A stretch of 64,000 nucleotides of DNA from Amblyomma americanum (lineage: Eukaryota; Arthropoda; Arachnida; Ixodida; Ixodidae): contig NC_135505.1 of assembly GCF_052857255.1 (NCBI RefSeq), positions 139,722,343 to 139,786,342 on the forward strand, in the 5' to 3' direction. Under the pieces are notes generated by a model. The model had not been told where the DNA came from. It was given only the letters and a program-made list of their open reading frames with translations, and made no database searches. Positions 1 to 64,000 of this stretch are shown here, piece after piece (the stretch's first letter is position 1; every line of letters begins with the position of its first letter). The position numbers and the translations under genes are program-made.

Positions 1-136
1 AACATGCACCGACATCGTACAGTACACGGGCCTCTAGAATTTCGCCTCCATCGAAATTCGACCTCGGTGGCCGGGATCGAACCCGCGTCTTTCGGGCCAG
101 CAGCCGAGCGCCATAACCACTCAGCCACCGTGGCGG
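1..136 (-). mobile_element. tRNA-derived SINE (family B), cut by window edge
   Basis: On the minus strand a tRNA-like head (GTGGCTGAGTGGTTATGGCG as A-box region, GGTTCGATCCC as B box) is followed by the body seen again at 9776, 35613, 50094 and 52503. The 3' part of the element lies outside the window. Pol III-transcribed, non-coding retroelement; the family name is mine. Confidence 0.8.
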
Positions 137-1968
137 AAAATTTGCAAGTAAATCCAGAACACACTGAAGGCAGATGGAAGCAATATTTAATGTAAATTCT
201 AAATTAATTAGTTTTGATAAGCCTATAAAACTAATGTTACGCAGGCAACCGTACCAATCTATCGAGACTCACATAATAGTTTCTAAGCATCGTCCATGAC
301 GTTCACACAGGAGGAGGCAAGAACATGCGTAGACAACCAAGACCAAACAAGTCCTCCTTTAAGGAGCAAACCACAAACGGTAGCCTCAGATGGCTCACTA
401 ATGACATGTTAAGATTTTACGCCCAGTGCGCTGCTTTTCGGGAGCCAGAACATTCGTTTCCGGGTGCTCTAGTTACGACCGAAAAGAAAAACACACAGAG
501 AAAAGATGCAAAATGTTTATTTCAAAGCAAAATGTTTATTCAAAAAAAATTTCGCGCTGCTTTTCGCGAAAACATCTGAAACAAATCCGATCCAAAAGTT
601 GTGGCTGCTTTGAGAAAAAAGGCAAGTGACACTAGCTCCAGTCCCACAAAGCAATGGCAAGGCACACGGTGACATGAAAAAATATCCAACTCCTTCTCAA
701 GTACATCAGCATACCTGATCAAATCCAATATTCCATAAAACCAATGCGACAGCACTTGTGATAATCAGCACGTTATTGTGGCAATGTTTTACTTTGCACA
801 CGATATGCACGAGATGACCACGTGCTATAGGAAACAAAAGTCTCTACGATGTACTAGCGCCGGCTGGATTGCATCGCCGCGTCCTCTGGCGGCCTGGTTG
901 TTAACGACAGAGGGCGGGCAGCGCGCCTTCGTTTCTTATTCCCTGCAGGTGCCTTTCCGGAAGCGTTGGCGTGACGTTCTTCCGCTGCACCCGCTAGGAA
1001 GACGAGGACTGGACAACGGCACCTTTCTACACTATCCTTTTTTTTTTGCTTTTTCGCTCTTTGAGCTAAGGCCAAAGCATGTGCCAGCGCTCGGCTTGAG
1101 ACAACGGACACGGGGCATGACGTCGCTTCACCCAATAACGAATTCCAGTGGAAAACATGCACGCAACTAATGGAGCCCCAACAGAATCGTTACAATGTCT
1201 CCGACCAGATGGCGCTAGTACTTCGTGAAGACTTATTGTCCACAGTAGTAAGAGAAGATTTTATGGCGCTTTATTTAAATTCATAATCCTAGGACCGCTA
1301 GAGTGCTTCTTCCTCTTAACAGGAATTTGGTGGCATCGTAGCTAAAAAAACACCAACACCGCTCTTAAACGAGGGCACTCTATCGGTAAGGAGAAAAGCG
1401 GGACTCCAGCCCGCATGCGTAGAACTATGCCACCACTCAGGTTATTATTCTGCGCATGCACGCGGGCACAACGCAATTCGCCTAACCCCTGTTCAAAATC
1501 TCCCGATTTTTGCAATATCCACCGTGGTACAAATCTACATTACTCCGTTGACAGAATCACCGCAATTGCAGATGCTTACTGAGAGACTGCGTTTTGCACA
1601 ACAAAAAGAATTGAATTCTTGCAGAGCATAGTTTTATTTCGACAAAATTCCTAAGGAATAGAATCGTAGTTTCGGCATCACAATGAGAGAGAGAGAGAAA
1701 TAAAAGGCAGGGTGGTGGTCCAGGCGGGCGTACAAGAGATGAAAGGATGCGAAAGGGGAAAAGGAGAGCTGTAACGAGGTACGACTGCCTCGATAAAAAA
1801 CAAACACAAATTAAAACAGCGCCATCTGACGCCGCAGATAAAAACGAAACAATGCACTGCGACTCGCAAGCGCTGAAATCAGAAACGTTTGGTACAAAGT
1901 GCGTTTACATAACTTAGTGCGGCATCGTCCACAACGTCCACACAGCGAATGAAGCAGAAAGTTCTTGC
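137..1968. other. Intergenic DNA, no supported gene
   Basis: Only short overlapping open frames are present, none with a recognisable domain or splice context. There is a GA-rich microsatellite near 1684-1700. Nothing else can be supported. Confidence 0.6.
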
Positions 1969-2140
1969 GGGCTAGTTGGTTCACTGCAGAAAAAAAGTTG
2001 GTACTGCGCGAATTAGACACGACAGAACAGGAACAAACACGAACCAAACACTGCACCTGTGTTGTCGTGTTTGTTCCTGTTCTCCTGTCGTGCCTAATTC
2101 GCGCAGTATTAAACTTTTTTCTGCGGCGAATGAAGCCAAC
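1969..2140 (+). mobile_element. Hairpin (foldback) repeat with GGGCTAGTTGG leader
   Basis: The left arm (about 1974-2041) and right arm (about 2066-2140) are inverted copies: TACTGCGCGAATTAG and AACAGGAACAAACAC on the left recur reverse-complemented on the right, around a 25-nt spacer. The left side opens with GGGCTAGTTGGTT, a leader also found at the left edge of similar hairpins at 32184, 39731 and 56524. It is probably a very short inverted pair of retroelement ends; that origin is inference. Confidence 0.6.
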
Positions 2141-2622
2141 CCTCTGAATTTCACACTCCTCTGGAAAAGCAAGAAGCGCTTTGAGCGAACGCAAACTCTC
2201 GTCCCTCTTTGTTTAAAAGTACAAAATACAACAAATACTAGGAACATAAGAAGGCTGCACGAATTCCGGGCGATTAAAGGGTAACGTTTTATTTCGCTTT
2301 CCCAACTTTCGGTCCTCCGTCATTAGTGAGCATAGCGTAGACGTATTAGAACAGAAGCGTACTGGATTACCGCACGCCATCTGCGCATGCGAAGGGAGCC
2401 CTTCTGGGCCCGCCCCTGCCTCTGCGCGTGCGCATAGGAGGCGCCCGGTAATTCAGCGCACGTCTTAGGCTGGTACGTCACCGCCGCGCTAAAACTCTCA
2501 ACCGTTGTCGCCCACTCCGACCAATGTCATCGGAAAGCCGCTACCAAACCCTTGAGACCGAAAAGAAAGGAAAGCGAACCGCTACACAGATCACGGCGCC
2601 ATCTCGTGCAACGAAAACAAAC
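2141..2622. other. Downstream flank of the large minus-strand ORF
   Basis: GC-rich sequence with short open frames on both strands that overlap each other. It may be the 3' untranslated region of the minus-strand gene ending at 2623. No AATAAA signal was seen close to that stop. Confidence 0.4.
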
Positions 2623-5600
2623 TCACGGAGAGCCCAAATCGTCAGGGGGCGGCTTTGCGCCACGCTGCGTGCGGCGGCGCGGGACCAAAAGCTCTCTGAT
2701 GCGAACCGGCCCCACAGCCGAGTGCCGGGAACGCTGGGAGCCAGCTCCTCGAGGAGTGCTTGCCAGGTTGGCCTCGCGGCGGCGCAGCGGACGCCACTGC
2801 GTGGACGGCGTCGGCTGGAGCCCAGGGGATGTCGGAAGAGGTGGCCATTCACCCGTGCCCCAATGGCCGGGTGGTGACGACGGCGGCAGCGGTGGTCTAG
2901 CCGGCGGCGCGGACTCCGGCAGTGGCGGTCTCACTCCCGTCCACTCCGGTGGCGGTGAAGCCGGAGGTGGTGGCTGACTGGGTGGCGGAGACCGGGGCAG
3001 AGGCGGAGCCGTAGGCAGGGTCGGCGGTGCCGGCTGCTCACTGGGTGGCGGAGACCGCGGTGAAGCCGTAGGTAGGGTCGGCGGTGCTGCCGGCCCGGAA
3101 GGTCCCCAGAACCAGGTTTGCAAGGCGTGTTGTCCCACCTGTGGCGACCCAGATGCACCGTGGCCAGGACGCCATGCTTGCTGCGAAGGCGGCTGACACG
3201 GAATCTGCGCTCGAGGGGGCACCATCACTGAATACTGAGGCGGGCAGTAGTAACACGAATAGAATAGCGGCGTGGGCACTGGTGACGCAAGTGTGAGGCC
3301 TGGAGGCTGCACTGGTGGTTGCACAAGGGTTGGAGGAGGCACCGACGACGGCTGAGGAGGCTGCTGTGACTCTGGCTGCGCAGGCGGTGGCGGACGTGGT
3401 GGCAGCGGCGGTGGAGCCAAGGGAGGCGCGTCCCGAAGCTGAGGCGGCGGCGCCACCGAGTACGGGCGCTCGTCTTGCGGCGTCTGGGAAGAGGGCGTCT
3501 GGCCAGACTTGTTCGGCAGCTGTTGTGGCTGATGATGCGAGCCCTCTATCGGCGGCTGTGAGGAGGGCGTGCACTTCTGCTGGCGCCGGCTCAGCTGCAG
3601 CGGACATTGCGGCGCATGCCCCTGGCTGAATAATCGGCATCGCGGAGCATGGCCCTCGGAATGTGGATGAGCAGACTGTGGTGCTTGCGGACGTTCTGGA
3701 GGCACCGTTGATGATCTAGCTCGTGGCTGTACGGCCGACCGCCCACATTTGCAGTTCCCTCGACGCGGACGCTGCCCAGATGGCGCTGAGGATGCCTGCC
3801 ACTGCATCGGTCGCAAAGCGCGAGGGTCCATCCATGGCGGAGGCTGTGGCTCCGATGCTGAAGGCTCCCCTTGCTCCTGGTCTCCTGACCACACAAATTC
3901 TGACTGCCAGGGACTCAACGCATACACTGCAGGTGCAGTCTCTCCTTGCTGCTGCGTCGGCAAAAATGAGGCACAGTCTTCTTCTGTCAGCGGTTCATCC
4001 TCATATGCCAAAGCCGAGGGATCAAGTAGCTGTGCATGATACCCAAATGCAGATTCCCATTCGCTGGGCGACGGCTGTAAGGGGGCTGCTGCTCCTTGAA
4101 GCTGCGTGTGCGGTAATGAAAAATAGCTGCTTTCTTGCTCCAATGGTGCTTCAAGTTCTCCCTCCTCTTGCTCGTCTGAGTACATATATTCAGACTGCCA
4201 GGGGTCGGTCAGTGGCACCGCTAGCGCTGAATATGGCTGAAGCTGTGTCGGTGGCAACGAAAAATGGCTCGACCATTGTGGTGGCTGTGGCGTGAAAACT
4301 TGTCCTTCCTGCCCTTGCTCTCGTTCGCACAAAAATCCAGGTTCCCACGGGTAGGACGGCGGTCGACGTGGTTCAGACTCCGACTGAGCCTGCGTCTGCA
4401 GCGACGGTGGAGATTTCTGACGCTCTGCAGTCTTGGCAGACGAAGGCGGAACAGGTTGCGGCTGTGGTGTCTGTTGAGGCGGCAACGGATTCACCAGCGG
4501 CTGGCCTTCTTGCATAAGAGGTGCATTCTGCTGCACCGGTGGCAGCTGTGCCGAGGGAGGCGGTGACCCAACCTGGGGCTCTGTCACCGCGGTCGAGGAA
4601 GGGAGCACCGGTGGTCTCGGCAGCACTCCTGTTTGGGACTGCACTGACGGCGCCACTGGTGTAGGAAGGAGCGCCACACGAGCCATCTGCGGCCACTGTG
4701 GTAGTGGAACCAAGTATGCAGTTGTCGGGTACTGGGTCCCCGGCTGCTGACAGTGCAAACCTACACTCGACGGCTGTTGCGGCGAATACAGCTCTGTTGG
4801 AAAGAAGACGGGCGATGCTTCGGAAGCTGTAGAGGACGACCCACGCGTCTGCTGCGGCCACAGTTCAGGAAAACGCGCAGCGGCAGCCCCTGGCAACACA
4901 CGCGTACTTAGTCGCGCCTCTGGCGAGAGGCCGCCTCGCATTCTCGACGCGTCCCCAACAGAAGAAGCTGGAGATGAGACAACGCGGAGCGGATGGATTT
5001 GGGCTGTCGGCCGAGTCTCTGCTGCGGAGGCTTCCATCATCTCCTGCTTAAGACCACCGACCACAGTCTCACTGCTCTCCTCAACCGTACACTGCTCAAC
5101 TCCTTCTCCTGCGCCACCAAACTCTCGTCTCCTCAGATCAGATTCACACCGCCTGCCTCCAGTGTCCACGTCAAAGGCAACGGGCTCCAACTCGAACCAC
5201 GTTTCCCTCCATCTTCGAGGCTGAAGACGCGGATCACGGAGCCTTTCCATGGTAACTGCCTCAAGAGGGATCACGAGCTCCGGCAACGAATGGGCTCGCG
5301 CCAAATTTCGCCCAGAGCCTGCAATGGAGTGGAGTTGCCAGCTGCACTCCGGTCGGCTACTAGCAGTCCCGTCCTCGCCGCTTTTACCGCCATTAGGCGC
5401 ACTGTATTTGTCGCAACCAGTGTAGAAGCACGCATCCACTACACCACTGCTGGAAGCTGGATTTTCCTCGCCCACGACACTTTCGGCTGGGCACGGCTCC
5501 CCGCTGGCGCCGTTGGCCGTAGAAAGTTTTTTCTTGCGGCTCTCTTTGAAAAAGCGCAATATGAATGACATTAACTTTGCGCCCCCTGGGGCAGCCTGCC

Positions 5601-6180
5601 TTTGCGGCCGCTTGCGGGACACCGCTTCCGGCGGGGAGATTTGGAGCGAGCCGCCGCTCGTGTCAGAGGACTCGGCCTGACCGTCGACGACGCAGTGCTG
5701 GTCCAAGTCTTCTGGATTGGAATCTTCAGCAGAAACTGGAGATCGCCAGGCAGGCGGGGTCTCCGCCGGCTCGGCCGAGAATGTAGGCGACAGAAACGGC
5801 ATCTCAGCAGGCCCTAAGCGTGACCAATGCTCACAGAGTTCCGTCGTACGCTTGCTGTCAGCCCCTCTGGCGGCCGCTACGGCACCGTCTGAAACAGCCC
5901 GCGCGAGGGGCCGCTCTGGTTGCCTCTCATGCGTTCCACGGTTAAGACCGTCATGGGTGTGAAAGCGGTCAAGAGGCCCGAAGGACACCGGCTTCAGATC
6001 GGGTGCCCGGCTGAGCAAGTGCCTTTCCAGGAAGTTTCGATGATGCCTCGGATCCTGCATGTCGGCTCTCTGCGCCACCAACGGTATCGCCAAATCGGGA
6101 GCCGCGGCCGTTTCCTCGTTGGAAGGCGGACTACGACCGACGCCAGGGTCGTTGTCGTCGTCGCACGTAGGCTTAGCCAT
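2623..6180 (-). CDS. Large Pro/Gln/Ser-rich protein of unknown function
   Basis: A single uninterrupted frame of 1185 codons, much longer than any other frame in the window, so coding is very likely even though I recognise no family. The start ATGG has a G at -3. There is no signal peptide or membrane segment. The N-terminal third is acidic and Ser-rich, with a short basic stretch (KESRKKK, roughly residues 210-220) that could be a nuclear signal. Around residues 620-830 an approximately 50-residue module recurs about four times in degenerate form, carrying PWQSE, an acidic DEQEEGE-like patch and FSLPxTQLQ. The region around 860-1120 is dominated by proline (PPPLPPRPPPP type tracts), and the tail is Arg-rich. 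This indicates a mostly disordered scaffold-like protein. The GC-rich complementary strand opens several shorter frames, which I treat as shadows. Introns upstream or downstream cannot be excluded. Confidence 0.6.
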   Translation of the reverse strand: MAKPTCDDDNDPGVGRSPPSNEETAAAPDLAIPLVAQRADMQDPRHHRNFLERHLLSRAPDLKPVSFGPLDRFHTHDGLNRGTHERQPERPLARAVSDGAVAAARGADSKRTTELCEHWSRLGPAEMPFLSPTFSAEPAETPPAWRSPVSAEDSNPEDLDQHCVVDGQAESSDTSGGSLQISPPEAVSRKRPQRQAAPGGAKLMSFILRFFKESRKKKLSTANGASGEPCPAESVVGEENPASSSGVVDACFYTGCDKYSAPNGGKSGEDGTASSRPECSWQLHSIAGSGRNLARAHSLPELVIPLEAVTMERLRDPRLQPRRWRETWFELEPVAFDVDTGGRRCESDLRRREFGGAGEGVEQCTVEESSETVVGGLKQEMMEASAAETRPTAQIHPLRVVSSPASSVGDASRMRGGLSPEARLSTRVLPGAAAARFPELWPQQTRGSSSTASEASPVFFPTELYSPQQPSSVGLHCQQPGTQYPTTAYLVPLPQWPQMARVALLPTPVAPSVQSQTGVLPRPPVLPSSTAVTEPQVGSPPPSAQLPPVQQNAPLMQEGQPLVNPLPPQQTPQPQPVPPSSAKTAERQKSPPSLQTQAQSESEPRRPPSYPWEPGFLCEREQGQEGQVFTPQPPQWSSHFSLPPTQLQPYSALAVPLTDPWQSEYMYSDEQEEGELEAPLEQESSYFSLPHTQLQGAAAPLQPSPSEWESAFGYHAQLLDPSALAYEDEPLTEEDCASFLPTQQQGETAPAVYALSPWQSEFVWSGDQEQGEPSASEPQPPPWMDPRALRPMQWQASSAPSGQRPRRGNCKCGRSAVQPRARSSTVPPERPQAPQSAHPHSEGHAPRCRLFSQGHAPQCPLQLSRRQQKCTPSSQPPIEGSHHQPQQLPNKSGQTPSSQTPQDERPYSVAPPPQLRDAPPLAPPPLPPRPPPPAQPESQQPPQPSSVPPPTLVQPPVQPPGLTLASPVPTPLFYSCYYCPPQYSVMVPPRAQIPCQPPSQQAWRPGHGASGSPQVGQHALQTWFWGPSGPAAPPTLPTASPRSPPPSEQPAPPTLPTAPPLPRSPPPSQPPPPASPPPEWTGVRPPLPESAPPARPPLPPSSPPGHWGTGEWPPLPTSPGLQPTPSTQWRPLRRREANLASTPRGAGSQRSRHSAVGPVRIRELLVPRRRTQRGAKPPPDDLGSP

Positions 6181-6213
6181 ACCTCGGGCGAGAACGACGC
6201 TTCTGCCCGCAGT

Positions 6214-6453
6214 TCAACAGGCCGAAGCGTTAAAGTGAATATTCGTGCCGGACAAATGCCCGGCCAGGTTCCAGTTCTTCGCCGCAGACCTCGCGTATTT
6301 TCTACTCCGACTGAAACAATGCTTGACCACAGCCGTCGCTATGTCTTGTAGTTGACCCTGGACGCGAACAACGCGACCTCTGAGGACTTCGGGCCTGTCA
6401 CTTTCCGGTATCTCGTTGAATTCGAAGTGACGTGGCAGAAGGGTAGCTCCCAA
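6214..6453 (-). CDS. Short ORF, possible first exon of an OB-fold protein
   Basis: A 79-codon frame lying 34 bp upstream of the large minus-strand ORF. Its N-terminal half contains RGRVVRVQGQLQDIATAVV, which resembles the first beta strands of small OB-fold proteins such as the telomere CST subunit TEN1 (a family pattern of hydrophobic-R-V-x-G-x-L followed by a second strand). The second half (CFSRSRKYARSAAKNW) does not continue that fold, so if the call is right, splicing would be needed. A weak donor (TG|GTCAAG) follows the similar segment. No matching downstream exon was identified. This is a speculative call based on a short resemblance; it may equally be 5' leader sequence of the neighbouring gene. 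Confidence 0.25.
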   Translation of the reverse strand: MGATLLPRHFEFNEIPESDRPEVLRGRVVRVQGQLQDIATAVVKHCFSRSRKYARSAAKNWNLAGHLSGTNIHFNASAC

Positions 6454-7150
6454 AGAGTGAGCAGGCTAGCAAACTGTCCAATGTCCCTGAATTTCAGTGC
6501 CGTCCCTAGGTGGCGCGAGGTAACGGAAAACGCCCACTTGTTGCGTATTCTTCGGCCCCGCACACCGTAATAGTCACTGCACCGCCACTCGTTGGATTAC
6601 AGCAGAAAGCAGGGATGATTTCTACAAAAGCTTCTCCCGTCGACTTGCCAGTTTTCGTACCGCGCTTTTGCTTTTCCGGACCGGGATGGGGCGTTGGTGG
6701 GCCGCCGGGAAGGGACCCACTAATCCCGACGACGGCTTTGCCTCAGGCAGGCCGTACCGCTCGGACACGAACTGCCTCTTCTTGTGTCTGCATAAAACAA
6801 TACAAAAAAAACGAACACTGAAGCAAATGTCTTTAGAAGACTAGTACTTTCTTCGGACTCCATCAGACAGCGGTAAAAGAGCAGAAAAAAATACACGTAG
6901 CCGAATTAGCTTGACGGGTCTATAAAGCAACACGAATAATAGTGTTATCCTTTACGCATCTTTTTACAGTTCGGCAAAACCCCGGTGTTTGTAAACCAAC
7001 AAACCCGTGTACTATGAACCCAATATAAATAGGGCTTTTCGTTTTCTGGGTGTATTTTTTTTTCGGAACTCGAGGTAAAATCGGGCCACACGTTTTTTCG
7101 TTCAAATCCGGGTATAAATCGGATTATGCGAAAGCATTAAATGGCTATGA
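6454..7150. other. Intergenic DNA, no supported gene
   Basis: Small open frames without domain signatures. The region is GC-rich up to about 6800 and then AT-rich. Confidence 0.5.
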
Positions 7151-7678
7151 CCCGAATTTCGCATCAGAAAAATTTTCTCCGCACGATTAAGTCGTTCTGT
7201 GAAGATAAATGTGCAAAAGTTTGGTTGCGTTAGTGGGTGATGAGATCCCGCTGTGGGAAAGATTGGTCGATGTGGTGTAATTAGTTAATTAATTAAACGC
7301 GAAAATTACAATTCGACGTCACAATAGCCACGGTCGTCGACATAGCTTCGCCGCGCGATTGTGCCGTTCTATAAAGATATATGTGCAAAAGATTGATTTT
7401 GTTACATAGTGCGTGTCGAGATCTTGCCGTGGGAAAAATTTGGTTGATTAATTGTAATTAGTTAATTGATTAAACGCGAAAATTACACTTCGACGTCACA
7501 ATAGTCCGTGTTTGTGTCCCGCGTTTCGCGTCAGCAAAACTTCCGCACTCCGCACGATTCGCTCAGCGAAGATAAATGTTAAAAAGTTTGTGTTAGTGCG
7601 TGATGAGATCTTGCTGTGGGAAACACTTGGTTCATGAATTGCGATTAGTTAATTAACCATACTTCGACGACACAATAG
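7151..7678. repeat. Three-unit tandem repeat, period about 175 bp
   Basis: The block ending GACGTCACAATAG closes at 7327 and 7504, and a GACGACACAATAG variant closes at 7678, giving periods of 177 and 174 bp. Each unit has AGATAAATGTGCAAAAG-like, GATGAGATCTTGCTGTGGGAAA-like and AATTAGTTAATTAATTAAACG-like segments. Units are diverged. Non-coding. Confidence 0.75.
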
Positions 7679-8124
7679 CAACGGACGTCTGTATTAAGCA
7701 CGAGGCCGGTGATGATTTTCGCGCGGGGGCTCAGCTTAGCACACGGGACAGCTAAGTTCCCTAGAAGGCTTATTTCAGGGTAAAAATCAGGTTTAACCAA
7801 ATTTTTAAGACATCTGTTGTGGGTGCAAGATTCGGGAAAAGTGGGTTTTACCCGAAAATGAAGGGCCCTAAATATAAAGAATGGAACGAAGTGAGCGATT
7901 TAGTAATTTCAGCAAACACTGCGGCTCGTCTAGCGCGGTCCCCGAGCCCCCAAAAACGCTGCATTCACGAGGGGGCATATGGCATTTTGAACAAGAGGAA
8001 TCAAAAATAAAAATATAGTTATGTCCAAATAAATATATATTCTTTTATAGCCTGAAGCTGTTTTCGCAACGAAAACAGCTAGTATCCTTTCAATAAAGTA
8101 TTCCACAGCGGGAAAGAAGAAAAA
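7679..8124. other. Intergenic DNA, no supported gene
   Basis: AT-rich; one 63-codon frame at 7819-8010 has no features that support coding. Confidence 0.5.
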
Positions 8125-8360
8125 AAATTCGTTGGAGGCACTTTAGACATCTCTTAACTGCGGGAAGGCGAAGGCCGTTTGCGACTCGTTGCAGTGATTT
8201 GAATTTGCCGCGCTTGAATTCATTTCACGACAAAGGAGAGCAGCTTGCGCGAGCGTGGCGCCACGTGGCCTAGGTCACGTGCCTAGGCAGGCCACGTGAC
8301 CTAGGTGGCGATGTAACGGACAGACGGCCACCGCGCGTACGAGCCATTAAAGGCTTTCGC
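8125..8360 (+). repeat. Interspersed repeat, copy 1 of 2
   Basis: Shares about 220 bp in the same orientation with 62437-62658: both run from TTCGTTGGAGGCACTT through CTGCGGGAAGGCGAA and GTTTGCGACTCGTTGCA to GAGCCATTAAAGGCT. The 3' half has an E-box/palindromic core made of CACGTG and CCTAGG repeats. No coding frame; most likely a short non-autonomous transposon or SINE-like element. Confidence 0.7.
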
Positions 8361-9770
8361 GTTTAAAAAGAGTACCATGCAGAATAAGTGTGGACTAAAC
8401 AGAGGAAAAGAGAGTCAAAGAGGGGCGAGGAGGCGTCAATGCTTACGAATTCCTCAAGTGCGGGTGCCGCAGTGATCTCATATTTTTTTTTCGCAAGACA
8501 GCTGCAACGGATACATGAGCTTAGATAGCCGAAGGATTCCTGTATCCTGTACCGTCATGTTTGTCGAGCACTAAGTGACCACCGCGCCGGTAAAAAAAAT
8601 TTTGGCGCGTTTCAACCGTAACGAACGTTATAACCTTCAAATCGAGCTAGACTGTATTCATAAGGCGAAAAACTGGCGGACTGTGCTCCGATAAGACCCT
8701 GCGGCTTCAGCAGCCCCAGAGACCCAGTCGCGCAAAACAACAGGCCTTCCCTGAAACTCGTGTTAGGCGGAAATTTCACCTATTCAGAGTTCACGCGCCG
8801 TCATGCTGACTAAACGTTACCGCACTCTATAGAGAAAGGAAGCTGTCCTGTATCGGCAGTTATATACAGACACCCTTCCGTCGCCCCAAAACCAACTGCC
8901 CAGACACACCCCCCCCCCCCCCCCTCCGGTCCTTGACCACATGGAATGCGAATATGCGTGGCCTCTCAACCGCCCATTCCCAAGCTTCGCGGGAACACCG
9001 GCTCCACCTAACAAGTTAGAGCTTACCAAACCTATTTTCTTTAAATCACATATTCGGCATCGGCTTGGTAATATATCCCGGTCCTCTACGGCTCAGTAAC
9101 TTGAAATACACGACTAACTTTTAAACAACTAATCGTAGCTTTTCGCCAGTAGAGCGCGGAAATTAAACGGCAACAGAAAGAGGTGTTTGAGCTTGGCTTT
9201 AAAATGCTTTCACTACGAAGAGTACAGGCCACCGAGCGTCCATGCAGCGTACGAGACCTCAAAAGCGAGCGGGAAATTTGCAACACATTTTTTTTTTAAA
9301 TTTCCGCTTTCACACCTCGCGGCGACGCGCGGTGCCGGGCTTCCGCGCGAAAACCTGGCCTACGACATCACGACGTGTAAGTGACGTCACCAGCCGCGGA
9401 TTATAATTGGTTCACAGTGCCAAACTCTTTCAGACGTCAGGAGCTACCACGGCCGCGGCCACTTCGCGCGCGCCGCAGCCAGGGGAGGTAGGGGAGGGGT
9501 CGAATGGGTGGGACCGGCTTGGCGTGCGAGGGAAAGGCGCGAAGATGCGGAAGTTCAAATTTCGTCTGCATATAACTCAGCTTCCACAAAACGCATTAAA
9601 AAAATGCCTCCTGGAGGATAATTATGAAGCGGCGCCCTTAAACATCCCAGACATATCGTAACTCTATCGAGAGCCCCTTTCCGGGGCCCTTTAAGACTTT
9701 GGCTTATGCTGATGACGTTCTCCTCCCTTGTTCTGATAGAGTAGGTATATAAAAAAAAAGCAGGCTTGCG
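8361..9770. other. Intergenic DNA, no supported gene
   Basis: A run of 16 C lies at 8909-8924. A GC-rich stretch around 9300-9560 contains short open frames with no recognisable motif. Confidence 0.5.
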
Positions 9771-9775
9771 TGGGT

Positions 9776-10017
9776 TGATGGTTTACGGTTTAACGTCCCA
9801 AAGCGACTCAGGCTGTGAGGGACGCCGTAGTGGAGGGCTGCGGATAATTTCGACCACCTGGGGTTCTTGAACGTGCACTGACATCGAAACACACGGGCCT
9901 CTAGCAATTCGCCTCTAACGAAATTCGACCACCGCCGCAGCCGGGATCGAACCCGCGTCTTTCGGGTCAGCAGCCGAGCACCGTATAACCACTGAACTGA
10001 GCCACCGCGGCGGGGCG
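9776..10017 (-). mobile_element. tRNA-derived SINE, family B
   Basis: On the minus strand: head with GTGGCTCAGTTCAGTGG and GGTTCGATCCCGG, then the family body and a 3' end at TTTAACGTCCCAAAGCGACT. The head carries a small insertion relative to the other copies. GGGTTGA occurs on both flanks and may be a short target duplication. Confidence 0.85.
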
Positions 10018-10523
10018 GGGGTTGAGAGCACTTTCATCCAGCCTGACGTCACGCGAAGAAGCGTCCAACAGCGCGCGGCGATCCGCGGGAAAGTGAGCCG
10101 GTTCCAAAGCGAACCGGCTCGTGCATATACCCCCAGGTCGGAGAAATAAGGAGCTTTAAAAGCGAGGGCAAAAAATTCAGGGGTGATCAACTGGATTACA
10201 TTCAAAAAAAAAAGCAACGCACCTTAAAACAAAGACTAGGTGAGGAGCTAGGTACTAGGTGAGGGAGCTAGATGAGGGAAATAGGACGAAGGTTATTGAC
10301 AATGGAGGGTTTATTGGGTTTTGGTATAAATGAGACCAGGGACGATGTCCAATCCACTTGGCAGGGCGCCTGAACTTCGGGCGTTGTCGGACTACCGTGT
10401 CAGTGCACTGGACATCTTGGAAAATGGTCTCCTACGCACAGGTTGCATTGCTGTTGGGTGGCAAATTGAGATGTACGGTCGCGGCAACAATTGTGCGGGA
10501 CGTAGGAAAAGCGTGGCGAAACT

Positions 10524-10856
10524 GCTTTCCACGCGCCGCGGTGGCTCAGTGGTTAGGGCGGTCGACTACTGATCCGGAGTTCCCGGGTTCGAACCCGACC
10601 GCGGCGGCTGCGTTTTTATGGAGGAAAAACGCTAAGGCGCCCGTGTGCTGTGCGATGTCAGTGCACGTTAAAGATCCCCAGGTGGTCGAAATTATTCCGG
10701 AGCCCTCCACTATGGCACCTCTTCCTTTATTCTTTCACTCCCTCCTTTATCCCTTTCCTTGCGGCGCGGTTCAGGTGTCCAACGATATATGAGACAGATA
10801 CTGCGCCATTTCCTTTCCACCAAAAACCAATTATTATTATTAAACAGCTTTCCACG
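10524..10856 (+). mobile_element. tRNA-derived SINE, family A, with 10-bp target duplication
   Basis: Full element 10534-10846. The head holds an A box (GTGGCTCAGTGGTTAGGGCG) and a B box (GGGTTCGAACCC); the body runs through GTGCACGTTAAAGATCCCCA; the 3' end is a TTATTATTATTA tail. GCTTTCCACG flanks it directly at 10524-10533 and 10847-10856, the signature of target-primed reverse transcription. Consistent with Ruka-like tick SINEs mobilised by a LINE. Confidence 0.92.
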
Positions 10857-10912
10857 TTACCTGACGACTGCGCACGCCCGCTTTTTCGTCCCTCGCAGAC
10901 ACCCGTGTATCC

Positions 10913-12909
10913 TCACTCCTCAGTGGCGTAGCCAGAAATTTTGTTCGAGGGGGGCTCATGTTACAACGCGGCCTCCTCCTTACAGAATTTGTAGAGGAAT
11001 CAAATGCAATAATCATAACTGCATTGCCACTGCCAATGCTATTACGTATTAGATGCTGCAAACAGTCTTGAACGCTGCGCACTGTCTTTACAAGTAAAAT
11101 ATGTATTTTTCATAAAAGAATATATTCGTATGTCCCAAAAACTGTGGCAGAAATAACTGACACCGATGCTTCCATCTATTTTGTCTATCTTGTAAAGAAA
11201 ATGTCTCATGAATTTTAGGTCTACATCAGTTGGAAACCAGCAAAGCAGTGCACGTTCCTGATATCAATAATCAAGTTGAGGACAAATAATTTAACGAATC
11301 TTCGTCATTCAAGAAGGAACCTTGATTAAGAATTTGCACTAATGTAATGGCCAGAAAAAAAATCTCAGTGGCGCTGTCCTTCGTTCCAATGTATTGCGCG
11401 GGCGCAGCTCTCACCGGTCGAGCATTGTAACTGCACCGAATTTGTAGTCGCAACAGCCAGCACATATAAAAAGCAGAAGTTCTGCAAAATACGCATTAGA
11501 AATGCGAGGATGCAATGGAATACCATAAAGGCGAAGATAAGGGGGGCAATTAACTACCACTGCAAACAAAGTTCCCTGCATGTATACACAAAACATGGGA
11601 AAAAGATATTTAAACACACGTATATTCTCTAGTTAATTTACATACCTAAGTTAAAGTTGCTGTACATAATATGTCAAACAAGCCAAATAAACGTGTTGCG
11701 CAATCACAGATAGTAACCTTTACGCATAGTAAGACAGACTATCCTGCAAGAATAAAACTATGATCGCAGAAATCGTGACATGTATTTGGGCCATGTGTGC
11801 GGTCGCGACGGCGCCATATCGATAGAATAATACAGGAAGCATGCAGAAGTCAATACGAAAATGTGTATCTTAAATGCCTGCAAAGCGGCAGCAAACATTC
11901 TGCACAGAAAATTAAAGAAGGATATTGGCCGGCCTGGTTCAAGATGGAAGTAAAACAAGGTAGCTAAAAAAGGAAAAAAAAAAAGGGGGGGGGGGGGGGG
12001 GGGGGACAAACGAAAGCCCGAGATGATGCGACAAGTTGAACTACCCAACATCCGAGAGTTTGTGTTGGGAAACGCCGTGTGGGCCGGGCTTTCAATGAGC
12101 AAGGTCGGTCAAATTGGTTATTTATGTTCTCGTAATTTTCGTATTCGTCTGATAATTTTGATCATGATGCTAACTGTTACAATAAACGGCACAATATCTC
12201 GTGATGTTAAAGGCTAATGAACAATCATATGTTTTTGCTAATTACGCGTCTATGGACCTGGAGGAACAGAGCTTTTTACTCGCATTGGTTTTGCTGCTTC
12301 TCTATGTAAAGGACCAAGTTTATAAGAAACTTATATCCGTAAAATTTAATAATAATAATTGGTTTTTGGGGGAAAGGAAATGGCGCAGTATCTGTCTCAT
12401 ATATCGGCGGACACCTGAACCGCGCAGTAAGGGAAGGCATAAAGGAGGGAGTGAAAGAAGAGAGGAAGAAAGAGGTTCCGTAGTGGAGGGCTCCGGAATA
12501 ATTTCGACCACCTGGGGATCTTTAACGTGCACTGACATCGCACAGCACACGGGGTTCGAACCCGGAATTGAAATCCATGCGCTCCGTAGATTCCGCGGCA
12601 GCCCCGAGATGCCGCGACGAGCCTGCTCGTCATCGAAACGACCTTGAAACTGTCTGCTCGGATGGGGGCTCCTTGTATTATGTGACTCCGGATGCATGGG
12701 CGTTAATTGCGACGAAATCCAGCCTGAGTTCGCAATGTTCGCGCCGAAATGTCTTTTCGAACGTGAAAAAGACATTGTAGACAAAATCCGGCATGATTTC
12801 CAGCGCCGGCGGTTGTTTCGGTCAGCGGTGCATAACAGTACGAAAAAATTTCAGGGCGGGGGGCTGCAGCCCCATAAGCCACGCCCCTGGCTACGCCCTC
12901 GTCACTCCT
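10913..12909. mobile_element. hAT-type DNA transposon (non-autonomous or decayed)
   Basis: The element spans 10921-12901. The left end is CAGTGGCGTAGCCAG and the right end is its inverted counterpart CTGGCTACGCCCTCG, with 12 of 15 positions matching. TCACTCCT flanks it exactly on both sides (10913-10920 and 12902-12909). An 8-bp duplication with CAGTGGCGTAGCC-type ends is typical of the hAT superfamily. The interior encodes no recognisable transposase. It carries a nested reverse SINE and a G run of 21 at 11985-12005. Confidence 0.8.
12345..12556 (-). mobile_element. 5'-truncated SINE family A nested in the hAT element
   Basis: On the minus strand the sequence begins at the B box (GGGTTCGAACCC), lacks the A-box part, and runs to an AATAATAATTATT-type tail at the low-coordinate end. 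Truncation at the B box is consistent with incomplete reverse transcription. Because it lies inside the hAT element, it probably inserted later. Confidence 0.85.
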
Positions 12910-13285
12910 ATACCTGCACCCACCGTGTGTAGATCGGAACCTGTGCCAAGTGCCGCTGCGTTACAGTGGAGTAGAAAGGCTAAACAAATTGGCCAGCAAG
13001 TGTGCAGGAAACCAGGTAGCCGAATCCCCGGGACGGTTCGCGTTCGTCGCGCGCTATTGGCCGCTTCGCCGCGTGACGTCAGGCCGCCTGGCGGAATTGG
13101 AATACACTCAGAATTAGAGTCGACTGGGTTGTGAAGGTCAACTGACTCATAATTGGAACAGAATAAAACCACAACTAGCACAGACTCACAACTCGAATAG
13201 ATTGGCAACTGAAAGTAGAATGCAACACGTCCGTACACACGCACGCAGGCAGCCGGCAAGCATACGCATACAACCACAAGCCACT
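12910..13285. other. Intergenic DNA, no supported gene
   Basis: Short overlapping open frames only; no motif recognised. Confidence 0.5.
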
Positions 13286-13757
13286 TATGGACACTACAGA
13301 CGCCTGCCTCACGGAAACCGTGGGCTCCACAGCAGCCTTCTTCCTCCACCTTACCCTCTGTACAACCAGCACTCACACAACCGGCCCATACACCCCCCCC
13401 CCCCCCCCCCCAACCCTCGCCCTAGAAATACACGGGATCGCCGATGGCATCACACACTTCGCCACTCTACACCCCGCACCCGCATACGTAGCCGATACAG
13501 ACTCACAGGCAGCTATGCGTGCATTTCACGAATGATCCCTCCCCTTCCCAAATCCATCGGCCGCAGGTGCCACCCTTACAGCATTGAGCCCACCACCGGC
13601 GACCCTTCGGTGGATCCCTGGTCACATGGGCACTCCCGGCAATATGGAACACTGCCTTACGCACTGCCGCTCAACCTTCCAGACGTGCAACGCGCCCTCG
13701 TCACCTCGGCCCAGGACCTGTTAAACGCCTAACATAACATAAAGGCTCATTTTAATA
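13286..13757 (+). pseudogene. LINE RNase H domain relic (I-clade type)
   Basis: Two frames in succession read as the RNase H region of a non-LTR retrotransposon. The first gives a TDSQAAMRAF motif before a stop near 13533. Another frame further on gives LRWIPGHMGTPGN, the characteristic [RW]xPGHxGxxGN segment of LINE RNase H. A frame shift and stops break it. TTTTAATAAACACG near 13752 could be the end of the element. A run of 19 C at 13393-13411 interrupts the region. RNase H of this kind degrades the RNA template during retrotransposition; this copy cannot do so. Confidence 0.6.
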
Positions 13758-14064
13758 AACACGTTTCGCCACCACACCATAAGGTTGATGTCATTCGACG
13801 AGCAAGCTTCAACACACGCATTCAAGCAGGAAAGCTCTCATCAATGTGCGGACATAATTCAGCGAACCACTGTCTTCGTTACGAAGCGCAATCACGCGTG
13901 CCGAGCGGGAAATCAAGACACATCGTGCGCCTGTGACAAACGGCATCCGCATTGCTCACCGGCCTGAAGTACAAAATGTGTCCCGATTTCCTTTAAGGCA
14001 ACGCGCAAATTGCGTTTAGACAGCAACGGCGTAGTCCGTTCACTTATCTCCGCACCTGTCGACA

Positions 14065-15383
14065 CCTGGGGCCGTATTACGGAACTGTCACAAATTCTAT
14101 TATTATTGACAGTGACGTCAAAATGACGAAACGGAGAGACGTCGCCGCGTGACGCAACGAGGAATCAGCCAATTACAGCAGGGCGGCACTCCGATAGCAT
14201 TTAATTGCACGGCGAGAGACCGTCTGCTAAATTTTTGTAAAAAACTTCAGAAATACGCGGCGATGAAAATAATTAATATTTTATTTTGACAAAACAATGT
14301 GTTTAAAGTTGGAGAATATTAAGCGAAACAAAAAGCGTTCGAAGTTGTTCTATTAAATTTGCTGGTGGGTAACTTTTGCTGCCGCGGGGATGCGCTGACG
14401 GCGGTAAAACGTCAAGCCGCTTTGCGCGAAAGCAGCCGATTCCACGCCGCGTTATTGTTTGTTACGCGGCGTCTGAAATCAAGCTACTGTGCGGTTGACC
14501 TAAATGCGCACAAAAATTTGAACGAATGCAGTGAAGGCTACGTGCCTACCGAGCGAACTTGCAAGAAGCGCTGGGTACGAAATCGGCGAAGACAACTCGT
14601 TGAAGTCTGTGTTGTTCGGCTCTTTCGATCGATTGCAAAAATGCCAAAAGGGTGAGGTGTTGCAGTATGTGATGTATGGTCGTCTGTTTCTTTTCCCTTG
14701 GGAAACAGAAGACGACCACTAAGTGCAATTTGCTGGGAAAAATGAACTGCTTTGCCAGCATAAGCGTGTTTTATTTTTTCAGCACAGAGGTGACCGCGGG
14801 AACCCACCCCTCCGGCGCGCCAAGTAAGCAGATTGCCTCCCTCCAACACCTGCCGCACGCATTTGCTTGCCATAGGTTGTGCGATGCGGACGTGCGCCCC
14901 GTTGCCAACGGCAGGCTGAAAGCCGCCCAATGCAAATAACCGCAGTGCCCACAGCACCTGCCGCCGCACCGACAGCGCGCTCGCACGCGCACCTCCCAGT
15001 TCATCGGCGACTCCACTCCGTCGCACAACCACTCCAAAGTCCGCCTATCCAGTCGAAAAAGGCGTCCAAACAGCTTGTCCGGTAAGTTAAACAGTCAAAC
15101 GTGTCTTCTGCGCCGGCGCCTCTCGTACCGCCGCCGCCATTTTCTGCTAAAGACGAGGCGGTCAAGGACGTCACAAAAAACTGTCAATTAGCGCCTGCAT
15201 ATTTAGCTGTGCAACGTCACCACTTCTGCCACATCCGTGACGTAACCTGCAACCAGCCATGACGCAAAAAAATCAAAATGGCCGCCGGCCACGACCGCCG
15301 AATGGGAGCGAGGCTAACTGACACGTTTTTTGACAATTTTTTGACAACTTTGCTATTTGACAGTTCCGTAATACGGCCCCTGG
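14065..15383. mobile_element. 1.3 kb DNA element with perfect 21-bp inverted termini
   Basis: GGCCGTATTACGGAACTGTCA at 14070-14090 is the exact reverse complement of 15358-15378. The flanks read CCTGG on both sides (14065-14069, 15379-15383). Because of G and C runs the duplication could instead be CTG with a termini set beginning GGGCCG, so the superfamily (for example PIF/Harbinger with 3 bp) is not decided. TTGACAG/CTGTCAA motifs repeat beneath both ends. The interior has only short open frames and no transposase signature, so it is probably non-autonomous. A single related end occurs at 32979. Confidence 0.75.
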
Positions 15384-18379
15384 ATGGTCATATGGCAGGC
15401 CGAGAGCGACAAACGAACAAGTACTATTAATAATTCAAACCATGATTGTAACAGACAAGGCGCCCGACCGACGTCGTGATTTCCGAGCGAACGAACCAGC
15501 CAGCCCGCCAAAACACACGTACGGACGCACACACACCACTTCGCACAGTTTCCGAGGCGCTTCAACAACGTGAAAAAGAAAAAATGCCCGCGCCCGAAGG
15601 CGCGATTTCTCACCCCTGCCAGTAAGCGCCGCACATCACTTCGGCTAGGTCTCCGACACTAAATTAACGACCAAGTGGAAACACCACACGCCGACAACCA
15701 TGGAAGCACGCACGTCGGAACGCGCCATGGCGATCAGCGCCAGGCTCTGGACTAGCGCGACGGACTCCAACACATTCATCGCCTAATGCGGACATCATCT
15801 CACACTCAACCCGTATGGGCGCATACGGGTGCGTACATAATCCGGACAAAGAACGATGGGGGCCTCATCTACGCCGCTTAATATTAGTGAATTCACCCCA
15901 CGGCGCATTAGGCTTCCCTCGCCGCCTCAATAATTTAGTGAAATATATGGCAAACTGGTCGCAAATCACAACCAGGAAGGCTTATCAGGCAAAACAAATC
16001 CTGAAAATATCGCGAACAAGCAATAAAAACCATGACGGAGTTGGAAAAAACAGCGAGAACAAACGGACTACCGAGCCGTTACGCGAGCCCGCGCTTTTTC
16101 GTTCCGTGTCCCGACGTTAAGAGTAAACAAAATCGGCTTATCACTCACTCTCTTCGCTCCTCGTAGCAGGCGCGAACCACAATCACGAACCACCACAAGC
16201 GGGACACAGGCTCATCCTAAAAAGTCTAGTGTCACAGTTTTCAAAAACTTCCTCCACGGCCACACAGCGCCCAGACGCGCTCGCGCCCAAGAATTAACGG
16301 ACTGACAAAGCAAAGGCAAAGGTTTAAAAAATTGGCTCTATAGCGCCATCGCTTGGCGTGAAACTGAGGTATTCAAATTAGTTCAATAGTTTTTCATTTA
16401 ATTTCAGCTAAATTGGCGCTGAAGTCGTGAGCATTATTAATCACATTGATTTTATAGTGGTTACCATCACTACTGGACAAACTATTTCACTTTTATTTCT
16501 TTATCTACTTGGAATAAAATGACGTAGTGAAGCGACGTTGAGAGAAGGCGAGAGATTTATCCCTTCGTCTTTATTTGATAAATGCCGCTTAGCTTTTCTT
16601 GAATCAACTTGAATGGCATTAATCCTCTTTGTGCTTTCATGGCAAAAAAAAACAGCATGCTCAAGCTCAAATATATAGGCGAAATTTGGGCGCGACCAAG
16701 AAGACGGTTTCGGCAAGATGGTGCCTGAGACGATTAATGAGCTAGGTTGAAGCTGGTATTACGAGCATATCTGACATTTCGGTTTTTGGCGCAGCTACGA
16801 GAGGCTTATCGGCGACGAATTGGTGATAGTAACGGGCTTTCAGCTGTTATCATAACATTGCTATCTCAATCACGTCCGCAACTGTCTTGGTGCAGTGTGC
16901 TTGTCAGCGTGCGCCGCCTCGCGGCGTCCAGTAGCGTTTTGGAGTGACATGGCGCGGTGAATGCTGGTGGTTTGAGTCAAGGCTTTAGGCTGTAGTGCGG
17001 GGTCGCTGAAACTATTCGCAGCGTTCCTGCAGCCTCTCGCGCGACGTTTATTCGCGCAGCAAGGTTTACGTCGAGCTGTACGTTCACGCTACGGGCACGG
17101 AAGTGTGGTATCCGTCTTTTCACAGGTATGAAACGGAACAAGTGCATTTCACGATGACGGAGTCAACTGTGATATCCGCATGTTTAGTGCAGGCGTCGGC
17201 TTAGCTTGCTGAAATACGGAAAATCGAACGGGAACCACATGCAGCTGTAGTCACAGGCTGTTCACGTAAACGCGCGCTTCAACCAGGGGCAGTTAATCGA
17301 AACGAAATCGATCCCTCATTTTCCTACTGATTCGTTTCTTCGTGTCGTTCACGCCCGAAACCACATTATCACCTTGTCTAGAGGCTTGACATTGTGAAGG
17401 AGCATTGGAAGACTGCATTGGCTTTCCAATCGATCGCAGTGCCAGTAATTCCTCCAACACTTTGTGTGTTCGGGACGAAACGCCAAGGTAGGCAGGCAGA
17501 TGAGGAGTGAATGAAATGAGACTCACCATGCATGGCATCGTCAATTCGAGCATCCTGTCCGCAACAGATGCATCGTCTGGAATCGTCCCGGGGCAGCGAC
17601 GCGACGCTGCGTACGCCGAAGTCGACGCGCGCTTCCTTCGCCAAACGCCGCGTCATTTAATACTTTGCCGTTATCTCTGATCGGCGCGGCTAGTCGTCCG
17701 TGGCTCGCACTCGATTCCCAAACTTTGCTCGCGTTGCAGCCACCGGTTTTCGCCCCCTGAATTTTATTTCGGTGACGCTTTGCCACACCTGGCGGGCACA
17801 GTATTTTGTTCGTTACACTGACCCTGCGCTACTCAGGCATAATTTCACTGCTTGCCGCTGAAAGCTAGTTACGACAAAACCGCAGGACACCGGCGGCAAG
17901 AAAAAACGGTGCGTTGTGAAAAAAAAAATGAAAATTTTTCTACCTTCGCTATTTCTCATTGGTAGCAAACCGACGAAGCTAGACGCGAAACGTAGTGTCC
18001 TCCGCCAGTCGTGGGCGAGAGATGGCGCTGCCGCAGAAACCGATGCGGCGCTGGCATCGAGGCACCCTAAACTGAACTGATTTCAATGAGAAGTCGGACA
18101 GTTACTGCGCCATTTACCCGCCGCGGTAGCTTCCTTTGGAGGACTCGTTCCAGCGGTGGCTTCCTTTGTTTACATGTAACTCGGTAACCTCGCAGAAGCT
18201 TTCCTGTCTTCTCTGCTTTTCTCTTTTGTGCTTAATCTCCGTGACATTACGCTTCGATCCTGTACAACGCGCAACTACGACAAAGCAATGCCAACTTTCG
18301 GAACGCCCTTTTAGAGCGAGAGCTCTACTCCTTGGGGTACAACTTCCGATTACGATGTGCAAGAGACAATGACCGCCAA
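15384..18379. other. 3 kb with no supported gene
   Basis: Only short ORFs without domains or convincing splice sites. A CpG-rich stretch lies at about 16900-17110. No known repeat was recognised by eye. Confidence 0.45.
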
Positions 18380-19035
18380 TACCTCACGAGGTCAAGCCTA
18401 ACTTAACTGCGTGGCGGTATGGACCAAGCTATGGCATTCTGATCACATGGTCATATGACAATGACCTGATCTTTATATTTGACCCTAACCCTTGACTTTG
18501 ACTTTTTACCTTGGCATATGATTTGATGCAGTGGCTATTACATCGATCATGACCTTCAGTGTCTCTCAAGGTCAAGCCGAACTTAACTGCTTGGCGGTAT
18601 GGCCCAAGCTATGGTAGTATACCTGTGGACATTGGGTACCTGACCTAGAATTTTGACCCTTGGCTTATCACCTTGACTTTTGATTTCAGACAATGGGCAT
18701 CACATCGACCATAATCACCAATGTCTCCCAAGGTCAAACCGAGCTTAACAGCATGGCGGTATGGCACAAGCTATGGTAGTATCACCACATGGTCATACGA
18801 CTAGGACCATTGGGTAGCTGACCTTTGACCCTGACCCTTGACCTTCAGTTTTGACCTTGACATTAGGTTTGAGACAGTGGGCACCACATCGATCATGACC
18901 TTCAATGTCTCACAAGGTCAAACCGAACTTAACTGCGTCGTGTTATAGCCCAAGCTATGGTAGTATTACGACGTGATCATATGAATATGACCATTGGCTA
19001 CCTAACCTTGACCTTGACATTTGATTTGAGAGGGT
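18380..19035. repeat. AAGGTCA-rich minisatellite, four units
   Basis: Units starting AGGTCAAGCCTAACTTAACTG or close variants occur at 18389, 18569, 18731 and 18915, with periods of about 180, 162 and 184 bp. Each contains GGCGGTATGGxxCAAGCTATGG followed by several TTGACC/ACCTTGAC pieces. The repeated AAGGTCA/TGACCTT heptamers equal the half-site of monomeric nuclear receptors; whether they bind anything is unknown. Confidence 0.85.
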
Positions 19036-19289
19036 GGAGACTATGTTTAACAGAGCTTTCGCTCGTATAACTAGGTACAAGCCACGTTGAACCCCAGCCA
19101 TTTTTTTTCACTCGTTTGGCTAGTACTTACATCACAATGTATTTGCGGTGCCTGCACTGCTGTCTTAAAAGCCTGGACGACTGTACACCCTCCATGCATC
19201 CCGCGATAGGCCGCATGCGGGAAAAGCCAGTAGGAGAAACACCGCCCAGTGAATATTGTTTTTGTGCGCAGAAAAATAACATTTCTTAC

Positions 19290-20005
19290 CTGAGAGGGTT
19301 GAAGACGTGCATGGCCGATATCTGGAGCATTGTGGAGAATCTCTCGCCAGGGACAAGACCCCAACCTGAAGCTACGGGCTCCTCTTCGTTGGCCCATGTT
19401 GAGAAGGCAACGTGTGTTCCTTCCTGAGTTCTTTGATAGCATTCCGGCATAGTTTCTGGCAAATGCTGGCCCCGTTCATAATGAATGGGCATGGTATCGA
19501 GTACAATGCGAATGGCCAAAACATTTCGGTCTGGTGACTTCAGAGCAAGATACAGCCAGTCATCGCTGAAGCATACTGTGAGGTCACCTCTTTTGATGTG
19601 AGGTTCCAACTCTGCGAAAGACTTGGCTCCGCTCGTTACGCCCGTGACACTGCGAATGGCGGTGATGCTGGACTGAACGTAAATCCCCAGAGTAAGCATA
19701 CACAGCGACCAATAACCTATTGCAAAGTTTTGGAATGCTTTAGCATTGTCTCCTGAAGTCGAAGGACTTCTGTCCAAAAATGTGCCGACAAGAAAGAGAG
19801 CCAGATGGGACAAGTTGACCTGGTGGCGTCCGAATGACAGAAGACGGCACTTGAGGACCTGGACCATTGCAACCAAAAAGGTTGTGGGCGTGATGATAAT
19901 CACGAACCATGGGAGCGAAACCCAAGAGTCGGTGAATTTAATCTCCTCTAACTGCTTCCGAAAAACTAAGACGCACAATGATGCCGGGGAAAACTGTGCG
20001 TCCAT
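19290..20005 (-). CDS. Ionotropic-receptor-like ion channel exon
   Basis: An open exon of about 239 codons ending at a good splice donor (CTCAG|GTAAG at 19290/19289). Family features are visible in order: end of the first ligand-binding lobe (ASLCVLVFRK), transmembrane helix M1 (LPWFVIIITPTTFLVAMVQV, about residues 31-50), a re-entrant pore region (LALFLVGTFLDRSPS, about 68-82), and a second helix (IGYWSLCMLTLGIYVQSSIT, about 94-113) where the canonical SYTANLAAF is highly degenerate. A second ligand-binding lobe follows. This matches the divergent ionotropic receptors that ticks use as chemosensory cation channels in sensory neuron membranes. The first lobe is missing or scattered upstream and is separated by a LINE tail at 20025-20228. 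A downstream exon candidate (acceptor near 19176) would add only 14 codons, so the 3' end is unresolved. The exon is intact; the gene as a whole may not be. Confidence 0.65.
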
Positions 20006-20024
20006 ATAGAGACGGAGTTTATTG

Positions 20025-20228
20025 ACGGGAAAGGCAGAGAGGTTCGCCTGAAAAGTAAATATCTGGCCTGCTACTCTGCACTGGGGAAGGGGAAGAGGAG
20101 AAAAAAGAGGGTCACGATGGGGTATGATGATGAAGGGAGGAGGCAGATGAAACTACAAAAAAAACACAAGGCCCACTTTCTAACATTACAAACGCGAGGC
20201 AGGGTCCATGTCGCTTAAAAAGCGTGAT
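20025..20228 (-). mobile_element. LINE 3' end fragment, minus copy
   Basis: Nearly matches the reverse complement of 20938-21120 plus 21361-21390. It starts with the C-terminal codons that read RFLSDxxxASRL-stop, continues through AGTGCAG-GTAGCAGGCCA and CTCTCTGCCTTTCCC, and ends with a CAATAAAC-type tail. It lies between receptor-like coding pieces on the same strand, so it either entered an intron or broke the gene. Confidence 0.75.
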
Positions 20229-20645
20229 GTTCCAGTAGCAATCCGTTGGCAGTGGGTCAGGGATAAGATCGACGTTTTTGCGAATTACGACGTCGAGAAC
20301 TCCATTCTTTTCTTGGCAATGTTGATGTCTAGGTGAGCGCATGCGTCCAACAAGGCCAGGACCTCCGACTTCGAAATGACCTCTTCAATGTGACGTGCCT
20401 TAATCGAAAACATTGCCGAATATTGGTCGGCGGATTGTTGAATAGCCTGATATCGTTTGGCGAAATGCCGCATTGTCCATTCGTAAGTACGCCCCCAAAA
20501 CTTACTAGCTCGCACGGTAGGCGAACAGCAAACGAGCTCACAAATCGGAGAGGAATGGACAGGTCTGGAATTCTGCTGCGAAGAATATCTGCGTCAGACT
20601 TTCCGACAAACAGGAGTGTTCTGGGTGATATTCTTTTCACCTAGG
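20229..20645 (-). pseudogene. Possible broken upstream part of the ionotropic receptor
   Basis: Three minus-strand frames look protein-like but do not join. 20515-20285 reads FAKRYQAIQQSADQYSAMFS and onward. A different frame nearer 20290-20230 reads NGVLDVVIRKNVDLIPDPLP, followed by a CYWNITLF segment, which resembles the first ligand-binding lobe of ionotropic receptors. 20640-20507 reads TLLFVGKSDADILRSRIPDL and onward before a GTAAGT donor. Switching between the frames needs a frame shift or unseen introns. Given its place directly upstream of the channel exon, I read this as a decayed or mis-assembled 5' part of the same gene; it is a weak call. Confidence 0.35.
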
Positions 20646-20769
20646 CCATGATATCGAGCATTAGTGGGGAGAGCTGAGCTTGGGAGAGCTGAGAACATCC
20701 ACCTAGCCTGCCAAAACGTTGTAGCGCATTTTGATGCATATGCCCCGTCGTAAGTTTCATTTGAAGCCG

Positions 20770-20880
20770 GCTCGAGGATCAAATCCTCCGAGGGGGGCCT
20801 GGTGTCAAAAGACTTCAATGCTAGCATCTGCTTTGAAGTCTTTTGACACCAGGCCCCTCTCGGAGGATTTGATCCTCGGC
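20770..20880. repeat. Near-perfect palindrome at LINE 5' junction
   Basis: Arms of about 48 bp (20771-20818 and 20831-20878) are inverted copies with a 12-nt spacer (CTAGCATCTGCT). The right arm is the LINE coding end (KSFDTRPLSEDLIL frame) and the left arm is the same codons inverted. Confidence 0.85.
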
Positions 20881-21420
20881 GCTTGGCCAGATACTTCGAA
20901 AACTGTACAGGTAATACAAGCAACGCGAGCGCTCTCGCGCTTTTTAAGCGACACAGGCCTTGCCTCGCGTTTGTGATGTTAGAATGTGTGCCTTGTCTTT
21001 TTTTTTGTCTTTTCTCATCTGCCACCTCCCATCATCATCATCATCCCCCATCATGACCCTTTTTTTTCTCCTCTTCCCGTTCCCCAGTGCAGTGTAGCAG
21101 GCCAAATATTTACTTTTCCGGCCAAGCATACACAATGTAGCTTTCCGAGGTAACAAAGAGCCAGATGCGGAGCAATGGGAGGACCGGCTAACCAGCTCAA
21201 GGTCCAAAGAGACCTAGTTAGCCACGCATGCCGGATGGCCAGGGACAGTGGTGCCTTGGACTAGGGGCGCCAACCACGCTCAGCCTGGAAGACATCGGTA
21301 ATCTTCGGGCAAGCAGCAAGACTCCTTTATTAGAGCAATAAAGTTTATTCACTCACTCACTCCGGCCAACCTCTCTGCCTTTCCCCTCAGTAAACCCTCT
21401 CTCTCTCTCCGGTCAAAGCG
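20831..21420 (+). mobile_element. LINE 3' end fragment, plus copy, with nested insertion
   Basis: The frame ending near 20974 (RALSRFLSDTGLASRL-stop) is the C-terminus of a non-LTR retrotransposon of the I-clade type. The 3' untranslated region continues to 21120 and resumes after a nested insertion at 21361. A CT-rich microsatellite follows. The element is truncated at its 5' side, where an inverted duplicate of its own sequence lies. Confidence 0.7.
21117..21369 (+). mobile_element. Nested second LINE tail with 9-bp target duplication
   Basis: A 235-bp insertion (21126-21360) is flanked exactly by TCCGGCCAA on each side. It ends AGAGCAATAAAGTTTATTC followed by (ACTC)n, a typical LINE 3' end, so this is a short 5'-truncated retrotransposon that landed within the older LINE tail. 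The minus copy at 20025-20228 lacks the insertion, giving the pre-insertion state. Confidence 0.85.
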
Positions 21421-22035
21421 CTGTGCTTTTACTGCCAGCTCGGCTGCACGATCTCGTGACTCATGGCTCGAGCCTTGCTCCGCCCTGCCTCGTGGCTCGC
21501 GCTGGCGTTCCAGACTGGGCGCCCACTCCGCTAAAAGCTGGTCGCTGCGCTGCCCTCGTTGTAGCATCGGACCGAGCCAACACCGACCGAAACCACCCTG
21601 GAAGGCTTCACGTTAGTAAGTGTCTCGACTTCCTTGCGCAGGCTCCGCTTCTGTCGACCACGTTAGAAACGCTAGCTGGAGCTCTGTGCTCTGTAGACCC
21701 TCGTGTGCAAGCCAGTCTGCACGATGGACCCCCTCATGAAGGAGTCCTTACCAAGTCGCGAAGCCCTCAACGCGGTCGAATACGACAGGCGAGAAATGTG
21801 ACACCGCAGAAAATAGTGTCAGCCAGTGGTCTTCGTCTACGGGTAGCCCCGCGAGCGCTGATATGGACCCTCGCAGTATAGGTTCCCTTAGCGTGACGGT
21901 GAGCGGACAACGGTTCAAGCCGAAGAGAGTTTGAAAGTTCGGCCTCCCACCAAATTCATACAGTCGTCGTCAGACCACGAGAGGGTCTTCGTCTTGCTAA
22001 CCACCTTACGGATGATATTGAGGAGCGAGGGCTGG
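21421..22035. other. No supported gene; possible 5' flank of the LRR gene
   Basis: A 152-codon plus-strand frame (21423-21881) is open but shows no domain. A noncoding or short first exon of the downstream gene could lie here, because the first recognised exon begins at an acceptor. This could not be decided. Confidence 0.4.
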
Positions 22036-22217
22036 CCTGTATCTGTCTCACAGCTAGGCGGACACCTCAACCGCGCCGTATGGGAAGGGAGAAAGGAGGG
22101 ACTGAAGGAAGAAAGAGGTGGCGTAGTGGAAGGTTACGGAATAATTTCGACCACCTCCATGGGGATCTTTAACGTGCACTGACGTCGCACAGCACACGGG
22201 CGCCTTTGCGTTTTGCC
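22036..22217 (-). mobile_element. SINE family A fragment
   Basis: Minus-strand body of family A, from GCAAAACGCAAAGGCGCCCG to AGACAGATACAGG, without head or tail. A small insertion (CATGG) splits the conserved CCCCAGGTGGTCGAAATT segment. Confidence 0.8.
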
Positions 22218-22307
22218 ATTTGTTAAACGCGGACTTTCGGGCTGCCACACTAGGCGACGCGGCACAGGGCGCATACGGGAGAAGCGGCTAAACGGGATTA
22301 TGCAAAC

Positions 22308-22660
22308 GCTGCATCGCCATAATCATCATCAGGCTCACTACGCCACTGCAGGGCAAAGGCCTCTCCCACTTCTGCGAGCTGCGGCCACCGTATCCCCACA
22401 AATCTCATACGCCCACCTAACCTTCTGCCGACCCCTGCTGCGCTTGCCTTCTCTTGGAATAAACTCTTTACCTTTAAAGGGCAGTGGTTATCTTGCCATC
22501 GCATTACATGCCCTGCCCAAGCTTATTTCTTTCTCTTTATTTCGACTAGGACGTCATTAATCCGCGTTTGTGCCCTCACAGACTCTGCTCGCCTCCGGTC
22601 TCATAACGCTACAGTTATCATTTTTCTTTCCATAGCTCGCTGCATTGTATATTCACCCAT
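22308..22660 (-). mobile_element. LINE reverse-transcriptase C-terminal fragment
   Basis: Minus-strand reading gives pieces such as RAQTRINDVLVEIKRKK interrupted by stops. This is the C-terminal part of the reverse-transcriptase ORF of a LINE that also appears at 57482-57700 (shared CCAGCTGCGGCCACC- and CTTGCTTTCTCTTGGAAT-like segments). Both copies are on the minus strand, 5'-truncated and dead. Confidence 0.6.
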
Positions 22661-22801
22661 TATTGCTATCCGAACAACTGCCATCCGTGAGCACTGAATC
22701 TAAACACCGGAACAGAAGTGAAAACCGAACTGCTAGCGCGCCTAATTCGCATTTGGCCTAACTACACAAATCGACCATCATTTTTTTTCTCTTACCCACA
22801 G

Positions 22802-23361
22802 CAGACCTCAACGTGATGGACGACCTGGGTGACCTGGAGGACTTCTGCGGCTTGGAAGACCAGATTTTGATCAAGTTTGCGGAACCCTGCCAATTGTCGC
22901 AGCTGCCCCCGTCTCTGCACTTGCCTCTGAACTTGCCAAGAGGCAAGTGCAGAGAACTTGAAGATCAGCGGCAGTATGCCGCCACCAGAGCCGAGAGTTT
23001 TGTCGCGCAGTGCGACTTCCTCTGCCAACACCGCGTGGTCGCTGCCGTCTTCTCCGGCTGTGTTGCATTTGAGTCCAGCGCGCCTTTCGCCTCGGCAGCC
23101 AAGATGATCCTGGCCAATGCTCGCACAATAGTAATTGTGCACAACAGGGACTACGTAGTGAACTTGGTACTTTGGTTCCAGTCGGTGGAGGACCTCATCC
23201 TCCACCATGACCTCAGGCTGCAGACGCTGCCGGACGACTGGCGTCGGGACTCCAGGCAATCGCAGTTGAAGAGGCTCCTCGGCAGTGCTCCAGCCATTGG
23301 AAAAGACAGCTTGTTCATAGTTGCAGAGGCACTGCGTGAATTGGTCTTCTGTTGTCCTCAG
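22802..23361 (+). CDS. Leucine-rich-repeat protein, first recognised exon
   Basis: The exon begins after a strong acceptor (TTTTTTTTCTCTTACCCACAG) and ends at CCTCAG|GTAAGC, phase 0. The first ATG in frame is at 22816 (MDDLGDLEDFCGLEDQILIK); with the exons at 24082-24309 and 26589-27278 it gives a 487-residue protein, all joins in phase 0. This part has no F-box or signal peptide that I recognise. It contains hydrophobic segments spaced like degenerate repeats (TIVIVHNRDYVVNLVLWF, SVEDLILHHDLRL). The acceptor in front means that an upstream exon, perhaps noncoding, exists. Intron 1 carries a SINE at 23478-23786. Likely intracellular, perhaps a protein-interaction or adaptor protein; the function is not known. 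Confidence 0.75.
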
Positions 23362-23477
23362 GTAAGCATCTATCGTTTCTGGCATGCCTGGGCATTGCGC
23401 GAGGGACTGATGAGACGGACGAGCCGAAATGAGAACCAAAAAGGAAATCAAGTTTATTCAGGAATGAGTTTTGGTTA

Positions 23478-23786
23478 CCCGCCGCGGTGGCTCAGTGGTT
23501 ACGGCGCTCGGCTACTGATCCGGAGTTCTCGGGTTTGAACCCGACCGCGGCGGCTGCGTTTTTATGGAGGCAAAACGCTAAGGCGCCCGTGTGCTGTGCG
23601 ATGTCAGTGCACGTTAAAGGTCCCCAGGTGGTCGAAATTATTCCGGAGCCCTCCACTACGGCACCTCTTCCTTTCTTCTTTCACTTCCTCCTTTATCCCT
23701 TTCCTTACAGCTCGGTTCAGGTGTCCAACGATATATGAGACAGTTACTGCGCCATTTCCTTTCCCCAAAAGCCTATTATTATTATA
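23478..23786 (+). mobile_element. SINE family A in intron 1 of the LRR gene
   Basis: Full-length: A box GTGGCTCAGTGGTTACGGCG, B-box region GGGTTTGAACCC, conserved body and TATTATTATTATA tail. Same strand as the host gene. No convincing target duplication was seen. Confidence 0.92.
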
Positions 23787-24081
23787 ACGCTGCCGCCTGT
23801 TACTTTATTCCATTATGTAACCACCTCGGTTACCACGGCAACCACTGGGATAAAATGTCTTTGCTATGGAGGCCGCCATCTTGGATTCTGTCCGTGTAAT
23901 CAGCGTAACTCGGAGGTTCAAAACGCGACCAGTAAAGCTAGCGGTTTAAATGCTTTTGTCCAGAATTGTTGGATGTGCTAAACGGCTGGGTAGTGAATTG
24001 CACCATTATTTTGCTGAGAACGAGGCCATATTACAACCAGCTCACGTTTAGCGCTTTTTCTTGCCACGTTGCTTCCTGCAG

Positions 24082-24309
24082 CTCCGCGAGGTGCAGACTC
24101 CCTTGCATGACCTTCTGGAGCCTGGTGATCCATTGCTCAACATGGTGCTGACCAGACATACAAGTTTTCTGACATCTCCAAGCCTAGCCCTGGGTTTAAG
24201 TTTTGATTGTTTTCGCGGTGGGAAGACCATCGTGGATATCTCAAGCGATGTAACTCCAGACGTAATGGATCGCGCAAGCGATCTATTCACGAGTGTACGA
24301 CATCTGGAG
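24082..24309 (+). CDS. Leucine-rich-repeat protein, middle exon
   Basis: Exon of 76 codons between acceptor CTTCCTGCAG and donor CTGGAG|GTAAGT, phase 0 at both ends. It reads LREVQTPLHDLLEPGDPLLN and onward to LFTSVRHLE. An SVRHLE end followed by more leucine-rich sequence in the next exon fits an LRR frame. Introns on both sides are 0.7 and 2.3 kb. Confidence 0.75.
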
Positions 24310-24455
24310 GTAAGTCAGCCTTCCACTGTTAGCCTTGCTAGTGATAGCGTTGGCATTAAACAAAGTGTACAGTAAGGGAGTAATTACTGTTTAGCACCAC
24401 CCGTGCTCAGCCTGTAAAATCGTTGATCCATACGGACTGGTCCAACCATCTGCTA

Positions 24456-24610
24456 AGCGTCCAGGTTAGCTGAGATGGTAGACTGACTGCCATACACAGG
24501 GGGTGGTACCGGGTTCGATCTCCGCGACAGGAAGAATTTTTCTTCAACTGCGAAGTTTCTGGAAAAGACGCTAAGCTTCCCTTTGTAGCCGTATGGCTCA
24601 GCATGGGTGT
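24456..24610 (+). mobile_element. tRNA-derived SINE, family D, copy 1
   Basis: tRNA-like head with TTAGCTGAGATGGTAGACTG and B box GGTTCGATCTC, then a body with CTGCGAAGTTTCTGGAAAAG and TAGCCGTATGGC. The same head-plus-body order recurs at 43707-43870, which shows a distinct SINE family. Lies in intron 2 of the LRR gene. Confidence 0.6.
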
Positions 24611-25394
24611 GTACTAGTGAATTATTACTTAGGGATTGCTCTATGCATTGAAATAACGTTTAATCTTCGGGCTTGGCCTCAGTTCTAGTTCTTTAATTCG
24701 TTTTCTCTCGACTTGCGGCTCTGGGAGAAACCACCTGCTCATCAAGCAGCCTACGGGAGTTGAGCTAGTTAGGGAATGGTCATGACTGCAAGAATGCCTA
24801 CGGGAGCTCCTGCCTTTGGTAACCCAGCTTCAACCCTCAATTGTTGAGCGCCAGCGCTGGTGAGGGCAACCGCAGACTTCCCCACGTCCTCCCCAAAACC
24901 GGCTACATAATTACGTCCTTCTGACAAGCATATAGAGCTGAAGTGAAAAAGGAAAGGGTCCTTTGGGAGCGAAAGCTCCACTCTCCGTGCTGCAACTTGC
25001 AAGGTCAACAAGGATTCGCTTTGACCTCGAGCCGAGCTATATACGCCTTACTTCATAACAAGACTGAGCCAAGATTAAGCCGTCGCCAAGATTAAGCGAA
25101 TGTTTAGAGCCAGCACTGCGAAGAGACTGCCGTGAAGGGGGAGAGGTGGCACAGAGTATCTGCCAGTGCTCTGTGTTCCAATCAGCGTACGTTATACCGA
25201 CGTCATACCTCTAAAAGGAAGGCGCAAACGAGTTTACATGGCCGCGTGTACAGGCGGTGTTGTACCCTGCATGGACTGAATAACGCGTTGAAGCTCTGTG
25301 TGATTTAGGCCTTTTGTATCTCGTCATTTGCGCTTTCTTCTGGAATGGAGCTCTTGGCATGCCGGCCGCAGTTTTAGGAAGGCCAAAGGCAAAA

Positions 25395-25494
25395 TACGCC
25401 CGCGGGCTATGCAATGCCAGCGCATGTTGAATAACCACAGGCACTACGCCCGCGGGCTATGCAATGCCAGCGCATGTTGAATAACCACAGGCAC
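25395..25494 (+). repeat. 50-bp tandem duplication inside a decayed SINE
   Basis: TACGCCCGCGGGCTATGCAA opens an exact 50-bp unit present twice in tandem. The unit plus its right flank aligns with the family A SINE body (GTGCGATGTCAGTGCACGTT region, then CCGGAGCCC-like CCAGAGCCT), so it is a diverged SINE with an internal duplication. Confidence 0.75.
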
Positions 25495-25689
25495 TAAAGT
25501 CGATCCAGAGCCTTTCTTCATGGTGTTGTTCAATATCCGCGTAGATTTTAATTCTACAGCGTTGGAGCGGGCGTTCGAAGGGAAATCTGTGCGCGTTGTC
25601 GCATGAGTTAAGGAATAGTAGAGAGGGTTGGGAGGTAATAGGTTCAGCTGTAGAATGGTAACGATAGTTTGTGACTATGAGGTCGTAGC

Positions 25690-26050
25690 ATCACAGAAAC
25701 ATCTTTATGGTGTATGAGGATGTAAAGTGAATTAATGACGCTGAAAAGTCAATCGCGAAAATTAGTTAGGAATCGAACCCGTGACCCTTGGGTTGCGAGT
25801 CAGACATGCTACCCGTATAGCCACAGAGGCAAGTTCGTTCGACTTAAAGCAGACCTTTTGTGTATTGTGGTGTATCACGTGTTCTGGTATGCAAACTGAT
25901 GTATGCTGATGGTTGTGTGTATAGCTAGAAAAAGGTACTAATTAAAATAAAAATGGCGAATAACCATTACCGCTGTCACGTCATACCTTTAAGACGGAGC
26001 TTAAGTGCCCTTAATTTTTGCAACATGTAGTCTCCCATGACATACCTGAT
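25690..26050 (-). repeat. Interspersed element with tRNA-like segment (family E)
   Basis: On the minus strand it opens with GGGCACTTAAGCTCCGTCTT and AAAGGTATGACGTGACAGCG, and later carries a tRNA-like part (TGGCTATACGGGTAGCATG and GGGTTCGATTCC). The same opening motif occurs on the minus strand near 48500 and 54790. The tRNA-like part has mismatched stems and is not a functional tRNA gene. Lies in intron 2 of the LRR gene. Confidence 0.4.
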
Positions 26051-26588
26051 TTCGTCAGTGCGCTTAGTAAAACTTGCATAATACGCCGATTGAAACATGC
26101 ACACACAAGCATTATGAGATTGTGGTTTAACACGGATTCACATAATCGTGAGTCACTCACACCCTATCCTTGAGCGCATTTCAAATTTAGTGCTTTCAAC
26201 TGGGACAACGTCGCACTGTCGGGAAAGAAATGACATTACTGGATCTAGCGACTGTATACACTGCAAGCTGTAGACACATAAAACTTGATTAGGAAAGCAA
26301 AAAACATTGGCTTGCCTATCAAGATACCGCTTCGTGCGAGCCAGTTGAGTGTGTTGCGGCTGTCGTCGACGAAATACTCACAGGCACAACGTACGCTATG
26401 AAAGCGCACGGGTTATGGCCTGGCTGTAGAACCCTGGCACTCTGAGCCCAAAGCGCAGCTAAGAACGCACTGATTTTACTCTGCTGTACGGGGTATACGG
26501 GCGCTTTTTTTTTTCTCGGTACAATGGGACGAGCCCTCACATCCTTATTTCAGCATTACACACCCAGCATTTTCATTCTTTTCCACAG

Positions 26589-27278
26589 GTAACCACGCGG
26601 CACATGGACTCGGTGCCCAAGATTCGCAACTTCTCCGGTGTGACCGACCTCTCCTTACGTTACGAGAACTACCCGCTCCCGTTCCACTGCCTCCTGGAAG
26701 GCGGGCTCACGAACCTGCGTCTGAAACACCTGTCGCTATGTGGCGTCTCACACATCAGTTTATCAGCCATCTCAAGACACTGGCCAACCCTCGAGAGCCT
26801 GTCCCTTTTTAACTGCGCCCTCGTGATTGAGGAACCAAAGCTCCCGCCGGCTTCTTTGGGGAGCTTGTTGAGTCTTCGACTGTGGCACGGAAAAAGCGGC
26901 GAACAGTTCCACAAGCGTGCGATGAATGCGCTTTTAAAAGCGACGACGCGGCTCACAACGTTGCACCTCGATGGCGCAGTACTCTGTGCGTTGTTTCTTG
27001 CTCGCTGCAGTGAGGAACCGTTACCATATTTGGAGCGCTTGACCCTCGACGCAGGTCGGGTGCCAGCACTGAAAGTCACTCCCGATGACATGCAGTGCCT
27101 TATAGGCGCCCTGCCGTCGCTTCGTTGTGTGGTGACTGATAGCTCCGACTTTCGGCTTTTCTTTGAGCAGTGTCTGCCCGCAGTTAAGCTGACTTGGTGC
27201 CACTGTACCACATGTGCTGCGGAATTTCCCTTCATCAACCGTGCACAGAACCTTTTCTGGACAACTCACATTGCCTGA
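26589..27278 (+). CDS. Leucine-rich-repeat protein, last exon
   Basis: Starts at acceptor TTTTCCACAG (phase 0) and ends with TGA at 27276-27278, 229 codons. Several leucine-rich repeats are visible: LKHLSLCGVSHISLSAIS, LESLSLFNCAL, LLSLRLWHG, LTTLHLDGAVL and LERLTLDAG, spaced roughly 25-35 residues apart and irregular as in F-box/LRR-type proteins. The tail is Cys-rich (CHCTTCAAEF). LRR arrays of this type form a curved protein-binding surface. Arthropod genomes hold expanded families of such proteins, but I cannot name this one. No AATAAA was seen in the next few hundred bases. Confidence 0.8.
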   Translation, partial: VTTRHMDSVPKIRNFSGVTDLSLRYENYPLPFHCLLEGGLTNLRLKHLSLCGVSHISLSAISRHWPTLESLSLFNCALVIEEPKLPPASLGSLLSLRLWHGKSGEQFHKRAMNALLKATTRLTTLHLDGAVLCALFLARCSEEPLPYLERLTLDAGRVPALKVTPDDMQCLIGALPSLRCVVTDSSDFRLFFEQCLPAVKLTWCHCTTCAAEFPFINRAQNLFWTTHIA

Positions 27279-27714
27279 GATTCCCGAAAAACTCGACCTA
27301 CCGGAAAATCCTGCACCGCAATCGCATGAACAATAACTCAGACCGACGACTGAAACCTTGTTTTTCTGCCGGATCTGAAGCCTGATCTGAACGTCGCCAA
27401 AGTGCTGTGTTGTCCTTGTGATCCACAATCGGGGCTAACATCTGGGCCGCTCAAGCTACATTCTCGGCTTTCTTTCAAAGTCAGTGACGATTTTGCCGAA
27501 AGTTTCCGCCTAACCGAACAGAGCCCGCTAACAAGTCTGCACATAGTAGCATATCCTGTCCCATGCCTACCGCCAGGGTATCTTTATTCCGATGATGATG
27601 ACCTTCGATGTCTCGTCGGGACGATGGCATTTGGAGATTAACTTCTAGGACTTTGCTTGTAAGACGTCGCAGGGCCCGGTGATGTTTTCAATGCTCACGC
27701 CTGAAAGCTCAGCG

Positions 27715-27775
27715 GCATACCATTATGCCTAGGCATAATGGTATGCCTAGGCATAATGCAGAGGCAGCTGCCTCT
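27715..27775. repeat. Perfect 32-bp palindrome plus adjacent 16-bp palindrome
   Basis: 27715-27746 is an exact palindrome centred on CCTAGG (GCATACCATTATGCC and its complement). Its right part, GCCTAGGCATAATG, is repeated directly to 27759. 27760-27775 (AGAGGCAGCTGCCTCT) is a second perfect palindrome. Confidence 0.9.
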
Positions 27776-28360
27776 CCTATTCGTTCTCCGGACACGCGGT
27801 TCGCCCACGTCTACATCGATCCTGCTGGACCCTTGCCGTTGTCACGTAAGGCCTATTGATCACGTGCGTCGATCGGTTCACACGTTGGCCCTAGGCGCTC
27901 TCGACTACTGACATCAAGGCATATACAGCTGCTGCAACTTTCGTGACCGGCTCGGTGACGCTCTTTGGCTGCCCCGTTGTTGTCCCTATTGACCGAGGCC
28001 GCTAGTTTCAATTGGCTCTGTTCACCACTTTTGTCAACATCCTGGCCTGCAGACACAGTGCCATACGACTACCTACCATTCATTGTCCTTTGGTACGGGG
28101 AACTGGTCCGCCGGCTGCTCAAGGCTGCTGTCAACACCTGCTAGCCACGCGAACGCTGGTCCGACCGCCTTCCCCTCTTCCTTCTGGGCATCGGCTCAGC
28201 ACTCGAGGCACTCAATGTACCGAAAATTTGAGGCATGCACTGCAATAGAACTGGCATCTCCACAGAGAGCCTTGCTTCGTGAACTGCACGCCCTAAAGAT
28301 TTTCTTGCGCCATACGCTTCCCAGATTTTTGGCCCTCTTCGCATTTTCGCACAGGTGATT
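27776..28360 (+). pseudogene. Ty3/Gypsy LTR-retrotransposon integrase relic
   Basis: Successive plus-strand frames contain pieces typical of the integrase core: RFAHVYIDPAGPLPLSRKAY, then DRGR, ALFTTFVNIL, a degenerate AYHP-like region and LLGIGSALEAL, ending near RIFAQV. In-frame stops and frame shifts break it repeatedly, so it is non-functional. No LTRs were found on either side, so the element is fragmentary. Integrase inserts the retroelement cDNA into host DNA in intact relatives. Confidence 0.6.
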
Positions 28361-28450
28361 GGAGATTGGAATGATGATTGGATTGGAAGGTGATTGGAGA
28401 GGTGGAATTGGCGGTGTTTGCAGAGGTGGAGTGGGGAGCTATAGGTGATT
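28361..28450. repeat. GGTGATTGGA-type purine-rich minisatellite, block 1
   Basis: Repeated GGTGATTGGA, GAGGTGGAGTGGG and ATTGGAATGATG-like pieces with no fixed period. The same pieces make up 29975-30290. Confidence 0.6.
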
Positions 28451-29264
28451 GGTACGTTTCGCATTTTCCACCGTGGAGCAGTTAAAGGCGCAATGTGTTA
28501 AAAAAAAAATTCTACAGTACATTTTCATCGGCAAGAAACGAGCACGCAATGATTGAAATCGCTCTGGGGCAAGAAATGCAATCAATTTAATGCAACTATG
28601 AGAAGGCAGCAGCTCAGCGTATAACTTGCAAGCTGTTAGGTAATCAGCTCCGTTTCCTAAAATTTGGCGATGGAATATATGGTGTAGCATATACTTTTGA
28701 CAAAGCCACCCAAAGAACGACGACCGCAGGAGTTCAGGTACACAGACATCGCATGCGCAACGCCCCGCTACAGCCTCTTCTTTTCTATTTTTTTTAATTA
28801 TTACTTGCTTCATGAGAAGTTTAATTTTCCTAAGAAATCGCATTCTGCAGAATACAATGCAGCTGGGTCTTTGCAGATGTACTCCCTAGTCTGCTTTTTG
28901 TGTTATTTTATGTATGCATGCACTCTCGCCGTTCTTTGGTGCCGACGGCTATACGTAACGTTGTACGCGCAAAAGTGGAAGAAAGGAGCTTTGGGCGCAT
29001 TTAGTGGCGCACGTCACAGCGTGTTGGGCGTGCGGTGTGTTTTTGTGCGCAACTATGTAAACAAAGGTTACAATTGATTTTTTGTGTGTCATGTCGTTTT
29101 TCGTCTACAGAGAGTCAAATTAAGCCTTTTTTTGTGCTCGGACAACTCTGTAAACGTCCCCTGAATTATCTCCGTTTGGAGGATGAGTATATATGACAAT
29201 TCGGCGCAGGTTGAGTCTTATTCTCAAGCACTTGCTGCTCAAAAGAAATTACGGCCGGGGCTAG
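28451..29264. other. Intergenic DNA, no supported gene
   Basis: A 126-codon plus-strand frame at 28697-29077 has no domain and lies in AT-rich sequence; I do not call it a gene. Confidence 0.45.
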
Positions 29265-29277
29265 CAGACATCTGCAT

Positions 29278-29551
29278 TCGAACACAACTCAAGAACGAAG
29301 CGGCAGCTGCCCCTCAAAGGAAGTCCCTCCAGCCGATGGTGTCGACTGTTTTTCATGATGCGCCCTGGTTATTCCGATTAAACGTGGTAGATCTCATTCG
29401 ATTTCTCACCCTTACGATGCCATATGCTAGCATATCCGAGGGGATTATATAACAATTAAATATAACATCATGAGAATCGGTCGACACCATTGGCTGGAGA
29501 GCCTATACTTTGAGAGGCATCTGCCTTTTTTCCCGAGTTGTATCGGAATAT
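29278..29551. mobile_element. Foldback/MITE-like element with about 80-bp inverted arms
   Basis: Left arm 29278-29360 and right arm 29466-29551 are diverged inverted copies: CCAGCCGATGGTGTCGAC pairs with GTCGACACCATTGGCTGG, and CATGATG with CATCATG. The centre is about 105 bp and non-coding. A single diverged arm of the same family lies at 51141-51225. Confidence 0.65.
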
Positions 29552-29601
29552 AGCTGATGCAAGAATTCAGCGAAAACAGTTGGATTTACCCTTGATGATT
29601 A

Positions 29602-29942
29602 ATTTGATGTTTTTACTAACAATAATTGGTTTTTGGGGAAAGGAATTAAATGGCGCAGTATCTGTCCCACATCTCGGCGGACACCTGAACCGCGCCGTAA
29701 GGGAAGGGATAAAGGAGGGAGTGAAAGAAAGAAGGAAGAGGTGCCGTAGTGGAGGGCTCCGGAATAATATCGACCACCTGGGGATCTTTAACGTGCACTG
29801 ACATCGCACAGCACACGAGCGCCTTTGCGTTTTTCCTCCATAAAAACGCAGCCGCCGCGGTCGGGTTGGAACCCGGGAACTCTGGATCAGTAGCCGAGTG
29901 CCCTAACCACTGAGCCACCGTGGCAGATTTGATGTTTTTACT
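29602..29942 (-). mobile_element. SINE family A with 16-bp target duplication
   Basis: Complete reverse-oriented element 29618-29926, with head at the high-coordinate end (GTGGCTCAGTGGTTAGGGCA) and tail CCAATTATTGTTAG at the low end. ATTTGATGTTTTTACT is exactly repeated on both flanks (29602-29617 and 29927-29942), which shows a fairly recent insertion. Confidence 0.95.
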
Positions 29943-29974
29943 CTAACCGACGTTTCACACATGTAGCAGAATCT

Positions 29975-30480
29975 GTCTGGAGGGTGCAGGTGGGTGGCGG
30001 TTCTGGGTGTGGATGAAGGTGGAGTCGGGGGGAGGCATAGGAGATTTGAAAGGTGATTGGAGAGGTGGAGTGGGAAGGTCAACTGGGGAGGCGGATTAGG
30101 GAGATGGAGAGGGCAGGTGATTGGAAATGTGTTTGGAGGTAGAGCAGGTAGGTGATTTGAGATGAGTGGGAAAGTGGATTGGGGAGGTCGAATGGGAATT
30201 CAGGTTATTGAGGAGGCGAGTGGGGAGGTGGAGTGGGCTGGTCATTTCTTTAGAAGGCAGGTGACTTTCCTACTGCATCTTAGAATTCATTTTCAAGGAC
30301 AGTTTTTTGTTTTGCTGCTTCATGTGCTTTTATGGGCAGAGGCCTTGTGATGGGTGGAGTTAAGAGGGTCGGTGGTGGATGGTGCTCATGGAGGGTAAAG
30401 TTGAGTAGATCGGTGGTGGATAGCACCTCTAATGTGTGAAGGTTGGCGAGGGTGGTGTGATTAGGTAGGCAACCCATATC
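29975..30480. repeat. G-rich minisatellite-like tract, block 2
   Basis: Irregular array of GGTGATTGGAGAGGTGGAGT, GGGGAGGTGGA and GGTCGGTGGTGGAT pieces, strongly G-rich on the plus strand and shared with 28361-28450. It could form G-quadruplexes; no gene. Confidence 0.6.
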
Positions 30481-32183
30481 CAGGGGAGTGCAATGTCTGG
30501 TGGACAGAGCTTCTGAATGGTGATTCTTGCATCAGTATGCCTTACCACCGACTGAAGCTTAATTTAACTCCGAGGTGTGGATGGTTGTGGTGCGCCTTTT
30601 ACAGCACTAACTATTAGCTGGACTTCAGGTGAAACCTTTTAATCTGGCCAAAATGCAAGCCTTGGTCTTTTGTCACATCAGAACACTTGGCAGGAAACTC
30701 GTGGTGCACCGTCACTCAACCACTCGCTGTGGTGGTAAAGAAGGTGAGTCGCTCAAAGCACACTAGGATAAGTTTCACGAATAATTCGGTTAATAATCCT
30801 TCACTCCCTCTTGAAGAACGTTAAAATGCCAGTAAAAATTGCACATTCCCAATCTAATTCCCACTTCTGAAGTATACGCATATTGTACCTTTTATACTTG
30901 AGAACTTTTAATCTGATGATTATGATTATGGATTTTTATGGCGTAAGGGCATCTATAGCCAAAGAGCGCCATGGCAGAAGGTGTTTTCGTCTTCTCAAGG
31001 TGGAAATTTGAAAGTTTTTGCCCTTCTTATCCCCATTGAAATAGCCGCTGCTATTGGCAGCACTATGCAAAAACAAATAAATAAAACAAAGTGCCAACTG
31101 CTGCATACAGTGGTGCTGTGTACAATGCGGCAGCGAAACTTAATTCTAGAAAAAGAACATTATCGCAAAATTCGTATCGGACATCTGGAAGCCCTAGTCT
31201 AAGATAAAATTGCTTATGTAAAGCTTCTGAATGCAATCAATCTTAAGAGGACTGCAGTGCTCAGAAATTTTTTTTCAGAGCCATATTCCTTCACATCGAA
31301 AAAATGACTATGCGGCGACAAGGAAAGACGGATGAAGGATGCTTTATTCTGCTTGGTGCATAGAAGAACAGGAAAACCGTCACGTTTATATCATTGTCTG
31401 ATGCATTTTCTGGTGACAGCACTTCATACATTATATTCGTTGCAAGTTGCAAAAATACAAACATGAATAGTATATGCAAAGTGCTTGTAGTTAATGTTAT
31501 GATATTATATATTCTTCCATTAAAAAAAACATTTTTTGCATTTTGTTTCTTTTCATGCGCCCTATTTTATTAGCGGCTTAATACAAACCCGGGAAATGAG
31601 GATCCCTCCTATTCCTCTAACACAAAATTGACCCTCAGGATACAAAATTGACCCTCAGGATATTCGGTTCTTCGTCTGGCATATTTGACGTTGTTTTAGA
31701 GGTGCTCCGTAATCCTCAAGAAATGCCACTTAGATGTGCTATTCATGCATTAAGGAAAACAATGTTGTTACACTTTAATCAGTTCTAAACGAGCAATCTG
31801 AAAACTGCAATTTTTTTACGAAAAAGCTTCTACTAGTTACTAAACTTTTTCTGCACCGTGTATTCAAAGTGCTGGTACAATGAACTGTTGTTAGGTTAAC
31901 TACCTTAATCAAAACTCCAAGCTTATAGTGGCCCATCCTTTTGACCCATAAACCTGAACTGTAATAAAATGCTCTTCTTAACTCTGGCTCTTCATGATTC
32001 AAACAAATGCTGGGTTCCCATAGAGTTTGCATTCTGGACAGTCAATTGTGTTTCCTGTTTCCGGGAATACACATAGTATTAAGGTCATTTATATCTCAAA
32101 ACCTGATCGAAAATCAGGAACAGAATGGCCTTCATTAACATCAGAAACGCAAATTTAAAAGTGCCTTTACTAAGATGAGTTTT
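30481..32183. other. Intergenic DNA, no supported gene
   Basis: AT-rich. A 20-bp direct tandem (ACAAAATTGACCCTCAGGAT) occurs near 31622-31661. Short frames lack domain signatures. Confidence 0.5.
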
Positions 32184-32340
32184 GGGCAAGTTGGTTGCTC
32201 AGCTTTGACATAACTGCAGCACGAAAAAAGACGAACACAATGGAAAGAACACACATGAACACACAGCAATAGTCTGTGTCGTGTGTGCTCCTTCCATTGT
32301 GTTCATCTTTTTTCGCGCGGCAGTTATGTCGAAGTTAAAA
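32184..32340 (+). mobile_element. Hairpin repeat with GGGCAAGTTGG leader
   Basis: Left arm from 32204 (TTTGACATAACTGCAGCACG, then AAAAAAGACGAACACAATGG) pairs with 32281-32334 (CCATTGTGTTCATCTTTTTT, CGCGCGGCAGTTATGTCGAA). The leader GGGCAAGTTGGTTG precedes the left arm, as in the hairpins at 1969, 39731 and 56524. Confidence 0.65.
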
Positions 32341-33539
32341 TCGCCTGTTCCTCCATGTTTTGCAGCAATTTTTTCACACAGTCTATGTGGCTGAGTAGAG
32401 GCCTTGTTGAGATATCGCTGTTGTCGTAAATACACAGGAACCCAAAGGCCGACGACCAGGATATGATCGTTCCTAAGTCCGCAGTGACCCCTTGGTTGCA
32501 TAAGTTGTCAGCTGAAAAGTGTTATTCTGAACATGCCTACTGCACAGTCGCCACGTCGCAAGGGATCTACTTATTTCTGAAAGTACTTCGTGGCAGTTAT
32601 GAAATCTTGTAATCTTCGTCCTTTAAGATAATGTGGCCAGTTACTACCACATTTGCTTCAAATGAAATATGCGGCGAAATTGCAGCTCATTTCCCAGACC
32701 ACTCGTGACGCTTATGACTAGCACTAAACCAGGCGGCTTGCTTGGTGACGTCAAAACCATGTGCTAATCTCACTGGCCACGTCTCAGTTCAGCTCGTCAC
32801 ATCAGCGTGTACAGGTCAAAGCAGTATCAAAGGGAGCACCTAATATCCACGTTAACAACGAATCATTCCGCGGTGTGAGTGAGAAGAACCAACTGGTTTT
32901 TACTTAGCACTTCCACTCTGAAAGATTAAGAAGGCTACAACCTTCTCTCAGGTTTCATGCAAGAATAAAACTAAAACTGGGGCCGTATTCTGTAACGTTT
33001 TATTCGTTTCCATTTCATTTGACTCTCTGCCATTATTCGCTGATCCCTGTGACGTAGGCTGTGAAGGATGATGCCACGCTAGTGGTGGTAGAAATACACC
33101 GATAATGCCACTCACACTCCTTATGCACATGCGCACTGGTGAACCAGCGAAGAATGACAGAACTTGATGCACCTGACGCACAAAGAAGCTTCACCGGCAC
33201 CAGCTTTATTGTTGTTTAAAGGTGGCTGCAGAGCTATGCGGTGCCTGTAAGCACGAGTCGCCAGAACATGGTCCTTCCGACAAGGCCGGACTAGATGTGT
33301 CAGCACTGCAGCCAGACCTGCCGTGTCTATGGCTGATCATTTGCTTCTGCACTTCTTGTTGCTTTTGTCACGGTTGACATCGCAAGCAAACTAAAACACA
33401 ATAAAATGTCCCAAAATATGGCCCTGGCTCTTGAGTCGCAACATTTCCGCTACCTGTCCTTGTCCACCGTTAGTTACTCTTTATATCCACTCCTATATTG
33501 CCTCTCTCTTGAGTGGAGTTGATGCAGACACCTGGAGAC
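32341..33539. other. Intergenic DNA; single DNA-transposon end
   Basis: GGGGCCGTATTCTGTAACG at 32979 resembles the terminus of the 14070-15378 element. No matching opposite end was found. No gene. Confidence 0.45.
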
Positions 33540-33826
33540 AATTGCTGCACATTTGAATGCGATAGCATTAGAGTTCACGTAAGGAGCAGATTCGCCCTCC
33601 GATGTCACAAAATTTGGTGATTTGCTGATAAAGGGCACGTGACATTGCAATGTCATCCCAATCTGGTATCTACCCTCCATCTCAGGTGGCAACGTGCCCG
33701 CCAGGTTGTGAGCAACCTGCACTGTGGCAATTCATGATTGTTCAAAAGAGGTCTTGTCACCTTGTGACGTCATTACAGCCTCCCACCAGGTTGTGAGCAA
33801 CCTAATTTCTAGACAGCCACCTAGCT
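33540..33826. repeat. Interspersed repeat related to 48085-48300
   Basis: Shares GAATGCGATAGCATTAGAG and GGTTGTGAGCAACCT-type motifs with the block near 48100-48240 (GAATGCGACAGCGTTA, GGTTTGTGAGCAAAC). CCAGGTTGTGAGCAACCT occurs twice within the block. Confidence 0.5.
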
Positions 33827-34470
33827 AAATGTATATATGCAAAGAGTGGCACCATCATAGCATAGCGAATACCTGCTACTGCAACTAGCAGCCCGAATAT
33901 AGCGGCTGATGGCTCGACAATGGCAAAAAAGCTAAGGCAAACACACAGAAAGATGTGAAATCGAATGCTATAGCGTTTCATTCATAAGGTGACCTAAGCA
34001 TCTCCATAGTTTTTTTTTCATATGCTGCTCCTTCGCATGCTGACTCGTTAATGTTCAGTGTCATGCCTCACGAAAACTGTCAAAAATATTTTTCCAAGCA
34101 CTCGGTGATATATGTCTCTAAGCAACAATATTAAAAAGACACGAGTCAGGAGCCACCTAGCTAAATGTCATATATGCAGAGTGGCACCATCACAGCATAG
34201 CGAATACCTCCTACTGTAACTAGCAGCCCGAATATAGCGGCTGATGGATCAACAATGGCAAAGAAGCTAAGGAAAACACACAAAAGAAGTGAAATTGAAT
34301 GCTATAGCATTTCATTCTTAAGGTGACCTAAGCATCGCCATTGTTTTTTTTTTTTTTCCGTATGCTGCTCCTTCAGAGTGTCATGCCTCCCGATAACTGT
34401 CAAAAATATTTTTCCAAGCGCTCGGTAAGATATGTCTCTAAGCAACAATATCATAAAGATACGTGTCAAA
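33827..34470. repeat. Tandem duplication of a 320-bp block
   Basis: 33827-34147 and 34152-34470 are adjacent direct copies. Both run from GCCACCTAGCTAAATGT through GCAGCCCGAATATAGCGGCT and AAGGTGACCTAAGCATC to GATATGTCTCTAAGCAACAA. They differ by substitutions and a small deletion after CTGCTCCTTC. No coding content. Confidence 0.85.
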
Positions 34471-34611
34471 GTCCAGACAATGCAGATGCGTCCGCTCATC
34501 TAGATGTCGCAGCGCAGGAATCACCATGGAATCTTGGCCACGGCGACCACATATCCATTGAGAAGAAATACAAAATGCAATCCCGGGCGGAGTGATGTAA
34601 GCTCAGGTTTG

Positions 34612-34672
34612 AGATCCCCAGCTGGTCAAAATTATTCCGGAGCCCTCCAAAACGATGCCATTTTCTGGTTTC
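34612..34672 (+). mobile_element. SINE family A body fragment
   Basis: GAGATCCCCAGCTGGTCAAA followed by ATTATTCCGGAGCCCTCC matches the conserved body of family A; head and tail are missing. Confidence 0.7.
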
Positions 34673-35350
34673 TTCTTGCGACCCCTAAAAATATTGGTTA
34701 ATATTTAACGTTGCAATGGCAGCAGTCGCGCAGTCAGCACAGTGAAAGGCTTCCAAAAGAAGCGCCCTTTATTTCTCTGACTTCCAACCACAAAGAAATG
34801 AACTCTAGCAGCGATAGCAACAAATGCGCTCGATGGTCATCGAAGAACAGCATCACTGCTGCTTTTGTCCGTGTTCAATTTAAAGCTTACAATGAACCTT
34901 TGAGACAAGGGGCCAAAAAACAACTCTGTACAACAGAGAGGGAGAGAAATAACATTTATTAGCACCAATGAAAAGGTTGACGGGGACCTGAGGCACAGCT
35001 CAGTCCCAGCAATGTTCTCCCCGTCAGCCGTAGACTGGGTTCTCCTGGATCTGAGCAGCGGCCAGGGCGAGACAGATGACTTCGCATTGTCCCTTTTCTT
35101 TCTGTTTGCGAAGCAGTACCTCCTAGGACACAACAATCTCGAATAATCTAGAGGCAACTGCGCGAGGCTGCGATCATTCTAGATAAACCTAGTCGCATCT
35201 CGTGTCACAAAGTTGCGAAACCCGGGTGCCGATGGCCCTAAGCATGAATAAGTAAACATAACAAAGCTTTGTGACAATAATAATATTGTTATACCTGGAC
35301 GGCCAGAACACACAGCTTGGGAGTGCGTTGGGGATAAAGACTTCTGTTAA
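34673..35350. other. Intergenic DNA, no supported gene
   Basis: No repeat or coding frame recognised. Confidence 0.5.
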
Positions 35351-35351
35351 A

Positions 35352-35604
35352 CGCAGTGGTGGCCTAGTGGTTTATGCATCCACCTTGCATGGGCAGGGTG
35401 CAGGGTTCGATCACCAGTACCACCTGGTACCCACTGGCGATTACAATAGGTAAAAGGTTTCCCATGGCCTGGTGCTTGACTTTATCGACGGTGAAATTTT
35501 TAGAAAATTGGTCCTTGACCCTAACTTGTCCAGGCGAAAATACTTTGCGCAATGGTGCTCTGTGGCCCAAGCTGCCTACGAGCCATAAAAATTTGTCATC
35601 ATCA
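35352..35604 (+). mobile_element. tRNA-derived SINE, family C
   Basis: Head with CAGTGGTGGCCTAGTGGTTT (A box) and GGGTTCGATCACC (B box), then an unrelated body and an ATAAAAATTTGTCATCATCA tail. Its body differs from families A, B and D. Only one copy is present in this window. Confidence 0.6.
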
Positions 35605-35612
35605 AGTGTTCT

Positions 35613-35841
35613 TGTTATTTTTTTTTATGGGGTTTAATGTCCCAAACTGCCTCAAACTATGAGGGATGCCGTAGTGAAGGGCTTCGGATAATTTCGGCCG
35701 TCTGGGGTTCTCCAACGTGCACTGACATCGCATAGTACACGGGCCTCTAGCATTTCGCCTCCATCGAAATGCAACAGCCACGGCCGAAATCGAACCTGCG
35801 TCTTTCGGGTCAGCAGCCGAGCACAATAACCACTGAGCCAC
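35613..35841 (-). mobile_element. tRNA-derived SINE, family B
   Basis: Reverse copy with head GTGGCTCAGTGGTTATTGTG and B box GGTTCGATTTC, conserved body, and 3' end at TTAAACCCCATAAAAAA. It directly follows the family C copy. Confidence 0.88.
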
Positions 35842-36800
35842 GAAGTGTAATGTTCCATTCAGTGCACTCAGCACTGAATGAGCCATTCGTGCTTTCTATT
35901 AAACCAAGAAAGCGTGCTCAATGGAACGGTTTCTTTTTTTATGGCAAGGTCAGTTATTTGGATTTCTCCTTGAACTGCCGATGAAGTGGAAGGTGTAATG
36001 GCAGAAAGCGCTTTCAAGATTTGCTTTGGCGAAATTAAATTATATGAAGCACAATATTGAATTTCTAAAGCTTTTTTTTCCAATATAAGGAATGTTTTCA
36101 ATTTTAAATCTTCACTTTATTTCAGTTTGATACCGTAATTATTACTGTGATTGTAATTGAAGCCTTAAATGTAATATATATATAGAAAGTCACATGTAAA
36201 TTTCTAGAATTTGTTTGTATTTAACATTTTAAAATTTAAAAATACACCGTTTGAACAGTTTGAAATTCTGAAATTTTTAATTACGAAAATTATTTGTTCA
36301 GGAGAGGGTACGCCCTCTCCTTTTCGAAATTATGAAAATAAGTGGACAGGATTGGTATGCCTCTCCATGCAAACCACTTTTATGTTTCCGTTTGCTAAAA
36401 TCTACAGCGACACAATTTTGCAAGCTGTCAGCTGCGAGCTCTGGACAAGCCGTAGCCTAGTTTGGTCCTTTTTTTGTCGCATTTTTCGCACCTAAATAAA
36501 TTGCTTCCACAAAGCTACATGCATTTTCCTCGCTGATGCCAGCCAATATGTGCGACCTCCTTTCTTGAAAAATGCAAAAAAAAAACATGGCTGTAGAAAA
36601 ATTTGATCCACGCCAACTTTATTTTCTTTGCTTCGAATTGTCGCTGCTAAGCTCTCTCAATGAAATTGAGCCGTGTAGTGATAGAATACAGAGTCGCTCT
36701 CTAGGTTTGACAGGACAATGCGAACAGTATATCTCGTTTACCATCAATGGTAAAATCGAAAGATCGAAGGTCTCTGGGTAAGGTCACAGGGTGCCGCTCT
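35842..36800. other. AT-rich upstream flank of the lipocalin gene
   Basis: No coding frame recognised. Any distal control elements of the downstream gene would lie here; none can be named. Confidence 0.45.
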
Positions 36801-36807
36801 TGCCTGC

Positions 36808-36814
36808 ATATAAG
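36808..36814 (+). promoter_or_regulatory. TATA box of the lipocalin gene
   Basis: ATATAAG lies 57 bp upstream of the ATG at 36871. An initiator-like ATCAAAC about 25-30 bp downstream (near 36836) would give a leader of roughly 35 nt. Confidence 0.55.
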
Positions 36815-36870
36815 TGGGCAAAGAAAAGCCCCGAATCAAACGTTTCGGAGACGAACTGAATATTGGAGAG

Positions 36871-36993
36871 ATGCTGCTATTGCTGGTGGCACTGTGCTCA
36901 TTGCTGCAGTCTTTCTGTTGCGAGGCAGCTAGCCCGAACCTTCTATTATGGCAGAAGAGGACAGGTCTTGAGCCGTTTCAGAATGCTTGGCGG
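36871..36993 (+). CDS. Tick salivary lipocalin (histamine-binding type), exon 1
   Basis: The exon encodes a signal peptide (MLLLLVALCSLLQSFCCEA) and the mature N-terminus up to FQNAWR, ending at CGG|GTATGC in phase 0. With exons at 38910-39082, 40690-40790, 42737-42820 and 47715-47872 the reading frame is open throughout and totals 212 codons, a normal length for tick lipocalins. These secreted eight-stranded barrel proteins are released in saliva and bind small host ligands such as histamine, serotonin or leukotrienes. Which ligand this one binds cannot be read from the sequence. A TATA box and short leader precede it, and a poly(A) signal follows the last exon. The gene covers 11 kb and its introns are full of repeats. 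Confidence 0.75.
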
Positions 36994-38909
36994 GTATGCA
37001 TTAATGAACTTTATTTGCTCTCATTCAGCAACAATTTTGGCGTTTGCTGTTCGCTCCAGAGTGGCACACATGTCCAACGTTCTTGGACAAATTTTTTAAT
37101 ATTGGAAAATTCTAAGACGCTGTTATGAAAATATTGAAGGTAATGGTGCATTCTTCTGATACGTAGCAAAATCTTTCTTTTAAAGTGTTTCCATCGATCG
37201 CATCCAATAGTTACCTGCCATAGTACGCCAGTGGTGAACGCTTTTGACGATAGCAAAAATGTAGATGGGAAAAAAAGATTGCTGTCGTGTGACCTGCGGA
37301 TACGTTGATTGTTACAGTGAAATCTTACATTATATGAAAAAATTGCATTTATGAACGGTTTCCTACTTAAAAATGCTTTTGTCCAGACTTGTTCAGTATG
37401 CTTAATGGGGTTCTCGAGCCATGGACAACATGGACTCTCTAACCAAAATGTGTCACGGGGCTAAAATAACCTACAAGCCAAAATATCGGTTTATTCCTAG
37501 CCCACTCAATACTGGATGGTAAAAACTAGGTACACCTTGATGGTTCAGGCACTAAAGTGCTGAGCTGCAAATAAGAGAACGGAGTACCTCCACAAAGGTC
37601 GCTATGGCTGGAATGAAATAACAATACATCAACCTTAGCCCCAATAAGGTGAAGTTAGCCATGGTCCTCAGGTCGCAGCTAGAGTCATTAACAATGCTCC
37701 AGAAGGAAAATGCGCAAAGCACGCCACTAGGTTCCAATGCCACGTGACCCCCCTGGGCTTGAGTGGTTTGCGCTGCTCGTGTCTCAGCCATCAAGCGCGT
37801 GTGGGCAGAGAGGAGCGCTTCACACTTTTGCCACCTAGTGATTTATTTGCCGAGCATTGCGTCATGGGGCTCCACCTCCGCGCAGTTTTATTTGGCACAC
37901 TGAGCTGTGTAGACTTGTCTGTGCCACACAGCCGAGCGCACTTGCGTCTTAAAAATTTTCACAAATGGTGCGGCTTTTACCAACCACCGGAACAAATCTC
38001 GAACTGCAACAAGGCTTTTAAATGTAACAGGTAAGGCTTCAAATAATAAAGCCTGCTAAACCAGCTTGCCAGTTCACGTGATTCATACTTGATCTGAATC
38101 CACCACTTGATCTGATCCACGACCACTGACCTTTTCATGAAGTCTGTAGGGAGAACGTGGGGGAGCTGAATGCTCAACTCTTTCCTGTACTATGACCACA
38201 GCCCAGTGCCCAATATGGCGGCACCCATGGAAAGTCAAGAAACTTCATGAACACATGCTGATTAAGCAATGCCTAGCAACAAGCTTTGTCATGTGATCCC
38301 GACTGTTCTTATGAGCAATAAAAAAAAGGAAGGAGTCAAGATCTGATCCATGCATTTCAAGAGCCCATATTTATGCCTCACTCGTCATTGAAGTCTTGCT
38401 TCCACAGTATTCCTACTTTATACGTTTGTGCTTTGTTACGAGTTAGGTGGCTTTCGTAACCTTTCACAATCAGTTGCTTTCCTGAAACTGAAAAGGAAAA
38501 AGACTAATTGCCTGAAATATGTGCTGCCTAAAGTATTTGTTATTTTCATTGTTTTGTTTTCTTTAATAATAAGCGCATTTTTTCAGTGTTCTAGCTTACT
38601 TTGCAGTATGTAAACATAACGCATTGGTTATTATATCCTCCTAGTTAGTAAAGTCAAGAATACCTGTTGGCAAGATTTTCAAGCACTTTGAAAATGTTTC
38701 CAACAATGACTGGAAAAGACTGACGCAAGAAATCCCACATACCATAAAATGAACCACAATATTTGCCTAAGTAGGAGTGTAAGCTCCACGACATCATAAC
38801 GAAAATGATGGAAATAATATTTATTAAGGTAATTTTTCTAGGATTACGTAATAACATGAATATGGTGCTCAATGTGCTCAATGGTGCTCAATGTGCATGG
38901 CATTTTCAG

Positions 38910-39082
38910 AGCTTGAACGCGGCACCAGGTACTGAGTACGTGCTTTATCAAGCGACGTACAGGCACGACAACTACTCGTGGGGCCAAGATTTCAAGTGCC
39001 TAACAGTAAAAACGATCAGCGTCGATAAAACACACAAGTGTGTCACATCCAATTTCACGTTCCAGAATGCGACACCGGGCAT
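38910..39082 (+). CDS. Tick salivary lipocalin, exon 2
   Basis: Acceptor GGCATTTTCAG, then SLNAAPGTEYVLYQATYRHD, continuing with YSWGQDFKCLTVKTI and ending NATPG. This is the classical tick-lipocalin segment (W/LNAxxxxYxLYxxTYxxD..GxxxKCxxV) forming the first barrel strands. The donor GCAT|GTACGT at 39083 leaves phase 2, which is the phase required by exon 3; the alternative donor at 39087 would bring a stop codon into exon 3. Two potential N-glycosylation sites (NYS, NFT) are present. Confidence 0.8.
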
Positions 39083-39730
39083 GTACGTATGCATAAGTGT
39101 TGTCTTGACATCACAGCTGCAACGTGATTATTGAAACCTCTGCCAGATGTTATGGAACGGTCTCAGACAACCTCCAATTTCTCGTCTTCTTTTTTTGAAG
39201 GAGCGAACACAGTATAAAAGGCAACACTCGGTTATCAATACTCAGACTTGTTTTTCCGCTTTCTCTTCGAACTTCAATTTGCAAGACATGCGCCAAACTT
39301 TCCTTGTATAAGAAAACGGCCGTTCTGCCCATTGAGGAAGCAGTTATTAGCCTTTCTCCTCTCTCCTTTTGCAGTTCGTTTCAGATTTGATATTTTTTAT
39401 TATGTCTGTACAAACATGTGCTCTGTGTGCGCGAGTGTGTGCCTTTTGTGCTGTTTTTCATCCCAAAAAAAAGTTGCACATATCAGGTTCTTTATGTTTT
39501 ATGTGAATCTTTAATATTTTCACGAGAATGCAGAATAACTGCTTAAAAGCACAAAAAGCCGTTTTCTGACATACTATGGCCACAAATTAGAGAATATCAC
39601 TACTCAGATGTCTCCTCTCTTTTCAAACCGGACTGCGCATTCAGTACTTTTCTGGGCATATAGCAATCGATTTATCTCTATCATGATACTAGCACTGCTT
39701 CTGGTTGTTGTTCACTGTAGTAGGATGGAA

Positions 39731-39864
39731 AGTTGGGCTAGTTGGGTTACGTTCATCTTAAAGAAAAAATACAGCACGAACAAAGACGACGGACGAAGAA
39801 GAGGTGTACAACACCTCTTCTTCGTCCGTCATCTCTGTTCGCGCTGTATTTTTCCTTTAAAATG
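39731..39864 (+). mobile_element. Hairpin repeat with GGGCTAGTTGG leader
   Basis: Leader AAGTTGGGCTAGTTGGG precedes nearly perfect arms 39754-39809 and 39810-39864 (TACAGCACGAACAAAGACGA; GACGAAGAAGAGGTGT against its complement) with almost no loop. Inside intron 2 of the lipocalin gene. Confidence 0.7.
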
Positions 39865-40689
39865 TTGTTGTTCACCTCAGTAAACTTCTGGTGAGCCTCC
39901 GTACTTCGTTTTCTGTGACTGAAAGTTTCCTAGAATTATAAACTAATCTTAGAAAATCAATAATTTATACTCTAATGTAAAGGCAGTGCACTGAAACAAG
40001 AAGAAGAACGATTATGTGCATGATGCAGGATTCTAATGGCATTTTGCAATTGTTCGCTTCTTTCATCGTTTCCAAGGTATTAGCGTAATCTTTCGGACTC
40101 AGTGATGTTGCTTTGAGAGAGCACCTCACTGATATGTCATAATATTTCAGACACTCCGTTATTGAAAAGATAAAAGCCGTAAGGACAAATGGTTCAAGAA
40201 CGCCCAATGCTTTCCAATACGAACTTGGAGGTATGTACAACAATATACTCCGCTACCCAGAAGAAACTCTGGGAAGGACCATATGCTACGATAACACTGC
40301 ACGCTTTCTGAACACTCTGCTGCTCGCTGGTATTCTTGTCTGAAAATCACGCCGCAAGATAATCACTGTCGGTCGTGAGTTCTTATGAGCGCCCTGAAGT
40401 CAGGAAATTAGTATTCATGCTGATATTTAACAATTGGGTTAGCTGAGGAACTCGGAGTCGAGAACAACTTGTGCCGAGCTATACTCAATTTCAGTGGACA
40501 GCGACAAGCATTCCGAGAAAGCCAGAGCCAACTGGGAGTTGTTATTGTTGGCCTCCGTTAAAACGGTGCATACTCGCGGTGAAGGATTGTCCAGGATTCG
40601 ATGCAACCAAAAACGCAGCTTGCATGCGCATACAGCAGGGTTGTCTTCGTTCTAGAGATTGAATCATCCAAAACTGTTCACCTTCTCAG

Positions 40690-40790
40690 GAACCCTAAAA
40701 GTGCACATTCTCAATGCCGAGTCGTCACAGCTACGTCGCAGCCGGGGCGTTTCAATGCATACATAATTCAACAGAACACGACTAATGAGG
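40690..40790 (+). CDS. Tick salivary lipocalin, exon 3 (odd donor)
   Basis: Acceptor CACCTTCTCAG, then a frame reading PKSAHSQCRVVTATSQPGRF and NAYIIQQNTTNE. Only phase 2 entry avoids an immediate stop, as exon 2 provides. To join exon 4 the exon must end in phase 1; the best position is GAGG|GC at 40790/40791, giving aspartate at the junction (E-D-G-R), as in related lipocalins. That makes a GC donor with poor consensus (GCTGTC) instead of GT. Either this is a rare GC-AG intron or the donor is mutated; the alternative T|GTCCAG at 40794 also fits the phase, giving tyrosine. Confidence 0.6.
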
Positions 40791-42736
40791 GCTGTCCAGA
40801 CACCGCACGCCTGTATTTTCAGTTCGTCAAAGGCACAGCACCGCAAACTTCCAGCTAGGTATTCGTCACGTGAAGCTTGTACAAATAAGTTGCCTGACAG
40901 ATTTAAACAGGAAAATACATAGGCTTGTAAGCATTTAATCATCTCACCTAAAACTTGAAATACACCTGAAAGAGGTGGCTAGCGAAGGCAGATAAGTAAT
41001 AGTGAAAAAGGAGATTCAAACTGCCTGCTTCCAGAGTCTAAAATTTCATGCAATTCCACTACAGCTGTTGAACTTTCGGTTTTGAGCTGGCCTGCAATTT
41101 CTCCCACCATTCGTCAGTCCTTTTGATTTCTGGGGCGCCGACCGAAAGGGCAACAGCGGCTGCACGATCCAACGGACTCCGGGAATAGGGGGACCGACAG
41201 CCAGTTATAGTTCCAATTAAAATGTTTGCATCACAATCATCATCCACTGCAGCTGGTAGCTATTCTTTGAATGCAAAATCACTACTTGACATTACTTAAC
41301 ACTACTTAACCTGAGAGTTGAGTGTGAAGCCTCAGAGTAAACCAGGTGAGCTCGGGTTAGTTCGGAGGAACTTCGAGGAACTCGATGAGTTTGGAGAATG
41401 AGGAAAACGAGAGACCGAGAAACGCGGTTGCGTGCATATGCAGATGCTGAAAGAAGGGGTGAAGAATGGGCACGTGCTTTCACAAGATTACTCGATTTAA
41501 CTACGTGAAACTCTGCCACGTTTTTTTTAAATCTTGCTATTTATAACAGTCAAGCGATCCTTGTACGAGAAATATTTGCAAAGGAGTAACAAAGCAACAA
41601 CAAACTCTAACAGCTCGAAACGCGACCAAAACGTGCTTGCTTTCCATTTTTTTTGATTAGCAATCAATTTATTATGGTAGACATCCGTACACTCACTCTT
41701 AAATGTGCAGACTGTGTTTGCGTGCGTTCATGCATAGTTTATTTGCCACCTTAATTTTCGGTGTCGATTCATGTCACAAAACGTTGGATGCGTTTATTTT
41801 TTCATTATGTTTCGTTTTTTGAACATCTAGGTGTTTGTCTTTTGCTCTCAAGTGCAAAACTATAACAGCAAAATTATTAGTGAGATAAGCTTTCATGCAG
41901 TGTTCTTTAAATTTGTCATCTGGCACCAAACTAGCTACACATTCAATCAGGGAATGAGAATACTTTAATATGATTGTTTTTAAGTCGTCATCTTGCAAAA
42001 CCCATGCGATTTCTCCGTAACAAAATTCCCTGATTGGTCGAGAAGGTTGTGACTTGATCAGAACTCCAAAATTTCAGTCTAGGGACTAGAATGTTCGAGT
42101 ACCTTCCATTGGAATATCATATGGGAGTATACTAACCTGACCCACTCTTCCAGATTAATCCAACAAACATACTCTGCTAATACACCTTAACCCATCCACT
42201 GATCTACATAACTTACCTGCTGATCACCACTAATTAATTTTATTCCCTCACTATTCCTGCTGATCCACATCAATCCACCCACTACCCCCAGTAATCTACC
42301 TTAATACTTTTTCTCGTCTATGCCCACTTCCAAAAATTTGGATACCACTTTGGAGTATTTTAATGTGGGCCTAATTCCAAATGCTATCGTATTTTCTTCT
42401 TTAAGAATGTGATTAAGAAGGCCCCCGAGTTTTCTAGTTTCTTCTTGAGGCAAAACTAAAACCAGCGAATGAGAAAGAACAAAGGTGACAATACTCAAGG
42501 CACCACTGCGGATAATCTATGCCATCTTTGCCCCAATTGATACCAACTCCTAATTTTCGTACCTCGACGTGTGAGTGAGCAAACGCATTTTTAGTGACAC
42601 CCTTGATCTAAGATGCAGCTGAATTGCGTGCGTGCCAGTTTTTTTCCGAAACGGCTTAGTATGGCCACAAGCGATGGGCATAAAAGTTTTCAATTTTTTT
42701 GGAAATGTCTCTTTTTCTTTTTCTCATTTTTAATAG

Positions 42737-42820
42737 ATGGCAGAAGTGTCACTGACAATGTCATTTACACGGACCGCGTGTGCGATCTCTTGAACATCCC
42801 TTACAAACAAAACGGGAAAG
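42737..42820 (+). CDS. Tick salivary lipocalin, exon 4
   Basis: Acceptor CATTTTTAATAG, then GRSVTDNVIYTDRVCDLLNI PYKQNGK-type sequence, donor AAAG|GTATGT in phase 1. The (D)GR..TD...YTD...CD segment is the conserved strand before the GCELWV motif of tick lipocalins. Intron 4 that follows is 4.9 kb and contains the paired Penelope-like elements. Confidence 0.78.
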
Positions 42821-43264
42821 GTATGTGCATTAGTTCACGTCTGTTTTCTTTGTCACTTCCTCCATTTCGCAAAACACTTAAAGGGGCCTCTGAAACGCCT
42901 TCCGAGGAGAGCACATTAACTCACTTAATCACTGCACTGTGCTGCCATGAAAACCAGAGCCAAATAATACTCTTCTACACGCAGCAGACGACCCACAATC
43001 ACGCGTCAAAGTTGGCGAGCCTTTCCCGGCGACATTTTCATGCCCGCACACTCCTCCGTCCCCCGCATCTGCGTAGACAAGGTGAGAGGTGGCCATTGGT
43101 TAGATTCTTTCAGACGTCAGGCAGCTACCGTGGCCACGGCCAGTAAGCAGCTTAGCTCCGGCGGGCCGGGAAGCTCCACTCCCAGAGGGGCGTCGGCGAA
43201 GGTGCACCGACCTTCCAGTGTGCAAAAAGTGACGAGAGGAGAGGGAAAGACACGAAGACGCTAA

Positions 43265-43700
43265 AATTCAAATGTTAACTACAGATAACTCAGCTTCTAC
43301 AAAGCGCATTTAAAAAATCTTTGCTGGGCACTATTTGTGAAGCGGCGTTCTTCAATATCCCATGCATGCCGCAACTTTATTAGAGCCCCCTTCACAGCCC
43401 CTTTAAGCAACTCGTGAAAGCCCATTGTGTATTGCGGAACCCCTCAATGTAGACTGAACATTAGAAAAGGGAAGATTCTGGCCGACTTCAACGGAAAACA
43501 TATCAAGAATCTATAAAGCTTTCCTTTCTAGCCAAATAACTCCACTAATGTGGATATTAATGAGCATTCACTCCCATTGAAGTTCCAAATGCATCTCGCA
43601 GCCATATTTTGCAAAAAAAGCTAATTCTTAGATTCATTTCTTTTTCTTTGCAGCCAAATATTTAGGGGAATCCTCATAGGTAGAGTAGATTTGCAATAAG
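43265..43700. other. Intron 4 sequence, no feature recognised
   Basis: AT-rich. The preceding stretch 43020-43264 resembles, in pieces (TTCAGACGTCAG, CGTGGCCACGGCC), the GC-rich block near 9425-9560, followed in both by GCATTAAAAAAATG/CATTTAAAAAATC and a CCCCTTT end; a diverged repeat pair is likely. Confidence 0.4.
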
Positions 43701-43706
43701 TGAGCA

Positions 43707-43870
43707 ATTGCTCACTGGCAGTCGGTAGAGAAACTGCCCCGGTCAAGTGATGGTCCCGGGTTTCAACCAAGGACCAGGACGAATTTTTTTTTAACTACGC
43801 AGTTTCTAAGGAAGCTGTATAGCCTTCCTCTATAGCCGTGTGGCCGCACTTAGATGGATGCCAATGATTA
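43707..43870 (+). mobile_element. tRNA-derived SINE, family D, copy 2
   Basis: Head with CAGTCGGTAGAGAAACTGCC and degenerate B box GGGTTTCAACCA, then ACTACGCAGTTTCTAAGGAA and TAGCCGTGTGGCC, in the same order as the copy at 24456. In intron 4 of the lipocalin gene. Confidence 0.6.
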
Positions 43871-44062
43871 ATTACTCCCTTATTTTTTCCTTTTTGTCAC
43901 TGCCGGGTGGTCGAGGGAGGTCTTGTGATGATATGAAAGCAAAAACAAAAATACAAATGAATGTAAGAAATTATCATCGTTGTTGCAATTACGTGTGCCT
44001 ACCAATGCCTTGAGCGGGTAACAAGGAGGTTCCTTTTCACTTCAGCAGTTCAGTCCGGACAC

Positions 44063-44125
44063 GCACGCACGCACACGCACGAACGTGCGCGCGCGCGCAC
44101 ACACACACACACGCACACACACACA
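44063..44125. repeat. CA/CG microsatellite at the PLE boundary
   Basis: Imperfect ACGCAC, GCGCGC and (CA)n tract that ends where the left Penelope-like copy begins. Confidence 0.9.
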
Positions 44126-44126
44126 T

Positions 44127-45345
44127 AGTGGAAGCGGTCTGCATTGCTCAAGGGGCCAGTGAAAACTTGAACAATGAAATAGTCACACACAACTGATACT
44201 ATTATCTTGGTTTATTTACCAACTGTTTCGGGTGGTGGACTGTCCTTCATCAGGGTTAAAGTTGAATGAATACAGATATCTGCGTATTTACAGAACTGAA
44301 TGTAGAGGGAAAGGAGGAACTCTATTTCTTTTCTTTGAGGAGAAAAACATACACACACATCACGGAGTAACAGGCAAGAGTGCTGCCGTCTATTAGGGGA
44401 AAAGAACAGGGCTGTAAAAGAAAAGTTAAAAAACAGAGGTATCAGACATGTAGCCGAGGTGGAGAGGGGTGTTTTTGCCGAGAAGACGCAAGCAAGAAAG
44501 GTTTCTTTCGGCGGAAGAGAGAAGTTCGAACACAAGGAAACAAAACAATAAAAAACAATGAAAAAAGCGGAAAAAAACAAGAAAAGAACAAGACTAGACT
44601 GAAACAGAACACAACAGTGCACACAGCATGACCCGCTCCCCAGCGGTGCTGGTGTTGAGGACTCTTGGAATGTAATTTACGGTAAGCTGTCAAGACAGCT
44701 TCATTTCGCACTGCTCAAGAGACACCAGCGACCGTTACGATGGCAGCGTGTCGCCTCAGCGGCGGAAAAGCGGTCATCCAGACGCCGTGCGAAAACCCGA
44801 TCCCGCAACGGGGCGCTTCAGAGACCAACCACTAGCCGTTCGTCAGAGGGTGCCTCCGCTGTGCGTCCCACTGCGGACAATTCCGAGAAGGGGGCCAAAA
44901 GGACAAGGAGGAAAAGGAGGAAGGGAAGGGGGCCATGGTGAGCTTAATAAAAAAAATAAATGAAAAATCACCAATGGGAGCTTCTTTCGCGTCTTTCAGT
45001 TAGATAGGTTTTTGAGGAAAGCAAAATTGCTCAAGTTCTGATTGATGCCATGAGTTAATGTTCCAATTATGTGTATGAAATAGAACTCTTTGTTCTCTTT
45101 GGCGGCTTGTTTAAAAGCCTGACTGAAGGAGGACGACCCGAATGCTTTCGAATGTATGTTGTGGCAGACATAGGTGCTTAGAAAAGGGCAGGCTTGGCAG
45201 TGCGTGAATGTAGGCCTTGTGGTTGTTGAATCGCAAGCTGAACGGAGTTTCTGTCTGGCCAATGTATTGCATGCCGCACACACCGCAATGAAGCATGTAG
45301 ACCACATTTGCACTGTCGCAATTTAGAGTTTCTTTGACTGTGAGA
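44127..45345 (-). mobile_element. Penelope-like element, left copy of a head-to-head pair
   Basis: 5'-truncated PLE. The minus strand encodes a GIY-YIG endonuclease segment at 45305-45111 (YMLHCGVCGMQYIGQTETPF), with conserved CxxC, Y-IG and RFNNH residues. A stop follows at GF-stop, and the rest of the C-terminus (ENKEFYFIHIIGTLTHGINQ) continues in another frame. The roughly 800-bp tail contains CCTGATGAAGGACAGTCC and CCGAAACAGTTGG near its end. The tail region also opens AT-rich frames (44212-44622) that I regard as noncoding. The endonuclease of intact PLEs nicks the target for reverse transcription; this copy lacks the reverse transcriptase. Confidence 0.8.
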
Positions 45346-45399
45346 GCAAAGTCAGAGAAGGTATCTTTCTCTAAAAGGTACCTTCTCTGACTTTAGGTA

Positions 45400-47714
<2,315 letters not shown>

Positions 47715-47872
47715 GATGCGAGCTCTGGGTCAGGAAATCCTTTGTCAACAAAGTACCCAAGTGTTGCTTGTTTCTGTTCAAAATAATGTGCGCAAATTCC
47801 AGCCATCTTTTATACAAACCGGAAGAGTGCGGAGACGCTCAGAAACCAACAAATCAATTAGGGCAGAATTAA
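47715..47872 (+). CDS. Tick salivary lipocalin, exon 5 (terminal)
   Basis: Enters in phase 1 after TTCCTTTTCAACAG, so that the split codon gives glycine and the frame reads (G)CELWVRKSFVNKVPKCC and on through FKIMCA to TAA at 47870-47872. GCELWV is the hallmark of the last strand and C-terminal helix of tick histamine-binding-type lipocalins, and the following cysteines form the usual disulphides. The phase match across a 4.9 kb intron holding two PLE copies strongly supports one gene. Confidence 0.82.
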
Positions 47873-48018
47873 AGCAGCAGAGGACAACACGCCGCAAACC
47901 AAACACCGCGGTAAATCTGTACATCACTGTCACATTCTTCTATTTTTTTCTTCCCACTTGGTTTCATTCTTCACCAAGCACTACTACTTTTATTGCCGAC
48001 TGATGGTTCCTTCAATGC

Positions 48019-48024
48019 AATAAA
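48019..48024 (+). promoter_or_regulatory. Poly(A) signal of the lipocalin gene
   Basis: AATAAA 147 bp after the stop codon, followed by a T-rich/GCAAGC context. Confidence 0.6.
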
Positions 48025-48084
48025 CTTTCTGCAAGCAGCAAAATAAAAAATTCAAAGCTGATTCACGTGAGTGTCGCAATACAC

Positions 48085-48510
48085 TTGCATTACGAATGCG
48101 ACAGCGTTAAACCTCCTGTTCTGCAGAAAATCCGGTGTCGCTGTTGTGAGCGAAAAATCCCCCGAGAAGCAACCTGGGGGAGTCATCTAGGTCACATGAC
48201 CTTGTAGCATCATCACAACCTGCTCACCGGTTTGTGAGCAAACTGACGACCGTGGCAGTTAAATTAATGATTAGTAACCAGAGGTTGCTCAGGAAGAGCA
48301 AACAGGGTCTCACAAGCCCCACTGGCCATCACAGGGCAGCGGCGCATTGCTTAACCGCTGCGCCAGGACTGGTATGAGAACTCCCAGCGATTAATGAATG
48401 TAAAGTCGACAATGACCAATTCTGCAAATGGCCATTAACCCAAACGTTATCGCGTCATACCTATAAGGCGAGGCTTAAGTGTCCCCTACAATTTTTTCTT
48501 GCGGCACCTG
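48085..48510 (-). repeat. Interspersed element, family E, copy 2
   Basis: On the minus strand it opens with GGGGACACTTAAGCCTCGCC and TTATAGGTATGACGCGATAA, as at 26020. It carries a tRNA-like A-box stretch (TGGCGCAGCGGTTAAGC) and GAGCAACCTCTGG, and ends with CTAACGCTGTCGCATTC-like sequence shared with 33540. Confidence 0.45.
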
Positions 48511-48791
48511 TTTAGTTCGACAATTAACACTAATCGCTCTTAATGCCGCTCCTTTTAAAGATACAGGCAAACTACGTCGAGTCTTTTTGGCCCCGAATTC
48601 TCATGCCCTAAGTGACGTCTCTCAAAGGTTGCACATAACAGCATAAAATACTTGATGCTAAATTCTTGTACTATACTTCTAGCGCTTGTTTTTATGCACC
48701 CTGCCCCTGAAAAAAAAATTAGCGGATAGTTTAGCATGGCTAAGCATGGAATATCGTGCAGTAGTGTTTGTCACAGTGGGTATTTAGTCCT

Positions 48792-49022
48792 TGCATGCTA
48801 AAGCCCTTTGACCTAAGGCCTTTACTATAAGAGCCTTCTACCTAAAGGCTTTTACCCTGAAGGCATTTAGCTTGAAGGCCTTCTGGGTAAAAGCTTCTAG
48901 GTACAAGGCATTTAGCTTGAAGGCCTTGAGGGTAAAAGCCTTTAGATAGAAGGCATTTAGCTTGAAGGCCTTGAGGTTAAAAGTCTTTAGGTAGAAGGCA
49001 TTTAGCCTGAAGGCCTTCAGTG
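48792..49022. repeat. 45-bp minisatellite, about five units
   Basis: GGCATTTAGC marks units at 48862, 48907, 48952 and 48997, exactly 45 bp apart; diverged units extend to about 48792. Each holds TTGAAGGCCTT and GGTAAAAGCCTTTAGGTAGAA-like pieces. All frames contain stops or lack support for coding. Confidence 0.9.
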
Positions 49023-49112
49023 CCGTCTTGTGATGTCAGGTGTACACACCTAGCAGGTTGTCCACAACCCGGTGGGCCGTCTGCCACAAAGCAGGCTTCA
49101 GGGGCATACAGT

Positions 49113-49328
49113 CGTCCACAGACCTATCTAGAGCGCTCGAAATCCGTCTCCTCTGCGCTCTGCAGTACGCAGAGCGACGTATAGCGGCAGAGCCTGGATC
49201 GAGATAGCGAATCTGTGAGTATGGTCTGAGCAGCATCTCGAACCAGGCGCCACCGCTAGATGTCGCTCTGCGCACTGCAGAGCGCAGACGGCACAGAGTT
49301 CGAGCACTCTAGATAGATCTGTGAACGA
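49113..49328. mobile_element. Foldback element with about 90-bp arms
   Basis: 49115-49209 and about 49235-49328 are inverted copies: TCTATCTAGAGTGCTCGAA and TCTGCGCTCTGCAGT, then CGCAGAGCGACxTxTAGCGG in each arm. The centre is about 25 bp. Short palindrome GCTCTGCAGTxCGCAGAGC inside each arm. Confidence 0.7.
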
Positions 49329-50093
49329 CGTACGTACATACGCACAAAAATCATAAAATGCGTTTAGTAGAGCTACCGCACAAAAAAATTTAGTTGGTGA
49401 ACACGACTGCAATTGTACTATGTCATAAGTGGGGCAAATGAAACTAAATGGAAATCGACCGTCAAAAAAGTACCCCCTCGGTGAACACTGCGATCTTCAC
49501 TGAACTAAATTCAGTTGACAGTCCAGCGTCGTCCTGTGTGTTTCTCCATCTTTCTGCTGTTTTTAGTTGATTAAGAAACTATCCTGATCGAGTTGCGAGA
49601 GCGGCACGTGGATGCCACTGTAGGCCGACTTCCGTTCCGGGAATCCTGCAGCCTAGAGGACAGGCAGCTGTGGTTCCGGCGCCTGGTGCGGAATGGTGTA
49701 GAGTGACTGCGAGGGCAGGGGCCAGGTGCGGGAAGGACGCCACCGCCTTTCGGACATCAACGCCCTGTTTGAGTGGAGCAGTGTGTTCCCCCCTAAAAAA
49801 AGAGGCAGCTTGCCTTCCCGGTCTCCGACCCTTTGTCTCAATACACTCAAAATGTTAATATCCTGTATAAATAGTTTCTCTAGTTTCCCCCTAAACACCG
49901 ACCGCAACTCCTCATTCCTGCTCCAGACCCTGTCCACGCCACTTATGAGTTCCAACAACTGGCAGCAGTTCTGGGATGATGGACACGTCAGTCACCGGCT
50001 TCAAAGGACCATGGCAGCAAAGGGACTGACAGCCACAATAAGCTACCCTTGTAGGGTGAATGCCTGAGATTGAACTTGCATTTGGTATGGTGC
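49329..50093. other. No confident gene; open stretch at 49726-50066
   Basis: A 113-codon plus-strand frame reads protein-like in parts (LISCINSFSSFPLNTDRNSS, then WQQFWDDGHVSHRLQRTM), but it starts without context and earlier codons are broken by stops. It may be a decayed coding sequence upstream of the exon at 50670; no family was recognised. Confidence 0.3.
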
Positions 50094-50326
50094 GGTGTGG
50101 TTTATGGTGTTTGACGTCCCAAAACGACGCAGGCTATGAAGGACACCGTAGTGGAGGGCTCCAGATAGTATCTACCAGCTTGGGTTCTTCAACGTGCACC
50201 GACATCGCGCAGCACACAAGCCTCTGAAACTTCACCCCTATTGAAATGTGTCCGCCGCTGCCGGGATTTAACCCGCGTCTTTTGGGTTAGCAGCCGAGCA
50301 CCACAACTACTCAGTCACCACGGCAG
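50094..50326 (-). mobile_element. tRNA-derived SINE, family B, diverged
   Basis: Reverse copy with head TGGTGACTGAGTAGTTGTGG and degenerate B box GGTTAAATCCC, and the family 3' end at GACGTCAAACACCATAAACC. More diverged than other family B copies. Confidence 0.82.
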
Positions 50327-50669
50327 CACCTTGGATAATGCCAGACCTCGCTAGCAAAGGCATCGTCAGCAGGAATTTCCCGAGATCAAACTGAGATTCC
50401 TGAGATTGAGATTGAGCAGGAATTTCCTGCTGACAATTGCCTGGCACATGAGTTTCAGGTAATTTTGAGTCTCTGTTGGTTTTAGACAAAGCTTTAGTGA
50501 GGGCTTCGTGACACTACGTGGAGGTTAAAAGTGTGGGACCTTCTCGAAATTTGCTAGAGATTGGGAATTTCGCCAAGTTCCGTGTAATGAAACAAAGATA
50601 TTGCCGCCAGGTGTCCCCGGGCGGCGCCTTGACGACAAAGAAGAAGTGAATCGTGCGTTCTCTTTGCAG

Positions 50670-50802
50670 CTGGACACTGCTTGATTCCTTGCGGCCTGTG
50701 CCTAGCCTCCTGATTTTGCAACCCATTTGTGACAATATTCTCGAGGTTATGCAGCAGGAGGACGTGATGACTGAGGAGATCGTGGAGCAGCTGGGGAAAT
50801 GA
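50670..50802 (+). CDS. Terminal exon of an unrecognised gene
   Basis: After a good acceptor (GTTCTCTTTGCAG) an exon enters in phase 2 and runs 43 codons to TGA: WTLLDSLRPVPSLLILQPIC and EVMQQEDVMTEEIVEQLGK. The amphipathic, acidic helix-like sequence and clean codon use suggest a real coding end, but no upstream exon was found; candidates at 50480-50610 contain stops in all frames. It could also be part of a decayed gene. No family recognised. Confidence 0.4.
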
Positions 50803-51140
50803 TTGCAGTTCGCAAAGAGGGAAAAAAATTGCGGGCGGTTCAGCTTGGGGCTAATTGCGAATTATCCCTGGTCTTACATGGTTTATGTTGATTTTCTATA
50901 GCACTATTTGATTTTAAATGGCTTACCCTGGTTGATAAATAATATGATGGAAGTTTAGGTGATATTGCATCATTTTAGATTTGTGCTACAGTAGAAGTGG
51001 TCGTTCTCTTCTAGCCCCATCCAGCCAATGACATCAGGTGATTTCCACAAACCTGCTAGCGTGAGCAGCGTGATAATGCAAGAAGGAGACTATCCCCTTT
51101 CGTCTGCCACTACCAGCTGCATTGTAATGCTAGCAGGTTC

Positions 51141-51225
51141 ATGAGATTCAGCCGACGCCATTAGCTGGAAGGGGGTCCTTTGTTGGGGAAAAGCCGCTTC
51201 TTTCTTTACTTGTATCAAACTATTG
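51141..51225. mobile_element. Single arm of the foldback family seen at 29278
   Basis: CATGAGATTCAGCCGACGCCATTAGCTGGA corresponds to the right arm at 29470 (CATGAGAATCGGTCGACACC, ATTGGCTGGA), with further loose agreement up to CTTGTATC. Confidence 0.5.
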
Positions 51226-51261
51226 CCTCGGAGACGCACAGTTGGCAGTATATGTACGAAC

Positions 51262-51267
51262 TTTAAT
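51262..51267 (-). promoter_or_regulatory. Possible poly(A) signal of the zinc-finger gene
   Basis: ATTAAA on the minus strand, about 130 bp after the stop at 51397. Confidence 0.4.
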
Positions 51268-51396
51268 ACAAATATAAAATAATCTTCATTTCTAGTTTGC
51301 CTGCAAGTCTTCTTCCTCAGCGGAAAGTTACTGTCCCCCGTGAGCCTCTCTCTCGTGGTGCATTGTGTGGCCACTCTGCGAAAGCTTCTTTCCACT

Positions 51397-51784
51397 TCAA
51401 AAGTAGGCGAAGGGTTTCTTAGCAATGTGGGTCTGCAGGTGCCTGGTAAAGTGACGCCTGTAGGCATACACCCTTCCGCAATCGGGACACACGTGCGGTG
51501 ATGATGGGTACCCATCACCCGTCGTGTGCAACTTGCGGTGACGAGCCAGGTTAGACGCATCTGCGAAGCGCTGGTCGCAGTCGGCGCATTTGTACGGCCT
51601 CTCCCCCGTGTGGACCACCAAGTGCCGGTTAAGATTCTCCAGCTGCGTGAATGCTTTCTTGCAGAATTCGCACACGAAGGGCCGCTCGCCTGTGTGCGTT
51701 CTCTGGTGTCTGGTGACATTGGCCCTGCGTCGGATGTGGATAAAGAAAGGAGGGCAGTGGTTACACTGGGCACTGGCATCACCA
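51397..51784 (-). CDS. C2H2 zinc-finger protein, last exon
   Basis: After acceptor TTTGTCATCAG the frame reads GDASAQCNHC and continues through four to five C2H2 fingers: a first finger with a long spacer (CNHC...RHQRTH), VCEFCKKAFTQLENLNRHLVVH, KCADCDQRFADASNLARHRKLH and VCPDCGRVYAYRRHFTRHLQ-TH, ending KKPFAYF-stop. TGERPF/Y linkers join the first three, and an 11-residue loop precedes the last. Such tandem fingers bind DNA in the nucleus as transcription factors. Entry in phase 2 matches the donor of the exon at 54888, and 58764-58890 also joins in phase, giving 226 codons in the three exons. Upstream exons lie beyond or were not recognised. Confidence 0.82.
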
Positions 51785-52502
51785 CTGATGACAAACAGAT
51801 TAATGACAAAAAAACCTGCAGTCTCTCAAGTCGTCGAGGGTATAAGTAAGCAAGAAATGCTTTGCAGTACCGGCGTAGCACTCTCTCGGATGGGCTATGG
51901 ATGGTGCTAGCTGCATTCTTGAAATAGGCCTTGGCTTCTGTTACCGACTTCGCTCAAGCACAGAAGCCAGAGACTTATGCGCTCATCAGTCATTGGCACT
52001 GGCTTGTAAGCTTACTGTGTCCTTAGTCAAAACTGAACCTCATTTAAGGTCTCACCCCAACCAGACACAACCATAATATAGCTGCAGTGCCGCTGGGGCC
52101 CAAGAGCACGCACCTCTAACCAAACACCTCATTTTTGTCGTCCTCGCTTTATTTAAGCATGCCCCATGTCTGTTTCTTGTTTAACCCCAAGTTAGCGCAC
52201 ACACAAATGCAACCTTAACATCTATGCCACTTCCACGCTGGCGAGAGTCGCGGCTTGCGAGAGATGAGGTGATGGGATAGCTGTAGCATGCACTGCGCTA
52301 CACGCTGCTATCAGCAATACAGATATTCGCCGTGATTTCAGAGCACCTGAAAGGGCAAGCCAGTTCCTTCAGAGTGCGCCAAGCTGCATACCATTTGGGC
52401 GGAAAATTTCGCGAAGTTCACTTCAGGTTTGGCGTCTTGTCCTCCTTTCGGTTCACATGACTCCCGGATAGTGTTCGCTTCAGTTTTCCGAGAACAGGAA
52501 CT

Positions 52503-52743
52503 GGTTTGGTTTATGGTTTATGGGGGTTTAACGTCCCAAAGCGACTCAGGCTATGAGAGACGCCGTAGTGAAGGGCTCCGGAAATTTCGACCACCTGGGG
52601 TTCTTTAACGTGCACTGACATCGCACAGCACACGGGCCTCTAGAATTTCGCCTCCATCGAAATTCGACCGCCGCGGCCGGGATCGAACCCGCGTCTTTCG
52701 GGCCAGCAGCCGAGCGCCATAACCACTCAGCCACCGCGGCGGC
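52503..52743 (-). mobile_element. tRNA-derived SINE, family B, complete
   Basis: Reverse copy with intact A box (GTGGCTGAGTGGTTATGGCG) and B box (GGTTCGATCCC), and 3' end TTAAACCCCCATAAACCATA. Flanked by near-identical AGAACAGGAACTG (52491-52503) and AGAAAAGGAGCTG (52744-52756), probably an aged target duplication. Lies in an intron of the zinc-finger gene. Confidence 0.9.
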
Positions 52744-52756
52744 AGAAAAGGAGCTG

Positions 52757-54187
52757 AAAGCATTTCGTGCTTAAAAATGAGGACTGCAATGTACCACTTG
52801 CTGTGGTGCTGATGTGTAGGGGAACTAAGGACTGCCTGAAGCAAGGAAGACACGACGGCTATGGATTCAGGGTCGCTGAATTCTGCGACCCTGCAATGGC
52901 TACTAGACGTTGTCTTTAAATGGAACACTATTCCACTGTCCCTCACAAGCCCAATCATCCACAAAGGTGCTACCCCAGTGTGCTGTCCCGTGGGCACACT
53001 CCTATTCCTGACTACAGAAGAGGCCATACTGCTGAGGTTAAGAAAGCAACTTGGAAGCCCATGCGTGCTTTCGGTCCCACTTAGCTCTGTTCCTTGTTGT
53101 GGCACAGAATGTCCCATTTATTCAAGGACTGAGATTGAATGAAAATTCGTCTGTTCAGGAAATGGAAGTTGGATACAAGATCGGCACTCATAAGTCAAGC
53201 TCTTGTACAATGTTTCAGAACCCATAAAGGTTCCAAAATGTCATAAAGGTTCCAAAATGTCCTACTACAGCCCAACTTGGTCAATGACTAAATCTTCAAT
53301 GAAACCCAAAATGTCACCATAGCTGAGGGTAATTTGAGTTTTCACAGAGCATCTAAAAATAATTTTTGACAGGCCACTTCCACAGTTAACCACCATTTAA
53401 CTTGAAATTGTTGAAGTTATCACCAGTAACCTATATACCACTTTCACAAGTTCTTTTATAATGTCTTTATTTAAGACTGGTTTCTTGCATACTATGCCTT
53501 GATAAACAAATTCTCACAAGCTCAGCTGGACTATAAAGGCCTCAAAACTATTTGTAGCATGGAGACACAAACAGACACCAAAGCTATTTAGACAAGACGA
53601 ACATGATACACAATGCACATTGGACCTGGATGAAAAAAAAAAGCCTTTTGGACATCACTAGAACCAATTAACAGCTTCTGGGCTTAGCAAATGAAAGCTT
53701 CAACCACTAACAAACACCAAAAATTTCTAAACTTTTTTGAATAATAAGAATGGCCTTTGCATAATGTGTCATTAATAGCGCGGTCATTTCAAGTTATGAA
53801 ATGCTTACCGTTAGGAAGCAGTAATGGAGTAAAGTGGCAATGTCCAGGACTGCTGGTCAAAGTACACAACTTCCGAAATTACTCCATGCCCAAACCACTT
53901 TACACATACCTAATTTACATACTTCCAAACTTTCCACATCAACAGCTATAGATGGGACCTTCTTCGGGATAAAAAGTGCTGGCTGTGTTATATTTCATAA
54001 CTGAGTTCTACACTATCCTTCGTGCCAGAAGGAATGTTATCTGGATGGACTTGGGCTGTGATGTTGGTGGGGGGAGTGGGAGCATGCGAGCAATTTGAAA
54101 TGCCACTCCATTCATTTGCAACTGCAGTTTTTAATGGACCATGAGCAAAAAATCCCTCCTGAGCGAAATGTAGCCACTGCCCCAACA
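52757..54187. other. Zinc-finger gene intron, no feature recognised
   Basis: A hairpin with perfect 9-bp arms (CAGGGTCGC ... GCGACCCTG) lies at 52867-52892. A 93-codon frame at 52861-53142 has no domain. The remainder is AT-rich. Confidence 0.45.
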
Positions 54188-54315
54188 AAATTGAAAAGGA
54201 AATGGTGCAGTAACTGTCTCACATATATTGGTGGACACCCGAACCGGTTTTTAGGAAAGGAAATGGCATAGTAACTGACTCCCATATATCGGTGGACACC
54301 CGAAGCGCCCTGTAA
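54188..54315 (-). mobile_element. Two SINE family A tails in tandem
   Basis: The 3' part of family A (GGTGTCCACCAATATATGTG AGACAGTTACTGCACCATTT region) occurs twice in direct order on the minus strand, 54188-54245 and 54246-54315, with nothing between. An internal duplication or two insertions at one site. Confidence 0.75.
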
Positions 54316-54339
54316 GAGGTTTGACCTCTGGCTCATTTG

Positions 54340-54790
54340 AAGGCCAAAATTATCCCCTCCCACTGGTCTCGTTCTCGTTCGGGTGCACTGGGGCCGTGTG
54401 GGCACACAGGAATCACGCCGTGAGTGGTGAACAACGCAGCACATCCAAGGCGCGTTCAACACGAAGCTTGCGGCTTGCTGCCCGTTTGTTCCGCGCGGAA
54501 GCTATGCTGGCGTTCGTGGCATCGGGTTTGTCGAGAACAATGTGCCAACGAACTACGACTGCAGCTTGAGTCCCGCGCGTTTCGGCAAGGCGCCTGGCAG
54601 CGCTTCTACGTGGTTTGCCGCTCCGCGCGTCCGTTTCACCGTACGTAGCAGAGCGATTTGTCTAACGGGCAAGGCGTCACGCCGAACGGGCGATGGCGTT
54701 CCGTGGACTCCCTAGCAGTGCTGCCACACGCTGTCACATTCCACTCTTAAAGGCAAAGCTTAAGCCTCCTCCAATTTTTATCTTGCATCT
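54340..54790 (-). repeat. GC-rich repeat, possible family E copy 3
   Basis: Ends, on the plus strand, in ACTCTTAAAGGCAAAGCTTAAGCC, the inverted form of the family E opening motif. The body is GC-rich and has several short frames without support. Confidence 0.3.
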
Positions 54791-54887
54791 CCCATCTCTC
54801 ATTCTAGAACTGCCTATGTAGCTGTAAAACCTATGTAGCTGGAGGCATGCATAACGCGCTGGCAACAGTGATCAGATGCTGGCTTAC

Positions 54888-55053
54888 TTGTCATCGCTGG
54901 AGAAAGGGCAGTAGATACAGCAGTGCCTTCCCGGTGGCCCCTGGGGGTGCTCGCGCTGCCGGTGCTTGCCCAGAGAGTCTCGCGTAGAGAACAGCTGGCT
55001 GCATGCCTCGCAGGAGAACATCACGCCCAGGATTGACATCCCATTTTCAACCT
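54888..55053 (-). CDS. C2H2 zinc-finger protein, middle exon
   Basis: Acceptor TTCTGTTTGCTGTCAG, frame (E)VENGMSILGVMFSCEACS and a full finger CEACSQLFSTRDSLGKHRQREH (H-x4-H), then CCIYCPFSSDD. The donor GACAA|GTAAGC leaves phase 2 and cuts the protein just after the second C-x2-C pair, which matches entry into 51784. Without splicing a TAA follows at once. An alternative acceptor two bases downstream would give phase 0 entry. Confidence 0.7.
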
Positions 55054-55141
55054 CTGACAGCAAACAGAAAAGAGAACACATCGTCAGGGAAACTATTACT
55101 CTGCAGAACTTTCAGCTTAGTCAAAAGAACCAGGGAGAATG

Positions 55142-55210
55142 GTAGACACTACAAGCGCTGTAGTGTCTACATCGCTTGTGGTATCTACAGTGCTTGTAGT
55201 GTCTACCCCT
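55142..55210. repeat. GTAGACACTACAAGC palindromic cluster
   Basis: GTAGACACTACA and its complement TGTAGTGTCTAC flank AGCGC; two more GTAGTGTCTAC/TGGTATCTAC pieces follow. A small compound palindrome. Confidence 0.7.
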
Positions 55211-56517
55211 CTCCTTTGTCTGTGTGAGCTGGTTTTTGTTTTCAAGATCAACTACATCCAACCAGCCCAAACCACCATTTCCTGCAACAGAGCTTTCAAC
55301 ACAGCATAGACATCACAAGCACAAGGCAAGAGACAAAGTGCAATAGTTTTCCACCTGCCTTGCTCCTGCTTTTCGCTCTGTGTTGTTTGGCAGCAAGACA
55401 TATCCCTGCATATCACATATTAGTTATAACAATAGCAGCAAGGCTACATGCTGTTACAAATAGCATGCCTTTATCCCTATTTGCAAAGTGCTACATAAAC
55501 GAGCACAGAAAACTACACAAATGGGACTTGCTTTACATCAAACAGTCATTTTCTTTTCGTATTACACATATGTACACATATGCACAGCCTGTACAATGCA
55601 AACTGAGAAAAGCACAAATCAAGTCCGTGTTACAAAAGACGTTTTGCCTGTCAGTGGGATTTTCCCCATGTTGCTGACAGTGCAAATGAAATACCAACTG
55701 TAGGGTTCTTTTCCACAGCCAAGTGCCTCAGATGATTTGCTGGATATAAGCAAGCGTACGTACACATCGCATCCTTTTATGGAGTCGATAAGGCTAGGAC
55801 TATTATACACGCTTCAACAGCTTTTTTGAAGTTGTACGACACTCCGTGCACGTATGGTATAACCTCAGGCTTCCGACATCTCTGTCTGGCCGCTCATTTT
55901 TTAATTCCTTTCAAGTCTTCTAGTAACATCTGAGTAACAGCAATAAAGACATTGCAAGAAAACCCTGCCGAATGTTGCCACGAAATTTCATGTACAAAGC
56001 TTGCCTGCACATTGTCAGCACAGAACTTCTGCAAAGTACAGATTCAAGGAAGGGGTGTGCAATTACTAGTTTCATGGTTAAACTGGCTTAGCGATATGGA
56101 AGTAGTTCCTGTGCACAAGGTGAATAAAACTAAAAAACTATGGTCCTCGAACAGAAACATACACTCTAAATTATTTATCAGAAATACAGATTTGCCATGC
56201 ATGCTAACCATTTTTGGGAGAGTTTAAGGGTCCCTTTTTAAGAGAAAAAGTGCCATGACCCTCTCCTGGTTGAACGAGTAAAATGCAAACATTTAGACAA
56301 CAGTTGTGCATCCTCCTTCATGGTATCCACAAAGACCATCATGAGAGGGGTAGCAGAACTCCGACTGAACTAACAGTCATGAAACAGTCAGATAACTTCT
56401 GAGGAGAGCATCACCTAACTCCTTCACAAGTACCAGCCAACACTCAACAATAGTTACCTGCCTATCATGAAAGTGCGAGATGGTCGCTGAAGTGAGAGTC
56501 CGGCAACTCTCACGAAC
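55211..56517. other. Zinc-finger gene intron, no feature recognised
   Basis: AT-rich, with short frames and no domain or repeat family recognised. Confidence 0.45.
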
Positions 56518-56640
56518 GGAAAGTTGGGCTAGTTGGTTCGTACATGGCATAGTTACAACAGCCCAAAAGACAAGAGACAAAAGAGAATGTTGTCTTTCCT
56601 TTTCCTTTCATCCATCGTCCTTTGCAGTGTTGTAACTCCC
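56518..56640 (+). mobile_element. Hairpin repeat with GGGCTAGTTGG leader, diverged
   Basis: Leader GGAAAGTTGGGCTAGTTGGT is nearly the same as at 39727. AGTTACAACAGCCCAAAAGAC pairs loosely with GTCCTTTGCAGTGTTGTAACT on the right. Same layout as the hairpins at 1969, 32184 and 39731. Confidence 0.5.
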
Positions 56641-57481
56641 ATAGCCTCCTAAATCTCTACGAAAGTCTGAGTGACCCTCCAAGGAAAGGTGACATGACTC
56701 TCTCATACAAGATCAAGGCAGCACATGCAACATTAGAAAAGGGAGTAAAATGCATTTTCAAAGGAGTCAACCGCCAAGTTCAAAACCATGCCTGAAATGT
56801 GAACCAACAGAGACACCAAATAACATCTAAAGTGCATGTAACAATAAAACTGCACATGCCCAAGACTAAAAACAATCATTATAGTGATAAACAAAATGTC
56901 AGTTCTCAATATTCATACCATACAGCACGCAAACAAAATGGTAATCCCTCTCTAAAGACAGAAAATTTCAGTTCGTAATACTACTGCCATACAAGAGGTT
57001 CAGAAAATAGTAATCGCAGTTCAGATCAGCATGAGTTAGAGAGCAAATAAGAGCTACTGATACTCTATCTGTAATCAAGAGGAGAAAATAGGGCTTAACA
57101 GGACAGATAATGTGAAGAAGAGATTATGACGGACAACGTAAAATAAAGTGTAGTGAACGGGGCAGCTGCATGACAATGCTAACTGGAGATCAATGAAGTG
57201 CCTTTTTCCTGCAGTGGGACATGCTCAGCCTCTCAAGCGAATGTTGTCCCACGCAGCAGTCGGATGGCCTGCAAATTAAAGAGCAGATATATAAACCCAT
57301 GTCAGAGTGGACCCTACATCAAGTAATAATTCATAAGCAGAGAAGACTGTCCCCAGGAACTTATATGCCAGAACACACTCAGGCAGCATAGACATTTTAA
57401 GAGCACAATTTAAGAACAAACACCACCCAACCCTCCAATCTCGCAAGTAAAGATACATCCTCATCAGTCTTACCATGCCCA
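56641..57481. other. Zinc-finger gene intron, no feature recognised
   Basis: AT-rich. A possible acceptor (minus, AATTTGCAG near 57269) opens frames of only about 25 codons. Confidence 0.4.
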
Positions 57482-57700
57482 CTTAAGGCCAACTCCTATC
57501 CCATATCTCTCCAATTAACCCTGTCCTATGCCAGCTGCAGCCACCTTATCCCCCCAAACTTCTTAATCTCATCCACCCACGTAACTTTCCGCCAGCCACT
57601 GCTACACTTGCTTTCTCTTGGAATCTAATCCATTACTCTCCAAGAACCATCGATTATCTTGCATGCATCGTAACTGTGCATCTGCTTGGGTGGACAGTCA
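57482..57700 (-). mobile_element. LINE reverse-transcriptase C-terminal fragment, copy 2
   Basis: Resembles 22308-22500 (CCAGCTGCAGCCACCTTATC, CTTGCTTTCTCTTGGAATCT, GGTTATCTTGC-like). Minus-coded, 5'-truncated and without a usable frame. Confidence 0.65.
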
Positions 57701-58350
57701 TCGGCAAAAGATAGCAAAGCAATCAAAACAGAAAATTGCAATAAACAGTGACAACATGCAAAGTTAACAGACAGCACTAACAAAGCTATCTGATATACAA
57801 AGCTAATAGACAGAAGTCATGCAAATGCTATCATTACAAAAAAATACGACCACAATAAACACTTCCTTTCTGAGTGCAATGTCAGCTTCTTGCACCATGT
57901 GAAAACCGAGAGAAAATCTGCTGCACGTAGCAGGAGGTCTGAATAAACTTTCACAACAAGACACCCATTGACATGGTTAGTAGATATCCATACACCCAGC
58001 AGATGTCTTCTCTTTGTGCTTGCACGAGCTTCCAGATTGCACACATCAGCTAAAGTACATATTGCGAGTACATCTCAAAACTCAGGCCTGACAAAAAAAA
58101 TCCAGAACCAACAGCGCTGGATAAGACTATGAGGAAGAAAAACAAGATGAGAAGATAAAACAGGAGTAAACATGCTTGTTTGCTGAAGGGCGAATGCATC
58201 TCTCTTGACACTACTTACCCTATCTGTCACTCACTCGATTATGCCTGCAGGGTGAACATCACTGAACTTTTTTCTACAACACTTGCATACTTAAGTGATC
58301 AATGAGTGAGGTGTTGTAGTGCATAGGAAGGTGGATACCGTCTGATCACT
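57701..58350. other. Zinc-finger gene intron, no feature recognised
   Basis: No frame or repeat family recognised. Confidence 0.45.
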
Positions 58351-58372
58351 TATATTTATTTATTTATTTATT
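58351..58372. repeat. (TTTA)n microsatellite
   Basis: About five units of ATTT/TTTA. Confidence 0.9.
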
Positions 58373-58763
58373 CAGATACCCTAAAGGCCCTCTCGGAGAG
58401 GGTATCACACAGAGGGGGCACACAAAACACAATAATGACAATTTCTGAGAAAAAAATGTGGAAACACTAAAAAAACACCACAATATACGCAAATTCCAAT
58501 ACTAAAAGTGGGACGAAAGTTCGCACAAAAACAAGATAGCACAAGATGAGAATAAAGGGTAAAAACTGAAACACCTTTTCACAGTTTATTTAAATAAATA
58601 TAATTCTTGCGTTTTAAGCATTAAACAGCACTTTATACAATTTACTTTTTAAACAAAAGTTCGTACGTGCGGCGTACAAACTCGCGTGGCAACACCGGGC
58701 AGTCATTGGTTGAAATGCGGTGCTGCTACGTCGCCGCCGCCAAAATTTCTAACTTGCCCGAAC

Positions 58764-58890
58764 CTCGCCACTCCAGCCGCTGGAGCTTCTTCCGCCGCTT
58801 GAGAGAGGGTGTATTCGCCGCTTCGGTGGAATTCGCGAGCGGTTTGCTTGCATGTGAAACAGGCTTTAGGTCTTGATGTGCCTGCATGGC
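58764..58890 (-). CDS. Probable linker exon of the zinc-finger gene
   Basis: Acceptor CCTGTTACTTTGCAG followed by AMQAHQDLKPVSHASKPLAN and onward to LKRRKKLQRLEWR; donor GCGAG|GTTCGG in phase 1, which joins exactly to the phase of the exon at 55053 (restoring a glutamate). The polar, low-complexity composition and basic cluster KRRKK fit a linker with a nuclear signal ahead of zinc fingers. The donor is weak and the alternative read-through ends at a TAG 20 codons on. No BTB or other N-terminal domain is seen in the window. Confidence 0.4.
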
Positions 58891-58926
58891 CTGCAAAGTA
58901 ACAGGGCTGTGCACCATGTACGTGGG

Positions 58927-59700
58927 TGGTCAAAAGTTCCCAGGCCGCTCCGACCGAGCCAGGAGCGATTGCTCTCCGCTGTCGCAGCGCTGCTGTCGCC
59001 GGCTTCGAGGGTGCGTGCAGAAAGGGCGTGAAATTCTCTCCACCTCTTGCTCTCCTTGATAACGAAGCTGCGAAAAAACTAGAGTGGCGTGTGCCTTGAC
59101 TTTTCGCTCTTCGAATTCCACTGTGGTAGAGAGCAAGGCCCCCAGCATGGTGCGCTGCATCACGGAAAATTGCAGTTTTTCGGAAAGTAAGGCACTGTGC
59201 TGGCGGCAATAACTAGTTGGACTCCGTGTGCTTCTCCGTACTTTTCGGCTTCCTGACGTATGATACCATGCGTTTACCTTCACATGAACTCTGTAGCGGC
59301 TCTCTAAGGTATCTGCGTGACTTTTGAAGTGCTGTTTTTTTTAATTTCCTTTTTATTCCCTGAACATTGGCAACATAAACTTGGTCAGAGTCCGGCATGT
59401 TCGCTATTGTTCTGGAAGAATTCTTGTTCACCGCAATGTTGCAGTGTTCTGTCCTAAGCTGTGTGTTAAGTGAATTAGGAGCCTCCGCGCACGTAACGCT
59501 GGAAAAGCAGCTGCGGTGCTGGAGCAGCTGGCATATGTTGTTGACGCTTTGGCTAAGTATTTCGTACGCTCCTGTGCAGAATGTTCGATCTATTACAGCA
59601 ACGCTTTCGCCGCTTGAGCGAGTCTCTCTGTGCTCAAGAGCACGAGACGGAGAAACGAACTCATGTGCCACAAGGTGAGGTAATAAGCGCTCAAAGGGTA
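58927..59700 (-). repeat. Inverted block pair, left member
   Basis: On the minus strand, from about 59700 to 58927, this matches the plus strand 60800-61578 in order: a frame with AVIDRTFCTGAYE, a CEGKRMVSYVRKP segment, QHSALLS, and a 3' end at GGTCGGAGCGGCCTGGGAAC and TTTTGACCACCC. Frames are open over long stretches in this copy (165 and 117 codons) but do not join. It could be a decayed mobile element or a duplicated gene fragment; no family recognised. Confidence 0.65.
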
Positions 59701-60799
59701 TAAGCTTCACTACCCGCCATCACATGGCCAATTACGGTGTTAGATTGTGCGTGGTGTTCTCATTCTCTTGCTCTCTTTGCATGCTTGTTGCGTGATGTCC
59801 GCATTGATTCTTAACTGGGGGGGGGAGAAATAGCTGGTGTGCTGTGACTCTCTGCCTTGGCTTAGCTGTATTCGCGGTTGGTGTTGCGCTCGCGCTGTCA
59901 AACTCTCGGCGTTCGAACATGGCACGCTCTGTTCATGTCATGGAGCAAATCTTTTCACCCTTCTGAAGCCAATCTGACGCATCCGGTGCATATGGACTAC
60001 AGGCGATAAACGCAAACACGGCGTCGCTGCAGTAGTTTTGCTTGCACTTCTGCGTTGTCACCCTTGTATTGCACAGCAAAGAATACACAACGGCCGAAGC
60101 ATCAAACTTATTTCGCTGTCGAAAAGATAGCACCTACATCTCGAAGCACCGACAGAAGGTGAATGACTAGCAATGCGGCGCTCACGTTTAATCTGATTCG
60201 TTGCTCCTAACGAAGAAAATTAAGTACCGCCGTCAAGCTCGAAATGAAAGGCACTTCGAAATGAGAGCTTTAGATATGCACCACTGTGGCAGATAACTGC
60301 CGTAACGCTGTTCGGAACAGCCAGGACAGGTGCATGAAGGGTAGGACCGATGGCTGAAATATCTTACATACAGGAAAGCTATCTTTGAGATAGAAAAAAA
60401 AATTAAGTCCTAGGCCCCTTTATCGCTGTCTATTCCTATGCAGAAGTGTAAGCAGTTTTCTTGCAGCGACGTCACACGTATGATTACGGCCCCTTGTCCA
60501 TGCTCTAGAGATGCGTAAGATTGTAGCAGGAGAGTCAAATCATTCGTTCTTTCCCTTGTGTGGAGCACCATAGGCTTTAGTGCCGATAGCATGGCAGCGC
60601 TACTGCGACACCAAAAGCAAAGGCATCCAGGCACAGGCAGGTGCTCACAGCGCAGCCACATTTCCCTCTTCTCCGATGAAGAATCAATGTTGACATCACA
60701 CGACAAGCAAGCAATGTTGCAGAACAGTTGCAAGAACATCATGCGTAGTGTCAACACCTTAACTGGCCATATGACACGCATGATGAGCCTCGTACACAA
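59701..60799. other. Spacer between the inverted blocks
   Basis: About 1.1 kb that the two blocks do not share. A 129-codon minus-strand frame (60410-60799) lacks a recognised domain. Confidence 0.4.
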
Positions 60800-61578
60800 T
60801 GAGTACCTATTTTGTTGACACGTTGCATGAGTCCTTTTTCCCGTCTCGTAAGCAGAGAGGGACCAGCATGGGCGTCGAAAAAGTAGCAGTGATAGATCGA
60901 GCGTACTGCATGGGAGCGCACGAAAGATTTCGCAAAAGCACCCACAGCAGGTTCTATAGCGGCTTCAGCACACGGCGACTCCAGCTGTGTTGCCTGCACA
61001 GAGGGTCTAATTAAACTCACTCATTAACATACAGCTCAGGACAAAGCGCAGGCAACGTGGCAGCAAGCGTGAATTCCTCGGCATCATAAGCGAACATTCC
61101 GGACTCCAGGCTCTCACCACGTCCGTATGTAGCGAATTTCCAGAAAATAAAACAAAGGTGTAAGAATATGGCGTGTGAGAAGTCAATCAGATGGCTCACA
61201 GAGCCCGCAAACCAGCTCGTGTGAACGCAAACGCATGGTATCGTGCGCCAGGAAGCAGGAAGGCAGGAGAAGCACACGAAGTCTAACGAAGTATACCCGC
61301 CAGCATTCTGCGTTACTCTCTTGGAAATTTTCGTTTTCTAAGCCGCGCGCTCAATCGAAGCGCAGTTCGATGTCAAACCGTGAGAGCACACGCCGCACTA
61401 GCTAGTTTGCGGCTTTGTTATCAAGGGGAGCAAGAAAGAAAGAGGGACTCAAGCTCTCTCAGCGTGCGCTCTCGAAGCCGGTGCGCGCCCAGGCCCGCAT
61501 GCGATGGCAGCGCCGCGACAGCGGAGAGCAAACGCTTCTGGCTTGGTCGGAGCGGCCTGGGAACTTTTGACCACCCCT
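60800..61578 (+). repeat. Inverted block pair, right member
   Basis: Counterpart of 58927-59700: AVIDRAYCMGAHERF, CERKRMVSCARKQE, RQHSALLS frames in the same order, ending at the same GGTCGGAGCGGCCTGGGAAC, TTTTGACCACCC. The homology stops abruptly at GACCACCC in both, which marks a true end. Confidence 0.65.
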
Positions 61579-62436
61579 GCACATAAGCGTTGGATGAAGG
61601 CACTCCTTTCCAGCATCCGGTCAAATGAAAATGCATGCATCAGATCCTTAAAATAAATAGTAATAAGTAATATGCAAGCTTATAAAGGTGAAAAGATTCT
61701 GCCTTGCATGCGTAAAGGTAGCAAAACAGTGAAACTGGTGCTTATTAAACAACAAATTGTAACAGAAGAGATTATAAAGGGTGGAACACACAATACTTGA
61801 AATACAACATCGTGTAACTTGACAGTTAAATGCCGACAACAGCTAGCTAGGATTGCTTAGGATTTAAACAGCTAGCATAGCTATTTTCTAGGCGAAGAAT
61901 TACCAGCTGACATGACTAAACTGTATAGAAGCATTTGTGGACATGGGCAGATGGCCGCTAACTTCAAGCTATCCTCCATGTGTTAGGCTTCCTTGCCAGA
62001 GCAGCTAGGCAGTGTGCTGACACTTCAAGTAGGCACATCACACAAACATACCTTACCAAACAATAAGAACTTCAATGCTGTTACACTCGTTACCTTAACT
62101 GCACACAGAGCTATGAGGTGCATACAGCCAGCAGTGGCAGCGGCAGCCGTACTGTCTGAGAACTGAACATTGTACCCGATTTTAATTCCACAACTCAGCT
62201 ATAATATGCATGCTGACACTGACGACCCAATGGTGGAAAACATTCTAGCTGCATTCGTTAAACAGTATTCCATAAAACAAGGCTTGCTCTTTGTTTATGT
62301 TGAATGCTGGTAAAGTGAAAGAAAAAATAAGACCTTTCACAAAAGAAACGTGCCCCATAAAGGACAACTTCTGAGGTATTGGGGGTTTTATGAATTGTTA
62401 CGAAACCTTTGTTTGCAGGTTTAACCCTTGAACAAA
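61579..62436. other. Intergenic DNA, no supported gene
   Basis: AT-rich with no frame above 80 codons that shows a motif. Confidence 0.5.
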
Positions 62437-62658
62437 AAATTCGTTGGAGGCACTTGGATATCTCTTCAACTGCGGGAAGGCGAAAGCCGTTTGCGACTCG
62501 TTGCACTGATTTGAATTTTCCGCGTTAGAATTCATTTCATGACAGAGGAGAAGAGCAACTGGCGCGAATGTGGCAGAGAGATCACATGACCTAGGTCACG
62601 TGACCTGAAATGTAACGGATGGACGTGAGTATGAGCCATTAAAGGCTATCGCCTTAAA
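62437..62658 (+). repeat. Interspersed repeat, copy 2 of 2
   Basis: Direct counterpart of 8125-8360; ends at GAGCCATTAAAGGCTATCGCC immediately before the Penelope-like element. Confidence 0.7.
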
Positions 62659-63550
62659 ACAGCACAGGAACAGGGACAAGAAAGAAGACGACGGGACAGG
62701 CGCTGACTAGAAGCTGAAGGTTTATTGAAAAGGAACACAAATTATACTCTCTTCACAACTAAGCGCACACATGAGCTGCAACAACAACACTGATACGCTG
62801 ACAACTTCAGTCATGGTGATCGAGATACAATAGTTCACAGTCATGAACGAGGACAGATGGGGTGCTTACGCATGTTTCGTGGTTTTTGTGAATATGAAAT
62901 GCTTTGCTGATTTCTCTAGTTAGTTTATCTTTGTGATGGTACAAGACCTTAGTATCGTTAAAAAGTGGAGTGCATGGTTCTTCACAAGGCCTTGAGGTGC
63001 TATGACGACATTCTTTGTAGTGCCGGGCTAGGTTTGAGGAAGGGGCCAATTCCAAAGAAGTGCTGTACTCATGTAGGCGGGTATTCAGGCACCTTCCCGT
63101 CTGGCCTATATAGCTCGTCCCGCACGTGAAGGGAACACTATACACCACACCCTTTGGCATAAGGGACGAGCTTCAAGTCATGATTTACTTGGCACGCTTT
63201 TTTCGTTTTTGCACTTTTTTGTTCTTCTTCACTGACTTCCATATCCACCATGGCACAAATTTTTTCCAGCTTAATAAGTGCAGAAAAAAGTACATCAACC
63301 CCATATCTGTGGCCTACCTGCTTTAAACGGTGGGACAACTGGTGAACATAGGGCAAGACAGGAATTTTATTTTTCTCTTTACTTGAAGGTTCTGGTGGCT
63401 CGTGCCTACAAAATGATTTGATCTTTTTAATTATCTCACTGCATGCAAGTATTATAGCCTCATCACGAAAGCCTGCTGACCTCAGCCTCTCAAGCTGTTG
63501 ATTAAAACTCTGACTCATAAAATGCACACGACTTGCTAATCGCAGAACCT
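62659..63550 (-). mobile_element. Second Penelope-like element, minus copy
   Basis: Two minus-strand frames overlap by 23 nt and need one frame shift: 63527-63138 (connector region after the reverse transcriptase, with HQLSHRLKQVGHRYGVDVLF) and 63160-62807, which opens GVVYSVPFTCGTSYIGQTGR, a GIY-YIG endonuclease with the usual Y, G, R and H positions, and ends CELLYLDHHD. The tail contains CAATAAACCTTCAGCTTCTA and ends TTCCTGTGCTGTTTT. The reverse transcriptase proper is missing, so the copy is 5'-truncated and inactive. It belongs to a PLE lineage different from the 44-46 kb pair. Confidence 0.8.
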
Positions 63551-63619
63551 AAACACGAAACAGCTATACCATGTTTGACTATCTTGGAATGCCCAGAATG
63601 GTAACTGAGCAAGGGTTTC

Positions 63620-64000
63620 TAGCCCTAGCCCTGCACTATAAAGAATGTCATCGTAACACCTCAAGGCCTACTGAAGAACTATGTACTCCACTTTTTAACA
63701 ATACTAAGATCTTGTACCATCACAAAGATAAACTAACTAGAGAAATCAGCGAAGCATTTCATATTCACAAAAACTGTGAGACAAGAGTAAGCACCGCATC
63801 CGTCCTCGTTCATGACTGTGAACTATTGTACCTCGATCGCCATGACTGAAGCTGTCAGCTTATCAGTGTTGTTGGCGAAGCTCATGCGCGCTCTTGGTTG
63901 TGAAGAGAGTATATTTTATGTGTTCCTTTTTCAATAAACCTTCGGTTGCTAGTCAGCACCTGTCCTGTCTTCTCCTTTCTTGTACCTGTTCCTATACTGT
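63620..64000 (+). mobile_element. Second Penelope-like element, plus copy
   Basis: Inverted relative to 62659-63550 and more strongly 5'-truncated: coding begins in LALHYKECHRNTSRP, runs to CELLYLDRHD-stop at 63849, and is followed by the same tail (AATAAACCTTCGGTTGCTAG, CTGTCCTGTC) up to the window edge. Only about 70 bp of other sequence separates the two heads. Confidence 0.8.

Follow-up and report, generated by a model that had tools for sequence, protein, structure and literature searches.

Are the short hairpins in this stretch of the Amblyomma americanum genome extremely truncated insertions of Penelope-like elements (PLEs), or do they form a foldback family of their own? The window, that is, the whole stretch of 64,000 nucleotides analysed (NC_135505.1, 139,722,343 to 139,786,342, forward strand), had been described in an earlier note as holding four such hairpins with a common leader on the same side. 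All four were found at the places given there, each with an exact GGGC(T/A)AGTTGG on its left. At up to one mismatch, this motif occurs six times in the window, compared with 1.98 ± 1.25 times in dinucleotide shuffles, and 0 of 100 shuffles reached six. The inverted arms were strong in three of the hairpins (self-palindromes of 156 columns at 81% in h1, 133 columns at 83% in h2 and 111 columns at 88% in h3) and weak in the fourth (h4: 87 columns, 62%, E = 0.002). The leader lies on the same side in these four, but a fifth copy (h5), absent from the earlier note, sits on the minus strand; because of this copy, the common side is the polarity of the element itself, not that of the window strand. 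A one-mismatch match at 58749 looks like a chance occurrence, with no hairpin there in the palindrome scan.

The first hairpin, h1 (1956–2125, plus strand), has its tail on the left (leader, 1969–1979) and two inverted arms (self-palindrome, 1980–2130), and is bounded by a perfect target duplication, GCGAATGAAGC (1945–1955 and 2126–2136; 11/11, a score equalled in 0.85% of random placements). The minus-strand reading of its right end, GGGTTGGCTTCATTCGC, was considered as a second leader and rejected, since it contains this 11-bp duplication. In h2 (32167–32331, plus strand), the arms lie at 32203–32258 and 32279–32334 (88% identity), the reverse-complemented tail is MSKLSNQLAQNSS, and the candidate target duplication (32152–32166 and 32332–32346) is weak (12/15; 7.8% of the null). 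The bounds of h3 (39716–39863, plus strand; arms at 39754–39807 and 39811–39864, 91%) were again set by a target duplication, GTTGTTGTTCAC (39704–39715 and 39864–39875; 12/12, 0.6% of the null). Its reverse-complemented tail translates as MNVTQLAQLSI, and a protein search with the ORF running through h3 gave no matches. The eroded h4 (56518–56637, plus strand, with the left bound taken from the earlier note) has arms within 56551–56637 (62%), a reverse-complemented tail reading MPCTNQLAQLSV and no convincing target duplication (14% of the null). The additional hairpin h5 (55115–55287, minus strand) carries the leader GGGCTGGTTGG at 55258–55268, inverted arms at 55129–55219 and a 10/11 target duplication (55104–55114 and 55288–55298; 3.2% of the null). 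In a control for these duplications, one of 20 cross-locus pairs scored 23, similar to the best real pairs in the window (22 and 24). The arms of h1 to h5 are A-poor, not A-free (3–7 A per 41–55 nt). At the window edge lies a longer head-to-head PLE remnant (62658–64000, no strand assigned), whose right end may fall beyond the window. It comprises an inverted repeat (62659–63032 and 63624–64000, 88%), holds the end sequence of what the earlier note had called the second PLE family, and includes an endonuclease-region frame on the minus strand (62810–63148) with 56–79% identity to 149 other scored genome matches.

GGGCTAGTTGG, taken on the opposite strand, is where a PLE ORF begins. The long PLE ORFs of the same genome (809 and 811 a.a.; Pfam RVT_1, E = 1.7e-13 and 8.2e-14) start with MYQLAQLS or MYQLAQTT directly after a short leader. 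The tails of h2 to h4 read M..QLAQ.., and that of h5 resembles the MYQLAQTT family, with a BLAST E value of 1.1e-5 against the ORF start of the long element L078. The two arms are copies, placed head to head, of the element's short 5′ leader, just upstream of the ORF start. Because the conserved motif is the ORF start and the arms are the 5′ leader preceding it, the one-sided motif is the known PLE tail, an extension of 30–40 bp at one end. As the earlier note had proposed to check, the arms extend into longer PLE copies: PLE ORF sequence was reached in 13 of 54 loci in the predicted orientation, antisense on the tail side (e.g., L019, L028, L034 and L046), sense on the non-tail side (L033 and L102) or on both sides (L030 and L049), the ORF homology being 35–50% in amino acids. 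Among the genome copies read, none was a complete PLE that had both this exact tail and an intact ORF. The family is assigned from the ORF homology together with the tail; the identity of the element is nearly certain, and the hairpins are almost certainly tiny, heavily shortened PLE insertions.

Direct and inverted copies of the pLTR were seen in related long elements, as distinct from a complete copy of the leader family: L078 contains three copies of the leader-ORF start sequence, two direct and one inverted, and L073 and L075 have two direct copies each. Pfam gave no GIY-YIG match, and a VY...YIGQTG stretch, a putative GIY-YIG motif, was kept in all three aligned C-termini; a structure model of the endonuclease region had a pLDDT of 31, too low for use. 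A hammerhead ribozyme search of the window and nine loci, six of them with long PLE copies, gave no match at E ≤ 5. Many PLEs, not all, carry this ribozyme in the pLTR, and its absence was not taken to exclude membership.

Genome-wide copies share a consensus beyond the leader, a point on which the earlier note had made its idea depend. The 19-mer AAAGTTGGGCTAGTTGGTT has 297 exact genome matches versus 0 for the reversed control (and no exact match in IMG/VR), and the 14-mer TTGGGCTAGTTGGT has 7,393 versus 5. In a leader-selected set of 55 leader copies in 54 loci, most copies share the tail, the ORF start and the arm; L024, L026, L099 and L102 have little in common beyond the tail, or align poorly. 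An inverted repeat was present on the expected side of the leader in 23 of 41 copies and on the wrong side in one (L019, 23 bp, weak). Some insertions have unequal arms (L029, L030, L033, L047 and L102) or a single arm (L020–L023 and L042). The 14 places on C3 that were fetched afterwards agree with the PLE reading: five are hairpins of the compact type, all flanked by duplications with scores of 19–28, and the rest comprise long copies, single-arm copies and L099, a 69% match without a hairpin.

A second set was picked irrespective of the tail and comprised all 38 genome places with one exact 20-nt hairpin centre; these have a zero-loop centre by construction. The inserts measure 124–175 bp (n = 38); 35 of the 38 have a tail at one end only (binomial against 0.5, p = 3e-8), two have one at both ends and, by the threshold used, one has none. 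With L118 and L119 merged, the one-tail count is 34/37. The tail ends at ORF nt 30–42 in all copies except L128, and in 32/38 the far end maps to ORF nt −3 to +14. In the leader-selected set, both ends were seen in 20 events, and the far outer end of 19 of these lies at the start codon (ref 33–46; 18 placed by BLAST and L097 by eye). Target duplications above the 99% null, mostly 10–15 bp and variable in length, flank 31 of the 38 centre-selected places and 12 of the 21 leader-selected events tested, including the low-complexity L031 and L038. In none of the three two-tail insertions (L048, L109 and L123) did the target duplication exceed the 99% null of the respective test.

The 5′ boundary of the tail-side copy is clustered. 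In a table filled in by hand from BLAST ends, a few of them estimated by eye, the 43 leader-selected events divide into 15 with this copy ending at the self-complementary AGCGCT (ref 90–103), 13 with an end below 90, none with an end at 104–250 and 15 with an end beyond 250. The position of the AGCGCT may perhaps be the RNA 5′ end of the element. An RNA 5′ end does not account for the 13 boundaries below 90, which would have to stem from premature stops, deletions or a variant with a shorter leader.

The hairpin structure, the tail corresponding to the ORF start, its presence at one end, the target duplications and the clustered 5′ boundary were observed directly, and we infer that the hairpins are probably minimal PLE insertions made by two separately primed cDNAs joined head to head. 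By this mechanism, the element protein would nick both target strands a few bases apart, and each free 3′ end would prime reverse transcription inside the element RNA near the ORF start, at two adjacent start sites, one per target strand. The first cDNA would begin about 30–42 nt into the ORF and leave the tail; the second would begin at about the start codon and leave none. Both would copy the short, A-poor 5′ leader as far as the RNA 5′ end, at or near AGCGCT, where their 3′ ends would pair or be joined head to head, to yield a hairpin of about 150 bp between target duplications of mostly 10–15 bp. A longer tandem or read-through RNA template may give rise to the long head-to-head PLE copies by the same process. 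A stricter version, to which we assign slightly less than an even chance, is that the two internal start sites form an obligate pair, one per strand, as for an asymmetric protein dimer, that the cDNAs join through the AGCGCT RNA 5′ end, and that hairpins arise from single-unit mRNAs and long copies only from tandem or read-through RNAs.

A single cDNA could also produce such an insert, by starting at the tail, reaching the RNA 5′ end, folding back and self-priming a second arm that stops near the start codon. This snap-back is a simple account of equal arms with a single tail, and the available part of PMC3846280 attributes the palindromes at PLE inverted junctions to self-priming. We nevertheless regard it as unlikely, since insertions with unequal arms exist and it offers no reason for the second arm to end at the start codon in 19/20 events. 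In addition, the arms of L031 differ by an insertion variant that L035 and L037 also carry in their tail-side arms, although a later mutation is possible. A single strand cannot snap back at the AGCGCT centre, which has no loop, since hairpin loops need about 3 nt. The exact 20-nt centre common to 38 places might instead suggest a non-autonomous family driven by PLEs, with the entire hairpin serving as the transcribed and re-inserted unit. However, two leader copies meeting at AGCGCT would also give a common centre, and the arm lengths and junctions vary, with single-arm and long/short combinations in the leader-selected sample, making this possibility rather improbable.

Hairpin RNA or microRNA genes are a highly improbable source. 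Rfam searches of the window and nine loci returned mostly microRNA-shaped matches below the gathering scores, plus tRNA matches, and h2 and h3 resemble microRNA precursors in shape; the arms, however, agree between loci only as element sequence and bear insertion signatures. The available part of PMC9611014 lists a 20-nt small RNA from R. microplus eggs, m0027, that starts with TGGGCTAGTTGGT, as the leader does, but is antisense to the ORF start, as expected of a transposon-silencing RNA, and is one of six novel miRNAs with RT-qPCR inconsistent with sequencing. Some of the hairpin copies may still be processed into small RNAs. The chance of a foldback or MITE-type DNA transposon with inverted termini, the distinct, undescribed family suggested in the earlier note, is negligible: the hairpins resemble such elements as short inverted-repeat insertions with target duplications, but equal ends were tested for and the ends were found to differ by the 30–40 bp tail in 35/38, the duplication length is variable instead of fixed, arms can be unequal or single, and the longer copies, the parent, are retroelements. 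Its other suggestion, extremely truncated head-to-head PLE insertions, is supported by the leader as the ORF start, the ORF found in longer copies and the target duplications.

Two-cDNA priming fits what has been reported for other PLEs. Frangieh et al. (2024; PMC11167929) found that a purified PLE protein from Anolis (PAc) cuts and extends both strands, starting inside its RNA, with one start site 111–118 nt into the ORF and the tail being the stretch between two start sites; later integration steps are, by their account, still to be validated. The tick copies likewise point to two adjacent internal starts early in the ORF with the tail between them, but these would lie close to the start codon and at ORF nt 30–42, and the copies differ from PAc in that no hammerhead ribozyme was found. 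Moreover, no start-site difference between strands was seen in vitro, whereas the genome copies show, near-strictly, one start site per end. Known PLEs, as described in PMC11167929 and the available part of PMC3846280, also have head-to-head inverted ends, target duplications, palindromes at inverted junctions and a tail of about 30–40 bp at one end, into the ORF start; the earlier note did not recognise its one-sided leader as this tail. Unlike those, the tick insert consists of the leader and start codon region only, without the ORF, with an AGCGCT junction and a near-strict one-tail pairing counted across copies.

Taken together, the element is of a known kind and its minimal form is new, the whole insert being the leader and start codon region. 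Among the literature matches listed, represented by listings and the beginnings of abstracts, neither hairpins this minimal nor the present tick family were described, which does not imply that no description exists. These hairpins, which are numerous, flanked by target duplications and short enough to be read whole, bear on how head-to-head PLE copies arise and why the tail sits at one end: they provide position-level evidence on where the cDNAs start, where the template ends and how tails are paired. If the obligate-pair reading is true, a single mechanism would suffice for the head-to-head copies, for the tail at one end and for tiny copies being so abundant. The finding explains tick hairpins that could be mistaken for microRNA genes or foldback transposons, as records of how a poorly understood class of elements, the PLEs, inserts itself.

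The four hairpins of the window described in the earlier note (h1–h4, at 1969-2140, 32184-32340, 39731-39864 and 56518-56640) all exist, each with an exact GGGC(T/A)AGTTGG leader at its left, and the minus strand carries a fifth copy (h5) at 55104-55298. A search of the window with a profile made from the left halves of all five recovered these copies together with the opposite arm of each of h1, h2 and h3, and all remaining matches had E > 1. In the h5 loop (55129-55219), as read by eye, an ~18-bp unit (GTAGACACTACAAGC..) is present about three times, an internal expansion of the hairpin. Four strong hairpins without the leader (20773-20878, 49111-49329, 29269-29556 and 51015-51174) are probably other element types, and a 2.5-kb near-perfect inverted repeat (44125-46654; 91%), whose end adjoins a (TA)n run, had no BLAST match to the hairpins. 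Repeats in the window resemble the tick SINE Ruka and, with the small-RNA match described below, suggest a hard tick.

On the opposite strand, the leader looks like a protein start when translated: MSKLSNQLAQNSS in h2, MNVTQLAQLSI in h3 and MPCTNQLAQLSV in h4. The ATG has been altered in h1 and h5, but their frames still give VNQLARKNF and INYIQPAQTT, respectively. An endonuclease-region query from the longer Penelope-like element (PLE) remnant of the window (62658-64000) gave 150 scored genome matches, one of them itself, among 47,198 first-look candidates, and several of these sit in open frames of 821-858 codons. Among 20 regions fetched around such matches there are complete ORFs that begin MYQLAQLSVLLKF and MYQLAQTTILLQF and follow a leader rich in T, C and G; both complete ORFs examined contain a reverse transcriptase domain, and GIY-YIG was seen solely as a conserved stretch. 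These starts, and the leader preceding them, identify the hairpin leader as the PLE ORF start; the complete ORFs belong to related copies, and none of those seen has precisely this start. The arms are the PLE leader immediately upstream. Against a database of only five PLE ORF-start regions, BLAST E values were 7e-5 (h1), 0.01 (h2), 1e-6 (h3), 4e-7 (h4) and 1e-5 (h5). No hammerhead was found in the window or in nine loci. The PLE origin, one of two readings proposed in the earlier note, is correct, with the shared leader accounted for as the ORF start.

The leader also matches an entry in a Rhipicephalus microplus small-RNA list, m0027 (TGGGCTAGTTGGTATGGCAT), given as a 'novel miRNA' from eggs in Table 3 of PMC9611014. 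m0027 is antisense to a PLE-like ORF start (leader strand, e.g. window 56525-56551), and may therefore be not a microRNA but a small RNA that silences transposons.

An exact 19-mer of the leader occurs 297 times in the 2.56-Gb genome. We fetched 54 regions holding 55 of these copies, comprising, among the matches listed, the first 20 on contig C1, 20 regions of C2 that contain 21 copies, and each of the 14 on C3. Merging duplicates by flank comparison in the first 40 regions (L013-L018 with L025; L020-L023; L043-L044; L026 with L040 and L040b) left 43 events. In these 40 regions, an inverted repeat lay on the element side of 23 of 41 leaders and, weakly, on the other side of one. In 13/54 loci the sequence fetched is homologous to the PLE ORF, in antisense on the side of the tail (the leader itself, an extension of 30-40 bp at one end) or in sense on the far side; this count is an underestimate because 14/54 fetched stretches have only 401 bases; these directions match the prediction of a head-to-head structure. 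An exact 14-mer of the leader has 7,393 copies, a count that includes a tandem array and overlooks diverged copies (e.g., four of the five hairpins of the window). In the array, outside the window (G000:C1:13136762-13205248), the 14-mer recurs about every 1,291 bp across at least 68 kb, so that a PLE tail appears to be incorporated in a tandem repeat. Tandem leader insertions that share one short target sequence (ACTAGAAATAACAC-like; read by eye) in L040 (G000:C2:115838700-115840700) and L011 suggest repeated insertion next to an existing copy.

Boundaries were entered by hand from BLAST ends in the coordinates of copy L049 (tail start, 1-11; start codon, 40-42; palindrome AGCGCT, 94-99). The far end, where visible, fell at 33-46 in 19/20 events; in the other, L048, it includes the tail. 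On the tail side, the copy ended at 90-103 in 15/43 events (including L099, which aligns at 69% only), earlier in 13, at 104-250 in none and past 250 in 15. L020-L023 was entered as 99 (BLAST end 106, within the target duplication), the L026/L040/L040b group once, with the 85 of L040b (L040 alone, 99; L026, 37), and the outer end of L097 as 46 by eye (BLAST end 67). The empty stretch between 103 and 250 suggests that AGCGCT is a hard template end for one RNA class, the other having a long template. All five reference copies compared have, upstream of the ORF start, an AATAAAC..TTCAGTTG..AGT(C)AGCGCT block or a sequence close to it, and AGCGCT is exact in three of them; the AGCGCT site may accordingly mark where a transcript begins, where an RNA ends, or both.

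Since sampling should not favor tails, we also fetched all 38 places with the exact hairpin centre AAAGACGAGCGCTCGTCTTT, at least two of which are in the leader sample (L111 = L039, L112 = L050). By set thresholds, 33/38 had one tailed end and one start-codon end; L127 and L140 had a tail and a short arm, L109 and L123 a tail at each end, and L128 no tail, its longer end reaching ORF nt 16. A single tail was thus present in 35/38 (34/37 once L118 and L119 were merged; p = 3e-8 versus the half expected with independent ends). In 32/38 the far end lay between ORF nt -3 and +14, and its placement at nt 22 in L113 is probably a chance extension. Inserts were 124-175 bp, and target duplications exceeded the 99% null in 31/38; both two-tail copies are among the other seven.

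The hairpin structure belongs to a known kind. As far as our searches of an incomplete literature collection can tell, what is new is the minimal form, the one-tail pairing with its counts and the clustering at the template end. To account for the data, two reverse-transcription starts ~35 nt apart, one per end, are needed, together with a common template end. PMC3846280 describes the one-sided PLE tail, an optional feature, and palindromes at inverted junctions, and proposes self-priming. Self-priming meets a difficulty in the zero-loop AGCGCT centre, which is hard to make by fold-back. For this reason, and because unequal or single arms occur and the second arm ends at a start site, we favor the joining of two cDNAs, which would be made one from each target strand and meet at their self-complementary end. 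For an Anolis PLE protein, Frangieh et al. (PMC11167929) reported that both strands are cut and extended and that synthesis initiates inside the RNA of the element, in the early part of the ORF, the tail being the stretch that separates two start sites. With initiation so near the beginning of the first ORF, we infer that a single-unit mRNA would yield only ~60-100 nt of leader, and that long copies would require another unit downstream.
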